Source: Microbacterium endophyticum (GTDB taxonomy: Bacteria > Actinomycetota > Actinomycetes > Actinomycetales > Microbacteriaceae). From it: DNA of 64,000 nucleotides. Both the position numbers and the translations under genes were made by a program. Positions 1 to 64,000 of this stretch are shown one piece after another; position 1 is the first letter of the stretch; the number at the start of each line of letters is the position of its first letter. The stretch covers positions 1,054,001-1,118,000 of the forward strand of contig NZ_CP049255.1 in assembly GCF_011047135.1 (NCBI RefSeq). The letters are read 5' to 3'. The notes beneath the pieces are model-generated. The model worked only from the letters and a program-made list of their open reading frames with translations. It ran no database searches and had not been told where the DNA came from.

Positions 1-1
1 G

Positions 2-853
2 GCGGCCCCCGCGCAGCGGGGCAAGGCCCTGAGCATCTACGGACTCAGCGTGTGGATCGGTCTGGCACTCGGGCCCCAGCTGAGCGCCGCGATCAACGAC
101 GCCACTGGTCCGCAGACCGTGTTTCTCGTCTGCGCCGGACTAGAGATCGTGACAGTTGCCGTCATTCTGATGCTGCCACGACCAGTTCTCCCCCCGGTGA
201 CGCAATCCATCACACTCCCGCACAGTGGGGTCCGATCGGCTTGGGCGGCGTTTCGCGCCGTATGGGTTCCCGGGGTTGTCGCCGCGGCCGCATGGTGCGG
301 CGAAGGTTTAATGCTCGGTTTTCTCATCGTGCACCTCGGCGGGGTCGGTGTCGCCGCGAGCGGACTGCTGGGGGCGGCATCCGTCTTCGGCGTCTTCGCC
401 GTGAGCGTCATTGGTGCCCGCATGGTGCTCGCGTCTCTCCCCGACCGCATCGGCCCGCGCCGCGCCGCGGCGCTGTCGCTTGTCGCTCTCACAGCAGGCC
501 TCACCACGCTGGGGCTCGCCCAGGACTTTTGGGTCGCATCGGGCGGTGCCGTGCTCATCGGCGTGGGCTTCTCGCCGCTCTACCCTTCACTCACGATGCT
601 GGCAACGCGCGACCTCCGCACCCGCAATCGTGCACTGGGGCTCGGAATGTTCTCGAGCTTCACGAGTATCGGCTATGGCGGCGGCGCGCTCATCGGCGGA
701 TTCGTGATCGCCATCGCCAACTCGATGTGGGCTTTCCTTCTTGTCGCTGCTCTTCAGGTCGTCGCCCTCGCGGTGCTCGCGATCTTCACGCACGACGACT
801 CACCCCGCCAGCGTGCCGAAGAAACCGACGAACAGCGCGATCCTGCAGCCTGA
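2..853 (+). CDS. MFS transporter, C-terminal part (5' end outside window)
   Basis: The frame is open from the window edge, so the N-terminal half is missing. The first visible residues (PAQRGKALSIYGLSVWIG) look like the loop and helix after transmembrane segment 4 of a major facilitator exporter, where the RGKA-type motif is common. Five to seven further hydrophobic helices follow, including a GFSPLYPSL helix and a glycine-rich GYGGGALIGG helix near the C-terminus. The tail is short, charged and cytoplasmic (HDDSPRQRAEETDEQRD). This fits a 12-helix proton-driven efflux or uptake permease of the arabinose-efflux type. The substrate cannot be told from the sequence. It is followed 76 bp later by an unrelated small gene. 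Confidence 0.8.
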   Translation, partial: AAPAQRGKALSIYGLSVWIGLALGPQLSAAINDATGPQTVFLVCAGLEIVTVAVILMLPRPVLPPVTQSITLPHSGVRSAWAAFRAVWVPGVVAAAAWCGEGLMLGFLIVHLGGVGVAASGLLGAASVFGVFAVSVIGARMVLASLPDRIGPRRAAALSLVALTAGLTTLGLAQDFWVASGGAVLIGVGFSPLYPSLTMLATRDLRTRNRALGLGMFSSFTSIGYGGGALIGGFVIAIANSMWAFLLVAALQVVALAVLAIFTHDDSPRQRAEETDEQRDPAA

Positions 854-929
854 TTCGCGTGCTATCGCGGCACGACTCGCCTGGATATGCTCATCACGTC
901 CGCGCAGTTATCGACGCAGTGGGAGAGAC

Positions 930-1223
930 ATGTCGTACCAGGCCTACCTCGATGCCATCGAAAAGAAGACCGGAAAGACGCCCCAGCAGTTGCTCGGTGA
1001 GGCATCGTCGCGCGGATACGGCCCGGAGACCAAGGCATCCGTTGTCGTGGAGTGGCTTTCAGCCGAGTATGGAGTGGGACGCGGACATGCGATGGCGCTG
1101 TTCGGCGTAATGAAAAAGGGTGCTGCGGGGGCTGTGCCCGAAAAGTACGTCGGCTCCGGCAGCAGCCATAGCGATGTCTCGGCCGTGCTGCGCCTCGATG
1201 GCATCGCCGCACGCGAAAACTAG
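930..1223 (+). CDS. DUF4287 domain protein
   Basis: A 97-residue soluble protein. I chose the ATG at 930 because GGGAGAG lies just before it and the family begins at this point with SYQAYLDAIEKKTGKTP. The N-terminal half matches the DUF4287 pattern: a YLDxIExKTGKTP helix followed by a WLxxEYGVGRGHAMAL motif. The C-terminal 30 residues (KYVGSGSSHSDVSAVLRL) are an extension that I do not recognise. The function of the family is unknown. The gene stands between two transporter genes with no clear operon partner. Confidence 0.8.
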   Translation: MSYQAYLDAIEKKTGKTPQQLLGEASSRGYGPETKASVVVEWLSAEYGVGRGHAMALFGVMKKGAAGAVPEKYVGSGSSHSDVSAVLRLDGIAAREN

Positions 1224-1311
1224 CACCGCGCACGCACAGCCCTTACCGCCTCAGCACCCTTTACCCTGACCGCTTGCCCTGCTGGCCCTCGCAGGCGTAC
1301 TGTTACCGCTC

Positions 1312-3348
1312 GTGCAAAACGACAGCCGCGGCGAGAGCGCTAGCTCTCCGGCCGTGAAACGCTGGATACTCGGCGAACCCCTCCATACCGAACAGCTCGA
1401 TGGTCAGCTGCTTCCGAAGCGTCGGGCTTTGCCCATATTCGCCTCCGACGCGCTGTCGTCTGTCGCATACGCGCCACAAGAGCTCCTCATGATTCTTCTA
1501 ACGGGCGGGCTGGCGTTTCTCGCCTTCAGTCCGGCCGTCGCCGCAGCTGTCGTGGTGCTGTTGATCGTCGTCGTTGTGAGTTATCGGCAGCTCATCAAGG
1601 CGTACCCGTCGGGTGGGGGCGACTATGAAGTCGCGTCGAAGAACCTGGGAGAACCCGCGGCGGTGGTGGTGGCATCCGCGCTTCTCGTGGACTACATCCT
1701 GACGGTCGCTGTGTCTATCGCCTCGGGTGTCGACAACATCATTTCGGCGATTCCCGAACTGAACCCCTGGCGCGTCGAGTTTGCGGTCGGGTTCGTCGTG
1801 ATGATCATGGCCGTGAACCTTCGCGGCGTGCGAGAGTCGAGCAAAGCTTTCGCAATACCCACGTACATCTTCATCGGCTCGGTCGCGGTCATGATCGTCG
1901 TCGGGCTCGTGCGCGTAGCGCTGGGAGACCCACCGGTCGCATCGAGCGCCGAGTACGCGGTCAAGGCCCAGGACTTGTCGCAGGCGGCTGTCATTCTGCT
2001 CGTGCTGCGCGCATTCTCAAGCGGCTGCTCCGCCCTCACGGGCGTCGAGGCCGTCTCGAACGGTGTGCCAGCTTTTCGCCAGCCCAAGGTGCGAAACGCT
2101 CAGGCGACGCTGACGCTGATGGGCGGCATCGCCATTCTGCTCTTCGCGGGGCTCACCGCCCTCGCGCTATTCGCGCAGGTGCACTACGCCGAAAACCCCT
2201 GCGATCTCGTGGGTTTCGCCTGTTCGACGAACCCGCAACCGAGCCTCATGGCTCAGGTCGCGAGCGCGACGTTCGGCATGGGAAGCATCCCGTTCTTCAT
2301 CATTCAGACGGCAACGGCCTGCGTCTTGCTCCTGGCAGCCAACACAGCGTTCAACGGCTTTCCGCTGCTTGGTGCAGTGCTCGCGCGCGACGGTTATGCA
2401 CCGAAGTCGCTCAACACCCGCGGCGACCGCCTCGTTTTCTCGAACGGCATGATCGCACTGGGGCTCGCCGCGATCGTGATTCTGGTGCTGTACCAGGCGA
2501 GTCTCACGAGCCTCATCCAGCTCTACATCATCGGTGTCTTCGTGTCGTTCTCGCTCGGTCAGATTGGGATGATCCGGCACTGGCGTCGAGCCATCCGAAG
2601 CGGTGCAAGTGGTCCTGCGCTTCGAGCCGCACGCGTGGGTCTCGCCATCAACGGCGCCGGAGCCGGCCTCACGGTGTTCGTGCTCATCATCGTGACGATC
2701 ACGAAGTTCACCCACGGGGCGTGGATCGTATTCCTTCTCATTCCGATCCTCGCAACGCTTATGATCGGCGTAAATCGCTACTACCGCGACGTCGAACACG
2801 AAATCGAGATCGACGACACGACCCACTTCGGTTCGCAGGGCGACGTCGCGCTCGTTCTTGTCGGCCGCCTGCAGAAGCCGGTCGTAAAAGCGATCGACTA
2901 CGCGCTCGCGGCCAATCACGATAAAACCATTGCCGTGCACGTGTCGGTCGATCCCGAGTCGACCGATCGACTGCAGGCCGACTGGCGCGATCACCGGATG
3001 CCGGTGCCCCTCGTCATCGTCGACTCGCCGTATCGCACCTTCGCGCATCCGGTGTCGGAATTCATTCACGCCTACCGCGAGAAGCACGGGTCGGCTGTGA
3101 TCACTGTCTACCTGCCGCAGTACATCGTGGGGCACTGGTGGGAGAACTTCTTGCACAACCGACGTGCGAGCCGCATCGCCCACAACCTCATGCTCGTGCA
3201 CGGGGTGACAATTACGCTCGTGCCGTGGCTGCTCGATTCGACCGAGATGGTTTACGGGCGACGGTCACGCCCGCTGCTCGGCGGCGAACGCACCGGGCTC
3301 CCAGTGCAAACAACACAACGGATGCCGCGGCGAAACACCGACGAGTGA
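1312..3348 (+). CDS. KimA-like APC-superfamily permease (probable K+ importer)
   Basis: A 678-residue integral membrane protein starting at a GTG. Near the N-terminus it has FASDALSSVAYAPQELL, and about 70 residues later GGGDYEVASKNLG followed by a helix with LLVDYILTVAVSIASGVDN. These segments are characteristic of the KimA (YdaO) group of high-affinity potassium importers in the APC superfamily. About 12 hydrophobic helices span residues 40-480, and a soluble C-terminal domain of about 190 residues follows, as in KimA homologues. KimA in Bacillus is controlled by a c-di-AMP riboswitch, but only 88 bp separate this gene from the one upstream and I see no such structure there. A generic amino-acid permease is the alternative. 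Confidence 0.7.
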   Translation: MQNDSRGESASSPAVKRWILGEPLHTEQLDGQLLPKRRALPIFASDALSSVAYAPQELLMILLTGGLAFLAFSPAVAAAVVVLLIVVVVSYRQLIKAYPSGGGDYEVASKNLGEPAAVVVASALLVDYILTVAVSIASGVDNIISAIPELNPWRVEFAVGFVVMIMAVNLRGVRESSKAFAIPTYIFIGSVAVMIVVGLVRVALGDPPVASSAEYAVKAQDLSQAAVILLVLRAFSSGCSALTGVEAVSNGVPAFRQPKVRNAQATLTLMGGIAILLFAGLTALALFAQVHYAENPCDLVGFACSTNPQPSLMAQVASATFGMGSIPFFIIQTATACVLLLAANTAFNGFPLLGAVLARDGYAPKSLNTRGDRLVFSNGMIALGLAAIVILVLYQASLTSLIQLYIIGVFVSFSLGQIGMIRHWRRAIRSGASGPALRAARVGLAINGAGAGLTVFVLIIVTITKFTHGAWIVFLLIPILATLMIGVNRYYRDVEHEIEIDDTTHFGSQGDVALVLVGRLQKPVVKAIDYALAANHDKTIAVHVSVDPESTDRLQADWRDHRMPVPLVIVDSPYRTFAHPVSEFIHAYREKHGSAVITVYLPQYIVGHWWENFLHNRRASRIAHNLMLVHGVTITLVPWLLDSTEMVYGRRSRPLLGGERTGLPVQTTQRMPRRNTDE

Positions 3349-3889
3349 AATCGCCGCACCCGGTCGTCCTTTCACGAGGTGACGGCGAGGGCGGCGGGGT
3401 CATAAGCGAACACGCACGAATCAACCGGAGAATTACACGTCGAATCGGCGCGCTGATTTGTCGATCCTTCGAGACGGTAGCTGCGACACGTTCCAGAAAC
3501 ACGACTCAATTAGCCTTCCACTATTGGTCAAACCCGACGTGCGAACACCACCCCGCTCGCGACTTCGGCACCATGCGGAGCCGGGTGGCGACAAGCGCCG
3601 AACCGCAGGTCGGTCCCGCTCGGCAGGCTTGCGCGAGGTGTCGCGTAGCCAAGTTGAGCCAGTGAGCATCCGAGACGAAGTGCGCAGCCTGAGAGCAGAT
3701 CTCCATCTCGCCGGAGGATGCCGCAACGACGGGGCATACGAAGAAGGCGAAAACCCAGCGAAGGGACGTGTAATCCATTTGAAACATAAATGGATGCATA
3801 ATCAAGAAGATTGGATCCGCGGTCCCCGATTTAGCTGCGACGTTCCAGCAACACATGCACCATCCCACCCGCCCCCCGGAGGAGATCAA
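3349..3889 (+). other. Long intergenic leader before the peptide-ABC operon
   Basis: About 540 bp without a convincing gene. An open frame runs through it in phase with the downstream lipoprotein gene, but it lacks coding character, and the lipoprotein signal peptide sets the true start at 3890. The only clear content is the paired 21-bp-spaced operator at 3791-3819 and a GGAGGAGAT ribosome-binding site at 3878-3886. I saw no strong terminator for the upstream permease gene. Confidence 0.6.
3770..3819 (+). promoter_or_regulatory. Predicted GntR operator pair, peptide-ABC operon
   Basis: TGGATGC begins at 3791 and TGGATCC at 3812, exactly 21 bp apart. A weaker third copy (GTAATCC) begins at 3770, again 21 bp upstream. 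The same half-site pair with the same spacing occurs in five other intergenic regions of the island. It lies about 70-100 bp before the substrate-binding-protein start. The binding protein is inferred to be the GntR regulator at 31838. Confidence 0.65.
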
Positions 3890-5458
3890 GTGATTAAGAA
3901 GCAGGTCATTGCGGCCGCAGCGCTCGTGAGCGTTGTCAGCCTGGCGTTGACAGCCTGTTCGAGTGGGGATTCGTCATCCGACGCGACCTCCGCTGCAGGC
4001 GGAACCATCAACGCTGAGCTTTGGTACGCCCCAACCAATTTCAACCCAGCGACCGCATCCGGCTCCGCCGACGTCAGCGTGGCACGCCTCGGCTTCGACA
4101 CCTTGCTGCGTGAGGGCGAAGACGGGATCATCGGTGGCCTCGCTACCGACTGGGAAGCTACATCAGACACCGAGTACACATTTACAATCCGTGACGACGC
4201 CACGTGCTCCGATGGAACAGTGATCACACCCTCGGTCGTTGCTGCATCCCTCGAGTACTTCACGACGTCAGAAGACTCCGCAGCGCAGGCCTCAAAGGCT
4301 ACGGTCTTCGGCTCGGGTACCCCCACTTTCACCGCAGATGACGACGCCAACACCGTCGTGATCGGACTCAGTGAGCCTTACTCAGAGGTCATCAGCGGGC
4401 TGACGACCGAGCCGACCGGAATTATTTGCCCCGCGGGTCTCGACGATCTCGATGGCCTTGCCGCCGGTACCGTCGGAGGCGCCTGGTCGGGCCCCTATAC
4501 GCTCGAGGACTTCTCAGCAGGCGTCAGCGCCACCTACACGCTTCGCGAAGACTACGACGCATGGCCCGCCTGGACATCTGTCACAGGAAACCCGGCTTCG
4601 ACGATCAATATTTCGGTTTCGTCGGATTCGAATACCAGCGCGAACCTGCTCAGCTCGGGCGGAATCGACATCACGCGTTTCTACGACTCCAACGCAGACC
4701 GCTTCGTTGACGACGACGCGTATTCATACGTCACAATGCCGAGCTCGGCGTACACGCTCATCTTCAACCAGAATGAGGGCACCGGGTCGGTATTCCTCGA
4801 CCGGCTTGACCTCCGCACTGCTGTTTCGCAGGCCATCGACAAAGAAGGATTCAACGCGGCGGGCCTCGACGGTCTCGGCACGGAATTGACCACAGTCACG
4901 GCGTCTACAGTCGCCTGCACGATCGACGGCAGTGATCTGCTGCCTGCATACGATGTCGAAGCGGCAACAACCGTGCTGTCAGGGGAGACCATTCGCCTTC
5001 TGGCCATGACCAACTGGGACTCCGCGATCGACTTCATCGCCGAATCGCTGCGCGCGGCCGGAGCTACCGTCGAGCTTTCAGTACTCGATCCAGCCGACTG
5101 GCAAGCAGAAATGCGCACAGAACCAGAAAAATGGGACCTTGCGCTCAACGCCACCAACACAGCGAACCCGCTCAGCCAGGCGATCTCGACATATGTCGGG
5201 CCAAGCTCCTCAGACGGTGGCCGCAACATCAGCGGAGCTGACAACGCTGAAGGCTACGACTATCTGCAGGCCGCACTCGCTTCGACAGATACCGACGAAC
5301 AGTGTGCAAATTTCGAAGATGCGCAGACCACGATCCTCACGGACATGGACATGACACCACTGATCACCGACACGCACTTCATCATCGCGCGTGATGGCTT
5401 CGCGTCCAGTGTGTTCTCCGGTTACTGGGACATGTCAGCTATGCGGATCACGGGCTGA
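3890..5458 (+). CDS. Peptide/nickel-type ABC transporter substrate-binding lipoprotein
   Basis: A 522-residue family 5 solute-binding protein (DppA/OppA type). The GTG at 3890 is preceded by GGAGGAGAT and starts a clear lipoprotein signal: two lysines, a hydrophobic stretch and the lipobox LTAC with Cys23. The mature protein begins with a Ser/Ala-rich linker. The fold is suggested by LGFDTLLREGEDG, LATDWEATSDTEYTFTIRDD and the later WDLALNATNT region. It should capture the ligand outside the membrane for the permeases and ATPases encoded directly downstream. Because the operon ends in an amidohydrolase and carries the island operator, the ligand may be a small amide or amine rather than a peptide; that is inference. 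Confidence 0.9.
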   Translation: MIKKQVIAAAALVSVVSLALTACSSGDSSSDATSAAGGTINAELWYAPTNFNPATASGSADVSVARLGFDTLLREGEDGIIGGLATDWEATSDTEYTFTIRDDATCSDGTVITPSVVAASLEYFTTSEDSAAQASKATVFGSGTPTFTADDDANTVVIGLSEPYSEVISGLTTEPTGIICPAGLDDLDGLAAGTVGGAWSGPYTLEDFSAGVSATYTLREDYDAWPAWTSVTGNPASTINISVSSDSNTSANLLSSGGIDITRFYDSNADRFVDDDAYSYVTMPSSAYTLIFNQNEGTGSVFLDRLDLRTAVSQAIDKEGFNAAGLDGLGTELTTVTASTVACTIDGSDLLPAYDVEAATTVLSGETIRLLAMTNWDSAIDFIAESLRAAGATVELSVLDPADWQAEMRTEPEKWDLALNATNTANPLSQAISTYVGPSSSDGGRNISGADNAEGYDYLQAALASTDTDEQCANFEDAQTTILTDMDMTPLITDTHFIIARDGFASSVFSGYWDMSAMRITG

Positions 5459-5496
5459 TTCAACCCTTTAGGAACTGGCTGATCGAGGAGAATGAC

Positions 5497-6564
5497 GTGA
5501 GCACCATCGTCGACAAGAGTGACGACTCGTCGCCCAGTTCCAACGACGCTGTGAGCCGACCAGAAATGGTCGGCTCACAGCCGGTCAAAGCCAGCGGCCT
5601 CGGAGGCGCATGGCGGAATTTCCTAGTCCGCCGCCTCATCGGGCTCGTGACGAACATCGTGCTGTTGGTATTCGTCACTTTCTTCATCGTCCAGCTCATC
5701 CCCGGCGATCCCGCGTCTGCGATCGCAGGTGAAGACGCGAGCCAGGTCGAAGTGGACCAGATCCGTGTCGAGCTTGGTCTCGACCAACCAATACTCGTGC
5801 AGCTGGGGAATTACCTCGCTCAGGTGGCGCAGGGTGACTTCGGGATCTCTTTTCAGTACGGTGTGCCCGCGACGACAATTGTCGGTGCAGCCGCACCGTA
5901 CACAATTTCGATCGCCTTCATCGCACTCATCGTCTTTCTGACACTCGGGCTCGCACTCGGAATGACAGTCGGAATCATCACCAGGGGCGATAGACATCGC
6001 TGGCTCGATCACACCTTCAATATCGGAGCGGGAACGGTTTCGTCGATTCCGGCATACGTGCAGGCGACCATCCTCGTTGCCGTCTTCGCGGTATGGCTGG
6101 CGCTCCTCCCGCCTGCCTACTCCCCCGCCTATAGCCCGATCGAGTCTGCTGTGCTACCGATTGCTGCCCTGAGTATCGGCGGAATCGCAAGCGTTGCGCG
6201 AATCGTGCGGCGCGAAGCATCCGTAATCCTGGAGCAGGACTACATGCGCACGGCACGGGGCTGGCGTCTTCCCTCCGCCACGCTCTATGCGAAGCACATG
6301 TTGCCGAACCTGCTCACAACGGCACTAACTCTCTCGGGCATCATCCTCACCGCGCTCCTCGGCTCGACGCTGATCGTTGAAGCCGTGTTCGCATGGCCCG
6401 GACTCGGCAGCGTCGTCGTGCAGGCCATCTCCGAGTACAAGGACTACCCCGTCATTCGCGCCGCCGTCTTCGTCATCGGCACGATCTCGCTCGTTTTCAC
6501 ACTGGTCATCGACATAGTCCTCGGCCTGATCGACCCCCGAACCCTGGGAGAAACGCGTGGCTAA
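5497..6564 (+). CDS. ABC transporter permease, DppB/OppB type
   Basis: A 355-residue inner-membrane protein starting at GTG 5497 with GAGGAG upstream. After a 45-residue Ser-rich cytoplasmic tail it has the usual first helix, the periplasmic IPGDPASAIAGED segment typical of DppB-like permeases, and five further helices. The coupling loop with the EAA-type motif (DYMRTARGWRLP, then KHMLPN) is intact near residues 245-265. It pairs with the permease half of the next gene to form the channel. The stop overlaps the next start by 8 bp, so translation is probably coupled. Confidence 0.92.
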   Translation: MSTIVDKSDDSSPSSNDAVSRPEMVGSQPVKASGLGGAWRNFLVRRLIGLVTNIVLLVFVTFFIVQLIPGDPASAIAGEDASQVEVDQIRVELGLDQPILVQLGNYLAQVAQGDFGISFQYGVPATTIVGAAAPYTISIAFIALIVFLTLGLALGMTVGIITRGDRHRWLDHTFNIGAGTVSSIPAYVQATILVAVFAVWLALLPPAYSPAYSPIESAVLPIAALSIGGIASVARIVRREASVILEQDYMRTARGWRLPSATLYAKHMLPNLLTTALTLSGIILTALLGSTLIVEAVFAWPGLGSVVVQAISEYKDYPVIRAAVFVIGTISLVFTLVIDIVLGLIDPRTLGETRG

Positions 6565-8278
6565 CCCCAAGAAGGTCGCACTCGCGCCACGACTCTATCG
6601 ACGCTTTCGCGATTCGCCGATGCTCTACGTCGGCTACGGAATGTTCACGATTCTGATCGTGATCGCTATCTTCGCGCCCCTGTTTTACTCAGAGTCGGCG
6701 ACCACGATGACGAACGATCCGAACTCGGGCTCGACAGCCGCGTACCCCTTCGGGACCGACAGTCTCGGGCGAGACATGCTTTCCCGCACGCTTGTCGCCA
6801 CTCGAGTGACTATGGGCGCTGCGGGGATTGCAACAGCGCTGGCCGCAGTCGCCGGAATCACGATCGGCGTGGCCGTCTGGCTCTCGCCCCGCCGCATTCG
6901 TGAGCTGTCACTGCGCGCCATCGAATTCTGGGTGTCTTATCCGGCAATGCTCGTCGCGATCGTTGTCGCGGCGATCCTTGGTCGCGGCATCGTCTCAGCG
7001 GTGCTCGCGATCGCTGTCGCAAACACCGCCGGGTTCGCACGGTTGACCGCCAACCTGGCTGCCGGCATCGCATCCCGCGACTATGTGGTCACAGCGCGAT
7101 TGATGGGCGTGCCGTCAGGTCGCATCGCGACACGCCATGTGATCCCCAATATGTCAGAGCCGCTGCTCATTCTCATCGCGCAAGCATTCGCAGGCACCCT
7201 GGTGGAGCTCTCCGGCCTCTCGTTCATCGGGCTGGGCGCACAGAGCCCCGCCTTCGACTGGGGGACGCTCTTGAACGAGGGCGTCAAAAAGCTCTACACG
7301 AACCCCATCCTCGTTGTCGCGCCGGCCGCTGCGTTGATCTTCGCTTCCCTTGCCGCCCTATTTATTGGCGATGGCCTAGCAGCCGCTTCCAACCCGCGAT
7401 CGAACGTAAGCCGGGCCAGGATGAGGCGGAACAACCCACCCCTGCCCACCTCCGCAGACAAAGACGACGTACTCGTCGTTGACAATCTGACAGTCACTCA
7501 CAATGAAACGGGGAAAGAGCTTGTCTCTGACGTTTCCTTCACAATCGGTCGGGGCGAAGTGGTCGGCATCGTCGGCGAATCGGGGTCCGGAAAGTCAGTA
7601 ACGGCATCCGTTGTGTCGAAATTGTTGGCCGAAGGACTCACCGCCTCTGCAGACACACTGCGCCTGGGGGGAACCGACGTCTTCACAAACGTGTCGGACA
7701 AAGAACTGGCGCGTCGCGTCGCACTCGTCTACCAAGACCCCGGTACCGCTCTCAACCCCGCGTTGACCATCGGCTCGCAGCTCTCTGATGTTCTAGTGAA
7801 AGCGCTCGGGTACAAGCGCAGAGACGCACGCACTAATCTCACTCAACGTTTTTCTGATGTGTTGCTGACCGATCCCGAAGGACGGATGCGCCAGTACCCT
7901 CACCAGCTCTCGGGCGGTATGAAGCAACGCGCCATGATCGCGTCGGCGATGAGTACCAATGCTCAGCTGCTAGTGGCCGACGAACCGACGACGGCGCTCG
8001 ACGTGACAGTGCAGCGCGAAGTGCTCTCGCTCATCAAACGCATGAATTCCGAGCGCGGTACCGCCGTGCTTTTCATCTCCCACGATCTCGGAGTGGTTCG
8101 CGCCCTCTGCGACCGCGTGCTCGTCATGAAAGACGGCAAAGTCGTAGAGCGCATCGACAACGTCGCCCAGCTCTCGACCGATACCGTTTCGCACCCGTAC
8201 ACGCGCCAGCTGCTCGCTGCGACGCCGGTGGTTCATGTTCCGTCATCGGCTCCGATGACGCGGGAGGTGGGCTCATGA
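6557..8278 (+). CDS. Fused ABC permease (DppC type) and ATPase (DppD type)
   Basis: A 573-residue fusion. Residues 1 to about 290 form a DppC/OppC-type permease with the FGTDSLGRDMLSR motif after the first helix and an EAA loop (DYVVTARLMGVP, RHVIPN). Residues from about 300 form an ATPase with Walker A GESGSGKS near 340, LSGGM signature near 450, Walker B LLVADEPT near 473 and a switch His in FISHDLG. No frameshift or stop separates the halves. One nucleotide-binding domain is therefore covalently tied to one permease subunit, while the partner ATPase is the next gene, whose start overlaps by 4 bp (ATGA). The start is GTG. Confidence 0.9.
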   Translation: MANPKKVALAPRLYRRFRDSPMLYVGYGMFTILIVIAIFAPLFYSESATTMTNDPNSGSTAAYPFGTDSLGRDMLSRTLVATRVTMGAAGIATALAAVAGITIGVAVWLSPRRIRELSLRAIEFWVSYPAMLVAIVVAAILGRGIVSAVLAIAVANTAGFARLTANLAAGIASRDYVVTARLMGVPSGRIATRHVIPNMSEPLLILIAQAFAGTLVELSGLSFIGLGAQSPAFDWGTLLNEGVKKLYTNPILVVAPAAALIFASLAALFIGDGLAAASNPRSNVSRARMRRNNPPLPTSADKDDVLVVDNLTVTHNETGKELVSDVSFTIGRGEVVGIVGESGSGKSVTASVVSKLLAEGLTASADTLRLGGTDVFTNVSDKELARRVALVYQDPGTALNPALTIGSQLSDVLVKALGYKRRDARTNLTQRFSDVLLTDPEGRMRQYPHQLSGGMKQRAMIASAMSTNAQLLVADEPTTALDVTVQREVLSLIKRMNSERGTAVLFISHDLGVVRALCDRVLVMKDGKVVERIDNVAQLSTDTVSHPYTRQLLAATPVVHVPSSAPMTREVGS

Positions 8279-9048
8279 CCGATGCCATGGTGAGTGTCCG
8301 CGAGCTCGACGTCTCGTTCGGTTCGACGCAAGTTCTCCACAAGCTGTCTTTTGATGTCGCTCGCGGGAGAACCGTCGGAGTTGTCGGGGAGTCCGGTTCG
8401 GGCAAGTCGACACTTGCCAAGGTACTTGTTGGCACCGTCACGCCCGAAGGCGGCGAAGTGTCGGTCGATTCGATCGACGTTAACCACATAAGTCGCACCC
8501 AGCGGGGTGCGTTCGCCTACCGGCGCCGCGTACAAATGATCCCTCAGGATCCATTTTCTTCGCTTTCGCCGCGTCGCACCATCGGACAGACCCTGGCCGA
8601 AGCCCTCGACCCGATCCACGCGAGCGTCAAGCGATTCAACGATCAGATTGCGTTTTGGCTCGAGAGAGTCGGACTCTCAGCAGAAATGATGAGTCGGTAT
8701 CCGCATGAGTTCTCTGGCGGGCAACGCCAGCGTGTCGCGATCGCTCGAAGCTTGATCCTAGAGCCCTCGTTCGTCATCGCAGACGAGATCACCTCGGCAC
8801 TTGACGTATCAGTGCAGGCCCAGATTCTCGACATGATTGCCGAGATCAAGGAAGACATGGGGTTGACGATGATGTTCATCTCGCACAACCTGGCGGTTGT
8901 GCAAAATGTCAGCGATGAGGTCATCGTGCTCTACCGCGGTGAGATCGTCGAGGCCGGCCCCGTCGAGCAGGTTTACGCTGCTCCACAGCACTGGTACACG
9001 CGAAAGCTGCTCGATGCCGATCCTGGCGCGCCAGGTTTCCGGCTCTAG
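8275..9048 (+). CDS. ABC transporter ATP-binding protein, DppF/OppF type
   Basis: A 257-residue ATPase. Walker A GESGSGKST lies near residue 38, the Q-loop in MIPQDPFSSLSP, the signature FSGGQRQRV near 145, Walker B followed by ADEITSALDV near 169 and the switch region FISHNLAVV. The ADEITSALDV wording is typical of the second ATPase of peptide importers. It should dimerise with the ATPase half of the upstream fusion. It lacks most of the extended C-terminal oligopeptide-binding region seen in longer OppF proteins. It is followed 2 bp later by an amidohydrolase gene. Confidence 0.92.
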   Translation: MTDAMVSVRELDVSFGSTQVLHKLSFDVARGRTVGVVGESGSGKSTLAKVLVGTVTPEGGEVSVDSIDVNHISRTQRGAFAYRRRVQMIPQDPFSSLSPRRTIGQTLAEALDPIHASVKRFNDQIAFWLERVGLSAEMMSRYPHEFSGGQRQRVAIARSLILEPSFVIADEITSALDVSVQAQILDMIAEIKEDMGLTMMFISHNLAVVQNVSDEVIVLYRGEIVEAGPVEQVYAAPQHWYTRKLLDADPGAPGFRL

Positions 9049-9050
9049 CG

Positions 9051-10319
9051 ATGGCCCGCCTACCCACGAGTCCTCGCGCTGATAGTCACTATCGTCTCGT
9101 CGGGGCCACACTCTTCGATGGCACGTCAGCCGACCCACTCGCTGATGCCGAGGTCGAGGTCGCCCGCGGACGAATTGTCTACGTCGGCAGGCGCCGCCGC
9201 CGCGACCCGGCTGGTGTCACCGCGATCGATGTCAGCGGCGGCTATCTTACGCCTGGGTTTATCGACACTCATGTGCACCTCAGCATGAGCACGGACGTTC
9301 CCACCGAGCAGCAACGATCGTGGTTCCCCGAAGAGCACGTCATCGCAGCGCTGGGAAATCTTCATGCCACGGTCGATGCGGGTGTCACGACTGCACGAGA
9401 TTTGAGTGGGCTCACTCCGGGCTACCGCTCGAGTATCGCTGCGGGCAGTATTATCGGGCCCCGCCTGCACCTCGCCATCGCTATGCTCTCGCCGACGGGA
9501 GGCCATGCCGATCCAGTGATGGCGAATGGTTCGCTCCCGCTCTGGGCAGAACGGGCCACTACTCCGGGTTGGGCCGTCGTGGACACGATCGACGATGTCG
9601 TGAAGTCAGTGCGCGCGCTCGTGCGCACTGGTGCAGACGTCATAAAAGTATGCACATCCGGCGGAATGAGCTCTCCTCATGATGATCCGGCCGATCGAGG
9701 ACTCCCCCTAGAGCACGTTGCAGCGATCGTGGCCGAACTCGGCGGTCGCCAAGGTCAACCGGTTGCGGCGCACGCGCAGAATGACGCGGGTGCGCAGGCA
9801 GCTGTCCTCGGCGGCGCGACGAGCATCGAACACGGATACGACCTGTCCGAGAGCACCGTGGCGAGCATGATCGAACGCGGCACATTCCTCGTACCGACAC
9901 TCAGCACGCTTCTGCGGACCGGATGGAGCGCGGCAGAAGAAGACCCGCGACGCGCACGCGCCATCACGTCGATTCGGGATGCGCTCAGCGCAGGGGTGCG
10001 AGTTGCCCTCGGGACGGATGCTGGCATCCACACGCACGGGAGAAATCTGGTTGAGCTCAGTCATCTCGTTCGGGCCGGGTTGAGTCCCCTAGAGGCCCTC
10101 CGCGCCGGAACGCTGGGCGGCGCCGAACTCATGGGACTCGATGGCGACGTGGGATCAATCGAGGTCGGAAAAGTGGCCGACCTCGTCCTCATCAAGACAG
10201 ATCCGATGTCGGACATCGCGGCCCTCGGTGACCCGAGATCAATTCGACTAGTCGTGCAGGCCGGACGAGCGGTAAAAGACGTGGATGATCTCTACCCGAG
10301 TTTTGATGCGCTCACGTAG
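9051..10319 (+). CDS. Metal-dependent amidohydrolase (imidazolonepropionase/prolidase-like)
   Basis: A 422-residue cytoplasmic hydrolase of the amidohydrolase superfamily. Metal-site residues are visible in order: GFIDTHVHL (HxH near residue 75), ADVIKVCTSGG (candidate carboxylated Lys near 198), VAAHAQND and TSIEHGYDLS (two His near 241 and 261) and GTDAGIHTHG (Asp near 321). The C-terminus has the usual GSIEVGKVADLVLI beta-sandwich strand. The set resembles the Xaa-Pro dipeptidase-like or molinate-hydrolase-like branch, which cleaves amide or carbamate bonds. As the last gene of the importer operon it probably acts on the imported compound or a derivative. Its stop overlaps the convergent hydrolase gene by 8 bp. 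Confidence 0.85.
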   Translation: MARLPTSPRADSHYRLVGATLFDGTSADPLADAEVEVARGRIVYVGRRRRRDPAGVTAIDVSGGYLTPGFIDTHVHLSMSTDVPTEQQRSWFPEEHVIAALGNLHATVDAGVTTARDLSGLTPGYRSSIAAGSIIGPRLHLAIAMLSPTGGHADPVMANGSLPLWAERATTPGWAVVDTIDDVVKSVRALVRTGADVIKVCTSGGMSSPHDDPADRGLPLEHVAAIVAELGGRQGQPVAAHAQNDAGAQAAVLGGATSIEHGYDLSESTVASMIERGTFLVPTLSTLLRTGWSAAEEDPRRARAITSIRDALSAGVRVALGTDAGIHTHGRNLVELSHLVRAGLSPLEALRAGTLGGAELMGLDGDVGSIEVGKVADLVLIKTDPMSDIAALGDPRSIRLVVQAGRAVKDVDDLYPSFDALT

Positions 10320-10992
10320 ATGCGGCAAGCGCACGCACTATGACGTCGAGCACACGTGCGGGAGCCGCGTGGGGAACAGCGTGGCTCGATTCAACCTCGA
10401 TGACGTACGCACCGGCACGTGCCGCCATGTCACGTTGAGCCTCGACGCGAATGTGCTTGTCTCTCGTCGCCAACAGGTACCACGCCGGTAGATCACGCCA
10501 TGCAGGTTCGCCGGTGAGATCAGTAAAGATGGCGTCTGCCGACTCCCGGTGGTCTTCTTCCCGTCGATCCCACACTTCAGCGGGGACGTCCCATGCGAGC
10601 GCCTCTCGAGCAGCGGGACTATCGCCCCAAAGCCACTCGCCGTTTGGCCCGCGGGTCATGAAGGATTCGACTTCAGCTGCCGGATAGCGTGTGACGATAT
10701 CTTGAACTGACTCCCCTTGATCGGGAGCGAAAGCGGCGATGTAAACCAGCCCGCGCACTCTCTCGTGGCGGCCAGCGTTGCTAATGACAGCCCCTCCATA
10801 AGAGTGCCCCACCAAAAGAATGTCGTCTCCTGCCGCTTCAATGATCTCGATGACCCGCTCGACATCGTCTCGGAGGGACTGTGAGGGATTATCGGCAACA
10901 GAAAAAGTAAGACCCTCCGCTTCGAGCAGCGGAGTGACGAGTGACCAGCTTGCGGGGCTGCCGCCGGCGCCGTGAACGAGAACAACGTGCAT
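10312..10992 (-). CDS. Alpha/beta-fold hydrolase (esterase-like)
   Basis: A 226-residue hydrolase. The oxyanion region LVHGAGGSPASW is at residues 5-16, the nucleophile elbow GHSYGG places Ser64, and SSHAVPHAAP near residues 202-211 provides the candidate catalytic His. The size and motifs match the plant methylesterase/EstC-like group of small esterases. It is the last gene of a three-gene reverse operon, 3 bp after the deaminase-like gene. The substrate is unknown; ester, lactone or amide hydrolysis would fit the surrounding genes. Confidence 0.85.
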   Translation of the reverse strand: MHVVLVHGAGGSPASWSLVTPLLEAEGLTFSVADNPSQSLRDDVERVIEIIEAAGDDILLVGHSYGGAVISNAGRHERVRGLVYIAAFAPDQGESVQDIVTRYPAAEVESFMTRGPNGEWLWGDSPAAREALAWDVPAEVWDRREEDHRESADAIFTDLTGEPAWRDLPAWYLLATRDKHIRVEAQRDMAARAGAYVIEVESSHAVPHAAPARVLDVIVRALAAST

Positions 10993-10995
10993 TTC

Positions 10996-11454
10996 TTACT
11001 CCTGTCGGTGCGGCTTTGACGCGCCGCTCCATACGCGCGTGCGCTTCGCGGGGAGCAGATCACTCACCGTCATCTCGACGATCTCGTCACCCTGCGTCAC
11101 CCAAACCCTCGCGCGGGGCCAATAGTCTGCTAACAGGTCGGCACACACTCCACACGGTTCGATGACGTGCGTGGTGCCGCCCTGCCGTCGTAGCAAACTG
11201 ACGATACTCACAACTTCACCGCCGTGCGCGATTGTGTTGCCTGCCGCAACGCCTTCCGCGCACACGGTACTTCGACGCGCAGACCCATCCACGTGCACGC
11301 CCGTCTCAATTCGGCCGTCGCGCGTGCGCATCGCAGATGCCACTTCGTGACGCCCGGGCACGTAGACAGCGTCAAGTAGCTCACGCGCGACGATCATCAG
11401 CTCCGCATCTTCGGGAAGCATGGTGGGCGGTGTTGATGCGAGTGGACGAGTCAC
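10996..11454 (-). CDS. Cytidine-deaminase-fold protein
   Basis: A 152-residue protein with the zinc deaminase signature: Cys65-Ala-Glu67 (TVCAE) and PCGVC with Cys101 and Cys104. Cytidine deaminases normally bind the ribose with a GVNVEN-like segment; here the equivalent stretch reads TGVHVDG, so the substrate may not be cytidine. The length fits the homotetrameric cytidine/blasticidin-S deaminase class. It shares an ATGA overlap with the upstream amidohydrolase gene, so it is likely part of the same catabolic step set, perhaps deaminating a heterocycle or amidine. That role is inference. Confidence 0.8.
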   Translation of the reverse strand: MTRPLASTPPTMLPEDAELMIVARELLDAVYVPGRHEVASAMRTRDGRIETGVHVDGSARRSTVCAEGVAAGNTIAHGGEVVSIVSLLRRQGGTTHVIEPCGVCADLLADYWPRARVWVTQGDEIVEMTVSDLLPAKRTRVWSGASKPHRQE

Positions 11455-12227
11455 TGGTCTTGACCGGTCTCGATACCGAGGATACGAGCGAAGTTTTCGC
11501 CTTCGATGAGCGCGCGGTCGGCCTCATCCGGCACTGCCTTCGCAATCTTGAACCGCTCGAGGTCGAAGTCAGACCCTGGCCATTCCGAGCCCATAAGGAT
11601 CTTCGACGGGCCTAGTCGCGCATACGCACGCTTGACGTCAGCCATCAGCGTCGCCGACGTCTCTAGATACACGTGCGGTTGGCGCTCCGCAACGATGATC
11701 GCTTCGGGAACGTTCCAGACAGCGCCCATATGGGCGATGATCGTCGGGACGTCTGGGTGGCCTTTCGCGATCTCCTCAATAGCGAGTGGTGCACAAAACG
11801 CGTCGTCCAAAGCGTTCACGAGCACGACCATGCCGTGTTCTGCACACGCGTCGAACACTGGATCCAAGAGTCCGTGATCAGCGACGTGATACCCGTGCAT
11901 ACTCGGGTGAAGCTTCAGTCCTCGAATGCCTGCCTCCGCGAGGCGGCGAATCTGGTCGATCGCATCATCTGCCTGCGGTAGAACCTGCCCGAATCCGATG
12001 AAGCGTTCCGGATGGGATGACTGCAGACCGATAATGAATTCATTCTCGATACGTTGCGCAAGCGAGCACACCATCGCCATGTCAACGTTCGCGGCGTCCA
12101 TCCGGTCGAGAATCCGCTGTGGATCAAAGGGCACGTACTCGGGAGGCTGCTGGCCGGGTCGCGCACCCGTGAGGTAGTCAGAGCGTCCCCGAACATCCTG
12201 TGTTGTGTTGTACGCGTCAATGATCAC
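11451..12227 (-). CDS. Amidohydrolase family 2 protein lacking the HxH motif
   Basis: A 258-residue protein with the TIM-barrel pattern of the ACMSD/amidohydrolase-2 family: GIRGLKLHPSMHGYHV, VPTIIAHMGAVWNVPEA, VYLETSATL and ILMGSEWPGSDF. The N-terminus reads MIIDAYNTT where the family normally has IDAHxH, so both His of the first metal motif are absent. The His of IIAHMG and the acidic residue of GSEWP remain. It may be a metal-independent or single-metal lactonase-like enzyme or may have lost activity. It is first in a reverse operon whose promoter region carries the island operator. Confidence 0.8.
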   Translation of the reverse strand: MIIDAYNTTQDVRGRSDYLTGARPGQQPPEYVPFDPQRILDRMDAANVDMAMVCSLAQRIENEFIIGLQSSHPERFIGFGQVLPQADDAIDQIRRLAEAGIRGLKLHPSMHGYHVADHGLLDPVFDACAEHGMVVLVNALDDAFCAPLAIEEIAKGHPDVPTIIAHMGAVWNVPEAIIVAERQPHVYLETSATLMADVKRAYARLGPSKILMGSEWPGSDFDLERFKIAKAVPDEADRALIEGENFARILGIETGQDQ

Positions 12228-12296
12228 GATCAGTCACCTTTCTGATGTCTTTTCGTAGCGGAGAAGGCCATGCGAAGACCCTGCCACATCCCGGAA

Positions 12297-12324
12297 TGGA
12301 TCCATAGTAGCCTTAATCGTATAC
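12297..12324. promoter_or_regulatory. Predicted GntR operator pair between divergent genes
   Basis: TGGATCCA begins at 12297 and a weaker CGTATAC begins at 12318, 21 bp apart. It lies in the 113-bp gap between the reverse amidohydrolase gene (start 12227) and the forward RidA-like gene (start 12341). The second half-site has the GTATAC form rather than GGATCC, so this is the most diverged pair of the six. Confidence 0.5.
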
Positions 12325-12340
12325 ATATTTTGGAGAGCTC

Positions 12341-12832
12341 ATGACGACACCAGAAGATCGCGTAAAAGAACTAGGGCTTGATATCCCCGATTACTCCGAC
12401 CCGCCATTCGGGCGACGATACGGACGGATGAAGCCGTTCCATCGCATTGGTTCGCTCATTGAACTCGCGGGCCTCACCCCGGAGAACCGGGTCGGCGACC
12501 GGCTGAATCCCGGCGTGGTCAGCGTCGATGTCTCGATCGAGGAGGGCTACGCTGCGGCGCGCCTCACCGCAATTCATACCTTGGGCATGATCCGTTTGGC
12601 CGTTGGCTCGTTGAACAACGTCGTGAGCTTGTCGCGCGCCCTGTGTTTCGTCGTCTGCCCGCCGGGATTCGAGGACCTGCATCTTGTGTCGAACGGAGCG
12701 ACCGATCTACTGCTCGACGTCTTCGGTGACGAAGTGGGCAGCGTCGGACGCGCATCGATCGGCGCAACCGCGCTGTCACGCAACAACTGCTTCGAACTGT
12801 GGCTGAGCCTCGAGGCGACTCCTACATCTTGA
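12341..12832 (+). CDS. RidA family protein (YjgF/YER057c/UK114)
   Basis: A 163-residue protein with the RidA-like segment LVSNGATDLLLDVFGDEVGSVGRASIGATAL and the upstream helix NNVVSLSRALCFVVC. RidA proteins hydrolyse reactive enamine/imine intermediates released by PLP enzymes and amine oxidases. The N-terminal extension and the GDEVG-type segment place it with the longer Atu1372/SO1404-like members rather than E. coli RidA. TTTTGGAGAG precedes the ATG. In an island with several amine oxidases an imine deaminase makes sense, and it sits beside the shared operator. Confidence 0.82.
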   Translation: MTTPEDRVKELGLDIPDYSDPPFGRRYGRMKPFHRIGSLIELAGLTPENRVGDRLNPGVVSVDVSIEEGYAAARLTAIHTLGMIRLAVGSLNNVVSLSRALCFVVCPPGFEDLHLVSNGATDLLLDVFGDEVGSVGRASIGATALSRNNCFELWLSLEATPTS

Positions 12833-12837
12833 CGTCA

Positions 12838-12884
12838 CCGAGAGCGCTGTCCGCGCGGCTAGGCCGCGCGGACAGCGCTCTCGG
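12838..12884. terminator. Strong bidirectional hairpin overlapping the stop of the ABC ATPase gene
   Basis: A perfect 22-bp stem (12838-12859 with 12863-12884, starting CCGAGAGCGCTG) closed by a 3-nt loop. It sits between the convergent RidA-like and ABC ATPase genes. The last eight codons and the TAG stop of the ATPase gene (stop 12859-12861) lie inside the hairpin. There is no long T tract, which is common in actinobacterial terminators. Confidence 0.85.
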
Positions 12885-13917
12885 TTGATGATGCTGCTTT
12901 GATGACGTGCACGTGCGATGCATCGCTGCAGGCGACGCGTACAACGGCTCCAGCGCTGAGAGAAGCTGGGTCGATCGTGGTCGGTAGCGAACAGACGATC
13001 TTGCGCCCCGCTGAGGTCAGAAGTTCGAGGCGGTATCGCGTGCCCTGGAAACTCACCAATCGCACGATGCCCTCGATAGACCAGGCCGGGGCGGGCAGAT
13101 CAGAAGTCACGAGGGCAAGGTCTTCGGGACGAATCACCGCGATATCGTGGGCGCCCGAGGGCGTCTCGTCGATGAGTTTGCCATCCACCGTCGGCAGAAG
13201 ATTTGCCTCGCCAAGAAAGCTCGCGACATATTCATCCACGGGGCGCCGATAAAGCGCTTCGGGTGAGTCAACCTGTACGAGAAGCCCGTCTCGCATAATC
13301 GCTACACGGTCAGACATCGTCAAAGCTTCGGTCTGATCATGGGTCACTGAGACTGTTGTAATGCCAACTTTTCGCTGAATGCGCGTGATCTCAACCTGCA
13401 TCTGTTCACGAAGCTGTTTATCGAGAGCGGCCATCGGCTCATCGAGCAGAAGGATGCCTGGATCGGCCGCGAGCGCGCGAGCAAGTGCGACCCGCTGTCG
13501 TTGACCGCCCGAAAGCGATGCGGGCGATCGATCGCTCATGTCTGAAAGCTGAACAAGCGACAGCATCTCGTTCGCAACATCTTGGCGTGCCTTTCGCGGG
13601 CGCCGTGCGGCCCGCAGTGGGAATGCAACGTTTTCACCGATCGACATGTGCGGAAAAAGCGCGTAGGACTGAAAAACCACCCCGACATTGCGTTTCTGCG
13701 GCGGCATGTCTTCCACATTGAGGCCATCGAAGAGAACATGCCCGGAATCGGCACGTTGCAGCCCTGCAATCACGTTGAGCAAGGTCGACTTACCCGAGCC
13801 ACTCGCGCCCAAGAGCGTGACAAATTCGCCTGGGCGCACGTCAAGAGTGACCCCTTTGAGCACATGATTGTGCCCAAGCGTCACATTGATGTCTGAAATC
13901 GAGAGCGCGATCGTCAT
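12859..13917 (-). CDS. ABC transporter ATP-binding protein, PotA-like
   Basis: A 352-residue ATPase of the spermidine/putrescine/iron class. Walker A GASGSGKST is at residues 37-45, the Q-loop in VVFQSYALFPHM, the signature LSGGQRQRVALARAL near 137, Walker B ILLLDEP and the switch TVSVTHDQTEAL. The C-terminal 100 residues (IAVIRPEDLAL onward) form a TOBE-type regulatory domain. It energises the two permeases encoded upstream, with whose genes it overlaps by 4 bp. It is the last gene of the importer operon and its 3' end forms part of the terminator hairpin. Confidence 0.92.
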   Translation of the reverse strand: MTIALSISDINVTLGHNHVLKGVTLDVRPGEFVTLLGASGSGKSTLLNVIAGLQRADSGHVLFDGLNVEDMPPQKRNVGVVFQSYALFPHMSIGENVAFPLRAARRPRKARQDVANEMLSLVQLSDMSDRSPASLSGGQRQRVALARALAADPGILLLDEPMAALDKQLREQMQVEITRIQRKVGITTVSVTHDQTEALTMSDRVAIMRDGLLVQVDSPEALYRRPVDEYVASFLGEANLLPTVDGKLIDETPSGAHDIAVIRPEDLALVTSDLPAPAWSIEGIVRLVSFQGTRYRLELLTSAGRKIVCSLPTTIDPASLSAGAVVRVACSDASHVHVIKAASSTESAVRAA

Positions 13918-14792
13918 TCGACGACTCCTTCGAGGTGAGGTTGGTTGGGTCGTGCGCGGGGCCGACGTCGCCTGCGCGCCCGCGCCGCGTTCGTCAGCGG
14001 AATGATCGCCAACACCACGATGGCGAGCAATGACACGAGTGTCGATGCAGCGGTGAGCTCAGGCGAAAACGCCTCTTGCGACGCGTGCAGCATCCGCAAA
14101 GGGAGGGTCTGCATGCCCGGCGGAAGGAGGAAGACTGCGAGGACCACTTCGTCGAACACGACGATGAAGGCAAACAGCATCCCCGACAACACGTAGGGCA
14201 GCAAGGATGGCAGCTCGACTTTCCAGAGGATGAGCGGCCAGCGGGCACCAAGTGTCGCGGCTGCCGGCCGCAGGGAGGGGTCGATGCGGGCAACACCACC
14301 GGAAACGATGACAAACACGTACGGGAGTGCGATCAGGGCGTGGCCGAGTATGAGCGAAACGAGGGTGCCCCGCAGAAAATCAAGGCTCGAATTCACGCCG
14401 TAGAGGCCGACCGCGTATGCGATAGGCGGCAGCGCTATCGGAACAATGAACATTGTGCGAAGCCACCGCTGAGTCGCCCTGCTCTTTACTCGGGTGATGC
14501 CTACAGCCCCGGCAACTCCCAGAACAGTGGCGATAGCCGTCGAAAGCGAAGCTGTCCACAGCGAGAGAACGAACGATCCCATCCAGCCTTTATCAGTCAG
14601 CACCTCCGCGTACCACTGCAGCGAGAACCCCTCCGGCGGGAAGTTGATGAAGCTGCCTTCGGTCCACGATGTCGATACCAAAATCAGGAAGGGGACGATG
14701 AGCAGGAGGCTCGTGAGCGCCGCGATGAATGCGATAGGCCAGCGATACCAACCCAACGAGCGTCCAATAGTCGTAGCCACGATCAGCCCCAC
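13914..14792 (-). CDS. ABC transporter permease, PotC-like
   Basis: A 292-residue inner-membrane protein with six predicted helices. The coupling loop reads AAATLGARWPLILWKVELPSLLP, a good EAA-type motif, and the periplasmic WTEGSFINFPPEGFSLQWY segment is typical of PotC. The Arg-rich tail (RARRRRRPRARPNQ) is cytoplasmic. It overlaps the preceding permease gene by 10 bp and the ATPase gene by 4 bp, so the complex subunits are translationally coupled. Confidence 0.9.
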   Translation of the reverse strand: MGLIVATTIGRSLGWYRWPIAFIAALTSLLLIVPFLILVSTSWTEGSFINFPPEGFSLQWYAEVLTDKGWMGSFVLSLWTASLSTAIATVLGVAGAVGITRVKSRATQRWLRTMFIVPIALPPIAYAVGLYGVNSSLDFLRGTLVSLILGHALIALPYVFVIVSGGVARIDPSLRPAAATLGARWPLILWKVELPSLLPYVLSGMLFAFIVVFDEVVLAVFLLPPGMQTLPLRMLHASQEAFSPELTAASTLVSLLAIVVLAIIPLTNAARARRRRRPRARPNQPHLEGVVE

Positions 14793-15655
14793 TTCTCACT
14801 GACTTTGAAGAGTCGATCGGCAATCAGGTAGACGAGCATTGTGCCGCCGACCAGCAAAATGCTCATGGCAGCACCAAGATCAGGTCGGTTGGCCTGGTTG
14901 ATTTGCGCGTTGATGACACCCGAAACCGTCAAGTTCGATGGACCCCCCAGAAGCAACGGAGTGACGTAGAAACCAAGAGACATGACGAACACCAAGACGC
15001 CGCCGCTAATCATCGCGGGAATAATTTGCGGCCAAGTGACTGTTCGGAACGTAAGCAATTCGCCGGCGCCGAACACGCGCGCCGCGTTGAGTTGCTCATG
15101 ATCGATCGATTGCAGCGCCGACATCATGGGAAGCACCGCAAACGGGAGCATGACCGCGATCATCGCCGGATACATGCCGATCGTCGTCTGATAGAAGTCC
15201 AGCGGCTCATCACGCAAGCCCAGCAGGTTCAGGAACCAGTACAGGGCACCTTTCGGCAGTTCCAAGAGCACCCAGCCGAATGATCGCACCATAACTGAGG
15301 TCCAGAGCGAAAGCAGGAGAGCGGCAAGCAGCGTCAGTCGGAGCCATAGGGGCGAACCCATGATCGCGAGCGCGTAAAAGGCTCCGAACACCATAGTGAG
15401 GAGCATGACAACTGCGGCCATAACCACTGTGCGCACGAGTGCCGCGGGGAACGCCGCGACATCGAACATCTCCATATATGCGCTACCACCAGTTTCGAAG
15501 GACTGGATGAGGAGCATCACAAGTGGCGCTCCTAGGGCGAGCGCAAAAAAGACGAGCGGTGGCCAGAGCAACCATCTCGACTCTGTAGCGCTGCCGGCCG
15601 CGCGCGCTGACCGTGACGCAGTTCGCACTGCCACGGTCACGGGTGTCGTAGTCAC
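14783..15655 (-). CDS. ABC transporter permease, PotB-like
   Basis: A 290-residue inner-membrane protein with six hydrophobic helices. The coupling loop (NAARVFGAGELLTFRTVTWPQIIPA) carries the EAA-type motif near residue 200, and the first helix is followed by a periplasmic segment beginning SFETGGSAYMEMFD. It pairs with the PotC-like permease. Ninety bp and a stem-loop separate it from the binding-protein gene upstream, so the permeases may be made in smaller amounts than the binding protein. Confidence 0.9.
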   Translation of the reverse strand: MTTTPVTVAVRTASRSARAAGSATESRWLLWPPLVFFALALGAPLVMLLIQSFETGGSAYMEMFDVAAFPAALVRTVVMAAVVMLLTMVFGAFYALAIMGSPLWLRLTLLAALLLSLWTSVMVRSFGWVLLELPKGALYWFLNLLGLRDEPLDFYQTTIGMYPAMIAVMLPFAVLPMMSALQSIDHEQLNAARVFGAGELLTFRTVTWPQIIPAMISGGVLVFVMSLGFYVTPLLLGGPSNLTVSGVINAQINQANRPDLGAAMSILLVGGTMLVYLIADRLFKVSEKWG

Positions 15656-15695
15656 AGGTTCAGGCTCCTGGATTGAAGGGAGAGCTTATGTGGAT

Positions 15696-15730
15696 GTGAG
15701 GGGTGGCGCCAGAAGACGACCACCCCTCAC
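15696..15730 (-). terminator. Intercistronic stem-loop after the binding-protein gene
   Basis: A perfect 11-bp stem (GTGAGGGGTGG at 15696-15706 with its complement at 15720-15730) and a 13-nt loop lie in the 90-bp gap between the binding-protein stop and the PotB-like start. In other ABC operons such hairpins stabilise the binding-protein message or partly stop transcription. It may be such an attenuator rather than a full terminator. Confidence 0.6.
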
Positions 15731-15745
15731 GTTGACTGGCCTGTT

Positions 15746-16816
15746 TTAGCCTGCGAGCCAGTCGGTGTAAGAGTTGACGAGGTCTTCGTAGTTCGCGCCG
15801 CGCCACTCGTCGTCCCAATAGATCAGGTTGGTGTGGTCGGGCGAGTTGACGATGTTCCCCTGAACGTCCTCCGACAGGTAGTCGAAGACTGCCGAGTTCG
15901 ATGGACCATACCCAGTGCGCTCAGTGAAGACGGCCTGGCGCTCGGGGTCGTTCATCCACTCTGCGAGCGCGATGACCTCATCGGTGTTCTCTACCTGATT
16001 CGATGCCACAAAGCCCGACGGCACGGCGAACGCCTCATTCCACTGAACGGTGACATCCTCGCCAGCGTTGATGAGCGCCTGGAACTGCCCAGTAACCGTC
16101 ACCGCGATCGCGACGCTACCACTCGTCAACAACTGCTGAGCCTCAGGGTATGACTGATAGAAAACGAGGTCATCACGGATCGTGTCGAGCTTTGCCGTCG
16201 CGCGCTCGATGTCGAGCGGATAGAGGTCTTCTGCCGCAACACCGTCTGCGAGGAGGGCAATCTCGTAGGACGCATCAAAGCTTCCCGGCGATCCTGGCCA
16301 CGCGCGCTTTCCGGGGAATTTGTCGGTGTCGAAGAAGTCGACCCAATCCTGCGGTCCACCATCGGGGAACGTGTCAGTCAACCACCCCTGGGCCTCGCCG
16401 AAGATGAACCCACCGATGTAGTACGGCTGCATATTTTCGGGCAACAGGTCTCCCTGGGCGCTCTCCGGGATCTCGAGAACGTTGGAGGTGTCAGGCAACA
16501 CATCGGATGCACCGGCCTGGAAAATGTCGTAGTCCGGGGAATCGCCGTCGAGGATGCCGAGGTAGATCGCATCCTCAATCGAAGTCGACACAACCTCAAC
16601 GCCGGTCTCGTCGTAGAAGCTGTCAAAGTATGCGACCTGGCGACTCTCGTTGGTCGGACCGCCATAGTCCGCCCAGATGATGTTTCCGCTGAGGTCCGAT
16701 GAAGCCGACGACTCCGTCGAGCCTGCGTCAGCTGAGCATCCCGCAACGAGCGTGAGAACAGCAGTGGCGGCAATTCCAACCGCTGCGACGCGGCGAATCC
16801 GTGATTTTCGTGGCAT
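15746..16816 (-). CDS. Polyamine-type ABC transporter substrate-binding lipoprotein
   Basis: A 356-residue solute-binding protein. The ATG at 16816 was chosen because AAGGAG precedes it and it opens a lipoprotein signal: MPRKSRIRR, a hydrophobic stretch and lipobox LVAGC with Cys27. Mature features such as GNIIWADYGGPTNESRQVAYFDSFYDETG and VTVTGQFQALINAGE match the PotD-like/family 1 proteins that bind polyamines, 2-aminoethylphosphonate or similar small cations. It feeds the PotB/C/A-like proteins encoded downstream. The operator pair lies 38-67 bp upstream, so expression is probably under the same control as the catabolic genes. Confidence 0.88.
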   Translation of the reverse strand: MPRKSRIRRVAAVGIAATAVLTLVAGCSADAGSTESSASSDLSGNIIWADYGGPTNESRQVAYFDSFYDETGVEVVSTSIEDAIYLGILDGDSPDYDIFQAGASDVLPDTSNVLEIPESAQGDLLPENMQPYYIGGFIFGEAQGWLTDTFPDGGPQDWVDFFDTDKFPGKRAWPGSPGSFDASYEIALLADGVAAEDLYPLDIERATAKLDTIRDDLVFYQSYPEAQQLLTSGSVAIAVTVTGQFQALINAGEDVTVQWNEAFAVPSGFVASNQVENTDEVIALAEWMNDPERQAVFTERTGYGPSNSAVFDYLSEDVQGNIVNSPDHTNLIYWDDEWRGANYEDLVNSYTDWLAG

Positions 16817-16854
16817 GTGGTGCACTCCTTGATGAGAGTCGGGAAGTGGTGCAG

Positions 16855-16883
16855 TGGATCCAATCTTTGCTGCTGTGGATCCT
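16855..16883 (-). promoter_or_regulatory. Predicted GntR operator pair, polyamine-type ABC operon
   Basis: TGGATCCA begins at 16855 and TGGATCCT at 16876, exactly 21 bp apart, in the 120-bp gap between the amidase stop and the binding-protein start. It shows that the importer has its own promoter although it follows the long catabolic operon in the same direction. Confidence 0.7.
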
Positions 16884-16936
16884 CTTTCGATATCCACCAC
16901 GTTACGGTCACGTAAATACGCCGCCGAACCGCACCC

Positions 16937-18358
16937 TTACGCGAGCTGTGGGCGACGGGTAATGTGCCCCAGCGCCTGCTCTATGCCCGCGGTGTGGCCC
17001 AGCAAGCGAGCTTCGGAACGATGGCGCCCAACGACCTGCATCCCAACGGGGATGCCTGCGTGGAAACCTGCCGGTGTAACCACGACCGGATGCGCTGTCA
17101 CCGTTATGCGGTTGGCAAGCATCTGCCACCGGAAGTAGCGCTCAAAAACCTCATCTCCTACACGGTCTACCCACTCGACCTCGGCGGGTGGGGCGACCAC
17201 TGGCGTCGCCGGAAACACGAGTAGGTCGACGTCGTCGAAGAGGCGCTCGGTGCGCCGGAAGATGGCAGTTCTCACACTGAGCGCGTCTGCGAGCTGGGCG
17301 GCGGTGATCTGTTCGCCCTCGCGAATATTGCGAACCAGATCCGGCCGCATCAACTCAGGATGCCGCGCCGCTTCTTCGCGATAGGCGGCGAAGAAATTGA
17401 ACAGCTCTATCGTTTGCCACGCGCTCTCCGCGCCAGACAGGTCGGGTTCGAGGTCGACAATCCGATATCCCGCAGCTTCAAGGTCAGCGCGCGCTTGCGC
17501 ATGAGTGCGAGCAATCTCATCGCTGATGGGAACACCCCCAGCGTCGCTGCTCCAGCCGATAGTGACAGTCTCTGGACGCGACGCAGCGACCGAAAGGAAC
17601 TGCCTCGGGTCCTCTGCGATCGACATTGGTGCCAGCGGGTCGGGTCCTGCCATCGCCGCGAGACCGAGAGCCGCATCTTCGCTCGAACGAGCCATCGGCC
17701 CGAGCACCCCGTGCGCGGTCCAACCGTTATCTAGTCGACCGCTCGCCACGCGCCCCGGGGATGGGCGTACTCCGACGACATTGCAAAATGCTGCGGGATA
17801 GCGCAAGCTGCCGCCGCTGTCAGAACCATCGGCAATCGGAAGCATCCCAGCGGCGAGCGCGGCAGCTGCACCTCCGCTGGATCCACCGGCGTGGCGTGAG
17901 GTGTCGTAGGGATTTACACACACACCGTGAATCGGGTTGAAGGTCAACGTCCCGAGTCCAGCTTCCGGCGTATTCGTTTTGGCGATGACGATTGCGCCAG
18001 CAGCGCGCATGCGAGCGACAACCATTGCATCGCTCGTAGCCGCAGCGGCGTGCTTGTGCGCTGCGGAGCCGTGAGTCGTCGGGAGCCCAGCGGCATCCAT
18101 GAGGTCTTTCACTCCGGTGGGTAACCCGTGCAGGGGCCCAACCTCATCGCCGCGAGCGACCGCGCGGTCAGCATCGCGTGCAGCCGCGAGGGCTTCCGAT
18201 TCTGGGATCATCGCGACGATCGCGCGAATGTCCTCGTTGTGCTGTTCTATTCGCGCCAGGTGAGCACGCATAACCTCTTCGGCAGAGATTTCGCGCGTGC
18301 GGACACCAGCTGCGAGCCGGGTCGCCGACCAGTAGTGCAACGGCTCATCATTTGTCAT
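16937..18358 (-). CDS. Amidase signature family amidase
   Basis: A 473-residue cytoplasmic amidase. The Ser-cisSer-Lys triad is present: Lys84 in TGVKDLMDAAGLPT, a Ser in HAGGSSGGAAAALAAG and the nucleophile Ser in DGSDSGGSLRYPA. The length is normal for the family. It converts a carboxamide to acid plus ammonia or amine. It overlaps the preceding phosphotriesterase-like gene by 11 bp and ends the long reverse operon. A second amidase with similar organisation lies at 20719-22140; the two are clear paralogues but differ enough to have different substrates. Confidence 0.92.
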   Translation of the reverse strand: MTNDEPLHYWSATRLAAGVRTREISAEEVMRAHLARIEQHNEDIRAIVAMIPESEALAAARDADRAVARGDEVGPLHGLPTGVKDLMDAAGLPTTHGSAAHKHAAAATSDAMVVARMRAAGAIVIAKTNTPEAGLGTLTFNPIHGVCVNPYDTSRHAGGSSGGAAAALAAGMLPIADGSDSGGSLRYPAAFCNVVGVRPSPGRVASGRLDNGWTAHGVLGPMARSSEDAALGLAAMAGPDPLAPMSIAEDPRQFLSVAASRPETVTIGWSSDAGGVPISDEIARTHAQARADLEAAGYRIVDLEPDLSGAESAWQTIELFNFFAAYREEAARHPELMRPDLVRNIREGEQITAAQLADALSVRTAIFRRTERLFDDVDLLVFPATPVVAPPAEVEWVDRVGDEVFERYFRWQMLANRITVTAHPVVVTPAGFHAGIPVGMQVVGRHRSEARLLGHTAGIEQALGHITRRPQLA

Positions 18359-19373
18359 CGTTGTTGTCCTTTCGATCTAAAAGCAGTGCGGGTCGATCGA
18401 CGAGCATCGTGTGGACGCGATCGCGCGACACGCCGAGCCGTTCGAGAGTCGGAGCGACGCGCTGAACCACGTGCGAGTAACCCATGCCGCCGTAGCGTGC
18501 GAGTTGCCCCTTAGTCCAGACCGAGCACGAGAGAGTGACAGCAGCATCGGGCCGCCGGTCCAAGATCGCCACGAGCGCGTCAAGGCGTTCGACATCGGTC
18601 GCGTCGCGAGCGCGGTCGGCAAAGTTACTCTCGCTGCCGAAGGCGAACTCGATCACTGCGCCACGGTCGACAGCGCTCAAAATGTAGGAGAGGTCAAGAA
18701 CCTTATCCATATTGCACAGCAGCACTTTGTCGGCGGCGACCCCTTCTGCCGTAAGCGTGTCGATGATCTCGCCCGCACGCCGGGCAGCCGCGTCCAGCCG
18801 GATGCTGATGGCACATCCGGTTTCAACCGCCACCCGGGCCGCGGCCCGGAGCGCACGTTGCTCGGGTTCCAATGGAGTCGCGCTAGTACCCAAGAGTCCA
18901 AGCGCTCCGGCGCGAAAGTTTGTGCCAGGTACGCCCTGGGTCAAAGCAACGCGGAATGCGTGCTCCATCTCGCTCTCGGTCTGATCCCTCCACCACTCGG
19001 GAAGCGTCTTGTCGATGTAGCTCCCGTACGCGGAAATGATGTGTATGCCGGCACTTTTCGCAACGTCCGGAAGGTCGGCGTGGCGCGGGCCCATTCCCCA
19101 CGACGTAGCTTCGACGATTCCCGTGAGGCCAACGGCGCCTGCCCTCGCAAGTTCCGCAGCGGCGAGGTCCCGATCATCGAGAGTCAAGTTGTCGGAAGAA
19201 CCCAGCCAGTTCCAGCGCAGATCGCCGAGCATGTCGATGGTCAGCGGCCCGTCCAAGCGTGAACCATCACGCGCAGCGCGCTGAAGGTGGCGGGAGTCGG
19301 TGAGCACGTGCTCATTGGTCGAAACAGCACCAAGTTCGTCGGGGCGAATCGGGCCAAGGACTGTCTCAATCAT
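18348..19373 (-). CDS. Phosphotriesterase-family protein with all metal ligands replaced
   Basis: A 341-residue TIM-barrel protein of the phosphotriesterase-related family, recognised by ETVLGPIRPDELG at the N-terminus and YGGMGYSHVV near the end. The start was set at ATG 19373, which overlaps the upstream gene by 4 bp. Compared with its two neighbours, the metal site is gone: HEH is Asn20-Glu-His22, GEIGT is GLLGT, the THQ/THA His is Arg (SIRLDAA), the IGH His is Asn (LLCNMDK) and the late Asp is Ser (TLSCSVW). It is probably not a binuclear metal hydrolase. It may be a metal-free lactonase, a binding protein or a decaying copy, though the frame is intact. Confidence 0.8.
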   Translation of the reverse strand: MIETVLGPIRPDELGAVSTNEHVLTDSRHLQRAARDGSRLDGPLTIDMLGDLRWNWLGSSDNLTLDDRDLAAAELARAGAVGLTGIVEATSWGMGPRHADLPDVAKSAGIHIISAYGSYIDKTLPEWWRDQTESEMEHAFRVALTQGVPGTNFRAGALGLLGTSATPLEPEQRALRAAARVAVETGCAISIRLDAAARRAGEIIDTLTAEGVAADKVLLCNMDKVLDLSYILSAVDRGAVIEFAFGSESNFADRARDATDVERLDALVAILDRRPDAAVTLSCSVWTKGQLARYGGMGYSHVVQRVAPTLERLGVSRDRVHTMLVDRPALLLDRKDNNDDK

Positions 19374-20719
19374 TTGGCACTCCGCTCGCTGTAGACGCAA
19401 CGACCGCCAACTTCGGTGTGGAGAACGCGAAGTTCTCGGACTGCGTCTACCGATACCGCTGTCGGATCGTCTGACCACAGCGCCCAGTCTGCGTACATTC
19501 CCGCACGCAACATTCCTCTGGAGTGCTCTGCGAAGCTCGCGTACGCGGCACCAGTCGTGTAGGCAGCGAGCGCTTCTCCCATCGTGATCGCCTCCGTCGC
19601 GCTCAGCGGCTGATCCTCATTCGCGACACGACGAGTGACCGTCTGCCACATCAGATGGCGCGGGTCGAAGGCAAAAAATGGTCCGTCGGATCCGAACGCG
19701 ACGATTGCACCGGCGTCTAGCCAGCTGCGCACCGGGTTCGCGACTTCAGCACGGTCGCCCAGCGTTTTCCTGAGTCCGCGGCCGTTGTGCCAGATGATCG
19801 AGGGCTGCAGCGACGCGACGATCCCGAGCTCGGCGGCTGCTGCTATGGACTGCGCGCTCGGCTCGAGGTAAGCATGGATGAGTTGGAAACGTCGATCAGT
19901 TATGGCACTGCCGGCTTTGCGGTAAGCCGCGATGACAGCGGCGACGGCGGCACCCCCAACGGCATGGGTTCCCACGCCCCAATCGTGCTCTCCGCACCAC
20001 GAGACCAGCCGAGCGAGATCGTCATCGCTGATTCGTTGCAGCCCGACATATCCGCCGTCATCCCACGGCTCCTCCAGGAACGCTTGTCCTTTGAGCGCTT
20101 CTCCGTCGGCATAGACCTTGATCGGCCCGATTCGGAGCATGTCGTCGCCGAACCCGGTCGATACCCCGGTTCCAGAAAGCCGCGCAATGACGGCGTCCAC
20201 ATCGGGTGTGTCGTCAGAGCCGACTTCTAGATAGGGCATCGCGACGGTACGCATCGTGAGATAGCCGCTCCGGTGGGCCTCCTGGTAGCCGCGCATTTCG
20301 TCTGGAGTCGTCGCAGGATCGACCACGCCTGTGATCCCGAGAGCATGAAAAAACGGTTGCACGAGGCGGAGGCCATCAACACGCTGTTCCAGCGTCGGCT
20401 CATCCTCGCCGGGCCAATCATCATCATCGAAACGCTCGGCCATCTCGCTTATCAATTCATCGACGCTCGCGATGCCGGGCGCATATCCAAGCGCCTTCAG
20501 TCCGCCGCGCTCCATATGCAAATGTGCGTCGATGAGTCCGGGGAGTACGACACCCTCGTGGTGCACTTCATCGGCATCGTCGGGCATGGCCGCTCGCACC
20601 TCGTCATAGGTGCCAACGATCTTGATTCGGTCGCCGATGATCCCCATGGCCTCCGCGCGTGGACATTCAGGGTCCATCGTGAGAACGGGAGCGATCACAA
20701 TACGCTCTTGACAATCCAT
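19370..20719 (-). CDS. Amidohydrolase family 3 protein (YtcJ-like)
   Basis: A 449-residue hydrolase. It has LPGLIDAHLHMERGG (HxH near residue 65), IGPIKVYADGEALKGQAFLE, the later TDRRFQLIHAYLEPS and the Asp motif AFGSDGPFFAFDP, all typical of the YtcJ/N-substituted formamide deformylase group. These enzymes cleave formamides, ureas or cyclic amides. The start overlaps the amidase stop by one base (TGATG), and its own stop overlaps the next start by 4 bp. The position within the amidase block suggests it opens another amide bond in the same pathway. Confidence 0.85.
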   Translation of the reverse strand: MDCQERIVIAPVLTMDPECPRAEAMGIIGDRIKIVGTYDEVRAAMPDDADEVHHEGVVLPGLIDAHLHMERGGLKALGYAPGIASVDELISEMAERFDDDDWPGEDEPTLEQRVDGLRLVQPFFHALGITGVVDPATTPDEMRGYQEAHRSGYLTMRTVAMPYLEVGSDDTPDVDAVIARLSGTGVSTGFGDDMLRIGPIKVYADGEALKGQAFLEEPWDDGGYVGLQRISDDDLARLVSWCGEHDWGVGTHAVGGAAVAAVIAAYRKAGSAITDRRFQLIHAYLEPSAQSIAAAAELGIVASLQPSIIWHNGRGLRKTLGDRAEVANPVRSWLDAGAIVAFGSDGPFFAFDPRHLMWQTVTRRVANEDQPLSATEAITMGEALAAYTTGAAYASFAEHSRGMLRAGMYADWALWSDDPTAVSVDAVRELRVLHTEVGGRCVYSERSAK

Positions 20720-22140
20720 CAGCTCTCCTCAATCGGGAAGGGCCTGCGCGAAATCACATCGCTGACGGCGCCCTCCCAGGTCAGGGCGTACTCCAGGAGT
20801 AGCCGATCTCCTCGGTATGGCCCGACGAACTGCACACCGATGGGTAGCCCCGCTTCCGAAAACCGCATCGGCATCGAGAGTGCGGGCATCGCTGTCGCGG
20901 TGATACGACTGCAGGACCGCTGCCACGAGTAGTACTTGTCCATCGCTACGCCATCAATCTCAGCCGGGTACTCCCAATCGACGGGGAACGGCAGCACTTG
21001 CACGCAGGGTGCAAGCAAGAGATCGAACTCTTCGAACAGTGCTTGGAACCGCCGGAACAGCTGAGTACGCGCGGATGCGGCGCGCACAATTGTGTCTGCT
21101 GTGAAGTCATCAGCCCACGAGATATCGTCTTTCACCGTCTGCTTGACCAGGTTCGGTCGAAGTCGCGCATCTTCGTCATGCGCATCGAGCAGTTCGAGGG
21201 AGCGGAAGGTCTCGAAGACGAAATCGGCCTCGCGCATATCTATGTCGACGGGAACAACCTCTGCTCCCAGCCGCTCGGCAAGTCGAGCCGCCTCCTCGGT
21301 CGCCGCGCGGACCTCGGTGTCGAGAGGCAAGCCGCCAAGGTCAGCGCTAAAGGCGATTCGCTTGCCCTCGAAAGATCGAGGCTGAAGCGAGAGAAAAAGC
21401 GATGGGTCTTCGTCGATGGACAGCGGCGCTCGACGCTCTGGTGCCGATACCACCGACATGAACAGTGCTGCGTCCCGCACGCTCCGCGCAATGGGGCCGA
21501 GAACAGAACCCGGATCCCACGCATTACCGGGTCGTGCCGACGCGACCCGTCCCGCAGTCGGACGCAGCCCGACGAGATTTCCAAACGAAGCAGGGTTACG
21601 AATGCTCCCGCCAAGATCAGAACCATCGGCGATAGGGAGCATGCCGCTCGTCACGGCGGCCGCGGCCCCGCCGCTCGAACCTCCCGCAGAACGAGAAAGA
21701 TCGTAGGGATTTCGAGTGACGCCGAAGACGTCATTGAAGGTGTGAGAGCCAACACCGAATTCCGGAGTGTTCGTCTTGCCGACAAACACAGTCCCCGCAG
21801 CACGGAGCTTTCCGGTAATCACACTATCCGCGCGCGCAATGTTGTCGGCATAGATGCGCGATCCGTAGGTAGTACGAAGCCCCGTGACATCCATGAGGTC
21901 TTTGACCGCCATGGGGACACCATGGAATGCGCCTCGCGAAAGTCCACGTGCGGTCAGGCGATCGCATTCGCGAGCATCGTCGAGAGCTTCCTGAGCGCGC
22001 AGTGACACGATCGCATTGATCACCGGGTTCAATCGCTCGATGCGACGCAGATGTGCGTCCACGACTTCTGTCGCTGACGTGACCCTCGTGCGAATTGCAT
22101 CGGCGAGAGCGCCGGCATCCATTTCAGTGAGCTGAGTCAT
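20719..22140 (-). CDS. Amidase signature family amidase
   Basis: A 473-residue amidase with Lys in MAVKDLMDVTGLRT, the cis-Ser in AGGSSGGAAAAVTSG and nucleophile Ser in DGSDLGGSIRNPA. The C-terminal region MPMRFSEAGLPIGVQFVGP is standard for the family. It is the same length as the amidase at 16937-18358 and presumably arose by duplication. Its start overlaps the stop of the GMC oxidoreductase gene by 4 bp. Confidence 0.92.
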   Translation of the reverse strand: MTQLTEMDAGALADAIRTRVTSATEVVDAHLRRIERLNPVINAIVSLRAQEALDDARECDRLTARGLSRGAFHGVPMAVKDLMDVTGLRTTYGSRIYADNIARADSVITGKLRAAGTVFVGKTNTPEFGVGSHTFNDVFGVTRNPYDLSRSAGGSSGGAAAAVTSGMLPIADGSDLGGSIRNPASFGNLVGLRPTAGRVASARPGNAWDPGSVLGPIARSVRDAALFMSVVSAPERRAPLSIDEDPSLFLSLQPRSFEGKRIAFSADLGGLPLDTEVRAATEEAARLAERLGAEVVPVDIDMREADFVFETFRSLELLDAHDEDARLRPNLVKQTVKDDISWADDFTADTIVRAASARTQLFRRFQALFEEFDLLLAPCVQVLPFPVDWEYPAEIDGVAMDKYYSWQRSCSRITATAMPALSMPMRFSEAGLPIGVQFVGPYRGDRLLLEYALTWEGAVSDVISRRPFPIEES

Positions 22141-23660
22141 CTGGACATTGCCTCTTCCAAGAGAAAACCGGCGACTCGTTCGCCAACAACGATGGCGGGC
22201 ATCGCGGTCGTTGCACGTGGGATCTGCGGCATGATCGAGCAGTCAGCAACACGAAGCCCCTCGATGCCGTGTACCCGCGCACGTGCGTCGACAACGGCAG
22301 ACCGGTCTGACGCGACCCCCATCGCACACGTGCCTACGGGGTGCCAGTAGTTATCGGGATGCCGGTAGATATGCGCAACGAGAGCTTCGCGAGAGAAGCT
22401 CTCGGGGCCGGGGTGAATCTCAGGTCCGACGAGCGGTGCGAGTGCCGGTGAAGCCGCGAGCTCACGCAGAATTTCGGCTCCTTCAACCAGCATGGCAACA
22501 TCGACCCCTTCGCTATCTGACAAGAACCGATGGTCGATGACCGGCTTCGCCTCCGGGTCAGCGCTCTGCACTCTGACGAAGCCTCGTGATCGCGGTTGCA
22601 GTGCAGAGGTGCCGATGCTCCAGCGCTTCGCATCTCCCCGATGTGTGGGGCTATACGGAAGGAAATGAAGGTCGAAGGCCTCATGCTCAAAGCTCGATGC
22701 CGCCTTGCCCATCGCCTGTTCATCGGGTGCCCATCCCGCAGCGCGAGCTGCGGCCATGGCGCGAGTCATCTCATCTGATCCTTCCCAGCTCATGAGCAAG
22801 AACGGCTGATCGTGCAAGTTCTCACCGACACCAGGAAGATGCTCTACGACGTCGATGTCGAGCGGCGCGAGCTGCGAATACGGACCGATCCCCGAGCGCA
22901 ACAAGATCGTGGGGGAGTTATATGTACCGCCAGCAAGAATCACGGTATGGGCGTAAACGGTGTGCACCGCGCCATGGTGTCGAACGACAACTCCCGTCGC
23001 ACGCCCGTTGTCGATCATGACTCGATCTACGAGCGCATCGCCAACCACCGTCAGGTTATGCAGGCCCCGCGCAGGATCGAGATAGGCAAAAGCAGAATTT
23101 ACCCGCACACCGTCTTGAATGTTGACGGCTTCAGGCGCGAACCCGACAGCTTCATCGAGGTTATTGAGGTCGGGTACCTGTGGAATCCCGACGAACGGTG
23201 CCGCTTCGTACCACGCGTTCTGCCAGGGCGTTAGCTCGTCAGGTCGGTACTGACGCACCCGCATGCGGCGCGTGCCCTCATCAAACAGGGGAGAAAGTTC
23301 GTCGGCAGACCACCCGGCGAGCCCCCGCTCCGCCCACGAGTCGTAATCACGACGGTGGCCCCACGTCTGGGTGCAGCCGTTGAAGTCACTCGACCCGCCG
23401 ATCGCCCTGGCGCGTTCGAATCGCACCGGCCACGGGTAGGTGCTACCGGAGTCGTAACCCCAGTCGTGAGAACGACCCAATCGCGTCGCGTCGATCAGAT
23501 CGGCAGGCCACGCCTCCGATCCTTCCGCACCGAAATCAGGCCCAGCTTCCAGCACGAGAACGTCGAGGCCGGCTTCGGCGAGCCGCGCAGCAACAACATT
23601 TCCGGCCGTACCGCCACCAACGACAACGTATTCAGCCTCCCGCGGCAAGGTGTCCGTCAT
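22137..23660 (-). CDS. GMC family FAD oxidoreductase (choline-dehydrogenase-like)
   Basis: A 507-residue flavoenzyme. The ATG at 23660 was chosen because it overlaps the previous stop (ATGA); a GTG 33 bp upstream is possible. The FAD-binding GGGTAGNVVAARLAEAG is at residues 15-31 with LEAGP after it, and the C-terminal NYWHPVGTCAMG provides the catalytic His. The motif that normally holds the second His or Asn reads IPRATTAMP. It should oxidise an alcohol to an aldehyde. With an aldehyde dehydrogenase in the same operon, a two-step alcohol-to-acid conversion is likely. Confidence 0.88.
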   Translation of the reverse strand: MTDTLPREAEYVVVGGGTAGNVVAARLAEAGLDVLVLEAGPDFGAEGSEAWPADLIDATRLGRSHDWGYDSGSTYPWPVRFERARAIGGSSDFNGCTQTWGHRRDYDSWAERGLAGWSADELSPLFDEGTRRMRVRQYRPDELTPWQNAWYEAAPFVGIPQVPDLNNLDEAVGFAPEAVNIQDGVRVNSAFAYLDPARGLHNLTVVGDALVDRVMIDNGRATGVVVRHHGAVHTVYAHTVILAGGTYNSPTILLRSGIGPYSQLAPLDIDVVEHLPGVGENLHDQPFLLMSWEGSDEMTRAMAAARAAGWAPDEQAMGKAASSFEHEAFDLHFLPYSPTHRGDAKRWSIGTSALQPRSRGFVRVQSADPEAKPVIDHRFLSDSEGVDVAMLVEGAEILRELAASPALAPLVGPEIHPGPESFSREALVAHIYRHPDNYWHPVGTCAMGVASDRSAVVDARARVHGIEGLRVADCSIMPQIPRATTAMPAIVVGERVAGFLLEEAMSR

Positions 23661-24289
23661 TCGATACTGCCGTTCGAACGCGAGGTGAACCACGCGTTCA
23701 TATCCCGTGAGTCGATAAGAGCATCACGTTGCAGGTATCGGATCGCTTCGAGTGCGTAGTCGTGAGCCCGCGGGGTAGATCCACCAACACCGTCGCTCAC
23801 CACCCGCACGTGGTAGTCGTGCTGGTGAGCGTCGACCGCCGTGTAGTGGATGCAGACGTCTGTCAAACCTCCCACGAGCACGACGGTATCGGCACGATAC
23901 GCCTTGAGCGCGATCTCCAGCTCAGTGCCAAAAAACGCCGAATAGCGACGCTTTCGGATCACGAACTCGTCGGGCTGAGGCTCGAGCCATGAGGCTAGCT
24001 CGGTCTCGGCATCGCCCTCGAGACAGTGAATTCCCTCAGCGCCATCAAGTTCACGGCCGATATCAACAAGCGATCGCTTGTGGACTTCTTGAATGAAGAC
24101 GACCGGTACATCTGCGGCGCGCGCGTTAGCGATAAGAGTGCGAACGCGCGCTGCTCGCTCTTGACGACCCGACATGGAAGGTATGCCGCCATCGCCGAAG
24201 TCCGCGGAGGTCGAGCCGCCCTGAATGTCGACGACGATAAGCACGGGCCGACCAACGATATGTGCGCGTGCAGAATCAGGCATGGTCAT
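23657..24289 (-). CDS. Isochorismatase-like cysteine hydrolase
   Basis: A 210-residue hydrolase with the Asp-Lys-Cys triad: VLIVVDIQGG, VIRKRRYSAFFGTELE and VGGLTDVCIHYTAVDAHQHDY. The group includes N-carbamoylsarcosine amidase, biuret hydrolase and nicotinamidase, which cleave amide or carbamoyl groups. The TDVCIHYTAVDAHQ segment is closer to carbamoyl/biuret amidases than to true isochorismatases. Overlaps of 4 bp on both sides tie it to the operon. Confidence 0.88.
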   Translation of the reverse strand: MTMPDSARAHIVGRPVLIVVDIQGGSTSADFGDGGIPSMSGRQERAARVRTLIANARAADVPVVFIQEVHKRSLVDIGRELDGAEGIHCLEGDAETELASWLEPQPDEFVIRKRRYSAFFGTELEIALKAYRADTVVLVGGLTDVCIHYTAVDAHQHDYHVRVVSDGVGGSTPRAHDYALEAIRYLQRDALIDSRDMNAWFTSRSNGSIE

Positions 24290-25302
24290 GGTCGCTCCAG
24301 AAGTCGTCGCGGGTTATGAATCAGAATCTGCTCGGCCATCGCTTCGTCGCCGGCGAGCGCAGAAATGGCCGGTCCGATGCGACGGAAGAGATGGTCGTAG
24401 CCGTTGCCGCCATTGCGGTGAAGGTTTGCCTGCGTCCAAAGGTCGGCGCCGATGACAAGCTGCGAGCCGTACCCCTCTGACAGCAACCACTCCACCATCG
24501 CCAGGCGCTCGGCATCCGTCGGGTTTCGCATTGCTGTCGAGCCGTAATAAAAGTCGGAGCCGAACGTGTCGTAGGCGAGCATCGCCCCCGACTGCGCGAT
24601 GTCGCGGTGGTAGTTTTTGTCCCAAAGCTCGTCGAGGTGGCCGATGATCACGCGATCAGCCGGCATTCCCTCGTCGAGAAGCACTTCGAGCACCGGCACA
24701 CCACCCGCCCCGCGGAACGACTGGTGGGTGTAAACGGTGGTACCGGTGAGCGAACCGGCACGGCCGGCGGCACGAACAGCTCGCCACTCGACTTCGGTGA
24801 TCGGCCAACTCGTGCCGATCTCGCCCAAAAGCGCCGGCCGGATGCCGGTGCCGTCGATTCCGTCGCGGAGCTCTGAGAGAAACCGTTCGGTGAGTCCGTC
24901 GACGCTCAGGGCGCGGACCTCGTCGGTCAAGGTTTCTTCGACGTAGGTACCCCCGCCGACGCAGATGTGCACACCCGAGCGCCGAGATACCTCGATCAGG
25001 TCGGTAAGCCTTCGCCCCATGCCGCCGAGAGTGAGCTCGACAACGGCCGAACCCCCCGCAGAGGTGATGGTAGCGAGCTCTGCCACAGCAACATCGATGT
25101 CGTCGAGCACAAGATTTTCGGGGATCGAGAGCGCATTCCACGCGAGGTACGCCCGAAGCTCCGGCCCCATCTCCACACCCACGGGCCGCGGTTCTTGCGC
25201 GGGCTTGGCCCAGAGCCGCAAGTCGCTCAACACGTGTTCGTGAATAGACGTCTGGCCGAGATCGGATGCCGCAATCGGCCCCAGGACGGTGTGGATAGGC
25301 AT
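24286..25302 (-). CDS. Phosphotriesterase-family metal hydrolase
   Basis: A 338-residue TIM-barrel hydrolase with a complete metal site: His21-Glu-His23 (IHEHVLSD), GEIGTSWP supplying the bridging Glu, VYTHQSF and IIGHLDE supplying two His, and VIGADLW with Asp. Proteins of this group act as lactonases, amidases or phosphotriesterases. It is the intact counterpart of the ligand-less paralogue at 18348-19373. Its start follows the neighbouring paralogue by 18 bp and its stop overlaps the cysteine hydrolase start. Confidence 0.88.
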   Translation of the reverse strand: MPIHTVLGPIAASDLGQTSIHEHVLSDLRLWAKPAQEPRPVGVEMGPELRAYLAWNALSIPENLVLDDIDVAVAELATITSAGGSAVVELTLGGMGRRLTDLIEVSRRSGVHICVGGGTYVEETLTDEVRALSVDGLTERFLSELRDGIDGTGIRPALLGEIGTSWPITEVEWRAVRAAGRAGSLTGTTVYTHQSFRGAGGVPVLEVLLDEGMPADRVIIGHLDELWDKNYHRDIAQSGAMLAYDTFGSDFYYGSTAMRNPTDAERLAMVEWLLSEGYGSQLVIGADLWTQANLHRNGGNGYDHLFRRIGPAISALAGDEAMAEQILIHNPRRLLERP

Positions 25303-25320
25303 CGGGTACTTTCTCCCCCG

Positions 25321-26343
25321 CTAGGCGCCGAAGAGTGCGCGGCGCGGATTGTCGAGGTGAATCGTGTCGAGGATCTCGGGCGAGATGCCCGCAGCGATCG
25401 CGTAGTCGCGAAACTCCGTGAACAAGAACGTGTAGCCGGGCCCACCGAGTACGTGAAGGTGCGAGCGCTGGCAGACATGGTGCGAGAGAAGGATCTTGTC
25501 GGTGTACCCGGCGTCGATCATCGTCTGGAGGTAGTCGATGCGTCGATCGAGCTGCGAGCGAACGAGCATGCCGTCTACGCGGCACGTCATGAGGCAGTCG
25601 AACTGCACGAACGCACCACGGCGTAGAAGTTCAAGTGAGTAGTCCACGCTTTTAACGGTGTCTGAGTGACCGATCACCACACGCGACGGATCAACACCCT
25701 CTTCGGTCATGATCTCCAGCTGCGCGAGGCCGGTCGGGAAAGTGGCGGCGTGGGTTGAGACCATCACCCCCGTCTCACGGCTTGCGCGCGCTGCCGCCCG
25801 GAAGGAGCGCTCTTCCGCAGTGCTGATGTGAGAGAGGTCGGATGCAATCTCCCCGATCACACCCGCGCGCACTCCGGTACCGGGAATCTCGTCCTGAAGA
25901 TCAGCGATTAAATAGTCGGCGATTTTGTTGGTGGAATTTCGATCGAACCAACTCTTGTCGAGGTACGTGCCGTAGTAGTGGCCGGTACCCAAGATGATCT
26001 GCACACCGGTCTGCTCGCTCAGCTCTTTCGTCGCCAAGACGTTGGCGATCGATCGAGACCCCGTGAGCGGATTCTGCTGCATGACGGCGAGATCATCACT
26101 CCATCCAATGGGGGCCGCATAGTCGCTCAGCTCGCCGTTCGTGAGATCGATGAGCGTCGAGCCTCCCACCGCTCGAAACTGCTGCAGTTCTTCGGACATC
26201 TCGGCAGCAACGCTGAGATAGCCATCCGCCGGTGTCGTCAACGTCATGTTGATGTAGACGTGCTCATGCGGAAGCGTGACGCCGAGCTGATCGGGCCCGA
26301 TCGGACCGGTCACCGTGTTCACGCTGCTGTTCGAAGAATCCAT
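25321..26343 (-). CDS. Phosphotriesterase-family metal hydrolase (late Asp replaced by His)
   Basis: A 340-residue paralogue with His26-Glu-His28 (PHEHVYIN), GEIASDLSH, VSTHAATF and VIGHSDTV, so most ligands are kept. The usual SHD motif reads LLSHHVCQRSHLHV, replacing the catalytic/metal Asp with His; the DNA reads TCG CAC CAT at this point. GGPGYTFLF closes the barrel as in relatives. It may still bind metals with altered reactivity. It is one of three paralogues in this operon. Confidence 0.85.
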   Translation of the reverse strand: MDSSNSSVNTVTGPIGPDQLGVTLPHEHVYINMTLTTPADGYLSVAAEMSEELQQFRAVGGSTLIDLTNGELSDYAAPIGWSDDLAVMQQNPLTGSRSIANVLATKELSEQTGVQIILGTGHYYGTYLDKSWFDRNSTNKIADYLIADLQDEIPGTGVRAGVIGEIASDLSHISTAEERSFRAAARASRETGVMVSTHAATFPTGLAQLEIMTEEGVDPSRVVIGHSDTVKSVDYSLELLRRGAFVQFDCLMTCRVDGMLVRSQLDRRIDYLQTMIDAGYTDKILLSHHVCQRSHLHVLGGPGYTFLFTEFRDYAIAAGISPEILDTIHLDNPRRALFGA

Positions 26344-26361
26344 AACGGTGTGTGCTCCGGG

Positions 26362-27822
26362 CTACGAAATCGCCATAACGATGCTCTTCGGCTCGAGGAA
26401 TCCGCGCAGGCCCTCGTCTCCGAGTTCGCGCCCGACGCCCGATACGCCGACGCCGCCAAACGGCAATGCCGGGTCGAAGATGTTGTATGTGTTGATCCAT
26501 ACGGTTCCGGCGTTGATGCCTGCGGCCATCCGGTGTGCACGCGAAAGATCGCGCGTCCACACTCCTGCAGCGAGTCCGTACGCAGTCTGGTTCGCGATCC
26601 GGAGCGCATCGGCTTCATCGTCGAACGGAATGATCCCAACGACGGGGCCGAAGATCTCTTCCTGCGCGATGCGCATGTCGTTCGTCACGTTGCTGAACAG
26701 CGTGGGTTCGACGTAAAAGCCCGGCCCACGCGTGCCGCCGCCCGAGATCAACGTCGCACCCTCATCGATACCGACCTGGATGTAGCCGAGCACGCGCTCC
26801 TGCTGTTCTGCCGATACGAGTGGGCCGACCGTGATGCCACCGTCTAGGCCGTCGCCGACGGGCACCTTCTTGACGGCAGCGCTCAACCGCGCCGTCATTT
26901 CCTCCAGAATCGATCGCTGCACGAGCAGGCGACTCCCTGCCGTGCACATCTGGCCAGAGTGCCCGAACGATGCCCGCATCGCTGTCAGCACAGCGGCATC
27001 GAGGTCGGCGTCTTCGAACACGATGTTGGGGCTCTTTCCACCGAGCTCGAGCGTCAAACGCTTGAAGTCATCAGCGGCACTGTGCATCACCATCCGCCCG
27101 ACTTCTGTCGAACCGGTGAATGTCACCTTTGCGATTCCGGGATGCACAGTGAGCGCTTCGCCCACGCGGCCATCGCCGGTCAGAATACTGACCACACCGG
27201 CAGGAACTCCGGCCTGCTCCATCAGTCGGCCGAGTCGCAACAGGGTGAGCGGGGTGTCCTCGGCCGGCTTAGCGACGACGGGGCATCCCGCGGCAAGCGC
27301 CGGAGCCAGTTTGAACGCCGCCGTCATGATCGGGAAGTTCCACGGCAGGATGATCGCGACCGGGCCCACCGGGTCCATGACGGTGTAGACGTGGTGGCCG
27401 CCGTCATCGATCGGAATGACCGATCCCGTGAGGCGACTGGGTGCTCCGGCGAAGTGCCGGAAGGTGCGCGCGGCGGTTGCCGTGTCGGCGCGAGAGCGCT
27501 CGATCGGTTTGCCGTTGTCGCGAGTTTCGAGCACCGCGAGCTCTTCGAGGTTCTCTTCGATCAAATCAGCCACGCGGTTCAGGATGCGGGTGCGCTCAAG
27601 TGGTGCGAGTCCCCGCCACCGGCGATCTTCGTGAGCGGCGACAGCGGCCGTGACGGCGGCATCGACATCAGCGACTGTCGCGTCGGCAACAGTCGTGATG
27701 ACTTCTTGAGTCGCCGGGTCAATGACCTGGCGCACATCGCGCTCTCCGAGCGCAGTCCACTCACCAGCGATCAAGAACGGCTCGTACTCGGGCAGGGTCG
27801 TGGCGTCAGTGCGAATGCTCAT
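26362..27822 (-). CDS. NAD(P)-dependent aldehyde dehydrogenase
   Basis: A 486-residue enzyme of normal family length. It has the cofactor motif FTGSTEVGRMV, the general-base Glu in LELGGKSPN and the catalytic Cys in GHSGQMCTAGSRLLV. The C-terminal NPALPFGGVGVSG-like segment (here DPALPFGGVGVSGVGRE) is typical of betaine-aldehyde and gamma-glutamyl-aminoaldehyde dehydrogenases such as PuuC. It most likely oxidises the aldehyde made by an amine oxidase or the GMC enzyme of this island. It follows the GS-like gene by 15 bp. Confidence 0.93.
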   Translation of the reverse strand: MSIRTDATTLPEYEPFLIAGEWTALGERDVRQVIDPATQEVITTVADATVADVDAAVTAAVAAHEDRRWRGLAPLERTRILNRVADLIEENLEELAVLETRDNGKPIERSRADTATAARTFRHFAGAPSRLTGSVIPIDDGGHHVYTVMDPVGPVAIILPWNFPIMTAAFKLAPALAAGCPVVAKPAEDTPLTLLRLGRLMEQAGVPAGVVSILTGDGRVGEALTVHPGIAKVTFTGSTEVGRMVMHSAADDFKRLTLELGGKSPNIVFEDADLDAAVLTAMRASFGHSGQMCTAGSRLLVQRSILEEMTARLSAAVKKVPVGDGLDGGITVGPLVSAEQQERVLGYIQVGIDEGATLISGGGTRGPGFYVEPTLFSNVTNDMRIAQEEIFGPVVGIIPFDDEADALRIANQTAYGLAAGVWTRDLSRAHRMAAGINAGTVWINTYNIFDPALPFGGVGVSGVGRELGDEGLRGFLEPKSIVMAIS

Positions 27823-27837
27823 ATGGTGCTCCTCAGC

Positions 27838-29367
27838 TCAAAAGATGCCGAAATATTCGCGCTGTTCCCAGTCAGAAACGTGGCGCATGTATCGCGCATA
27901 CTCTGCGCGCTTGATGGTTGCGTACCAGTCCACCACGGTGTCACCAAGCGCTGCGCGGAAGACATCATCGACAACGAGCGCATCGACAGCTTCCGAGAGC
28001 GAGGCGGGCAACGGTGTGGCGTCAGTCATATAGGGGTCGGTCGTCGGCGCGGGCGGAATGAGCCCACGCTCCATGCCGTCGAGACCACTAATGATCTGAG
28101 ATGCGATGTAGAGGTAAGGGTTCGCGGCGGGCTCACCCGAACGGTTCTCTAGTCGTGTTGCCGGATCGCCGGCACCACCGACAGCCCGAATCATCGCGCC
28201 CTTGTTGTCGATCCCCCACGCGATGCGGTCGGGAGCAAGTGAGAACGGCTGGTAGCGCTTGTAGCCGTTGACGGTAGGAGTTGTGAACGATGCCGCGGCC
28301 GCAGCATGCGCGAGTAGTCCGCCGAGATACGCCGAAGCCGTGAGCGACAGTGTCGTACCGGCAGCATCCGGTACAAAAGCGTGCGCACCCGTGGCGAGTT
28401 CGTAGAGCGACTGGTGCAAGTGCCATCCGGTCGACGCGCCCTCGGCGCCCTGCGGTCGCGACATGAAAGTGGCGTGATAACCGTTGGCGGCGCAAATCCG
28501 CCGGACGGCTGAGCGACACAGCACGATCGCATCGGCGATGCGCGCCGCATCCCCAGCTTCCATCGTGATTTCGAGCTGGCTCGGGCCGAACTCGAGTTCG
28601 ATCGAACGCAACGGCAGATCGAGCAGCGTAAGGCCGCGATACAGCGCATCAACGAGCGGCTGCAGTTCGTCGAGCCCCTCTTCGTGGAGAAGCTGCGCGC
28701 CACGAGTGGTGGGGTGCGCCTCAACCACGTTTCCGGGCCGCCCCGGAGCGCCGACGTGCGCAGGAGTGAGTTCTTCACCGGCGTCACGAAAGACATGAAA
28801 TTCGAGTTCTGCCCCGACCGTCATTCCGAACCCACGGGCGGCGAGCGCATCGAGTTCGTTGTGCAAAATCGTGCGCGTGCAAAACGGCACGGGCGACCCA
28901 TCGGGGAATCTGAGCGAGCACAGTACCCAGGCGGTGCGCTCGGTCCACGGCAGCACCCGGAAGGTTTCGGGGTCGGGCACGAGCACGATGTCACCAGCTC
29001 CGCTGAAGCCGGTGACCCCGACACCGGTCTCTTCGGAGAAGACCGAGAAAACCGACTGACCAGAGGTGTCTTTCAACAGCAGCGAGCTCGGCGCCGTGAC
29101 GCCGGACCGGAGCGCTGTCGCAACCGCCGCGCGTGCGAGGGTCTTGCCCCGAAGTATGCCGTGCTGGTCAACGAACGAGAATCGCACCATTTCGATGCCG
29201 AGTTCGTCCATGACTCGTCGCATCTGGCCAGCGGCTGCATACTGCGCTTCGCTCCAGAGCTCATGGCGACCGATGAAGCCTTCGCGGTCTTTTGCGAGCA
29301 TCGGTCGTGCCGACACTCCGCCGCCGCCTTCAGCGATCGGGCGCTCGTCTACGTTCCGCTCATGCAT
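27838..29367 (-). CDS. Glutamine-synthetase-like gamma-glutamyl ligase
   Basis: A 509-residue GS-fold ligase. I set the start at ATG 29367, overlapping the Rieske stop by 8 bp; longer open frames upstream lie within the Rieske gene. Visible GS elements are FVDQHGILRGKTL, TVGAELEFHVF (metal Glu), SIELEFGPSQLEITMEAG, GWHLHQSL, the ATP region YKRYQPFSLAPDRIAWG and ENRSGEPAANPYLY. It differs from housekeeping GlnA and resembles GlnA-like enzymes that attach glutamate to polyamines or aromatic amines (PuuA, aniline TdnQ/AtdA1). Next to a Rieske oxygenase and an aldehyde dehydrogenase, gamma-glutamylation of the amine substrate is the best guess. Confidence 0.85.
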   Translation of the reverse strand: MHERNVDERPIAEGGGGVSARPMLAKDREGFIGRHELWSEAQYAAAGQMRRVMDELGIEMVRFSFVDQHGILRGKTLARAAVATALRSGVTAPSSLLLKDTSGQSVFSVFSEETGVGVTGFSGAGDIVLVPDPETFRVLPWTERTAWVLCSLRFPDGSPVPFCTRTILHNELDALAARGFGMTVGAELEFHVFRDAGEELTPAHVGAPGRPGNVVEAHPTTRGAQLLHEEGLDELQPLVDALYRGLTLLDLPLRSIELEFGPSQLEITMEAGDAARIADAIVLCRSAVRRICAANGYHATFMSRPQGAEGASTGWHLHQSLYELATGAHAFVPDAAGTTLSLTASAYLGGLLAHAAAAASFTTPTVNGYKRYQPFSLAPDRIAWGIDNKGAMIRAVGGAGDPATRLENRSGEPAANPYLYIASQIISGLDGMERGLIPPAPTTDPYMTDATPLPASLSEAVDALVVDDVFRAALGDTVVDWYATIKRAEYARYMRHVSDWEQREYFGIF

Positions 29368-30697
29368 CGACGGTGACCTCAGCATGCTCCTTCGGCGCTG
29401 CCCACGGCGATTGCGCGCGGCGCTCGTTTTCACGTTCAACCCAGCGCGTCTGCCAGGCTTCGTTGGCCGAGATCGTGTCCATCGCGAGTGGCCCCGTGAG
29501 CGCTGCGGCTTCTTCGGCACTGACCGGGTGAGAGGGGGTCTGCCCACCAGCGGCGAATGAATCGATAGCGCGCAGCAGCATCCGCCTGTTGGCCGTCACC
29601 GCTCGATCTGACACGCCCAGTCGCTCAACCGTGCGGTCTTGGATCGGGCCCATGCTCTCGACGGCCCACTGATCGTGCACGTTGATGTCGAGACCCATGC
29701 CCGTGTAGGTGAGGTCTTTCTGCTCTTGCGGGTCGAAGCCCCAGTTGTTGCTGCGGTTTCGCACGGGGCGATAGTCAGGAAGCGTGACCCCCTCGAGCCG
29801 CTGCTGCAGGAGGGTGTCTTTGTCGGTCTTGTCGGCGAAGTCGTACCAAATCATGAACCAGTAGTGGTGGTCGTCGTCGATCGGCACATGCCACTGCGTG
29901 AAGACCTTGGTATTACCGAACGGCACGACGAAGGCATTCGGGAACATCAGGTTGGTCACGCGAACGTGCTTGATGTCTTCCGTGAGCTGGCGAAGTGCGA
30001 ATACGCGCAGGCCGTGGTCGGCGGTTTCGACCTCGATGTCGGGACGGTTGCTCTCGCCCACGAGCATCGAGAGCTTTTTGCCGGTGCCCTCGACTTCTTC
30101 GGCGAACTGCTGGCCGTACATCTCCCGCGGGTCTTCCTGAATGAACTTGTGCAGGAAAGAAACGTGACTCGGGTCGATTCCGCCCTCGAGCCCCTGCAAC
30201 CAGTTGCACTCCCAGAGTCCCTTGAAGGCGAACGTGTACTCCTCGGGGGCCACGAAGCAGTCGTAGTCAGGGAATGGGGGCGGGTCGCCCGCACCCATGT
30301 ACGTGAAGATGATGCCGTTTTTTTCGACACACGGATAGTTGGCGATGCGGATCTTTCCGAGGAACTGGCTGTGATCGGGTTCGGCGGGCTGCTCGATGCA
30401 CTTGCCCTCACCGTTATAGAGCCACCCGTGATACAGGCAGCGGATGCCGCCTTCTTCGAGGCGACCGTACGAGAGGTCGACGCCGCGGTGTGCACAGAAC
30501 CGGCTGATAAGACCCCAGCCCTGGCGCTTTTTGAACAGCACGAGGTCTTCGCTCATGATGCGGAGCGCTTTGACCGGGCGATCGCCGGGCATTTCGGAAA
30601 CGAGTGCCGCCGGCTGCCAGTACGAGCGCAGCAGGTTGCCGAGCGGCGTGCCCGGGCCGGAACGGGTGATCTTCTCGTTATCTTCCTGTTTCAGCAT
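29360..30697 (-). CDS. Rieske non-heme iron oxygenase, alpha subunit
   Basis: A 445-residue oxygenase. The Rieske centre is Cys68-x-His70 and Cys87-x2-His90 (FCAHRG, CLYHGW). The mononuclear iron site is in LQGLEGGIDPSHVSFLH, with the two His in DPSHVSFLH. The layout matches phthalate-4,5-dioxygenase and related single-subunit oxygenases that take electrons directly from a PDR-type reductase, and no beta-subunit gene is present. Such enzymes hydroxylate rings or remove N- or O-alkyl groups. The matching reductase is the gene just upstream at 30756-31700. The operator pair overlaps the presumed promoter 15-43 bp before the ATG. Confidence 0.92.
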   Translation of the reverse strand: MLKQEDNEKITRSGPGTPLGNLLRSYWQPAALVSEMPGDRPVKALRIMSEDLVLFKKRQGWGLISRFCAHRGVDLSYGRLEEGGIRCLYHGWLYNGEGKCIEQPAEPDHSQFLGKIRIANYPCVEKNGIIFTYMGAGDPPPFPDYDCFVAPEEYTFAFKGLWECNWLQGLEGGIDPSHVSFLHKFIQEDPREMYGQQFAEEVEGTGKKLSMLVGESNRPDIEVETADHGLRVFALRQLTEDIKHVRVTNLMFPNAFVVPFGNTKVFTQWHVPIDDDHHYWFMIWYDFADKTDKDTLLQQRLEGVTLPDYRPVRNRSNNWGFDPQEQKDLTYTGMGLDINVHDQWAVESMGPIQDRTVERLGVSDRAVTANRRMLLRAIDSFAAGGQTPSHPVSAEEAAALTGPLAMDTISANEAWQTRWVERENERRAQSPWAAPKEHAEVTVDA

Positions 30698-30711
30698 GAG
30701 CTAAGCCCTTC

Positions 30712-30740
30712 GGTATCCGATATGTAAGTAATTGTATCCA
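30712..30740 (-). promoter_or_regulatory. Predicted GntR operator pair, Rieske operon promoter
   Basis: GGTATCC begins at 30712 and TGTATCC at 30733, 21 bp apart, in the 58-bp gap between the reductase stop and the Rieske start. Read on the reverse strand, the second half-site contains GGATACAAT, with TACAAT a plausible -10 box, so binding would block the polymerase. This is the promoter of the roughly 13.8 kb catabolic operon. Confidence 0.6.
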
Positions 30741-30755
30741 CTTTGTGTGGTGAGT

Positions 30756-31700
30756 CTATGCGTCGAGCACAAGCAGTGCGCAGTTAGCGCGTGAAACGCA
30801 GACCATCATGCAGTCGTTCTGCGCCCGTTCTTGCGGCGTCAGCACGAAGTCACGGTGCTCGACTTCGCCGTCGAGCACCTTCGTCTCGCAACTGCCGCAA
30901 ATACCCTCTTCGCAGTCAGTGAGCACGTCAACGCCAGCCGCACGAATGACTTCGAGCACGCTCTGTTCGGGCTGAACGTCTAGGTCTAAGCCCGTGCTTG
31001 CGAGCCGCACAGTGAATGCACCACCCGGCTCGTACTCCACTTCGGGAGCCGAGAAATACTCGAGGTGAAGGCGCTCACTCGCTTCAGGCAGCAGCTGCGA
31101 AACCGAAGACATGAGCACTTCGGGCCCACACACGTAGATGTGCGCAGTCGGATGCGCGGCGATGACAGCGGCAAGATCTGCGCGCTCGCTCTCGTCGCGC
31201 GCAACGATGTCAACGCGATCGCCATACGCCTTCAGCTCGTCAGTGAAGGCCATCCGGTCACGTGTCGCGCCGAGGTAGAGCAGACGCCACTCCACATCGG
31301 TTGCCGCCACACTCGCAATCATCGGAAGGATCGGAGTGATACCAATTCCGCCGGCGATGAAAATGTAGTCGGTAGCATCCGTCAGCGCGAAGTGATTGCG
31401 CGGGCCGCGCACCGTCACTTCATCACCCACGCGAACGCTTTCGTGAATGGCCTTCGAGCCACCACGGCTATCGCTCTCACGGAGAACCGCGATACGGAGG
31501 CGCTCGGATGCCGGATCACCACACAACGAATACTGACGAACGGGCGCGCCGGCGAGTACAAGGTCAATGTGGGCACCAGGTGACCACGCCGGAAAGTGCC
31601 CCGAGAGCGGCTCGAGCTCGAGCGAAAGCACGCCGTCCGCTTCGCGCGTCATCGTGCGGACGCGGGCGGGAAGATCAGCAGCCTCTTCTTGCGTCGTCAT
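30756..31700 (-). CDS. PDR/VanB-type oxygenase reductase (FMN, NAD, 2Fe-2S)
   Basis: A 314-residue iron-sulfur flavoprotein. The flavin-binding segment VRQYSLCGDP is near residue 55, the NAD-binding GGIGITPILPM near 118, and a C-terminal plant-type 2Fe-2S domain carries DCEEGICGSCETKVL and the last Cys in MMVCVSRA. This order (flavin, NAD, ferredoxin) is that of phthalate dioxygenase reductase and VanB. It passes electrons from NAD(P)H to the Rieske oxygenase. Its ATG lies 3 bp from an operator half-site, whose AGGA may also serve as the ribosome-binding site. Confidence 0.93.
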   Translation of the reverse strand: MTTQEEAADLPARVRTMTREADGVLSLELEPLSGHFPAWSPGAHIDLVLAGAPVRQYSLCGDPASERLRIAVLRESDSRGGSKAIHESVRVGDEVTVRGPRNHFALTDATDYIFIAGGIGITPILPMIASVAATDVEWRLLYLGATRDRMAFTDELKAYGDRVDIVARDESERADLAAVIAAHPTAHIYVCGPEVLMSSVSQLLPEASERLHLEYFSAPEVEYEPGGAFTVRLASTGLDLDVQPEQSVLEVIRAAGVDVLTDCEEGICGSCETKVLDGEVEHRDFVLTPQERAQNDCMMVCVSRANCALLVLDA

Positions 31701-31703
31701 TCT

Positions 31704-31732
31704 TGGATCCTAACATCAGTACTCTGGATCCA
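31704..31732. promoter_or_regulatory. Predicted GntR operator pair between reductase and regulator genes
   Basis: TGGATCCT begins at 31704 and TGGATCCA at 31725, 21 bp apart, in the 137-bp divergent gap between the reductase (start 31700) and GntR (start 31838) genes. Each half-site is itself a near-palindrome around GGATCC. The location next to the regulator gene is what links the motif to the GntR protein and suggests autoregulation. Confidence 0.75.
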
Positions 31733-31837
31733 ATTAATTGAATTGTGGACGCCACACCGTCGAGTGCAAGATGGTGCAGAAAGGCTCTGATACCGTTCGA
31801 AACGCGCGGTAGTGGGCCGCGTTGCGGAGAGGAATCC

Positions 31838-32554
31838 ATGCCGTCGACCGAGCAACTAGACGTCACTGACGCCAGCGGGCACGCGCTCGTTGACGAGATC
31901 GCTGCCAAGATTCGGGCGCGCATCATGTCAGGTGACATCCCGATCGGATCGCAACTGCGACAGGCAGAACTTGCGACCGATTTTGGCGTCAGCCGCACAC
32001 CGATTCGCGAAGCACTCCGCCAGCTGCAAACGGGTGGCCTCATTGACGTCGTCCCCAATCGTGGCGCCGTTGTGCGGGTTCCTTCCCCATGGGAAGTGCG
32101 CGAAGCGTATGAAGTGCGTGCCGAGCTCGAAGCTCTCGCCGCCTCACGCGCTGTGAGCCGTATCTCCCGCGGCGAAATCGAGCGACTTCGCACAGCGAAT
32201 CAGGAGATGTTCGACCGATCCGCCGCCGAGAGCGATGCTTCTGCAGACCCCTCAACACGCCGCGACAATGACGTTTTTCACACCACGATCACGAGCGTGT
32301 CGAGCAATGCTCGGCTGGCCAGGTCGATCGATGAGATCAACGAGAACTTTCCGCGAAATGTCTCAGCACAACTCCTCACGAACGATGCCCGCCACCGCGA
32401 AGAGAACTTTCACGAGCACGGCCGCATCATCGACGCGCTCGAGCGGGGCGACGAAGAGGCCGCAGCGCGCGAAATGCGCGAGCACGTACTAAAGGCCGGC
32501 GAGCAACTTGCGCGGTGGTACGAGCGCCGCTCGTCCACAGTCTTCCGGGGCTGA
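31838..32554 (+). CDS. GntR family transcriptional regulator, FCD (FadR-like) subfamily
   Basis: A 238-residue regulator. ATG 31838 has GGAGAGG in front; an in-frame GTG 93 bp upstream would give an atypical N-terminus. The winged helix is at residues 15-85 with GSQLRQAELATDFGVSRTPIREALRQLQTGG. The C-terminal FCD domain has candidate metal ligands in RRDNDVFHTT and ENFHEHGRIIDAL. Such proteins bind small carboxylates and usually repress catabolic operons. It is the only regulator gene inside the island and stands beside one of the six 21-bp-spaced operators, so it is the prime candidate for controlling all of them. Confidence 0.92.
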   Translation: MPSTEQLDVTDASGHALVDEIAAKIRARIMSGDIPIGSQLRQAELATDFGVSRTPIREALRQLQTGGLIDVVPNRGAVVRVPSPWEVREAYEVRAELEALAASRAVSRISRGEIERLRTANQEMFDRSAAESDASADPSTRRDNDVFHTTITSVSSNARLARSIDEINENFPRNVSAQLLTNDARHREENFHEHGRIIDALERGDEEAAAREMREHVLKAGEQLARWYERRSSTVFRG

Positions 32555-32624
32555 CCCCGCAACCCGCAGCATCCCCCTCCACCCGAGCCCGCAGCATCCC
32601 CGCCGCCCGAGCCCCTTACCCCCA

Positions 32625-32682
32625 CCCATGTCTCACTTATTCAGCTCTGGGGGCTCGGCGAGGTGAATAAGTGAGACATGGG
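32625..32682. repeat. Long palindromic repeat, copy 1 (19-bp perfect arms)
   Basis: CCCATGTCTCACTTATTCA (32625-32643) pairs perfectly with 32664-32682 across a 20-nt GC-rich loop. The AT-rich arms stand out from the surroundings. Two further copies lie between treZ and treY (59801-59855 and 59886-59940). It lies 70 bp after the GntR stop, so it could also end transcription, but the shared sequence shows it is a dispersed repeat. Confidence 0.85.
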
Positions 32683-32708
32683 CGACGGTGCGGCGGGAGG
32701 GGAGCAGT

Positions 32709-32783
32709 GGGGAGCCGTGCGGAGGGGAGCCGTGCGGAGGGGAGCCGTGCGGCGGGGAGCCGTGCGGAGGGGAGCGGTGGGCG
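32709..32783. repeat. G-rich 15-bp tandem repeat
   Basis: About five copies of GGGGAGCCGTGCGGA, with small changes in the fourth and fifth, follow directly after palindrome copy 1. The block GGCGACGGTGCGG flanks the array on both sides. The array is outside any gene; the next gene ends at 32800. Confidence 0.85.
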
Positions 32784-32799
32784 ACGGTGCGGAGGGGAG

Positions 32800-33333
32800 C
32801 TAGAGCAGCATCGCCGCTGTCATCAGAAGCGTGCCCGACCCCATCGTGATGTGCTGCGCTCGGGCCGTCCAGCCGCCGCGGTGGGCGCGCACGAGAGTGA
32901 CCGCTCCGTAGATGGCAGGAAGAAGCAGAAGCAGCGCCGCCGACCCCGATCCGGTGCCCCCGTGGTGGCCGCCGCCAATAGCGCTTGCACTACTCACAGT
33001 CGCGTCGTGGATGCCACTGCCCATAAGCGCGACCATCGGCACCATGCTGAGGCATCCGAGTGCGCCATCGGCAACGAGCGAACGGATGCCTCGATCGCTC
33101 CGTGAGCTGTTTCGACCGGAGACGACAGTCACGGCCACGGCGCATGCAATGAGCGCTCCTGCCCAAAAAATCGGTGCGATCGCGGGGGTCTCGCGCGAAA
33201 CATCGAGCATCGCGGCGATCATCACAACTGCCGAAATGACTCCGCTCGTGCGACGATGCGTTCGATCGGCAACGAGGCAGCACCCGCCCGCGATCATGGC
33301 GATCAGCCCGAGCGCGTGAAGGGCCGATGCCAT
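32800..33333 (-). CDS. Small integral membrane protein, unidentified
   Basis: A 177-residue protein starting at ATG 33333, one base after the copper amine oxidase stop. It has five or six hydrophobic helices (LHALGLIAMIAGGCCLVAD, SGVISAVVMIAAMLDV, IFWAGALIACAVAVTVV and so on), a His/Gly loop GGGHHGGTGSG and two Met-rich ends. I do not recognise the family; similar actinobacterial proteins carry DUF labels such as DUF5134, which I cannot confirm. The tight link to a copper enzyme and the His and Met residues allow a role in metal handling, but this is speculation. Confidence 0.65.
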   Translation of the reverse strand: MASALHALGLIAMIAGGCCLVADRTHRRTSGVISAVVMIAAMLDVSRETPAIAPIFWAGALIACAVAVTVVSGRNSSRSDRGIRSLVADGALGCLSMVPMVALMGSGIHDATVSSASAIGGGHHGGTGSGSAALLLLLPAIYGAVTLVRAHRGGWTARAQHITMGSGTLLMTAAMLL

Positions 33334-33334
33334 C

Positions 33335-35281
33335 TCAGTGGCAGTGGCACTCGGTCGAGCCGTGCGCAGATTCCTTCGGAGCAGGCGCGTGGCAGTGCGC
33401 TGCGGCAGACGACGGCACGTCCAGAGCCGGGTTCCGGTCGAAGAAGCCGTCGGGCTCCATGCGCAACCCGATGCGCTGCAACGGCATGATGGGCCAGTCC
33501 TCGGGGCGCACGTAGTGGTGCACACCCACGATGGGCCACACGACAAGCTCAGCGCCGTCGAGGGGCCGGTCAGCCTCTTGCCACGCCGTGATGCCCTCTT
33601 CGCCGAGCGGCGCCTGGTTGGGATATTCGCCCGCAATAAAACGCTCCGACGCGTCGTAGGCGGTTGCCCACAGGTGCTTCGAGATGAAGGGGGCCTTTCG
33701 CTCGACAACGCTGCCGGGACGCGCGAAGAGCCGCGTCGTATTGGGCAGCACGAGACGGAAAGAGGTGGCATCCCCGTATCGGTTGGTGCGGTCGGTGCTC
33801 TCGATTCGCCAATGCACAGCCCGCGATGGATCGTTGACGCGTGCCGCCTCTTTTTCAGAAGCGATTGTTGTCGGCACCATCTTCACAGCGTTGCCGTAGG
33901 GGTTCAGGGTCTCGTCTTCTTCGACCTCGGCGTGCACCTCGACAAGACGGTTCTTCGGCCCATCGATTGCCGTGTCCATGCGGATCGCGAAGTAGTGCTG
34001 GTGCGTCGGCGCCTGGACGTTGGGCGCGACCATACGCCCGTAGGCGGGTTCGTCGCCGTCGTCGATTCCTGACACAGACAGGATGCCGGTGAGCTTCACT
34101 TCGAGTTCGATCGCGCCGTCCTGATACAGCGACCAGTAGAAGCCGTAGTCGTAGTTCGCGACCGTCGCGAAGAACGAGATCACGAGGCGGCGCTGGCGAC
34201 GTACTTCGGATTCTCCGATGCGGGTATTGACGTGCTTCCAGAGAATCGAATCGTCTTCTTCGTGCATGCAGATGCCGTTGACGATCGTCTTCGCATCACC
34301 CTGACCATCGATGTAGTGCGAATCGAAGTACTGGATCTCGCCGAGGCAGTCGCAACCGAGCTCGAGGGACGCGGTGAGGGGGCCGGCTCCGTACTCACCC
34401 CAGTCGAAGAAGTTCTTTCGGTAAGCAGTCGGGTCAGAATCGAGATACGGCACATACATTTCGTTGATTGCGGCGCGGCGAAGAATGGGACGGAGGGTGT
34501 CGCCATCCTGGTAGCCGATGTCGTGCAGCACGAGACCTTCACGGTGTGTGAAGCCGATACGGAACGACCAGTTCTGCCAAGTAACCGAGTGCCCATCGAC
34601 TTTGAAGCCGGGCCCCTCCGGCTGGGTGATTTCAAGGGGAGCGACCTCGCGGTCTGGTCCCCACGTTCCGGAGCGGTAGTTGCCTGTCTCGCTCGCCATC
34701 GGCAGCACACCGTGGTCTTCGAGGCGCACGACTTCGAGCGTTTCCAGGTCGATGATCGGCACGAGGCCGGCGACGGGGCGCGCGTAGCCATTGTCGTCCT
34801 CAGACTCGCGGTGCCAGACGGTTCCCCACGACAGGCGACGATCAGCCAGGTCTTCGGGCTCGAAACCAGTGATCGATTCCGGGTCGACCCAGACGAGAGA
34901 CGAGTCGAGGATGCCACGCTTGGCCAGCGCCTCTTTTAAGATCGGGCTGTTGCGAGCAGCGATCGAGACCATGCGCGCTTCGTCCGAGGAGACACCGGGG
35001 CGCTTTGCGTCAACCGGGTTCCAGCCCGACAGCGATGCTTCACGGTCTATCCCAGACGACCAGCCTGTGATCTCCCATGCCGCGTGCTCATCGGGATTCA
35101 TCACGACGAGCCGCACGGGGCGCCCCTGACCGTCGGCGAGCGCGCGCGCGAGGCCCTCTTCGACCGCGATCCCCCAGAACCGTGGCTTCTCGCCGATGCG
35201 GGTGTCGGCCTTGACCAGGTTGGAAATCTCGTCGATCTCTGCGGGAGTGATAGGGCTACTCCAGTGGCGCGTCACAGTCAT
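33335..35281 (-). CDS. Copper-containing primary amine oxidase
   Basis: A 648-residue enzyme of the topaquinone amine oxidase family. The cofactor precursor Tyr is in TVANYDYGF near residue 376 (consensus NY[DE]). Two copper His are in PTHQHYFAIRMD near 428 and the third in VGVHHYVRPEDWP near 588. The catalytic Asp lies in the segment LFDWGEYGAG-like region (here NFFDWGEYGAG). It oxidises a primary amine to aldehyde, ammonia and hydrogen peroxide. The last 22 residues are rich in His and Cys (AAHCHAP, ECHCH), a metal-binding tail. It has no signal peptide and is probably cytoplasmic. Its start overlaps the gamma-glutamyltransferase stop by 4 bp. Confidence 0.93.
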   Translation of the reverse strand: MTVTRHWSSPITPAEIDEISNLVKADTRIGEKPRFWGIAVEEGLARALADGQGRPVRLVVMNPDEHAAWEITGWSSGIDREASLSGWNPVDAKRPGVSSDEARMVSIAARNSPILKEALAKRGILDSSLVWVDPESITGFEPEDLADRRLSWGTVWHRESEDDNGYARPVAGLVPIIDLETLEVVRLEDHGVLPMASETGNYRSGTWGPDREVAPLEITQPEGPGFKVDGHSVTWQNWSFRIGFTHREGLVLHDIGYQDGDTLRPILRRAAINEMYVPYLDSDPTAYRKNFFDWGEYGAGPLTASLELGCDCLGEIQYFDSHYIDGQGDAKTIVNGICMHEEDDSILWKHVNTRIGESEVRRQRRLVISFFATVANYDYGFYWSLYQDGAIELEVKLTGILSVSGIDDGDEPAYGRMVAPNVQAPTHQHYFAIRMDTAIDGPKNRLVEVHAEVEEDETLNPYGNAVKMVPTTIASEKEAARVNDPSRAVHWRIESTDRTNRYGDATSFRLVLPNTTRLFARPGSVVERKAPFISKHLWATAYDASERFIAGEYPNQAPLGEEGITAWQEADRPLDGAELVVWPIVGVHHYVRPEDWPIMPLQRIGLRMEPDGFFDRNPALDVPSSAAAHCHAPAPKESAHGSTECHCH

Positions 35282-36807
35282 GATGGTTCTCCTCGGTGTG
35301 GCAGGCGTGCAAAGACGGCGCCATGGCCGTCGGCTCGGGGGTCGCTTGCGGCTTCAATGTCGCCGCGAATGCGCCGGTGCCGAGCGAGCTGTACGTGGCC
35401 AGCCGAGTCCGACGGGCCGGAAAAATCGTGTTGAGCGATGTGCAAGCGCCGCGCCTCGGCAATGATCGTTTCGGGCACACCGGGTTCAGACGCGAGGGTC
35501 AGGGTGTCGAAGCCGAGGTCGACATCGCCGATCACCCATCGCGGCCGCTCGAGAAGGTCGGCAAGCGGGCCCGCGGTCGCGGTGCGATCGGAGAGCAATT
35601 GCGCGAGTATCCATGGCTGGGCACGACCGCCCTGGCATCCGGCCACGATCAGTTCGTCGCCAGAGTCGATCATGAGGGGCGCGAGCGTGTGAGGCGGTCG
35701 AGCGCCTGGGGCGATACACGATGGCAACTCGGGGTCGACGGTGAAGGCGCTGCCGCGGTTGTGTAGAACGATGCCGGTCTCCGGGTCGAGCAGGCCCGCA
35801 CCGAAGGTTTGATAGACACTCTGCACGATCGTGACGGCCCAGCCTTCATCGTCGATCGCGACGACTGCGGCGGTGTCTCCGTGCGCCGGTGCCTCATTGT
35901 GAACACGATCGGATGTCGTCACGTCGAGGTGGAGCAGTGCATCGTTGCTGACGGCGCTTCGGGCGGGGTCACCGAGGTGCAGTCTGCGGGTCGTGACCGC
36001 TCGGACGCTCGCAGCCACGAGCGCGGGTGCAAGCTCCTCGCCGCCGCCGTGCGCGTATGCGGCAACGCCGAGTGTGAGCGCACCGACCGAGGGCGGTGGG
36101 GCGGCGAGCCACTTTCTGCCATCGACAGTTGCTGTGACGGGATCGGCGAGCTCGACCCGGTAGTTCTCGAAGTCGCTCAGCTGATGCGTACCGCCGTGCT
36201 TCCGGAGCGCGCGGACGAGTGCCAGGGCGGTTTCGCCGGAGTAGATGTCGGACGGGTCGTGCTGCAGGCGCCGAAAAGTTTTCGCCAGCTGAGGTTGGCG
36301 CACGAGGTCTCCCTCGGCGAGGGCTCTGCCCGCTGCCATGAACACACCACGCAAGCCGACGTCTGCGGCGATTGCCTCGGCGCGAGAAGTGATGGCGCGC
36401 TCAAGACCCGCGCTCACCGGGAAGCCTTCCTCCGCAGTGTCGGCGGCGCCGGCAAATGCCGAGCTGAGCTCTAGACGCGCACCCATGCCGGCGATCTGCT
36501 GCCAACCGGCGACCATCCCCGGAACCGTGACGGAATGCGCACCCTGGCGTGGCACGATCTCCCACCCCGAGGAGACTTCGTCGATTGCCGCAGGTGCCGT
36601 GCCCGCTGCGAGAACCGCCTTTGTCTCACCGTTCGGGTTTCGCACGAGCGCGATGAGGTCGCCACCGATCGCGCACTGGTGCGGGTAGACCACGGTGAGC
36701 ATGACGGCCGCGGCGAGTGCCGCATCGAGCGCGTTACCGCCCGACGCGATCGCGCGTTCGCCCGCCGAAACGGCGGCGCGGTGAGGAGCGGCGAGTGCAA
36801 TTGCCAT
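35278..36807 (-). CDS. Gamma-glutamyltransferase family Ntn hydrolase
   Basis: A 509-residue protein of the gamma-glutamyltranspeptidase family. ATG 36807 lies one base after the FAD oxidase stop and starts directly with the family's AIALAAPHRAAVSAGERAIASGGNALDAA. The autocleavage Thr is in AHGDTAAVVAIDDEG near residue 311, followed by VQSVYQTFGAGLLDPETGI. There is no signal peptide, unlike periplasmic GGT, so it should act in the cytoplasm. It could remove the gamma-glutamyl group added by the GS-like ligase at 27838-29367. The GxGGG region that binds the glutamate is less obvious than in E. coli GGT. Confidence 0.87.
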   Translation of the reverse strand: MAIALAAPHRAAVSAGERAIASGGNALDAALAAAVMLTVVYPHQCAIGGDLIALVRNPNGETKAVLAAGTAPAAIDEVSSGWEIVPRQGAHSVTVPGMVAGWQQIAGMGARLELSSAFAGAADTAEEGFPVSAGLERAITSRAEAIAADVGLRGVFMAAGRALAEGDLVRQPQLAKTFRRLQHDPSDIYSGETALALVRALRKHGGTHQLSDFENYRVELADPVTATVDGRKWLAAPPPSVGALTLGVAAYAHGGGEELAPALVAASVRAVTTRRLHLGDPARSAVSNDALLHLDVTTSDRVHNEAPAHGDTAAVVAIDDEGWAVTIVQSVYQTFGAGLLDPETGIVLHNRGSAFTVDPELPSCIAPGARPPHTLAPLMIDSGDELIVAGCQGGRAQPWILAQLLSDRTATAGPLADLLERPRWVIGDVDLGFDTLTLASEPGVPETIIAEARRLHIAQHDFSGPSDSAGHVQLARHRRIRGDIEAASDPRADGHGAVFARLPHRGEPS

Positions 36808-36808
36808 G

Positions 36809-37909
36809 TCAGATACCCCGGCGGCTTGTGGAAATGAAATCGAGGTCCTCGCGAGGTGTGCCCTCGACGATGTCGGCGACAGCGTTACCGACGGCCCCTC
36901 CGAACTTGAACCCGTGCCCCGAGCATGCCGACACGACGACGACGTCGGGAGCATCCGCGAGGGGGCCGATGATGAAACGCTTGTCTTCCGTCATCGTGTA
37001 GAGGCAGGCTGTCGCCTCGGCCGGCGTCGTATCGATTCCCGGCACGCGGGTCGCCATGAGGTCTCGCATCATCGCGATTTCGTCAGCACGGGGCGGAGCG
37101 ACCGGAACGTTCGGGTCCCACACGTCGCTGGCGTCAACGCCGATCTTCAGGCCGTTCCCCGCGGCATCGGGAATGCCGAACATGAGCCCCTCGGGTCGGT
37201 CGATCGAGAATGCGCCGAGTTGCGGAGGCATCCCGGCCCTTTGCCCAGGCGCCACCGAAAGTGTGAGGATGCGCCACACTTCGAGCAGCGGTGCGAGTTG
37301 CGAAAAGGTCTGTGCCGCCCATGAACCGACAGACACCACGATGCGCGGGGCGCGGAAGATGCCCGTTGCTGTTCTGACTTCGACTCCGTGCGCCGTGGAA
37401 TCCCAGCCGATGACCGGCTCGTCGAACCGCAGCTCGGCCCCGTGTCGGCGGGCAACGGAACGCAGTGCACCCAGCGCGTATTCTGCTTCGAGAACACCCG
37501 CATCGGGGTCGTAGACGGCGCCGTAACCCGCGGGGACCCGCAGTGCAGGCATGAGTTCTGCCATGCGTGCCGGGTCATGAACAACTTCACTTCGCGGGCT
37601 CTGCAGTTGGCTCTCGCCGCGGTGAGCGTAGAGCCCGCCCGTGCGATGGAACAGCGTGTGGCCGGTCTCTCGCTCCAGCGCACCCCATGCGTCATACGCC
37701 TGAGCGACGAAGTCGTTCCACACCGGGTTCGGGTACGCCCGACGGATCATGCGAGTGCGTCCGTGCGAGGAGCCGCGCGTATGCCTCTCGCCGAACTGTT
37801 CGATCGCGACAACACGCTTACCTCGACGCGCGAGGCTCGCCGCACTCGCGCTGCCGTGTACACCGAGCCCGATGATGATGACATCGGCGGTCGTGACCAG
37901 AGAACTCAC
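36809..37909 (-). CDS. FAD-dependent amine oxidase (monomeric sarcosine oxidase/MTOX-like)
   Basis: A 366-residue flavoenzyme of the DAO family. GTG 37909 overlaps the aminotransferase stop (GTGA). The FAD motif is DVIIIGLGVHGSASAASLA, followed by EQFGERHTRGSSHGRTRMIRRAY, which is the sarcosine-oxidase signature. TACLYTMTEDKRFIIGP near residue 300 contains the Cys that binds FAD covalently in monomeric sarcosine oxidase. The C-terminal GHGFKFGGAVGNAVADI is also typical. It oxidises a secondary N-methyl amine or a gamma-glutamyl amine (a PuuB-like role), giving peroxide. Confidence 0.9.
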   Translation of the reverse strand: MSSLVTTADVIIIGLGVHGSASAASLARRGKRVVAIEQFGERHTRGSSHGRTRMIRRAYPNPVWNDFVAQAYDAWGALERETGHTLFHRTGGLYAHRGESQLQSPRSEVVHDPARMAELMPALRVPAGYGAVYDPDAGVLEAEYALGALRSVARRHGAELRFDEPVIGWDSTAHGVEVRTATGIFRAPRIVVSVGSWAAQTFSQLAPLLEVWRILTLSVAPGQRAGMPPQLGAFSIDRPEGLMFGIPDAAGNGLKIGVDASDVWDPNVPVAPPRADEIAMMRDLMATRVPGIDTTPAEATACLYTMTEDKRFIIGPLADAPDVVVVSACSGHGFKFGGAVGNAVADIVEGTPREDLDFISTSRRGI

Positions 37910-39165
37910 GCGGCACTCCCAGCAAGCTTTCCCGCGGCAATCTCCCCGACACCTTCCGCGAGCAGCGCGAGATCGGCATCGTCGTTGTAGACATGGGCCG
38001 AGGCACGGATCACGGATGACACTCCGCGATCGCCGAGGTCCCACTGCCCGTGCGTTGCCGGCACCGAAACAACGCGCAGGCCGCGTTCGGCAAGTCCGCG
38101 CACGGCGTCGGCGGGCTTCACGCCATCGATCGCGAACGTGATGATGGCTGAGTCGGCACCCTCTGGGTCAACGATCGTGACACCGGTGATGCTTTCCAGC
38201 GACTCTCGCACGACCGCACCTGTCTTTCGCATCCAAAGATCAGTTTCGCGGATGCCACGGCCAATCGCCTCATCGATAGCGGTTCCGAGTCCGAGTCGGC
38301 CCGCGATATAGGCTTCCCAGCTCTCGAACCGTCGCGCAGACGCATCAAGGTCCCAGTCCATCAATGATGTCCAGTGCGCACCGCGCACATCGGGGGCAAG
38401 TGGTAGGAGTGTGCGACAGAGCTCTTCGCTGACGTAGGCGAAGCCCGTGCCACGCGGTGCCCGCAAGAATTTCCGCCCCGTTGTGACGAGCACGTGGCAT
38501 CCGATCGCCGAGACATCGCTCTCGAGCTGACCGACCGATTGAGTCGCATCGAGAATGTACGTCGCGTTGTAGCGACCCGCGATGACACCGATTTCGACGA
38601 CAGGTTCGACAAGACCGGATGACGTCGGCACATGTGCGACCGTGAGCACAGTGGGCTTGCCGTCGCTCAGGAGCGCATCCAGAGCCGCGAGATCTACCCG
38701 GCGCGTTGCATCGGCCGGTGCGATGACGAGTTCAACACCGTTTTCGCGAGCGATGCTCATGAGGTGGAGCGCGTGGCTGACATATGTACTGGTCGACGCC
38801 ACGATGCGCTGCACCGAAGACAGTCGCAGTGCATCGAGCAGTACTCGAAGACCTGTCGATGCGCTGTCGAACAACGCGATTTCATGGCGACGCGCGCCGA
38901 TCAGCTGCGCGGCGGAGTCGTAGACGCTCTCGATGCGGGGGCGCACTTCGTTGGCGGCTTCGTACCCGCCGAGCTCTTCTTCTCGCCGTAGATGACCGAC
39001 AACTGTCTGCACGACGGCGTGCGACGGGAGCGACGACCCCGCGGAGTTGAAGTGCGCGGAGTGGGCAACGCCGGTAGTCAGGCGGCGCTCATGAGCGACA
39101 TCGATCGTGAGCCGGGCATCGAAGCCGGGTCTGGCGCTCGAGTCTGCGGCGTGGTGTGAGCTCAT
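37906..39165 (-). CDS. Aminotransferase class V (cysteine-desulfurase/EgtE-like) PLP enzyme
   Basis: A 419-residue PLP enzyme. The cofactor Asp and His-like region is YILDATQSVGQLESDV and the Schiff-base Lys is in VTTGRKFLRAPRGTGFAYV near residue 233. The GRKFLRAPRGTG wording is shared with isopenicillin N epimerase-like and EgtE-like proteins rather than with NifS. It could be an aminotransferase, epimerase or C-S lyase. It is first in a reverse operon and has GGGAGGT before its ATG; the operator pair is 23 bp upstream. It is divergent from the class II amidotransferase-like gene. Confidence 0.85.
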   Translation of the reverse strand: MSSHHAADSSARPGFDARLTIDVAHERRLTTGVAHSAHFNSAGSSLPSHAVVQTVVGHLRREEELGGYEAANEVRPRIESVYDSAAQLIGARRHEIALFDSASTGLRVLLDALRLSSVQRIVASTSTYVSHALHLMSIARENGVELVIAPADATRRVDLAALDALLSDGKPTVLTVAHVPTSSGLVEPVVEIGVIAGRYNATYILDATQSVGQLESDVSAIGCHVLVTTGRKFLRAPRGTGFAYVSEELCRTLLPLAPDVRGAHWTSLMDWDLDASARRFESWEAYIAGRLGLGTAIDEAIGRGIRETDLWMRKTGAVVRESLESITGVTIVDPEGADSAIITFAIDGVKPADAVRGLAERGLRVVSVPATHGQWDLGDRGVSSVIRASAHVYNDDADLALLAEGVGEIAAGKLAGSAA

Positions 39166-39187
39166 GAGTTTTGCAGTACCTCCCGTT

Positions 39188-39216
39188 CGGATCCAAACGT
39201 AACATATATGGATCCA
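39188..39216. promoter_or_regulatory. Predicted GntR operator pair between aminotransferase and amidotransferase-like genes
   Basis: CGGATCCA begins at 39188 and TGGATCCA at 39209, 21 bp apart, in the 82-bp gap between divergent starts at 39165 and 39248. Both directions could be controlled from this one site. It marks the far end of the predicted regulon. Confidence 0.7.
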
Positions 39217-39247
39217 ACTTCAGCGTGGACTATGGAAGGGCGACAGG

Positions 39248-40051
39248 ATGTCTCGAATGCTCGCGGTTATTGCTGCTACACCCGCGACGCTGCATGACGC
39301 AGTGAGTGGAGAACTGCTCGATCAGTGCGCAGTGCTTGCCCGCGTGCATTCCGATGGATGGGGCACAGCGTGGGCCGGCAGCGATGGTTCGCTCAGCGGA
39401 AGTCGATCGAACAACGCGCCCGCTAGCGCCGGTGAAATCGCAGCCGCAGGCGCCGAAACCGCCTCAGCACGGTTGGTCTATCTGCGGTTCGCGAGCGCAG
39501 AATCCGGACATCACATCGCGGATGTGCAGCCGTTCCTGCGCGGGTCGGTGGCGTTCTGCCACAATGGCGCACTCTCGCCGCGCGAAGATGTGCTGGCGCT
39601 CCTTTCACCGGTCGAACGCCGCGAGCTCACGAGCACAACCGACAGCGAGGCGTACTTCGCGCTTGTGAAGCGCATGCTCGAGACCGGGGCGGGCACACCC
39701 GCCGAGAACGTTGCCAGCGCGGTGCGCCTGCTTCGACAGAGCTTTCCGGAGGCCTGCCTCAACGCGTTTGTTCTGCACGCGGGCGAGCTGTTTGTCGTGC
39801 AATCCCGAGGCGCCGCGCCGACACCGATCGCGGCATTCGAGCGCCGCGGGTTCACTCTCGACACGCTTCCGCCCGGCCACGACGGGAGCTACAACCAGAT
39901 ATCTTTCCGCACGGCGGCGGGCAAAACGATCGTTTCGACCACCGGAGTGGATCAGGCCGGGTGGCATCCGCTCGCTGAAGACACCGTCACGCACTTTCGC
40001 GCGGGCTGGCACACCACAATCCGACTATCCGGAGCGCCCTCTGAGCAGTGA
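39248..40051 (+). CDS. Class II glutamine amidotransferase-like protein with Ser in place of Cys2
   Basis: A 267-residue Ntn-fold protein similar to EgtC/YafJ. Family landmarks are present: VHSDGWGTAW near residue 35, LVYLRFASAESGHHIADVQPF, VAFCHNGAL and STTDSEAYFALVKRML. The N-terminus is MSRMLAVIAAT, whereas the family starts with Met-Cys and uses Cys2 as nucleophile. Ser2 could serve after Met removal, as in some other Ntn hydrolases, or activity may be lost. EgtC hydrolyses a gamma-glutamyl bond, so this is a second candidate for removing gamma-glutamate in the island pathway. Its end overlaps the convergent gene by 27 bp. Confidence 0.82.
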   Translation: MSRMLAVIAATPATLHDAVSGELLDQCAVLARVHSDGWGTAWAGSDGSLSGSRSNNAPASAGEIAAAGAETASARLVYLRFASAESGHHIADVQPFLRGSVAFCHNGALSPREDVLALLSPVERRELTSTTDSEAYFALVKRMLETGAGTPAENVASAVRLLRQSFPEACLNAFVLHAGELFVVQSRGAAPTPIAAFERRGFTLDTLPPGHDGSYNQISFRTAAGKTIVSTTGVDQAGWHPLAEDTVTHFRAGWHTTIRLSGAPSEQ

Positions 40052-40849
40052 ACGTTGTCGCCAGTGCCGGCCGACGTACTCGACGGCCTCATCGATCGCG
40101 AATGAGCGTGTCGAGTTACCCACACGCACCCAAAGGTCGGTCGATGCGCCGTCTTTCGACTGCGTGACGTAAACCGGTCTCGGTGACGATGGACACGCCA
40201 CACAGCACACGAGCGCGCCGTTCGCCGCATGGTCGAACTGCACGCGCGGGAGGGCGGCGGCATTTCGGCCCAGAAGCGTCGAAAAAAGGTCGCGCAGCCA
40301 GAGTTCGAACCTGTCGGCGTCAGAAACTCGCAACGTTGACAGATCCCGATCCAGACCCAGCGCCTCGCCGTCATCATTGGCGCCGATGACCAGCACTCCG
40401 CCGCCGCTGTTCAAGAATGCGGCCACGGTTTTCGCAATAGCGAGCTCCATGCGCGAATCACGCTTGGACTCTCGCACATTCCAGCGCGCCGTCTCTTTGA
40501 ATTCGACGCGATCGGACTCGCCTGCCGAGAGTACGGCATCGACGTCAACGCGATCCCGAGCCCGCCGTGACGCCGCAAAGAGCGCCGCGACGATAAACGA
40601 GATCGCCACACTGAAGCCAAAAGCGAGGAGCAACGGAACCGGAGTCCAGATACGAACTCCCGCAATGAACCATCCCGCTGCGAGAAGTCCGAGACTCAAC
40701 CCGAGCAGCGACGTCAGCATCATGACGGGCAAAGAGAGCGACAGGCGTCGGCCGAAAATCCACCTGATCAGCAGAGCGATCAGGGCCGCAATGAGTAAAG
40801 AACCTGGGATGGCGAGCGCAAACTCGACCATGACGGTGTTCTGAGGCAT
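40025..40849 (-). CDS. Membrane-anchored AlbA_2 (Schlafen-type) domain protein
   Basis: A 274-residue protein. Residues 1-95 hold three hydrophobic helices (LALAIPGSLLIAALIALLI-like, LTSLLGLSLGLLAAG, LLLAFGFSVAISFIVAALF). Residues 110-205 form an AlbA_2 domain with ESDRVEFKETARWN, ELAIAKTVAAFLNSGGGVLVIGANDDGEALGLD, the usual pattern of this putative nucleic-acid-binding or ATP-binding domain. The C-terminal part (LWVRVGNSTRSF) is also typical of it. The function is unknown; membrane tethering of this domain is less usual. It is not part of the catabolic regulon as far as the motif shows. Confidence 0.82.
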   Translation of the reverse strand: MPQNTVMVEFALAIPGSLLIAALIALLIRWIFGRRLSLSLPVMMLTSLLGLSLGLLAAGWFIAGVRIWTPVPLLLAFGFSVAISFIVAALFAASRRARDRVDVDAVLSAGESDRVEFKETARWNVRESKRDSRMELAIAKTVAAFLNSGGGVLVIGANDDGEALGLDRDLSTLRVSDADRFELWLRDLFSTLLGRNAAALPRVQFDHAANGALVCCVACPSSPRPVYVTQSKDGASTDLWVRVGNSTRSFAIDEAVEYVGRHWRQRSLLRGRSG

Positions 40850-40861
40850 CCGAGATCTTCC

Positions 40862-41488
40862 TCAGCGCAGAGCGCCGACGCTTGCAAGCGCCAAGCGCAC
40901 GAGCGTGCCACGGCCACCTTCCATTTCAGCGGCGAGCGCATCGGATGCCGCCTCTTGCGGTGCCATCCACGTCACTTCGAGGGCATCCTGGCGCGGCTCG
41001 CACGTACCCGTGACGGGCACGACAAACGCGAGCGAGACCGCGTGCTGGCGGTCATCGTGGAACGCGCTCACTCCAGGAATGGGGAAGTACTCAGCCACGG
41101 TGAACGGCAACGGCTGCGGCGGAAGCATGGGAAATGCCATCGGGCCCAGATCGTTTTCGAGGTGGCGGAAGAGCGCGTCGCGCACGGTCTCGCCGTACCG
41201 GACTCGGCCAGACACGATAGTCCGAACCATTTCGCCGAGGGGGGTCGCACGCAGCAGAATGCCCACCTGGGTGACCGCGCCCATGCCGTCGGTGCGCACC
41301 GGAATGGCCTCGACATACAGCATCGGCATACGCCGACGCGCTTCGGCGAGTTCGACATCGGTGAGCCAACCGGGGTTCGCCCCTTGGCTCCCAGAGCCGT
41401 AGGAGCTCTCCATGCCACGCAACGGATCGTTTGACGCTCCGTTGTCGTTGCTCTCGTTCGGATCGGGGTCCGGGGTGCGCACGGCCAT
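40862..41488 (-). CDS. DUF4916/NUDIX-hydrolase-like protein
   Basis: A 208-residue protein starting at ATG 41488, with longer frames upstream lacking coding character. After an acidic, Gly/Ser-rich leader of 45 residues it shows GWLTDVELAEARRRMPMLYVEAIPVR and VSGRVRYGETVRDALFRHLENDLGP, which resembles a NUDIX fold in which the GX5EX7REUXEEXGU box is degenerate. AFHDDRQHAVSLAFVVPVTG and ALEVTWM follow the same fold. Actinobacterial proteins of this type are labelled DUF4916. Catalytic activity is uncertain. It is 12 bp from the AlbA_2 gene in the same direction. Confidence 0.75.
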   Translation of the reverse strand: MAVRTPDPDPNESNDNGASNDPLRGMESSYGSGSQGANPGWLTDVELAEARRRMPMLYVEAIPVRTDGMGAVTQVGILLRATPLGEMVRTIVSGRVRYGETVRDALFRHLENDLGPMAFPMLPPQPLPFTVAEYFPIPGVSAFHDDRQHAVSLAFVVPVTGTCEPRQDALEVTWMAPQEAASDALAAEMEGGRGTLVRLALASVGALR

Positions 41489-41568
41489 GCCTCCTGTATA
41501 CCCCACGTTGGACGATAGGCCCGCTTCGCAGCGGCGGCAGTGTCGGTGGTGTTTGACAAGATGTGGGG

Positions 41569-42231
41569 GTGAGCGAGATAGAAACCCCCGCGATCGACCC
41601 CGACGCTGTGCTGTGGTCGGCGCCAGTCGACGAGCATCCTGATTGGCCGTTGCTAGTGCTGCTCCACGGATACGGATCCGACGAGCGTGACCTATTCGGG
41701 CTTGTGCCTCAGCTGCCCGACGGATTCGTGATCGCCGCTGTGCGCGCACCTCTTGCACCGCCGTTTCCGGCACCCGGATACTCCTGGTATCCGATCGAAG
41801 GCCTCGACGGCCGCGAGCCACAACGTGTCACCGACGCCGCCACGCGCCTGCTCGAATGGATCGCGAACGTTGTCGATGACACAAGGCCGGTGGGGCTACT
41901 CGGGTTTTCGCAGGGAGCGGCCGTCAGCATGCAGGCACTGAGGATTCACCCAGAGCGGTTCCTGTTCGCCGTCAACCTGAGCGGCTATGTGACCCCCGGT
42001 GATCTGCCGACCGATGTTGCCCTCACTGAGCGGAAGCCCCCGGTGTTTTGGGGCCGCGGCTCGCACGATCAGGTCATCCCCGAGCCGCTGATCGCGCACA
42101 CGATCGACTGGCTCCCCGCGCACGTCGAGCTCAGCGGCCGGGTCTACGAGGGCCTCGGTCACAGCGTCTCGCAGCAAGAGTTCGACGACGTGGGCATCTT
42201 CCTCACCAAGCACCAGACTCCCCCAGCCTGA
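41569..42231 (+). CDS. Phospholipase/carboxylesterase family alpha/beta hydrolase
   Basis: A 220-residue hydrolase of the YpfH/carboxylesterase type. LLVLLHGYGSDERDL gives the oxyanion region, LGFSQGAAVSMQAL the nucleophile Ser, FWGRGSHDQVIP the Asp and EGLGHSVSQQEFDDV the His. The start is GTG 41569; an in-frame GTG at 41563 is equally possible, as both sit in a G-rich stretch without a clear ribosome-binding site. It hydrolyses short esters. It is transcribed divergently from the DUF4916 gene. Confidence 0.85.
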   Translation: MSEIETPAIDPDAVLWSAPVDEHPDWPLLVLLHGYGSDERDLFGLVPQLPDGFVIAAVRAPLAPPFPAPGYSWYPIEGLDGREPQRVTDAATRLLEWIANVVDDTRPVGLLGFSQGAAVSMQALRIHPERFLFAVNLSGYVTPGDLPTDVALTERKPPVFWGRGSHDQVIPEPLIAHTIDWLPAHVELSGRVYEGLGHSVSQQEFDDVGIFLTKHQTPPA

Positions 42232-42308
42232 CCTGCCTACGGGCCCGGACCCTGAGTCCTGGACACCACGGTCCCGCACCAGGTCAGTGCTGCGACGCCA
42301 TGTCCTGT

Positions 42309-42388
42309 ACTTCTGCACTTCTGCACTTCTGCACTCCTGCACTTCTGCACTTCTGCACTTCCGCACTTCCGCACTTCCGCACTTCTGC
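42309..42388. repeat. 8-bp tandem repeat, 10 copies
   Basis: Ten consecutive units of ACTTCTGC or its variants ACTCCTGC (copy 4) and ACTTCCGC (copies 7-9). It starts about 75 bp after the esterase stop. Because 8 is not a multiple of 3, changes in copy number would shift any reading frame through it; no real gene appears to cross it. The region 42389-42879 holds only the inverted-repeat element below and shows no credible gene. Confidence 0.92.
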
Positions 42389-42442
42389 GTATTGAGACGC
42401 CCTGCCCTGCACCGGGTCCCCCAGCCCAGCTTCTCATCTGTT

Positions 42443-42523
42443 GCCGAAACGCTGGCCCCACGCGCAACACGCCGGGCCGTGGCATCCGCCTGCGGGGTGT
42501 TGCGAGCCCAAGGCAGCGTTTCG
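42443..42523. repeat. Inverted-repeat element, copy 1
   Basis: GCCGAAACGCTG at 42443 faces GGCAGCGTTTCG at 42512, and inside them GCAACAC (42464) faces GTGTTGC (42497). The overall layout and part of the interior (CAACACGCCGGG, GTGGCATCC) match the element at 44054-44139. Copy 1 is diverged at its right end. Confidence 0.65.
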
Positions 42524-42879
42524 ATGAGCTGCAGGGGGCAAAAGAGCGCGGTTCACAGCTCCGATCCCCAGCACGGGCCTCACGGCAGAATCTCCATCCG
42601 GATGCCACGACCCACCACCATAAGCGGGTGTTGGCTGGCCTAAGTCCACCGCCGCCTGCACTAACTCAGGCTCGACGCGGAGCGCTTCGGCACATGTCCG
42701 CAGAATTCTCAGGTGCGCGCCCAGCCACGCCGCTGATTTGCCTGCGTTAGTGCGAGGAAGGGGAAACAAGAGCATCAACGTCGGGGACTATACCCCCTTG
42801 TTGATTGCAGTGAAGATGACTGAGGGGTCGCCCCAGGGTTCGGACACCGTGCTCGGATGGACGGTATGGCGCACGCGAG

Positions 42880-43935
42880 CTAGCCCCAGGTTTGGGCCAA
42901 TGCACCTGCCAGGGCGATCGCGAAACTTTCGGCCGAAAACGGACCATCAGCTCCCACGTAAGCCGAAAGGGTCACAACATTGACCTGGTCGGTGAGCACA
43001 AATTCGTTCTCGGAGTCCGCACTCTGGTAAACAGCGATGCCTTCGACATCTGAATCGACTTCGCGCAATTCATCCGGGTTGATATTCCACGCCGCTCCCG
43101 GCGTTGCGCGAAAAGTAATATCGACTTCTGTTGAACTGCCTGCGGCTAGTCCTGCCCGGCAGTCCGTAACTCCTAGCTCCTTGTCTTGCAAGAAGAAACC
43201 GGCTCGGGGGTAATCGATGTAGCCATACTCTTCGACGTCAATGTCGACTCCTGCGTCGGCAGATATTGATGTCGAAAGATCCGCGCAATCCTCGTTTTGC
43301 CACCAGCCGGTGCGATCCTGCATCCACGCCTCGGTGGGTTGCTTTTCGTATCGGGCTTGAATTTCCTCGCCAAGCTCACTCGACCAGGCCTCAACCCCAC
43401 CATTTGCCATGTCCGGCAGCAGGTTGAATCCCAGCGAGATCCACAGCTCCTCGGACTCCCACTCACTGCCGCAATTCGAGACGTCCGAGCTGCACGAACC
43501 GAAATAGGTGTCGCGCATCTCCGCCGACAAGTCAGTGCCATTTATCTGACTCGTCGGACTCGCAGAGATGTGCACGTCACCCGATTCACCTTGCCAGTAG
43601 CAGTTGAGACCACCAGTATTAGCCATGCTCAAGCTGTCGCCGGAAGAGTCATACAGGCTGAGCTCGACCCCGACCACGTCGGAAATTTGCTCGTCAGAGA
43701 GCATGTTCGCGCAGTCACCGTCGAAGAGCACGGGCGGCTTCTCAGCGGGCCCAATCGTGAGGATCTCCGGGGTAGAACTCGTCGTCGGAGCAGCAGTGCT
43801 CGTACTCGGTGTCGTGGACTCTGTCGTTTCGGCAGCGGGCGCGCACGCAACGATACCCAGGCTCAGCGCCAGCACGATCGCGACCCCAAACGAACGTGGA
43901 GTCCCACGGCCAATACCTCGAACTCGTGTATACAA
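42880..43935 (-). CDS. Lipoprotein, tandem paralogue 1
   Basis: A 351-residue putative lipoprotein starting at TTG 43935 with AAGGGGG upstream; the start matches the paralogue's. The signal peptide is Arg-rich (TRVRGIGRGTPRSFG), then hydrophobic with lipobox GIVAC. A Thr/Ser-rich linker leads to a mature domain that includes DGDCANMLSDEQISDVVG and a later DGDxx-type LTDQVNVVTLSAYVG region. Even numbers of Cys suggest disulfides. It is about the same length as the downstream-facing paralogue at 44412-45494 and shares signal, linker and several core motifs. I do not recognise the family; the role at the cell surface is unknown. Confidence 0.75.
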   Translation of the reverse strand: MYTRVRGIGRGTPRSFGVAIVLALSLGIVACAPAAETTESTTPSTSTAAPTTSSTPEILTIGPAEKPPVLFDGDCANMLSDEQISDVVGVELSLYDSSGDSLSMANTGGLNCYWQGESGDVHISASPTSQINGTDLSAEMRDTYFGSCSSDVSNCGSEWESEELWISLGFNLLPDMANGGVEAWSSELGEEIQARYEKQPTEAWMQDRTGWWQNEDCADLSTSISADAGVDIDVEEYGYIDYPRAGFFLQDKELGVTDCRAGLAAGSSTEVDITFRATPGAAWNINPDELREVDSDVEGIAVYQSADSENEFVLTDQVNVVTLSAYVGADGPFSAESFAIALAGALAQTWG

Positions 43936-44053
43936 AACAGCCCCCTTCAGGCTCTGAAAACGTATCCTCAAGTCACGCTGAGCCCCGGCAAACCCCTCGA
44001 GGTGTTGCACAAATGTGACACCCCAGATACGAGCGCAGCCACCTCGCGACACT

Positions 44054-44139
44054 TCGCCGAAACGCTGCTTCTCCAGCAAACACGCCGGGGTATGGCGTCC
44101 GTCAACGGCGCGTCCTCATCGCAGGCAGCGTTTCGGCGA
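44054..44139. repeat. Inverted-repeat element, copy 2 (14-bp perfect ends)
   Basis: An 86-bp segment bounded by TCGCCGAAACGCTG at 44054-44067 and its exact reverse complement at 44126-44139. It lies in the 476-bp gap between the two lipoprotein genes. Its size and ends are MITE-like, but I see no clear target-site duplication. The same gap (44140-44411) holds sequence related to 42640-42790 but no credible gene. Confidence 0.7.
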
Positions 44140-44411
44140 TCGTGTGGCGCTGGGCGAGAGAACACTCCGGGTGCGGAATTCATGCTGAGTCGGTTGCGTG
44201 CACCAGAGCTGAGCGGTGGAGCGAGGCATCCGCATCTTGGCTGGCTACTCGAACGCAGGCAAAGTCTCAGAACACTTGACCTGGACACGCGGAAATCCCA
44301 AGGGTCTCAGCCCGCGCCGATTGCTCTCGCCTGAATTAGTGCAGGGAAACAGAAGCAGGCGAAGTGGGGACGTCGACTCAAGCAGGCGACGAGCCTCCGG
44401 CTCGCAGTCTC

Positions 44412-45494
44412 TTATCGAGTCGGCGCCGCGACGTCGAGCCATGCATCGGCAATAGCCACGGCGAGCTCATCAGAAGATAGGGTGCCGCTTGGGGTTACAG
44501 AGAAATTCGCGACGTTGATGCCATCCGTGAGCAGGTACGGGTCGTCCCCTCCGTATCCCGCTGGCACGTCGGACAGAAAAAGACGCGCCCCATCACGACT
44601 GAACGAAATCTCTCGAAGACGCCTCTCCTCGGTCGCTTCCCACGCGGCACCAGATCGCGCCCACAGCGATCCGTACCACCCATGCTCTTCGTTGCCACTA
44701 CGGAGCCAACATGCCGTCTGATGCGAATACAGATCGATCGCATATTTCGCTGCAGACGCCCCGTCGTGGTACCCCTCCGGTTCGCCCGTGACGGCGACTC
44801 CGAGACGATCACCGATCGCCTTCGCGAGGGCCTCACAGCTCGCGGTCGGCCACCACCCCGTCTGATCACGGCGCCAAGGCTCGGAATCTTGTGCGGACAA
44901 ATTCTCAGCGATGATCGGCCCGAGGCGCTGCCCCCACACAGCAAAATCCTCACGCGATATCTCGGCCCCGTAACCCGTCGTGCCAACTATCCACCAGTCG
45001 TCGTTCTCCCAATTCCACGAGCACAGGATGGACACACACAGGCCGAGAACGACCTCGACCTGCGTGTCAGCCAGACTAAGTTGATCGACGATAGCGCGCG
45101 GGACGATCTCGAGAATGCTCGTTCGATCGCCGATCTGCAGCGTGCATGAGATTCCGCCGCCATTGTGGAGGCTGTCGTCTCGATCCTCGATGGATGCGGA
45201 CGTCTGGTTCAGCGCATTCGCAGCCTGGGCTTCGGTCAGCACATCTGCACAGTCGCCATCGAACGGCAGCGGCGGCTTCTCGCCGGGCCCGACGGTAAGT
45301 ATCTCGGGAGTGGCGCTTGTCGCGGGAATGGGACTCGTCGCCGCCGGAGCAGCAGCGCTCGTACTCGGGTCCGCCGACGGGGTAGTTTCGGCAGCCGGGG
45401 CGCACGCGACGATGCCCACGCTCAGTACCAGAACGAACGCGACCCCCAACGAACGTGAAACTCCGCGCCCAATACCTCGAACTCGAGTGTGCAA
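44412..45494 (-). CDS. Lipoprotein, tandem paralogue 2
   Basis: A 360-residue putative lipoprotein starting at TTG 45494, with GAGAGGGG before it. The first 35 residues (HTRVRGIGRGVSRSLG then lipobox GIVAC followed by APAAETT) are nearly the same as in paralogue 1. The mature part shares PPLPFDGDCADVLTEAQ and the final DGINVANFSV region, but the middle has diverged strongly. The upstream 85 bp are also alike in both copies (GTTGCACAAATGT, CTCTGAAAACGTATC), so both probably use the same promoter type. The tandem arrangement points to a local duplication of the gene with its flanks. Confidence 0.75.
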   Translation of the reverse strand: MHTRVRGIGRGVSRSLGVAFVLVLSVGIVACAPAAETTPSADPSTSAAAPAATSPIPATSATPEILTVGPGEKPPLPFDGDCADVLTEAQAANALNQTSASIEDRDDSLHNGGGISCTLQIGDRTSILEIVPRAIVDQLSLADTQVEVVLGLCVSILCSWNWENDDWWIVGTTGYGAEISREDFAVWGQRLGPIIAENLSAQDSEPWRRDQTGWWPTASCEALAKAIGDRLGVAVTGEPEGYHDGASAAKYAIDLYSHQTACWLRSGNEEHGWYGSLWARSGAAWEATEERRLREISFSRDGARLFLSDVPAGYGGDDPYLLTDGINVANFSVTPSGTLSSDELAVAIADAWLDVAAPTR

Positions 45495-45630
45495 ACCAGC
45501 CCCTCTCAGCCTCTGAAAACGTATCGCGCAGTCACGCTCCTAGCCGACCGTAGAGCCAAGACGTTGCACAAATGTCACTCCCAGCGCCACCCTCCGGCCC
45601 GGTGTCGGTGGCAGCGGGGATGATAGGGAT

Positions 45631-48600
45631 GTGGACAATGTGCTCAACCGGTTTTCCCCTGCCACGCAGGACTGGTTTCGTAGCGCGTTCGCCGCTCCCA
45701 CCACCGCACAAGCCGGCGCCTGGGAGGCCATTTCGGCGGGTCGAAACGCACTGGTCGTTGCGCCCACCGGCTCCGGAAAGACACTCTCGGCATTCCTCTG
45801 GGCGCTCGACCGCATCTTTCGAGAGAAGGATGCCGCCGAAACAATGCCGCAGACAGGGACAGCGCACCAGAAACCAGCGCGCGCACGCAAGAAGCCTGAC
45901 GACTCCCCGGCCACCCGCATCCTCTATATCTCTCCACTCAAGGCGCTCGGCGTCGATGTGGAGCGGAACCTCCGCTCGCCCCTCGTCGGTATCGGGCAAT
46001 CGGGCCGCCGCCTCGGGTTGCCGGTTCCCAACGTCACTGTCGGGGTCCGCTCCGGGGACACGACGGCATCCGATCGTCGAAAGCTCGTGACAGCACCGCC
46101 CGACATTCTGATCACAACGCCCGAGTCGCTGTACTTGATGCTCACAAGCCAAGCGCGCGAGACTCTGCGGGGCATCCACACCGTGATCATCGACGAAGTA
46201 CATGCGGTTGCCGCGACCAAGCGCGGGGCGCACCTGGCACTGAGCCTCGAACGTCTCGACAGTTTGCTCGAGACGCCAGCGCAGCGCATCGGATTGTCGG
46301 CCACAGTGCGGCCGATCGACGAGGTAGCCCGCTTTCTCGGCGGGTCAGCGCCCGTCGACATCGTTGCACCGCGTGCGACCAAGACCTTCGATTTGTCGGT
46401 TGTTGTTCCGATCGCAGACATGCTGCATCCGCCGCCCCCGCCCGGTTCTCCAGCGCCAGAACCCGGAGCAGAAGACTGGTTCGCAAACCAAGGCGAGAGC
46501 ACCGAAGTCACAGGCTCGGTGTGGCCGCACGTCGAAGAAGCAATCGTCGACCGGGTGATGGCGCACAGTTCCACGATCGTCTTCGCGAATTCGCGTCGCC
46601 TCGCCGAACGCCTCACCGCACGCTTGAACGAAATTGCGAGCGAACGGATGGCGCTCGACCTTCCCGAGCCAGCTGTTCCCGCCGCGATCATGGCGCAGGC
46701 GGGCGCAACCGCGGGCGCCGCTCCGGTGCTTGCGAAAGCGCACCACGGGTCGGTGTCGAAAGACCAGCGCGCAATCGTCGAAGAAGAGCTCAAGTCCGGC
46801 GTGCTCCGCTGCGTCGTGGCCACGAGCAGCCTCGAGCTCGGCATCGATATGGGCGCCGTCGACCTCGTCATCCAGGTCGAGTCGCCGCCGTCAGCGGCAT
46901 CCGGCCTGCAACGCGTGGGCCGAGCCGGTCACCAGGTCGGTGAAATCAGCCGCGCAGCCCTCTTCCCCAAGCATCGGGGCGATGTGCTGCACACAGCTAT
47001 CGTGACCGAGCGGATGCTGGCGGGTCAGATTGAATCGCTAGCGGTACCTCAGAATCCGCTCGATGTGTTGGCTCAGCAAACCGTGGCGGCATCGGCCATG
47101 GATGCACTCGATGTTGAGGACTGGTTCGAAACTGTGCGGCGGTCGGCGCCGTTTCGCACGCTCCCTCGTTCTGCATATGAGGCAACCCTCGATCTGCTGG
47201 CGGGCCGCTTCCCCTCGGACGAGTTCGCCGAGCTCCGTCCACGCCTCGTCTGGGACCGCGACGCGGGAACCCTCACCGGGCGTCCGGGCGCGCAGCGCAT
47301 CGCTGTGACAAGCGGCGGCACGATTCCCGACCGCGGACTCTTCGGGGTCTTCGTTGCGGGCGAAACGCAGAACGCACGTGTCGGCGAGCTCGACGAAGAG
47401 ATGGTGTACGAATCTCGCGTCGGTGATGTTTTTACGCTCGGAACAACGAGTTGGCGGATCGTTGAGATCACGCATGATCGGGTCAATGTCACACCCGCCT
47501 ACGGGCAACCGGGCAAAGTGCCGTTCTGGCACGGTGACGGCATTGGTCGCCCCGCTGAACTCGGCGAAGCACTCGGAAAACTCTCACGCGAGCTTGGCTC
47601 AGCTTCGCGACCAAACGCCGAAGCGCGGCTGCGCGAATCAGGCCTCGACGACAACGCCATCGACAACCTGCTGTCGTACCTGGCCGAGCAAAAGGAGGCC
47701 ACCGGCAGCCTCCCGACCGACAAGAGCCTCACGGTTGAGCGCAGTCGCGATGAGGTCGGCGACTGGCGTGTCATCTTGCATTCCCCTTTCGGCATGCAAG
47801 TGCATTCGCCGTGGGCCTTGGCTGTGAACGCTCGGATTCGTGAGCGCCTCGGCGTCGAAGGATCGGCCGTTGCCAGCGACGACGGCATCATTGCGCGCAT
47901 CCCGGATGCCGAGGCTGAACCGCCCGGGGCTGAACTCTTCGTGTTCGACCCCGACGAGCTCGAGCAGATAGTTACCGATGAAGTGGGAGGCTCAGCCCTC
48001 TTCGCCTCGCGATTCCGCGAGTGCGCGGCCCGGGCACTCCTGATGCCACGCATGAATCCGACCAAACGCAGCCCGCTGTGGCAGCAGCGTCAGCGTTCAG
48101 CACAGTTGCTGCAGGTCGCTCGTGGGTACCCGACGTTCCCCGTCATCCTCGAAACGCTGCGCGAGGTTCTGCAAGACGTGTACGACTTGCCTGCCCTCTT
48201 GCGCATTGCGAGGAGCATCGGTGATCGCCGCATCCGTCTCGTCGAGACCACAACTTCGCAGCCATCCCCGTTCGCGCGCGACCTACTGTTCGGATATGTC
48301 GGTGCGTTCATGTACGAGGGCGACTCGCCCTTGGCAGAGCGTCGGGCCGCAGCGCTCTCGGTCGACCCGGCACTTCTGAGCGAGCTTCTCGGCAAGGTCG
48401 AGATGCGCGAACTCCTCGACCCGGATGTGATCGCTCAGTTCGAACGCGAAGCGCAGCGACTCGACCCCGCCCGGCATGCCCGCGGCCTTGAGGGTGTCGC
48501 AGACCTGCTGCGGCTGCTCGGCCCTCTGACAGCGGAAGAGGTTGCTGCCCGTCTCGAACCTGCCGAGGGCGCCGCCCCAGCGGACGAGACCGCGCCGACG

Positions 48601-50382
48601 TATGCCGCGGCCCCGAGTCCGGCGCACGTCGCTCTGGCGCGGGCCCACCTCGATGCCCTCGTCACAGCCCGGCGCGCGATCACGGTGAACATCGCGGGAG
48701 AGCCACGAGTAGCTGCCATCGAAGATGCCGGACGACTTCGCGACGCCCTCGGTACCGCGTTGCCCGTCGGGCTTCCCAATGCGTTCCTTGAGCCTCTCGC
48801 CGATCCGCTCGGCGATCTCGTCGCCCGCCACGCGCGCACCCACGGGCCGTTCCGCGGCGCTGACGTGGCGGCGCGTTTCGGCCTCGGCGCGGCTGTTGCC
48901 CGTCTCACATTGCAGCGCCTGGAGTCGCAGGGACGCCTGACGAGCGGCTTCTTCTTGCCCGAGGGTCGCGGTACGGGTGATACGGCCGATGACACCGAGT
49001 GGTGCGACACCGAAGTGCTCCGGCGCTTGCGTATGCGTTCACTCGCGGCGATCCGCGGCAGCGTCGAGCCTGTTCCCCCGGATGCCTTCGCCCGCTTTCT
49101 TCCGGTATGGCAACACATCTCTCGGCCCCTTGAGGGACTCGACGGAGTCGCGGCGGTTATCGAGCAACTTGCCGGTGTGCCACTGCCCGCGAGTGCGTGG
49201 GAATCCCTCGTGTTGCCCTCTCGCGTCGCCGATTACCGTCCAGCGCTGCTCGATGAGCTCACGGCGAGCGGCGAGGTTGTGTGGTCGGGGCACGGCTCTC
49301 TTCCGGGACGAGACGGATGGGTGGCCCTCCACCCTGTCGATCTCGCACCGCTGACCCTCACTGTGAGCGAGACCGAGTTCGCGCCCGAAAGCCTTGAGTC
49401 CCGTGTGCTGCAGGCACTCGGAAACGGCGGCGCATACTTCGCGGCGCAGTTGCGAGAAATGACGCATGCCGACAACGAGCAAGGCGTTGTCGAGGCACTC
49501 TGGGCTCTCACCTGGGCCGGGCGCATCACGAACGACACTTTCGCACCGGTTCGCACCCTGCTCGGCGGCGGCTCGCAGGCTCACCGCACAGCACGGCGCA
49601 CGCCGCGGTCGCGCCTCTACCGTGCCGCGCGACCGGAATTCGCACGCAACCCCACACCTCCCCCGCGCCCGCCCTCGATCGGCGGCCGCTGGTCGCTGCT
49701 GCCCACTCCCGAGGCAGACCCCACCGTGCGTGCAACGACTGCCGCGGGGCTGCTGCTCGATCGCTACGGTGTCGTCACGCGGGGCTCGGTGCAATCCGAG
49801 GGCCTTCCAGGTGGTTTTGCTCAGGCGTACCGCGTGCTGTCTGGCTTCGAAGAAGCGGGGCACTGCCGCCGCGGCTATGTGATCGAAAAGCTCGGCGCCG
49901 CGCAATTTGCCGCGTCTGCGACGGTCGATCGCATTCGCGAATTCGCGGGCCTCACCGATCCGCCTCCCTACCGCGCCGTGACGCTCGCGGCCACCGACCC
50001 AGCCAATCCTTACGGCGCTGCTCTGCCGTGGCCAAGCCTCGACGGTGTTTCACATCGACCGGGGCGAAAAGCCGGCGGCGTGGTCAGCCTCGTCGATGGC
50101 GCTCTCACGCTGTACTTCGAACGCGGCGGCAAGACCGCGCTGGCCTTTAGCGACAACCCGCAGCAGTTAGCCGCGGCATCCCGCCAGCTGGTTGAGACTT
50201 CGCGCGCTCATCACCTCGAAACCATCACCGTCGAGCAGGTCAACGGTGTCTTCGTGCTGGGCACGCCGGTGGGAGCTGCGCTTCGCGATGCGGGGTTCGT
50301 CGAAACCCCGCGCGGACTCACGCTCCGCCGCGTCACCGCGGGCGACACCGCCCTCGCAACAGCCGGGCGCTCGCGTGCCTGA
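45631..50382 (+). CDS. lhr: Large ATP-dependent helicase Lhr
   Basis: A 1583-residue superfamily 2 helicase. Walker A APTGSGKT is at residues 44-51, the DEVH box in VIIDEVHAV near 188, SATVRPIDE as motif III, and ATSSLELGIDMGAVDLVIQ and QRVGRAGHQ as motifs V and VI near 410-440. The DEAD/H-associated winged-helix domain and the long Lhr C-terminal part with ALFASRFRECAARALLMPR follow. The length fits actinobacterial Lhr. It translocates 3' to 5' on single-stranded DNA and takes part in the DNA-damage response. The start is GTG; the end overlaps the glycosylase gene by 8 bp, an arrangement expected of a repair pair. Confidence 0.95.
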   Translation: MDNVLNRFSPATQDWFRSAFAAPTTAQAGAWEAISAGRNALVVAPTGSGKTLSAFLWALDRIFREKDAAETMPQTGTAHQKPARARKKPDDSPATRILYISPLKALGVDVERNLRSPLVGIGQSGRRLGLPVPNVTVGVRSGDTTASDRRKLVTAPPDILITTPESLYLMLTSQARETLRGIHTVIIDEVHAVAATKRGAHLALSLERLDSLLETPAQRIGLSATVRPIDEVARFLGGSAPVDIVAPRATKTFDLSVVVPIADMLHPPPPPGSPAPEPGAEDWFANQGESTEVTGSVWPHVEEAIVDRVMAHSSTIVFANSRRLAERLTARLNEIASERMALDLPEPAVPAAIMAQAGATAGAAPVLAKAHHGSVSKDQRAIVEEELKSGVLRCVVATSSLELGIDMGAVDLVIQVESPPSAASGLQRVGRAGHQVGEISRAALFPKHRGDVLHTAIVTERMLAGQIESLAVPQNPLDVLAQQTVAASAMDALDVEDWFETVRRSAPFRTLPRSAYEATLDLLAGRFPSDEFAELRPRLVWDRDAGTLTGRPGAQRIAVTSGGTIPDRGLFGVFVAGETQNARVGELDEEMVYESRVGDVFTLGTTSWRIVEITHDRVNVTPAYGQPGKVPFWHGDGIGRPAELGEALGKLSRELGSASRPNAEARLRESGLDDNAIDNLLSYLAEQKEATGSLPTDKSLTVERSRDEVGDWRVILHSPFGMQVHSPWALAVNARIRERLGVEGSAVASDDGIIARIPDAEAEPPGAELFVFDPDELEQIVTDEVGGSALFASRFRECAARALLMPRMNPTKRSPLWQQRQRSAQLLQVARGYPTFPVILETLREVLQDVYDLPALLRIARSIGDRRIRLVETTTSQPSPFARDLLFGYVGAFMYEGDSPLAERRAAALSVDPALLSELLGKVEMRELLDPDVIAQFEREAQRLDPARHARGLEGVADLLRLLGPLTAEEVAARLEPAEGAAPADETAPTYAAAPSPAHVALARAHLDALVTARRAITVNIAGEPRVAAIEDAGRLRDALGTALPVGLPNAFLEPLADPLGDLVARHARTHGPFRGADVAARFGLGAAVARLTLQRLESQGRLTSGFFLPEGRGTGDTADDTEWCDTEVLRRLRMRSLAAIRGSVEPVPPDAFARFLPVWQHISRPLEGLDGVAAVIEQLAGVPLPASAWESLVLPSRVADYRPALLDELTASGEVVWSGHGSLPGRDGWVALHPVDLAPLTLTVSETEFAPESLESRVLQALGNGGAYFAAQLREMTHADNEQGVVEALWALTWAGRITNDTFAPVRTLLGGGSQAHRTARRTPRSRLYRAARPEFARNPTPPPRPPSIGGRWSLLPTPEADPTVRATTAAGLLLDRYGVVTRGSVQSEGLPGGFAQAYRVLSGFEEAGHCRRGYVIEKLGAAQFAASATVDRIREFAGLTDPPPYRAVTLAATDPANPYGAALPWPSLDGVSHRPGRKAGGVVSLVDGALTLYFERGGKTALAFSDNPQQLAAASRQLVETSRAHHLETITVEQVNGVFVLGTPVGAALRDAGFVETPRGLTLRRVTAGDTALATAGRSRA

Positions 50383-51148
50383 GGGTGACACGGTATTTCG
50401 AGCCGCGGCCAGACTGGATGCCGCGCTCAACGGCCAAGAAGTGACGCGCTTCGACCTCCGCGTACCGCAGCTCGCGACGATCGATCTGACGGGCGAGGTC
50501 GTGCACAATGTCGTGCCGCGGGGCAAACATCTCTTGATGCGCATTGGCGACCAGACTTTGCACTCGCATCTCAAGATGGAGGGTGAGTGGCACGTCTATC
50601 CCCCGGGGGAAAAGTGGCGCGCACCGGCGTTCAAAGCCCGCGCCGTTGTGGGCAACGCTCATGCTGTTGCCGTCGGTTTCGATCTCGCAATGATCGACGT
50701 CGTTTCTACTCGCGACGAGGGAGATCTCGTCGACTACCTCGGGCCTGATCCCCTGCGCGACGACTGGGACCCCGCCGAGGCCGCCCGCCGGGTGGTGCGG
50801 GACGCGCGACCCATTCATGTGGCTCTGCTCGACCAGCGGAACGTCGCTGGATTCGGCAATGTCTACGCGAACGAGATCTTGTTCGTTCGCGGTGTTCTGC
50901 CCGAGACCCCCGCGACGAAGACGGATGCCGCAGCCATTATCGACGTGGGCGCTCGCATGATTCGGGCGAACCGTGGTCGTGCTGTTCGTACGTTCACCGG
51001 AGACAGTCGGCGCGGCCAGAACACCTGGGTATACGGGCGGGAGAACCGATCCTGTCGACGGTGCGGAACACGCATCCTTACCGGTGAACTCGGTGCCGAT
51101 GCCATGAAGAACCGCAACGTGTTCTGGTGCCCGCGCTGCCAGACGTAA
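50375..51148 (+). CDS. nei: Fpg/Nei family DNA glycosylase (endonuclease VIII-like)
   Basis: A 257-residue base-excision enzyme. GTG 50375 yields fMet-Pro-Glu-Gly-Asp-Thr, exposing Pro2 as nucleophile with Glu3 beside it. HSHLKMEGEW carries the conserved Lys, and ALLDQRNVAGFGNVYANEILF is the helix-two-turn-helix. The C-terminal zinc finger is CRRCG and WCPRCQ. PEGDT is the form used by actinobacterial Nei2 proteins. It removes oxidised pyrimidines and nicks the abasic site. It is translationally coupled to lhr. Confidence 0.92.
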   Translation: MPEGDTVFRAAARLDAALNGQEVTRFDLRVPQLATIDLTGEVVHNVVPRGKHLLMRIGDQTLHSHLKMEGEWHVYPPGEKWRAPAFKARAVVGNAHAVAVGFDLAMIDVVSTRDEGDLVDYLGPDPLRDDWDPAEAARRVVRDARPIHVALLDQRNVAGFGNVYANEILFVRGVLPETPATKTDAAAIIDVGARMIRANRGRAVRTFTGDSRRGQNTWVYGRENRSCRRCGTRILTGELGADAMKNRNVFWCPRCQT

Positions 51149-51156
51149 GCCTCTGC

Positions 51157-51813
51157 TCAGTGCCCGATGTATCGACCGGGGCGATGGTTGAGCGCGAGCA
51201 CGACGTTCAACAGCACTGCGCCCGCGGCGCTCAACAGCACATTCGGCCATGGCACGACGATGAGCGCGGCGGCGATAATCACGACGTCGAAGGCCAGTTG
51301 CGTCCAGCCGGCACGGAAGCCGGTCTTCTCCTGCACGAGAAGGGCAATGATGTTGATGCCGCCGAGGCTCGCGCGGTGGCGGAACAGGATCAAGAGCCCG
51401 ACTCCCGCGAACAGGTTTCCCGCGAGGGTGCAGAAAATCGGGTTGATATCACCGAGAGGCACGAGCACGTGGTTAACCGCTGAGAACAGCGATACCAGCG
51501 CGATCGAGATCACGGTACGAACCGTAAAACTCACACCCTTTTTCCACAGCGCGAGCGCCGCAAACGGCAGATTCACAAGACCGAAGATGAGCCAGAACGG
51601 CCATGCGGTAGCGAAGTCGACGAGCAGTGCAAGGCCTGCGGTGCCGCCCGTAACCGACCCACTCGACTGCAACAGGTAGATACCGAATGCTGCCGAGAAC
51701 GTGCCGGTAAGAATGCCGAGAGCATCCTCGAACCAGCTGTGCGCCATCGTGCGCTCGTCGAAGACGAGCGTCGGTGCGGTCGCTGGATCTGCGGTGGATT
51801 CGGCATCAGTCAC
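51157..51813 (-). CDS. YitT family membrane protein
   Basis: A 218-residue protein starting at GTG 51813. After 25 acidic residues it has five hydrophobic helices (IYLLQSSGSVTGGTAGLALLVDF, FWLIFGLVNLPFAALAL and others) and the family's short GNLFAGVGLLILFRHRASLGG and KTGFRAGWTQLAFDV segments. The YitT/YczE family is widespread but its function is not known. It lies 8 bp from the convergent glycosylase gene. Confidence 0.85.
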   Translation of the reverse strand: MTDAESTADPATAPTLVFDERTMAHSWFEDALGILTGTFSAAFGIYLLQSSGSVTGGTAGLALLVDFATAWPFWLIFGLVNLPFAALALWKKGVSFTVRTVISIALVSLFSAVNHVLVPLGDINPIFCTLAGNLFAGVGLLILFRHRASLGGINIIALLVQEKTGFRAGWTQLAFDVVIIAAALIVVPWPNVLLSAAGAVLLNVVLALNHRPGRYIGH

Positions 51814-52059
51814 GGGCTCTATCGTGCCACTGCTGCGAACCGTCGGCGACGCACTCTCCGGATGCTCACGCTCACGCGCTCAACCCACGCTCAGCCAAGT
51901 CGTTGGTGGGTATGGCACCCTGGCGAGTCGGCGTCGTCTTGTCGCAATCCGATTCGCTACTCACAACGAACAACCAGCAACGGTCGGGAATGAATCCGAA
52001 ACAATTCCGGTTTCGACATGTGACAACTCGGCAAGGCATGAAAGCCGGAGGAGGGCAAC

Positions 52060-52467
52060 GTGGGTAAGAACTACGTCGACATTGAGAACGAACGCGGCGA
52101 AACGCTGCGTTACCGCAAGCACTCGAACGGCCGCGGCCTCATCGCGCATGGCGCAAAGGTTCACGCGAGCGCCATGATCGAAGCGGGTGCATACATCGAG
52201 CCCGGAGCCCACGTCGGCCCCGGCGCGCACATCGGACACGGAGCGTGGGTTGAGCACGACGCCACCATCGGACCCGACGTCTTGATCGCCCCCCACGCAC
52301 ACATCGCGTCGCAGGCGGCCATCGGTGCCGGAGCGAAGATCGGCGTGCGTACCTACATCGGTGAGCGCGCCCAGGTGGCAATTGGTTCGCTCATCGGCGA
52401 CGACGAGACGATTCATGACGGCGAGCACGTGGCGACCGACCGACGCGGGCTCCGCCTAGCGGCGTAA
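52060..52467 (+). CDS. Hexapeptide-repeat (left-handed beta-helix) protein
   Basis: A 135-residue protein starting at GTG with GGAGGAGGG in front. Residues 28-125 are a run of hexapeptide repeats: AYIEPG, AHVGPG, AHIGHG, AWVEHD, ATIGPD, ALIAPH-like, AAIGAG, AKIGVR. This builds a left-handed beta-helix of about five turns. It has no acyltransferase or carbonic anhydrase catalytic domain, so its activity is unknown. The 246 bp upstream hold no other gene that I can support. Confidence 0.85.
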   Translation: MGKNYVDIENERGETLRYRKHSNGRGLIAHGAKVHASAMIEAGAYIEPGAHVGPGAHIGHGAWVEHDATIGPDVLIAPHAHIASQAAIGAGAKIGVRTYIGERAQVAIGSLIGDDETIHDGEHVATDRRGLRLAA

Positions 52468-52483
52468 CCCTTAGCGCCTCGCT

Positions 52484-52882
52484 TTATGCGAAGAGAAAGA
52501 GCACGAAACCGATAATCGGAAGTGTTCCCTGCGTGAGAGCGGGGCGGAGGTTGCGAATACCCGTCGAAAGCAAGACGAGGGATGCTGCGCCCATCGACGC
52601 CAGCGCGAAGAGCACGAGTGTTCTGCCAGCAACGTCGGCAACTGTCGAGTCGCCGCCAACCCAGAACAGCACGAGGCCAAGAGCGGCACCAATCGCGAGG
52701 AACAGATTGTAGAAGCCCTGGTTGTACGCCATGGCTTTCGTAGTTTCAGCGGTTTCCGCGTCAGGAAGACCGAAGCGGCGAAACACCTTCGGCTGAGTCC
52801 ACTGCACGCTTTCCATCACAAAGATGTAGACGTGAAGAAGTGCTGCGAGCGCAGCGAAAACAGTGGCGATAACGGCGAGCAT
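52484..52882 (-). CDS. DUF1304 family membrane protein
   Basis: A 132-residue protein starting at ATG 52882. Four hydrophobic helices are visible, with LLHVYIFVMESVQW in the first, AETTKAMAYNQGFYNLFLAIGA in the second and LRPALTQGTLPIIGFVLF in the last. These match DUF1304 (YdbT-like) proteins. The function is unknown. It is divergent from the LysR-effector-like gene with only 33 bp between starts. Confidence 0.87.
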   Translation of the reverse strand: MLAVIATVFAALAALLHVYIFVMESVQWTQPKVFRRFGLPDAETAETTKAMAYNQGFYNLFLAIGAALGLVLFWVGGDSTVADVAGRTLVLFALASMGAASLVLLSTGIRNLRPALTQGTLPIIGFVLFLFA

Positions 52883-52915
52883 ATTCCGACGATAGCGCGC
52901 GGGTACGCTGAACGA

Positions 52916-53653
52916 GTGGCGAACGGACGTAAACACGCAGCCGGCGGGCGCGGCAAGCTGCCCCGCAAGGCGCGTGTGGGGCGTGCCCCGACGCCTGCCC
53001 GCGCATCGGTAAAACGAAGCGCAAAGCCCACAGCATCGCCCGCCCCGACACCCGAGGTCATCGGTCTTTTTCGCCTCGGTGTGATTCCCGGCGCGACCCC
53101 CGGCAAGTGGATCGATGCGTGGAAAGAGCGGATGCCTCGAGCTCCCCTCGAACTCATCGCACTCGATGTCGCGGCGCAGCGTGCCGCGCTCGATGATGGC
53201 CGTGTCGACGCCGCGCTCGTGCGCGTGCCCATCTCGGCTGAGGGGCTGCACCTCATCTCTCTCTACGACGAGGTCGCCGTCGTCGTCACATCTATTGATT
53301 CGTCGCTTACGGTCGCCGAAGAGCTCGAGATTTCAGACCTTGCCGGCGAAGTGTACGTCGTGCCTGAAGATGCCGCGCTGAGGCTTGATATTCCGGGGGT
53401 GAAAGCACCTCGCTTCGCACCGCCGACAACAACCGAAGATGCAGTTGCAACGGTTGCGGCAGGTGTCGGGTTTCTTGTTGTGCCGATGTCGATCGCGCGG
53501 CTCTATCAGCGCAAAGACCTTGCATCCCGCCCTCTCCGCGGTGCCGGCACGTCGACGGTCGCACTCGCTTGGCCCGCCGAACGCACCACCGCGGCCGTTG
53601 AAGCGTTCGTCGGTATCGTGCGCGGCCGCACCGCGAACTCTTCACGCGCCTAA
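52916..53653 (+). CDS. LysR-type substrate-binding domain protein without DNA-binding domain
   Basis: A 245-residue protein starting at GTG 52916. The first 45 residues are very basic and low-complexity (GKLPRKARVGRAPTPARASVKRS). The rest matches the effector domain of LysR regulators: FRLGVIPGATPGKWIDAW, DAALVRVPISAEGLHLISLYDEV, LAGEVYVVPEDA and VAAGVGFLVVPMSIARL. No helix-turn-helix is encoded in frame upstream. The basic leader might bind DNA without specificity. Its ligand is unknown. Confidence 0.8.
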   Translation: MANGRKHAAGGRGKLPRKARVGRAPTPARASVKRSAKPTASPAPTPEVIGLFRLGVIPGATPGKWIDAWKERMPRAPLELIALDVAAQRAALDDGRVDAALVRVPISAEGLHLISLYDEVAVVVTSIDSSLTVAEELEISDLAGEVYVVPEDAALRLDIPGVKAPRFAPPTTTEDAVATVAAGVGFLVVPMSIARLYQRKDLASRPLRGAGTSTVALAWPAERTTAAVEAFVGIVRGRTANSSRA

Positions 53654-53673
53654 CCCCGACTAGGCTTTTCGGC

Positions 53674-54417
53674 ATGGCTCGCGCACTCCTCTACGTCTGT
53701 GTGCGCCCGCAACGCGATGCGGCAGACGGCGAGTACGAGTCCTTCCGGATTGCAATGGGGCTCGAGCGCTCCGAACTTGCTCGTCACGATCTTGTCGAAG
53801 CGCCGCTTTCGTCGGGCGTGTTCGATAGCTACAGCGGGTTCATCGTGGGCGGTAGCCCGTTCAATGTCGCCGACCCCGAATCATCCAAGCCTGCCGCGCA
53901 GCTCCAGGTCGAAACAGGCCTCGAGGCAATTGCGGCCGAGGCAGCGGCCGCGCAGACGAGCGCGATGTTCACCTGCTTCGGCATCGGGATCGTGGCCAGG
54001 ATGCTTGGCACCCCCGTCTCCCGTGCCTACCCCGAAGACACCGGACCGACCACAGTCACCCTCACCGCTGCGGGCGAAGCCGATCCGCTCACCGGCACGA
54101 TGAGCCCGACATTTACCGCTTTCACTGCGCACAAGGAGGGCGCAGCGACGCTTCCCGACGGAGCGGTTCAACTGGCGACCAACGATGATTGCCCCGTGCA
54201 GGCTTTCCGGGTCGGCGACCGCCTGTACGCAACACAGTTCCACCCCGAGCCGACACCGCAGGCGTTCACCGAGCGTATGACGATTTACCGCGACGGCGGC
54301 TACTTCGACTCCCGCGACTACGACGCTGTCGCGGCGCGTGTGCTCGCGGCGTCCGTGACCGAGCCGCCCCGGCTCCTCCGCGCGTTCGCGCTGATGTGCG
54401 AGAGCAACGACCGTTAA
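53674..54417 (+). CDS. Class I glutamine amidotransferase-like protein (GuaA-type domain)
   Basis: A 247-residue cytoplasmic protein. The triad is visible: Cys near residue 100 in FTCFGIGIVARMLG, His and Glu in YATQFHPEP near 189. GFIVGGSPFNVADPE gives the oxyanion strand. It is a stand-alone glutaminase or gamma-glutamyl hydrolase of the YfeJ/GuaA-like kind. It follows the LysR-like gene by 20 bp, so both may be co-transcribed. Its stop overlaps the convergent membrane-protein stop. Confidence 0.87.
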   Translation: MARALLYVCVRPQRDAADGEYESFRIAMGLERSELARHDLVEAPLSSGVFDSYSGFIVGGSPFNVADPESSKPAAQLQVETGLEAIAAEAAAAQTSAMFTCFGIGIVARMLGTPVSRAYPEDTGPTTVTLTAAGEADPLTGTMSPTFTAFTAHKEGAATLPDGAVQLATNDDCPVQAFRVGDRLYATQFHPEPTPQAFTERMTIYRDGGYFDSRDYDAVAARVLAASVTEPPRLLRAFALMCESNDR

Positions 54418-55223
54418 GCCGTGCGCCGCAGCGTCTTCGCGGTGGTTCCGACAACCGGTACCACGAGCACGATGATTGCTACCACGAACGCTGTCACGCC
54501 GATGGCGAAGCTCGTCGGCTCTCCCGTGAGTCGCCCCACACCCAACCAGCACAATCCCCAGGTGAGAGCGAGGGCGGGCGCGATCCTCCAGCTGCTCGCG
54601 GCAGCGATACCGATGCCAACGATCGCGACGACAACGAGCACGGTAATACCCCAGAAGGTCGCATTCTCTTCGGCATCGGCCGGCAGGTTCTGCGTGAGCC
54701 ACGCAGTGATGTTCGCGACGGTGGCAAGCGACACCCATCCAAGGTGAAGCCCGGTCGACCCATCAATGAAGAGACGGTCAGCCCACGTCTCAGACGGCAT
54801 TTTCACGGTACGGCGGAACGTGAGCGCGAGCGCGACGAGCAACAGCACAATCACAACTGCGGTCATGAAAAGTGTCAAGAACTGAGCGGTCAGCAGCCAA
54901 AAGCCATTCAGCACCATCGTGAGCGCAATCCACCATCCGATGGCGCGTTGGCGTGGGCGTGAGCGCTGGCCCGGAAGTGCCTGCCACACAGCGAAAGCGA
55001 TCAGGAGCACATAGATCGCGCTCCAAATCGAAAATGCCGAAGAAGCGGGGGCAAGATAGGACCCATCTGAATCGAGGGCCCCGCCCTGCAGATCCTGCAC
55101 TGCGGTGCCGCCGAAGGCCCCCACCCCGACGGCCGCGGCGATCAACATGAATGTCGTCGCCGACAGCACGGCGATCTGGCGAACGATATCGCGACGGCCA
55201 GCAGACGTATCGGTGGTGCTCAT
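54414..55223 (-). CDS. TspO/MBR-related tryptophan-rich membrane protein
   Basis: A 269-residue protein with about eight hydrophobic helices. APASSAFSIWSAIYVLLIAF, ALTMVLNGFWLLTAQF and GLHLGWVSLATVANITAWL resemble the tryptophan-rich core of TspO/MBR proteins, here followed by three extra helices. Such long homologues are common in actinobacteria. TspO proteins bind porphyrins and other ligands, but the role of this branch is unclear. Confidence 0.78.
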   Translation of the reverse strand: MSTTDTSAGRRDIVRQIAVLSATTFMLIAAAVGVGAFGGTAVQDLQGGALDSDGSYLAPASSAFSIWSAIYVLLIAFAVWQALPGQRSRPRQRAIGWWIALTMVLNGFWLLTAQFLTLFMTAVVIVLLLVALALTFRRTVKMPSETWADRLFIDGSTGLHLGWVSLATVANITAWLTQNLPADAEENATFWGITVLVVVAIVGIGIAAASSWRIAPALALTWGLCWLGVGRLTGEPTSFAIGVTAFVVAIIVLVVPVVGTTAKTLRRTA

Positions 55224-55275
55224 GCCCTCTACCGTACGGACCTCACACCCAATTCGCGTGCTCTTGACAAGCGTA

Positions 55276-55896
55276 TTACTCGTGTTGGGACTCTAAAAAG
55301 GTGGACTTAAACGTCGTGAGCGCTTCGTCAATAACATCGTCGAGCTTTAGGTTCTCGCCGTTGTGTGCCCACCATGCGAGCGCAGCGTAGGTCGCCCCTT
55401 CAATCGCCGCGACGAACGCCAGCACTCGAACACTGCCTGCAGGTTGAGAAAAAGCCTCAGCAATATGGTTCGCGAGATGAGAACGAGTCATCGCACGAAG
55501 ATCGGCGCCCCACGCATACACCAGAGGGTTGTCGCTGATCAGGCGCAGACGAAGCCGGGTGATATCGGCGGTTTCGTGGAGCGGCGCTATCGACGCTGAG
55601 TAGGCGGCTCTGATCCGCGAAAGCACATCGCCCTCGCCCGCATCGAGCTTGTTGTAGGCAACCTCGAAGCGCGCATCCGCCTCGGTCGCACCCGCCCAGA
55701 CAAGCGACGCCTTTGAGGGGAAGAGCCGAAAAAGTGTGCGGCGGCTGACCCCGGCAACGACAGCGATTTCGTCCATAGTGACGTCCGCGACTCCGCGCTC
55801 TTCGAACATGCGGAGCGCTATCAGAGCGATCGCTTCAGGCTCCGCGTGCGCGGGGCGCCCTCGCCCGCGTTTGGGGGTCACGTTGGCTTCGGTCAC
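55276..55896 (-). CDS. TetR family transcriptional regulator
   Basis: A 206-residue regulator starting at GTG 55896. The helix-turn-helix is at residues 35-60 (VTMDEIAVVAGVSRRTLFRLFPSKASLVW). The C-terminal ligand domain is all-helical, with WWAHNGENLKLDDVIDEALTTF at the end. It is divergent from an SDR gene with 85 bp between starts and two inverted repeats in the gap, so it most likely represses that dehydrogenase and itself. Confidence 0.9.
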   Translation of the reverse strand: MTEANVTPKRGRGRPAHAEPEAIALIALRMFEERGVADVTMDEIAVVAGVSRRTLFRLFPSKASLVWAGATEADARFEVAYNKLDAGEGDVLSRIRAAYSASIAPLHETADITRLRLRLISDNPLVYAWGADLRAMTRSHLANHIAEAFSQPAGSVRVLAFVAAIEGATYAALAWWAHNGENLKLDDVIDEALTTFKSTFLESQHE

Positions 55897-55902
55897 TTGT
55901 CC

Positions 55903-55939
55903 AGTATCCCAATACTTTTATGGCACCGAGTGCTAAAAT
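55903..55939. promoter_or_regulatory. Candidate TetR operator and promoter for the SDR gene
   Basis: AGTAT and ATACT form an inverted repeat at 55903-55916 with a 4-nt centre, and GCACCGAGTGC at 55923-55933 forms another. TAAAAT at 55934-55939 is a good -10 box for the forward SDR gene. The repeats overlap the expected polymerase footprint. Confidence 0.55.
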
Positions 55940-55981
55940 TATAGCCCCAGAGAAATTCCTCCCGAAAGGAGCAATGGAACT

Positions 55982-56743
55982 ATGACTTCTACCGCCATTA
56001 CAGGCCGCTTTGAAGGAAAAACAGCAGTCGTCACGGGCGCAGGCTCAGGCATCGGCAAATCGATCGCCGAACGCCTCATCGCAGAAGGCGCAATTGTCGT
56101 CGCAACCGACATTTCGGCAGAACGCCTCGACGCTCTCGTTACCGCAGTAGCATCCGAGCGACTGCGCACGGTGAGTGGCGATGTCGCCGCCTCCGAAACG
56201 ATCGCCGCCATCCTGGAAGCCGCCGACGGCGTCGTCGACGCGCTCGCCAACAACGCCGGCATCATGGACGCTTTCGTGCCCACAGCGGAAATTACAGATG
56301 AGCAATGGGACCGTGTCATGAGCGTCAACCTGACGGCGCCCATGCGTCTCACGCGCGCCGTCCTTCCCGGCATGATCGAACGCGGCCATGGCACCATCGT
56401 CAACACCGCGAGCGAGGCGGGGATTCGAGCCGGAGCATCCGGCACTGCCTACACCGCGTCTAAGCACGCCGTTATTGGCCTCACCAAGAGCACAGCGTTC
56501 TTCTACGGACCCAAGGGTGTGCGCACAAACGCCGTCGCTCCCGGAGCGGTCAACACCAACATTGAGGCGCCCTTCAATTCCGCGTGGGCTGGCGAGCGCC
56601 TCGGGCCGATCATGGGAACGACAGTTCCCGCTCCAGCCGAGCCCGAGGAACTTGCCGCGGCCATCACCTGGCTATTGAGCGATGACTCAAGCAACGTCAA
56701 CGGAGCAATTTTGATGTCTGATGGCGGTTGGTCGACAATCTGA
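55982..56743 (+). CDS. Short-chain dehydrogenase/reductase
   Basis: A 253-residue classical SDR. The cofactor motif TGAGSGIG is at residues 18-25, NNAGIMD follows near 90, and the catalytic YTASK places Tyr near 157 and Lys near 161. An Asp at the end of the second strand (VVATDISAERL) favours NAD over NADP. AAAITWLLSDDSSNVNGAILMSDGGW is the usual C-terminus. AAAGGAG precedes the ATG. The substrate is unknown; expression is probably controlled by the divergent TetR gene. Confidence 0.92.
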   Translation: MTSTAITGRFEGKTAVVTGAGSGIGKSIAERLIAEGAIVVATDISAERLDALVTAVASERLRTVSGDVAASETIAAILEAADGVVDALANNAGIMDAFVPTAEITDEQWDRVMSVNLTAPMRLTRAVLPGMIERGHGTIVNTASEAGIRAGASGTAYTASKHAVIGLTKSTAFFYGPKGVRTNAVAPGAVNTNIEAPFNSAWAGERLGPIMGTTVPAPAEPEELAAAITWLLSDDSSNVNGAILMSDGGWSTI

Positions 56744-56752
56744 TCTCTCGAC

Positions 56753-56788
56753 AAATGCGGCGTCTGGTTTTGGCCAGACGCCGCATTT
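56753..56788. terminator. Bidirectional intrinsic terminator
   Basis: A perfect 15-bp stem (AAATGCGGCGTCTGG and its complement) with a TTTTGG loop lies between the SDR and the convergent 2-oxoglutarate oxygenase gene. Flanking A and T runs suit termination in both directions. Confidence 0.92.
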
Positions 56789-56806
56789 GTTCTGCGTCGA
56801 TGCGCC

Positions 56807-57853
56807 TCAGTAGCGCTGACTTGCAAGTACGCGCGCCGACTCGCGTTCGGCTGATTCGTTTTTCTTTCCCGCACGCGAGCCAGCAAGCTTCGCGGCGATG
56901 TGCTCTCCGATTGTGACCGGCTCGTAGAGGTCAGGATGCTCCGCATCGACACACGAGGGCAGCGTCGAGATCGTGGCATCCACATTGCCGTCATGGAAAA
57001 ACGCTACCGATCGGCGTCGCTCGATCGTGCCGTCAATGACCGGAGGCTTTACACGATGGAGCGTCGACATCCACTGCTCGTTTGTCCATCGGCCCGTGAC
57101 GTCTCCGAGGTTGATGAGCAGCGCATTGTCGGCCGGCTGCACATCGTTCCAGGAACCATCTGTCCCGAGAACCTGCAGGCCAGCTACCTGGTCGGCCCAC
57201 AGGATCGTAACGATGCCGTAGTCGGTGTGCTCTCCCATGCCGATGAGGTCACCGTCGAGTTTCACGTCAGTGCCCGGAGGAAGGGCATAGTTATTCATTC
57301 GCATGACGTCGAGCGAGTGGTCGGTGACGTTCGCGAAGAAGTCGGCGGGGAGCCCCAGAGCGTCAGAGAAGATGCGCGTCATCGCGCGCGCGACGCGGGC
57401 AGCTTCGCCGAAATACGTCTGCACCTGCGACTCGAAGCCATCGACATCCGGCCACACATTCGGGGCGTAGTCGGGCTGAGGAAGCTCGGCCATGTGAGGA
57501 TATTCCGCTGCCCCCGCACCGATGTTGAACGCTTCGAAGAAGTCGTTCATGCGGTTGGCGGACTCGACACCGAGCGAAAGGCTCAGCGATTCGGACTTCG
57601 GCGGGCTGTAGCCGCGATTGATCGCGGGCGGCGTGCGGTACGTCTTCTTTTCTTCGAGGCCCAACGCAAAGAACCTGTCGACGGCATCGGTGAGACCGGC
57701 GATGACCTCATCGGGGATGCCGTGACCTGTGATCTGGATGAAGCCCACCTCGCGGCACGCGGCATCAATCTGCCGCGCAACCTCGGCGCGGTCTTCGGGT
57801 GATCCGTCGCGCACGTAGGGCGTGATGTCGACGAGTGGAACGTTGAATGTCAT
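56807..57853 (-). CDS. 2-oxoglutarate/Fe(II) oxygenase, isopenicillin N synthase-like
   Basis: A 348-residue oxygenase. The N-terminal DIOX_N domain has VPLVDITPYVRDG and CREVGFIQITGHGIP. Iron ligands are His and Asp in GMGEHTDYGIVTIL near residue 211 and His in STLHRVK near 264; RRSVAFFHDGNVDA supplies the 2-oxoglutarate Arg. The total length and ALLINLGDVTGRWTN are typical for the bacterial IPNS-like group. The substrate is unknown. The gap 57854-58024 before treZ contains no gene. Confidence 0.9.
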   Translation of the reverse strand: MTFNVPLVDITPYVRDGSPEDRAEVARQIDAACREVGFIQITGHGIPDEVIAGLTDAVDRFFALGLEEKKTYRTPPAINRGYSPPKSESLSLSLGVESANRMNDFFEAFNIGAGAAEYPHMAELPQPDYAPNVWPDVDGFESQVQTYFGEAARVARAMTRIFSDALGLPADFFANVTDHSLDVMRMNNYALPPGTDVKLDGDLIGMGEHTDYGIVTILWADQVAGLQVLGTDGSWNDVQPADNALLINLGDVTGRWTNEQWMSTLHRVKPPVIDGTIERRRSVAFFHDGNVDATISTLPSCVDAEHPDLYEPVTIGEHIAAKLAGSRAGKKNESAERESARVLASQRY

Positions 57854-58024
57854 AGCTACTCCTTGGCAGGAGGTCGCTCAGGGCGACCATGGTGAGTGAG
57901 TCAGCCACTTCACGTGTTTCCCACCGCGGTCTCGCCACGGCTCGTGTTGTACATGAACGCTGCCTACAGGTTACGTGCACGACGTTTCATAACGGTTACG
58001 AGCGGGTGGGAACCCGCGGGTTGA

Positions 58025-59779
58025 TCAACCGACGACGGCCGCGGTCACGGCGGGCAGCGTGAGCCTGCCGTCCACGATCGCAACGGCCGCGTCTGTGCAC
58101 AGCAGCACCGAGGTGTCTTTCGCTGCTCGCCAGCTCACAGGTTCATCGCTCAAATTCACGAATACCGAGACATCGCCTCGACCGAGCCGGAACGTGCGAC
58201 CCGCAACGCTACCTTCGGCACCCTCCCCCGCCTGCGCGGTCAAATGCGCGAGCGCAGGATCTGTGAGCTCAGGACGATCTCGACGCAACCGCGCCAGGCT
58301 TCGATAGAGCTTCAACAAACGTGCATGGTCGCCCTCGGCGGCCTCATCCCACACGAGCTTCGACCGCTCGAACGTTTCGGGATCTTGCGGGTCGGGAACG
58401 ACCGACTCATCCCAGCCCATCTTCGCGAACTCGGCCGTGCGGCCTTTTCGCACGGCTTCTCCCAGCCACTCTTCGGGGTGCGATGTGAAGAACTGCCAGG
58501 GTGTTGAGGCGCCCCATTCCTCACCCATGAAGAGCATGGGTGTTCCGGGCGCTGTCATTGTGAGAACTGCTGCCACCGCTAGGCGTCCGTACGACAGCGA
58601 CTGCGAGAGGCGGTCGCCCGCTGCCCTATTGCCAATCTGGTCGTGATCTTGAGCGAACGTGACAAGGCGCCAGGCTGGCACTGACTCCGGAATCGGGAAG
58701 CCGTGCGCGCGCTCCCGGAACGACGAGAACGTTCCGTTGTGAAAGAAGCCCTGCATCCACACTTTCGGCAGCGCCTCGAGCGCTGCGAAGTCTTCGTAGT
58801 AGCCCACGGTTTCACCCGTCAGTGCTACGTGAGCCGCGTGATGCCAGTCGTCGCTCCACTGTGCAGTGAGGCCATACCCGCCGGCCTCGCGCGGAAGGAT
58901 GAGCTTCGGGTCGTTCATGTCCGACTCGGCGATCAGCGTCAGCGGGCGCCCGATGTGGGCACTCAGCGCGTCGGATGCCTCGGCGATCTCTTGCAGAATA
59001 TGCGCGGGCTGTTCGTCGTGCAGGGCGTGTACGGCATCCAATCGCAACCCGTCGACGTGGTAATCGCGCAACCACATGAGGGTGTTCTCGACGATGTACG
59101 AGCGAACCGCGGCCTCGTCGAGGTTGACCGAGTCGCCCCACGTGTTGCGACTACCGTCGCGGAGATACGGCCCGAACTCAGGCAGGTAATTTCCGCTTGG
59201 CCCGAGGTGGTTATAGACGACGTCTTGGATGACGGCGAGTCCAGCGTTGTGCGCGGCATCGACGAAGCGCACGTAAGCGGCGGGTCCGCCGTACGCCTCG
59301 TGCACCGTGTACCAAGCGACCCCGTCATAGCCCCAGTTCCAGGTGCCGTTGAACCCGTTGACGGGGAGCAGTTCGATGTGAGTGACGCCGAGTTCGATGA
59401 GGTGGTCAAAACGGCCGATCGCCGCATCGAGAGTGCCCTCGGGAGTGAACGTCCCGATGTGCAGCTCATAAATGAGTCCACCAGCGAGCTGCCTTCCGGT
59501 CCACGCGACGTCGGTCCACATGAAGCTAGCGGGGTCAACGAAAGCTGAGGCTTCATGCACGCCGCGCGGCTGCCGCATCGACCGGGGGTCGGGACGAAGG
59601 TCGTCGCCGTCACCGAGCACGAAGCCGTATTCGTCCCCCTCGAACAAGTGCACGGCGGCATTCCACCAGCCGTCGGCACCGCGCGTCATCTCGAGGTCTT
59701 CGACAGCGCCCGTTTCTGCGGCGCCGTGCTGCAGCATCCTGAGTCGCACTCGCTCCGCCCGCGGAGCCCATACCTGCAT
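58025..59779 (-). CDS. treZ: Malto-oligosyltrehalose trehalohydrolase
   Basis: A 584-residue GH13 enzyme that releases trehalose from maltooligosyl trehalose. ATG 59779 has AGAGGGA upstream and begins with the family's [13 protein letters not shown]. An N-terminal CBM48-like domain is followed by the barrel: [30 protein letters not shown] (nucleophile Asp), [10 protein letters not shown] (acid Glu) and [12 protein letters not shown] (third Asp). [15 protein letters not shown] is typical of TreZ. It is the last gene of the treX-treY-treZ run; repeats separate it from treY. Confidence 0.95.
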
Positions 59780-59800
59780 CAATTCATCCCTCTTCCCTCG

Positions 59801-59855
59801 CCCATGTCTCACTTATTCAGCTCCCAGGTCCCGAAACCCTGCACAACTGAGACAT
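59801..59855. repeat. Long palindromic repeat, copy 2
   Basis: CCCATGTCTCACTTATTCAG begins at 59801, identical to copy 1 through GCTC. The right arm (CAACTGAGACAT, ending at 59855) has lost several pairings. It lies 22 bp upstream of the treZ ATG on the treZ-coding strand's 5' side, so it is in the treZ leader. Confidence 0.8.
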
Positions 59856-59885
59856 CCGCTGCGCAGGAGCAGCCCGCCAAGAATC

Positions 59886-59940
59886 CCCATGTCTCACTTA
59901 TTCAGCTCTTCGGCGCTCACAACCTGCATAAGTGAGACAT
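59886..59940. repeat. Long palindromic repeat, copy 3, inside the treY 3' end
   Basis: CCCATGTCTCACTTATTCAG begins at 59886 and pairs with TGCATAAGTGAGACAT (59925-59940) with one mismatch. The treY stop codon (59894-59896) lies in the left arm and the last 15 codons of treY read through the element. Confidence 0.85.
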
Positions 59941-62328
59941 CTGCGGGGGTGAGGAGGGCTGCGGGGGTGAGGAGGGCTGCGGGGGTGAGGAGGGCGACGG
60001 GGTAGGTGTGCAGCAGGGCACTGAGCGGCAGGATGCCACCGGCACACTGTGTGCCGGTCAGCACATCAACCCAAGCCCCCTCCGGCAGCATCACGGCGGT
60101 GTCGCCCCAGCCGCCGCGGGCAGCAAGGCCCACCGGCAGGCGCGTTGCGATCGTCAGCGCACCACCGCGGTCAAACCCCATACCGTGAGCGGATGCCTCC
60201 CCCACAACCTCGAGCGGCGTGTACTTCGTGAACAGCTCGGGGTGGTCGCGGCGCAGCCGCAGGGCGCGAGATGTCACCAGCAGCTTCGCTGCCCCCGATT
60301 CGTCGATCTCGGGGTGCCACCCGGCATCGATGTCGGCCAGAAGTGTCCGTCGCAGGTCGAAGTCGACGGCGCGCCGATTGTCGGGGTCAACGAGCGAGGT
60401 TTCCCACAGCTCCGACCCCTGGTACACATCGGGAACCCCGGGGCCGGTCAGCTGCAGCAGCTTGGCACCGAGTGAATTCGACCATCCAGCGGCCGCGATC
60501 TCGGCCACGAAACCGTCGACGACGTCTCGGGCAGGCCCGTACGCAGCATCGACCACCGCGTGCATCCGCTGTTCGAACTCGGCGTTCGGCTGCCACCAAC
60601 CGGTAGCTTCGGCTGCCTCGCGAGCCGCTTTTTCGGCATAGGCGTGCAGGCGTTCGGGCGTTGCGGGCCACGATCCGATGATCGCCTGCCACAGCAGCGC
60701 GTCGAAGGGGCCGTGCCCACTTGAGGCGACTCCGCGCAGCTCGCCCAGCATGCCGGCCCACCGCTCCGGCATCTCAGCAAGCACATCCAGGCGCGCTCGC
60801 ACATCTTCGCCGCGCTTCGTATCGTGCGTCGACAGGGTCGTCAGCGACAGCGGCCACGACGCCTGCCGGGCCGCGAACGCCCGGTGGAATCCACCGACGT
60901 CGAGCGAGAACACCGAGGGGTCTCCACCGACCTCGGTCAACGATCCCAGCCGTGTATACCGATAAAACGCGGTGTCCTCGACGCCCTTGGCCATCACGGG
61001 GCCAGTGGTCTGCTGAAAACGCCGTGCAACCTCACTCGATGTGTCGGCGAGCACAGGAACCAGAGCCGCGATGGCATCGGCAAGATCCGGGCGACGCTCG
61101 GATGCCTCGGCTACCGCCTGCGTCATGAACTCACCACCCGCCGGCAAATATGACCGGTACACCGGGTAGCACGCGAGAATCTCAGCGAGCGCGTCCTCAG
61201 CCTCAGCTCCGGCAGAAACCTCGGCGGGAAGTGTCCGCACCAGGCGACGAATCTCAGCCACCTGAATCGAATCGGCGATCATGCGCTTGGTCCCGTGAAT
61301 CAGATCGCTCCAGCTTTGCGGCCCCGACAGCTCAGTGTCGCGTCGAAGCTCAGCATCGAGTGCGTCCAAGCCACTGGCACCCGCGGGATCGATGAGCACT
61401 CGCTCGATTTCGGCGAGCGCGTCATATCCCGTGGTGCCGGTGGTGTGCCACCACGACGGTAGCGCTTCGGGATGATCTGTGGCGCTGTGCTCGAGAATCT
61501 TCTCGACCCACACCGGCAGGCCGCCGATTGCGTCAGAAAGCGCGACAAGATATGCACCGGGGTCAGCGAGACCGTCGGGATGGTCAACGCGCAATCCGTC
61601 GATGAGGCCTTCGTGCGCCCAACGGATGATCTCAGCGTGTGCCTCAGCAAAAACCAGGGGCAGTTCAACGCGCACGCCGGCGAGGGTGGTCACGGCAAAG
61701 AATCGACGGTAGTTGAGCTCGGTCGCCTCGCGCTGCCAGAAGAGAAGTTCGTAGTGCTGGGCGTCGACCGCGGCCCGCACATCGGCGAGATCAGCAGAGC
61801 CATCGGCAAGGGGCAGCACATGGTCGTAGTACCGCAGCACACCGAAGGGCGCGGCATCCGTCGGTGTCGAATCGATCGTGATCTCGCCAGCGGCGAGAAC
61901 TTCGTCGAGGTCGGCGCCGAGAATCGGCAGCCGCACGCGACCTGCGCCGAACTCCCAATCGATATCAAAGGCTTGTGCGTAGCGGGACTCACGACCGCGC
62001 AACAGCAGGTCCCACCACCACGGGTTTTCCGCGGGAACCGAGACGCCCATGTGGTTCGGCACGATATCGACGAGCACGCCGAGGCCCACCTCACGCGCCG
62101 CCGTGACGAAACGGTCGAATCCGGCACCGCCGCCTCGTGCAGGATCGATCAGTGCGGGATCGACGACGTCATAGCCGTGATCTGAGCCGGTCGTCGCACG
62201 CAGCAATGGTGAAAGGTATGCCCAATCGACACCGAGCTTGTGAAGGTACTCGGAGACGTCCGCTGCGGCATCCAAGTCGAATGCTGCCCTGATCTGCAGG
62301 CGATAGGTCGACGATGGATGCCTCATAC

Positions 62329-62332
<4 letters not shown>
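59894..62332 (-). CDS. treY: Maltooligosyl trehalose synthase
   Basis: An 812-residue GH13 enzyme that turns the reducing end of maltodextrin into a trehalose unit. RHPSSTYRLQIRAAFDLDAA opens the family, followed by VDIVPNHMGV, GLRVDHPDGLADP (nucleophile Asp), LPVWVEKILE (acid Glu) and LSTHDTKRGEDVRARL. The start overlaps the GlgX stop by 4 bp. The last 30 residues are unusual: three ALLTPA units from an 18-bp tandem repeat, then DVSLMQVVSAEELNK encoded by palindrome copy 3. The usual TreY end is near LLHTYPVALL. Confidence 0.95.
59943..59996. repeat. 18-bp tandem repeat, 3 copies, in treY
   Basis: Three near-perfect units of GCGGGGGTGAGGAGGGCT next to palindrome copy 3. On the reverse strand they encode ALLTPA repeats in frame at the treY C-terminus. 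Like the array at 32709, it is G-rich on the forward strand and lies on the same side of a palindrome. Confidence 0.88.

Positions 62333-64000
<1,668 letters not shown>

Follow-up and report, generated by a model that had tools for sequence, protein, structure and literature searches.

The six pairs of short palindromes in the promoter gaps of a 64,000-nucleotide stretch of the Microbacterium endophyticum chromosome (contig NZ_CP049255.1, positions 1,054,001 to 1,118,000; hereafter the window) are real and not a product of chance. They very probably serve as operators for the GntR/FCD regulator whose gene lies among them (31838..32554, + strand), with two dimers bound to each pair and repressing transcription by covering the promoter. 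The paired arrangement recurs in distant relatives and, judged from sequence comparison, looks like a real control code.

Putative operator pairs of the catabolic island

Pair 1 (3792..3818, GGATGC/GGATCC) is located ahead of the SBP5/Opp transporter genes or close to where they start. Pair 2 (12298..12324, GGATCC/GTATAC) lies in the divergent gap between the amidohydrolase-2 (- strand) and RidA-like (+) genes, and pair 3 (16856..16882, GGATCC/GGATCC) upstream of the SBP8/Pot ABC operon (-). Pair 4 (30713..30739, GTATCC/GTATCC) lies in a gap of 58 bp that precedes the Rieske oxygenase operon (-). Pair 5 (31705..31731, GGATCC/GGATCC) lies in the divergent gap between the reductase (-) and GntR (+) genes, 4 nt from the reductase ATG at 31700, and pair 6 (39189..39215, GGATCC/GGATCC) in that between the aminotransferase-V operon (-) and the class-II amidotransferase gene (+).

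The original prediction had described these sites as TGGATCC heptamers 21 bp apart. The positions and the 21-bp step are correct, but both heptamers are TGGATCC in only two of the six pairs, those at 16855 and 31704. The pair at 39188 (CGGATCC/TGGATCC) brings the number with two GGATCC cores to three, and the rest have degenerate halves (TGGATGC/TGGATCC at 3791, TGGATCC/CGTATAC at 12297 and GGTATCC/TGTATCC at 30712). The unpaired GGATCC copies also reported are present at 8547, 11860, 17879 and 41674 (two had been placed approximately, near 11869 and 41675); further copies at 19688 and 21512 had been missed. The assignment of the pairs to promoter gaps holds overall and depends on the choice of start codon at two sites. 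The 16855 pair is intergenic only if the SBP8 gene starts at ATG 16816 and not at the GTG of the longer ORF, and the 3791 pair would fall inside the longest SBP5 ORF (TTG 3458), the SBP5 start being unsettled.

The pattern GKATMC-N15-GKATMC occurs at seven places in the genome, all of them in one 46-kb stretch of the 2.9-Mb chromosome; the reversed pattern, used as a control, has one match. Two of the seven lie upstream of the window (G000:C1:1046833 and 1053524, window positions -7167 and -476). With the pattern GGATNC-N15-GGATCC the 3792 pair is detected too, together with one stray match at 2666011, so that the operators number eight, seven exact pairs and one with a mismatch. Under an order-1 Markov model of 84 kb (the record L019 plus the window), 0.025 pairs are expected on average and no run out of 200 has more than one, compared with seven observed. 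GGATCC is the sole palindromic hexamer of the 64 that forms more than two exact pairs at any one spacing from 8 to 60 bp, with four at 21 bp. Chance and a GGATCC-rich region are ruled out by the confinement to one island and by the hexamer and Markov tests. The spacers of the pairs differ and have little sequence in common, so that a repeat or mobile element would seem an unlikely origin.

Conservation and co-occurrence with the GntR gene

Sixty loci from 20 genera and the records L031 and L074, all selected for encoding the GntR/FCD protein, were compared. An exact pair is present in 59 of them, the exception being L074; because the GntR gene was the basis of selection, this set alone cannot show that the pairs require GntR. 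There are 111 pairs at 21 bp, 14 at 22 bp and 7 at the next most frequent spacing. The distance of 21 bp is thus preferred, not absolute. When each genus is represented by one locus (L031 and L074 left out), 35 pairs are found at 21 bp, six at 22 bp and at most two at any other spacing, and all 20 genera have a 21-bp pair. An exact pair is situated at the GntR gene itself (-400 to +200 bp of the match start) in 47 of the 60 loci. Of the remaining 13, seven show a 21-bp pair with one mismatch at that place, among them L074, which has a 22-bp pair as well; L053 has only a 22-bp pair, and L030, L054, L064, L072 and L088 have neither.

In the conservation profile, for which 73 of the 111 sites were kept, the T before and the A after the core are retained in both halves, and the middle of the spacer carries little information. 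The pairs follow the same genes despite changed gene order, as in Jiangella (L047, L048), where they precede the aminotransferase and Rieske genes. Six loci (L055, L056, L057, L058, L060 and L061) contain triple arrays with the 21-bp step, five of the six being the same site in Curtobacterium. Comparative footprinting over the 60 loci ties the pairs to the GntR protein, the binder originally proposed.

The same association is found among 198 genomes of the genus. The 12 GntR-positive genomes have 4-10 GGATCC pairs each, 75 in total, against 20 in a 20-bp control, and the 186 GntR-negative genomes (no match at E 1e-40) have 230 against 194. The pair-minus-control difference separates the two groups with p = 3e-9 (Mann-Whitney, kinship ignored). 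The outcome that would have refuted the original prediction, pairs just as frequent in unrelated promoters, was not seen: exact pairs are confined to one island in this genome, and among the genomes of the genus they clearly outnumber the control where the GntR gene is present. At least four pairs occur in 11 GntR-negative genomes. Among the matches listed (11 of 14 for G066, 10 of 16 for G138), the spacers of GntR-negative genomes are mostly GC-rich and the sites scattered, with the exceptions of G110:C43 and G080:C5:128558. The idea that such pairs are common throughout the genus finds no support in the control, which matches or nearly matches the GntR-negative genomes richest in them (21-bp/20-bp pairs: G087 21/20, G134 18/22, G138 16/20, G066 14/11, G080 12/10). 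The GntR-negative G084 has six pairs against none in the control, scattered and with GC-rich spacers, and the GntR-positive G201 has ten pairs but eight in the control. The GntR frame of G076 contains a stop codon. The Rieske oxygenase is encoded in 11 of the 198 genomes, all 11 GntR-positive.

The regulator and its proposed mode of action

The regulator has a winged helix-turn-helix (PF00392, 66.6 bits, cut-off 27) and an FCD ligand domain (PF07729, 71.7 bits, cut-off 24.3). Comparison of ORFs makes ATG 31838 the likely start; the longest ORF extends from 31745 to 32554. One dimer would recognise each full palindrome, TTGGATCCAA-like with the core G[GT]AT[CA]C. The two dimers of a pair, separated by two helical turns, would occupy the same side of the DNA and probably be in contact. 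We infer this side-by-side arrangement, suggested in the original prediction, from the sites themselves, and the triple arrays with the same step fit it. The dimers would cover the core promoter and block RNA polymerase. Binding of a pathway inducer to the FCD domain would release them, and both the catabolic island and the regulator gene would then be expressed.

A subset of promoters may use the second half-site also as the putative -10 box (TAGGAT) of a transcript starting at the ATG itself. In pair 5 such a box (31707..31712, - strand) has its first T 12 nt before the reductase ATG; the rule for placing leaderless -10 boxes was taken from the available text of PMC3160421. Among 159 non-redundant ends, 17 have an ATG at an offset of exactly 4 nt beyond the second half, and each other offset from 0 to 49 accounts for 0-7. 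The half is preceded by TA, completing TANNNT, in 11 of these 17 ends, compared with 5 of the remaining 142. Frames of at least 119 aa begin at 13 of these ATGs, whereas those at the four others (L045, L051, L071, L085) do not reach 35 aa, and these four are not gene starts. Seven of the 17 belong to orthologous reductase genes, so that independent cases are few.

This overlap would also fit pairs that are promoter elements, the -35 and -10 boxes of a housekeeping or alternative sigma factor, and TTGGAT resembles a -35 box. That they are promoter elements and not operators is nevertheless very improbable: the leaderless arrangement is restricted to the 17 of 159 ends, the gap between TTGGAT and TAGGAT would be 15 bp, the halves are palindromic, and a clear excess over the control is seen only in GntR-carrying genomes. 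There is just as little likelihood of a different binder such as a TetR-type protein whose gene (L019:15066-15671) precedes the window. This gene does lie inside the operator-bearing stretch, but the protein has no tblastn match at E 1e-10 in the 60 loci, 59 of which carry exact pairs, and none among the matches listed in 100-kb stretches of G009 and G043, which both carry exact pairs.

An arrangement in which the same GntR reads the same operators as a single dimer (or one tetramer), taking one half of each palindrome and spanning 21 bp, is somewhat less remote and still improbable. It would account for the recurrence of 21-bp pairs in 59 of 60 loci, and direct repeats are used by some GntR-family proteins (PMC4494728, available text). 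Taken alone, however, each half already forms a complete palindrome with a FadR-type 2-nt centre, and triple arrays at the same step fit a repeated unit. Two GntR dimers per pair remain the preferred reading.

The motif had been set apart from the FadR type. Its core does differ, but the motif seems compatible with the FadR subfamily: TTG[G/T]AT[C/A]CAA looks like the 2-nt-spacer form of TKGT/ACMA given in the available part of PMC4494728, with GT/AC mostly changed to GG/CC. In comparison with TKGT-N2-3-ACMA the outer bases and the 2-nt centre fit, but at the inner position G/C replaces T/A in 81-88 % of the 73 sites, which were selected by a pattern permitting only these two bases there. FadR (FCD) regulons as described in the same source share with this system the GntR helix-turn-helix with an FCD domain, the 2-nt-centre palindrome and a divergently oriented regulator gene next to an intergenic site. 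There, double sites at a near-constant distance, described computationally, were found in 29 of 100 divergons with the transcription factor gene and read as cooperative. The core there is GT-N2-AC, whereas here it is mostly GG-AT-CC, the 21-bp doublet occurs at all eight operators and in 20 genera, and some sites coincide with leaderless-type -10 boxes. The E. coli protein NanR (PMC8012715, as far as its available text goes) is a GntR-type repressor of which several dimers bind a repeated operator cooperatively, and its ligand weakens this binding. Its operator is the repeat (GGTATA)3, in contrast to the palindromes 21 bp apart found here, which are not adjacent repeats, and its dimers make contact through N-terminal extensions. 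A contact arm of this kind is not supported here, as the residues before the helix-turn-helix vary between orthologs, whose start codons are uncertain. The 60 loci with their 111 exact pairs constitute a data set on helical phasing of two operator palindromes and repression.

Genes of the proposed regulon

The regulon, predicted at about 30 genes, appears larger: some 40 genes over about 55 kb lie downstream of the eight sites, with operon membership inferred from gene order. On the + strand are an SBP5/Opp-type ABC transporter with an amidohydrolase-1 (3458..10319, SBP5 start unsettled), a RidA-like (YjgF) protein (12341..12832) and a class-II glutamine amidotransferase-like protein with weak similarity to EgtC (39248..40051). 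The - strand encodes amidohydrolase-2, cytidine-deaminase-like and alpha/beta hydrolase proteins (10312..12227), and the substrate-binding protein, two permeases and ATPase of the SBP8-type transporter (12859..16816). The Rieske oxygenase (29360..30697) is the first gene of a long operon. Downstream of it are encoded a glutamine-synthetase-like protein of the gamma-glutamyl ligase type (27838..29547) and then an aldehyde dehydrogenase, three PTE-family hydrolases, an isochorismatase-family protein, a GMC oxidoreductase, two amidases and an amidohydrolase-3 (16937..27822). The ferredoxin/NAD(P) reductase (30756..31700, -) is the likely partner of the oxygenase. Also encoded are a copper amine oxidase, a GGT-like protein, an FAD oxidoreductase (DAO) and the class V aminotransferase (33335..39165, -).

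Curated families did not reveal the substrate. Twenty proteins were compared with NCBIfam; 14 fell below the cut-offs, and six passed (primary-amine oxidase, N-methyl-L-tryptophan oxidase, urea carboxylase, UAAP1, UAAP2 and allophanate hydrolase), the DAO protein scoring 264.7 for N-methyl-L-tryptophan oxidase with a cut-off of 257. The closest solved structures to the copper amine oxidase are phenylethylamine oxidases. Among the open-licence papers listed by literature searches, none deals with the regulon, motif or pathway, as judged by title or the opening of the abstract.

A probable link to guanidine

Downstream of the operator at C1:1046833 lie genes that encode a PTE-family protein, two DUF1989 proteins (UAAP1/2), a urea/guanidine carboxylase and an allophanate hydrolase. 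The carboxylase scores 1757.5 bits with TIGR02712 (cut-off 1303.85) and has Asp at the positions of K. lactis 1330 and 1584 (hand-counted on alignments, 1584 on the last, truncated line), the residues that mark guanidine carboxylases by the rule in the available text of PMC11410670. The regulon appears to include a guanidine-carboxylase operon. The enzyme set is that of the guanidine carboxylase pathway as presented in the accessible parts of PMC12186494 and PMC11410670. Control by a guanidine riboswitch is common for this enzyme, not universal. No Rfam match at gathering scores was found in the 84 kb of the window and L019, which means that no known guanidine riboswitch is present there. Here a GntR-type putative operator precedes the operon instead, and amine-oxidising enzymes are encoded alongside. 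One DNA signature would mark a large actinomycete catabolic island, guanidine use included.

Where free guanidine comes from in nature has yet to be settled (PMC11018352, start of the abstract). It is conceivable, though doubtful, that an undescribed route encoded here frees guanidine from a guanidino-amine and that the paired-operator GntR replaces the guanidine riboswitch. The glutamine-synthetase-like protein would gamma-glutamylate the amine, and the Rieske oxygenase would hydroxylate the carbon beside the guanidine nitrogen, upon which guanidine would fall off. The freed guanidine would pass to the products of the carboxylase operon and the remainder would be oxidised by the aldehyde dehydrogenase, with GntR sensing the parent compound or an intermediate.

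Putative operator pairs of the island

The original prediction held that six intergenic pairs of palindromic half-sites, 21 bp apart, are operators of a regulator carrying GntR and FCD domains. All six pairs are found at their places in the window, and the observation is confirmed and extended. In three pairs (16856, 31705 and 39189) both halves have a GGATCC core, and in the remaining three the core changes stay within G[GT]AT[CA]C with the sole exception of GGATGC at 3792. In the 84 kb comprising the window and the stretch directly upstream of it (L019), 48 copies of G[GT]AT[CA]C form 7 pairs with the 21-bp step and at most one pair at any other step between 8 and 80 bp. An order-1 Markov simulation of the 84 kb gives a mean of 0.025 pairs and a maximum of 1 in 200 runs. 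Among 64 palindromic hexamers, GGATCC alone has more than two exact pairs at one spacing (8-60 bp) in this DNA.

The whole genome, a single contig (C1) of 2,916,114 bases with the window at 1054001-1118000, contains the pair pattern 7 times, always within 1046833-1093215. Two of these pairs are upstream of the window. One, at C1:1046833, lies between the cupin gene and PTE4, a phosphotriesterase-family hydrolase gene; the other, at C1:1053524, is flanked by a second RidA-like gene, which shares 52 % identity with the first, and by a gene with 71 % identity to a stretch of G009, another genome of the genus. The latter gene reads as a transporter from its first residues, rather than from a family search.

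Conservation of the spacing

With the GntR protein as query, 60 loci were collected, in which half-sites are spaced by 21 bp 111 times, by 22 bp 14 times and by the next most frequent step 7 times. When one locus per genus is kept (20 genera; without L031 and L074), the count is 35 for the 21-bp step and 6 for the 22-bp step, and a 21-bp pair is present in all 20 genera. An exact pair is present in 59 of the 60 loci, L074 having near matches only, and in 47 it lies between -400 and +200 bp relative to the start of the GntR match. Among the remaining 13 loci, seven (L047, L048, L052, L074, L078, L084 and L089) have a 21-bp pair with one mismatch at the GntR gene and L053 has a 22-bp pair near the match start; in L030, L054, L064, L072 and L088 no exact, one-mismatch 21-bp or 22-bp pair is found in that interval. 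The spacing is conserved and the spacer itself is not: in the 73 of 111 sites left after removal of similar ones, the T before and the A after the core are kept in both halves and mid-spacer positions are near random. Seven of the fourteen pairs with the 22-bp step lie close to the GntR gene in loci of Curtobacterium and Rathayibacter; examples of this step are L057:9932, L068:9935 and L069:9937. Triple arrays of palindromes with the 21-bp step occur in six loci (L056, and one Curtobacterium site shared by L055, L057, L058, L060 and L061).

Link to the GntR regulator

This comparative evidence supports the main interpretation of the prediction, with this GntR protein as the putative binder. 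There are nine FCD-domain matches in the genome, and this GntR, which carries both domains, is the only one within 1046833-1093215. Among 198 genomes of the genus, its own included, 12 have a GntR match at E 1e-40, the G076 frame being interrupted by a stop codon. Each of these 12 has 4 to 10 pairs of the form GGATCC-N15-GGATCC. Their total is 75, versus 20 with the N14 control, and in the 186 genomes without a match the numbers are 230 versus 194. The 11 GntR-negative genomes with at least 4 pairs have similar control counts or, among the matches listed (a part of them for G066 and G138), mostly GC-rich scattered spacers, the AT-richer exceptions being G110:C43 and the hairpin-like G080:C5:128558. 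Of the 198 genomes, 11 match the Rieske gene at E 1e-100, every one of them GntR-positive; the GntR-positive G201 has no such match.

Position relative to start codons and likely mode of action

An ATG exactly 4 nt past the second half is found at 17 of 159 non-redundant pair ends; other offsets from 0 to 49 have 0-7 each. TA precedes the half (TAGGATCC) in 11 of these 17 ends versus 5 of the 142 others, and TAGGAT has its first T 12 nt upstream of the ATG. PMC3160421 puts the TANNNT box of leaderless bacterial genes at that same distance, and TANNNT is given in PMC3898074 as the main -10 box of Mycobacterium tuberculosis. Four of the ATGs (L045, L051, L071 and L085) lead into frames under 35 aa and do not start genes. 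The remaining 13 begin frames of at least 119 aa: seven are reductase orthologs, one is the cupin gene, the L079 and L044 frames look like a copper amine oxidase and an aldehyde dehydrogenase from length and neighbourhood, and the rest are in L054, L055 and L056. In the present genome the leaderless-type form occurs at the cupin gene and at the reductase (31700), which is divergent from the GntR gene and has its ATG 4 nt from the shared pair. Five other starts in the window are near their pairs (Rieske 15, RidA 16, aminotransferase 23, amidotransferase 32 and SBP8, an ABC transporter binding protein, 39 nt). The distance is 70 nt at amidohydrolase-2, and an ORF comparison suggests that GntR starts at ATG 31838, so that the operator would end 106 bp upstream of it.

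Protein bound to pairs near start codons would hinder the polymerase, and repression is therefore the most likely mode of regulation. With a 21-bp step both palindromes are on one face of the helix, where two dimers could touch and might bind cooperatively. In this scheme the regulator would respond to an inducer.

Comparison with known systems

Suvorova and colleagues (PMC4494728) report TKGT/ACMA, centred on 2 or 3 nt, as the FadR consensus. They also describe divergons whose double sites keep a near-constant distance, interpreted as cooperative. The present operators fit the same kind as these double sites; they mostly have GG/CC instead of GT/AC, and the doublet is found at all eight operators. 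NanR (PMC8012715) shows that dimers of GntR-type proteins are able to stack and cooperate, on a repeat unlike the present one. Regulation of this kind is known; its form here is unusually clean and widely conserved, and it is attached to a catabolic pathway. Among the matches listed, the open-licence literature, judged by title or start of abstract, has no description of the regulon.

Genes of the proposed regulon

In a tblastn search of the 60 loci with window genes (flanks of at most 10 kb), those found most often with GntR encode aldehyde dehydrogenase (50), copper amine oxidase (48), the FAD oxidoreductase DAO (47) and aminotransferase V (47), followed by Rieske (40), glutamine-synthetase-like (39), amidohydrolase-2 (31), GGT-like (28), OppB (27), OppC-D (27), isochorismatase (26) and deaminase (25) proteins. 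In Jiangella (L047, L048) the gene order differs, yet pairs are upstream of the aminotransferase and Rieske genes. In Demequina (L088, L089) and in G043, of the same genus as the present genome, pairs precede the carboxylase gene and that of SBP5, another transporter binding protein; their examined stretches have no Rieske or amine oxidase match.

The pair at C1:1046833 precedes a guanidine-carboxylase operon (C1:1038865-1046808; L019:4865-12808) of PTE4, two DUF1989, carboxylase and allophanate hydrolase genes, with the cupin and a luciferase-type monooxygenase gene on its other side. By hand count on alignments that end near 1584, the carboxylase has Asp in place of Asn1330 of the K. lactis urea enzyme and Asp also at 1584, residues that serve to call guanidine carboxylases in PMC11410670. 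Rfam has no match at gathering score in the 84 kb, which is therefore without a known guanidine riboswitch. Release of guanidine from a guanidino-amine by the regulon's pathway, for passage to this operon, is a speculative and rather unlikely reading.

The island holds four phosphotriesterase-family hydrolases (window 18348-26343; L019:11771-12808). A 573-aa open frame (6557-8278, + strand) has permease and ATPase domains (BPD_transp_1 and ABC_tran), apparently as a fusion. The aminotransferase-V and class-II amidotransferase genes (37906-40051) diverge around one operator, and their products resemble EgtE and EgtC of the ergothioneine pathway weakly, below cut-offs. A Schlafen/AlbA_2-domain protein (40025-40849, - strand) adjoins the right end of the island.
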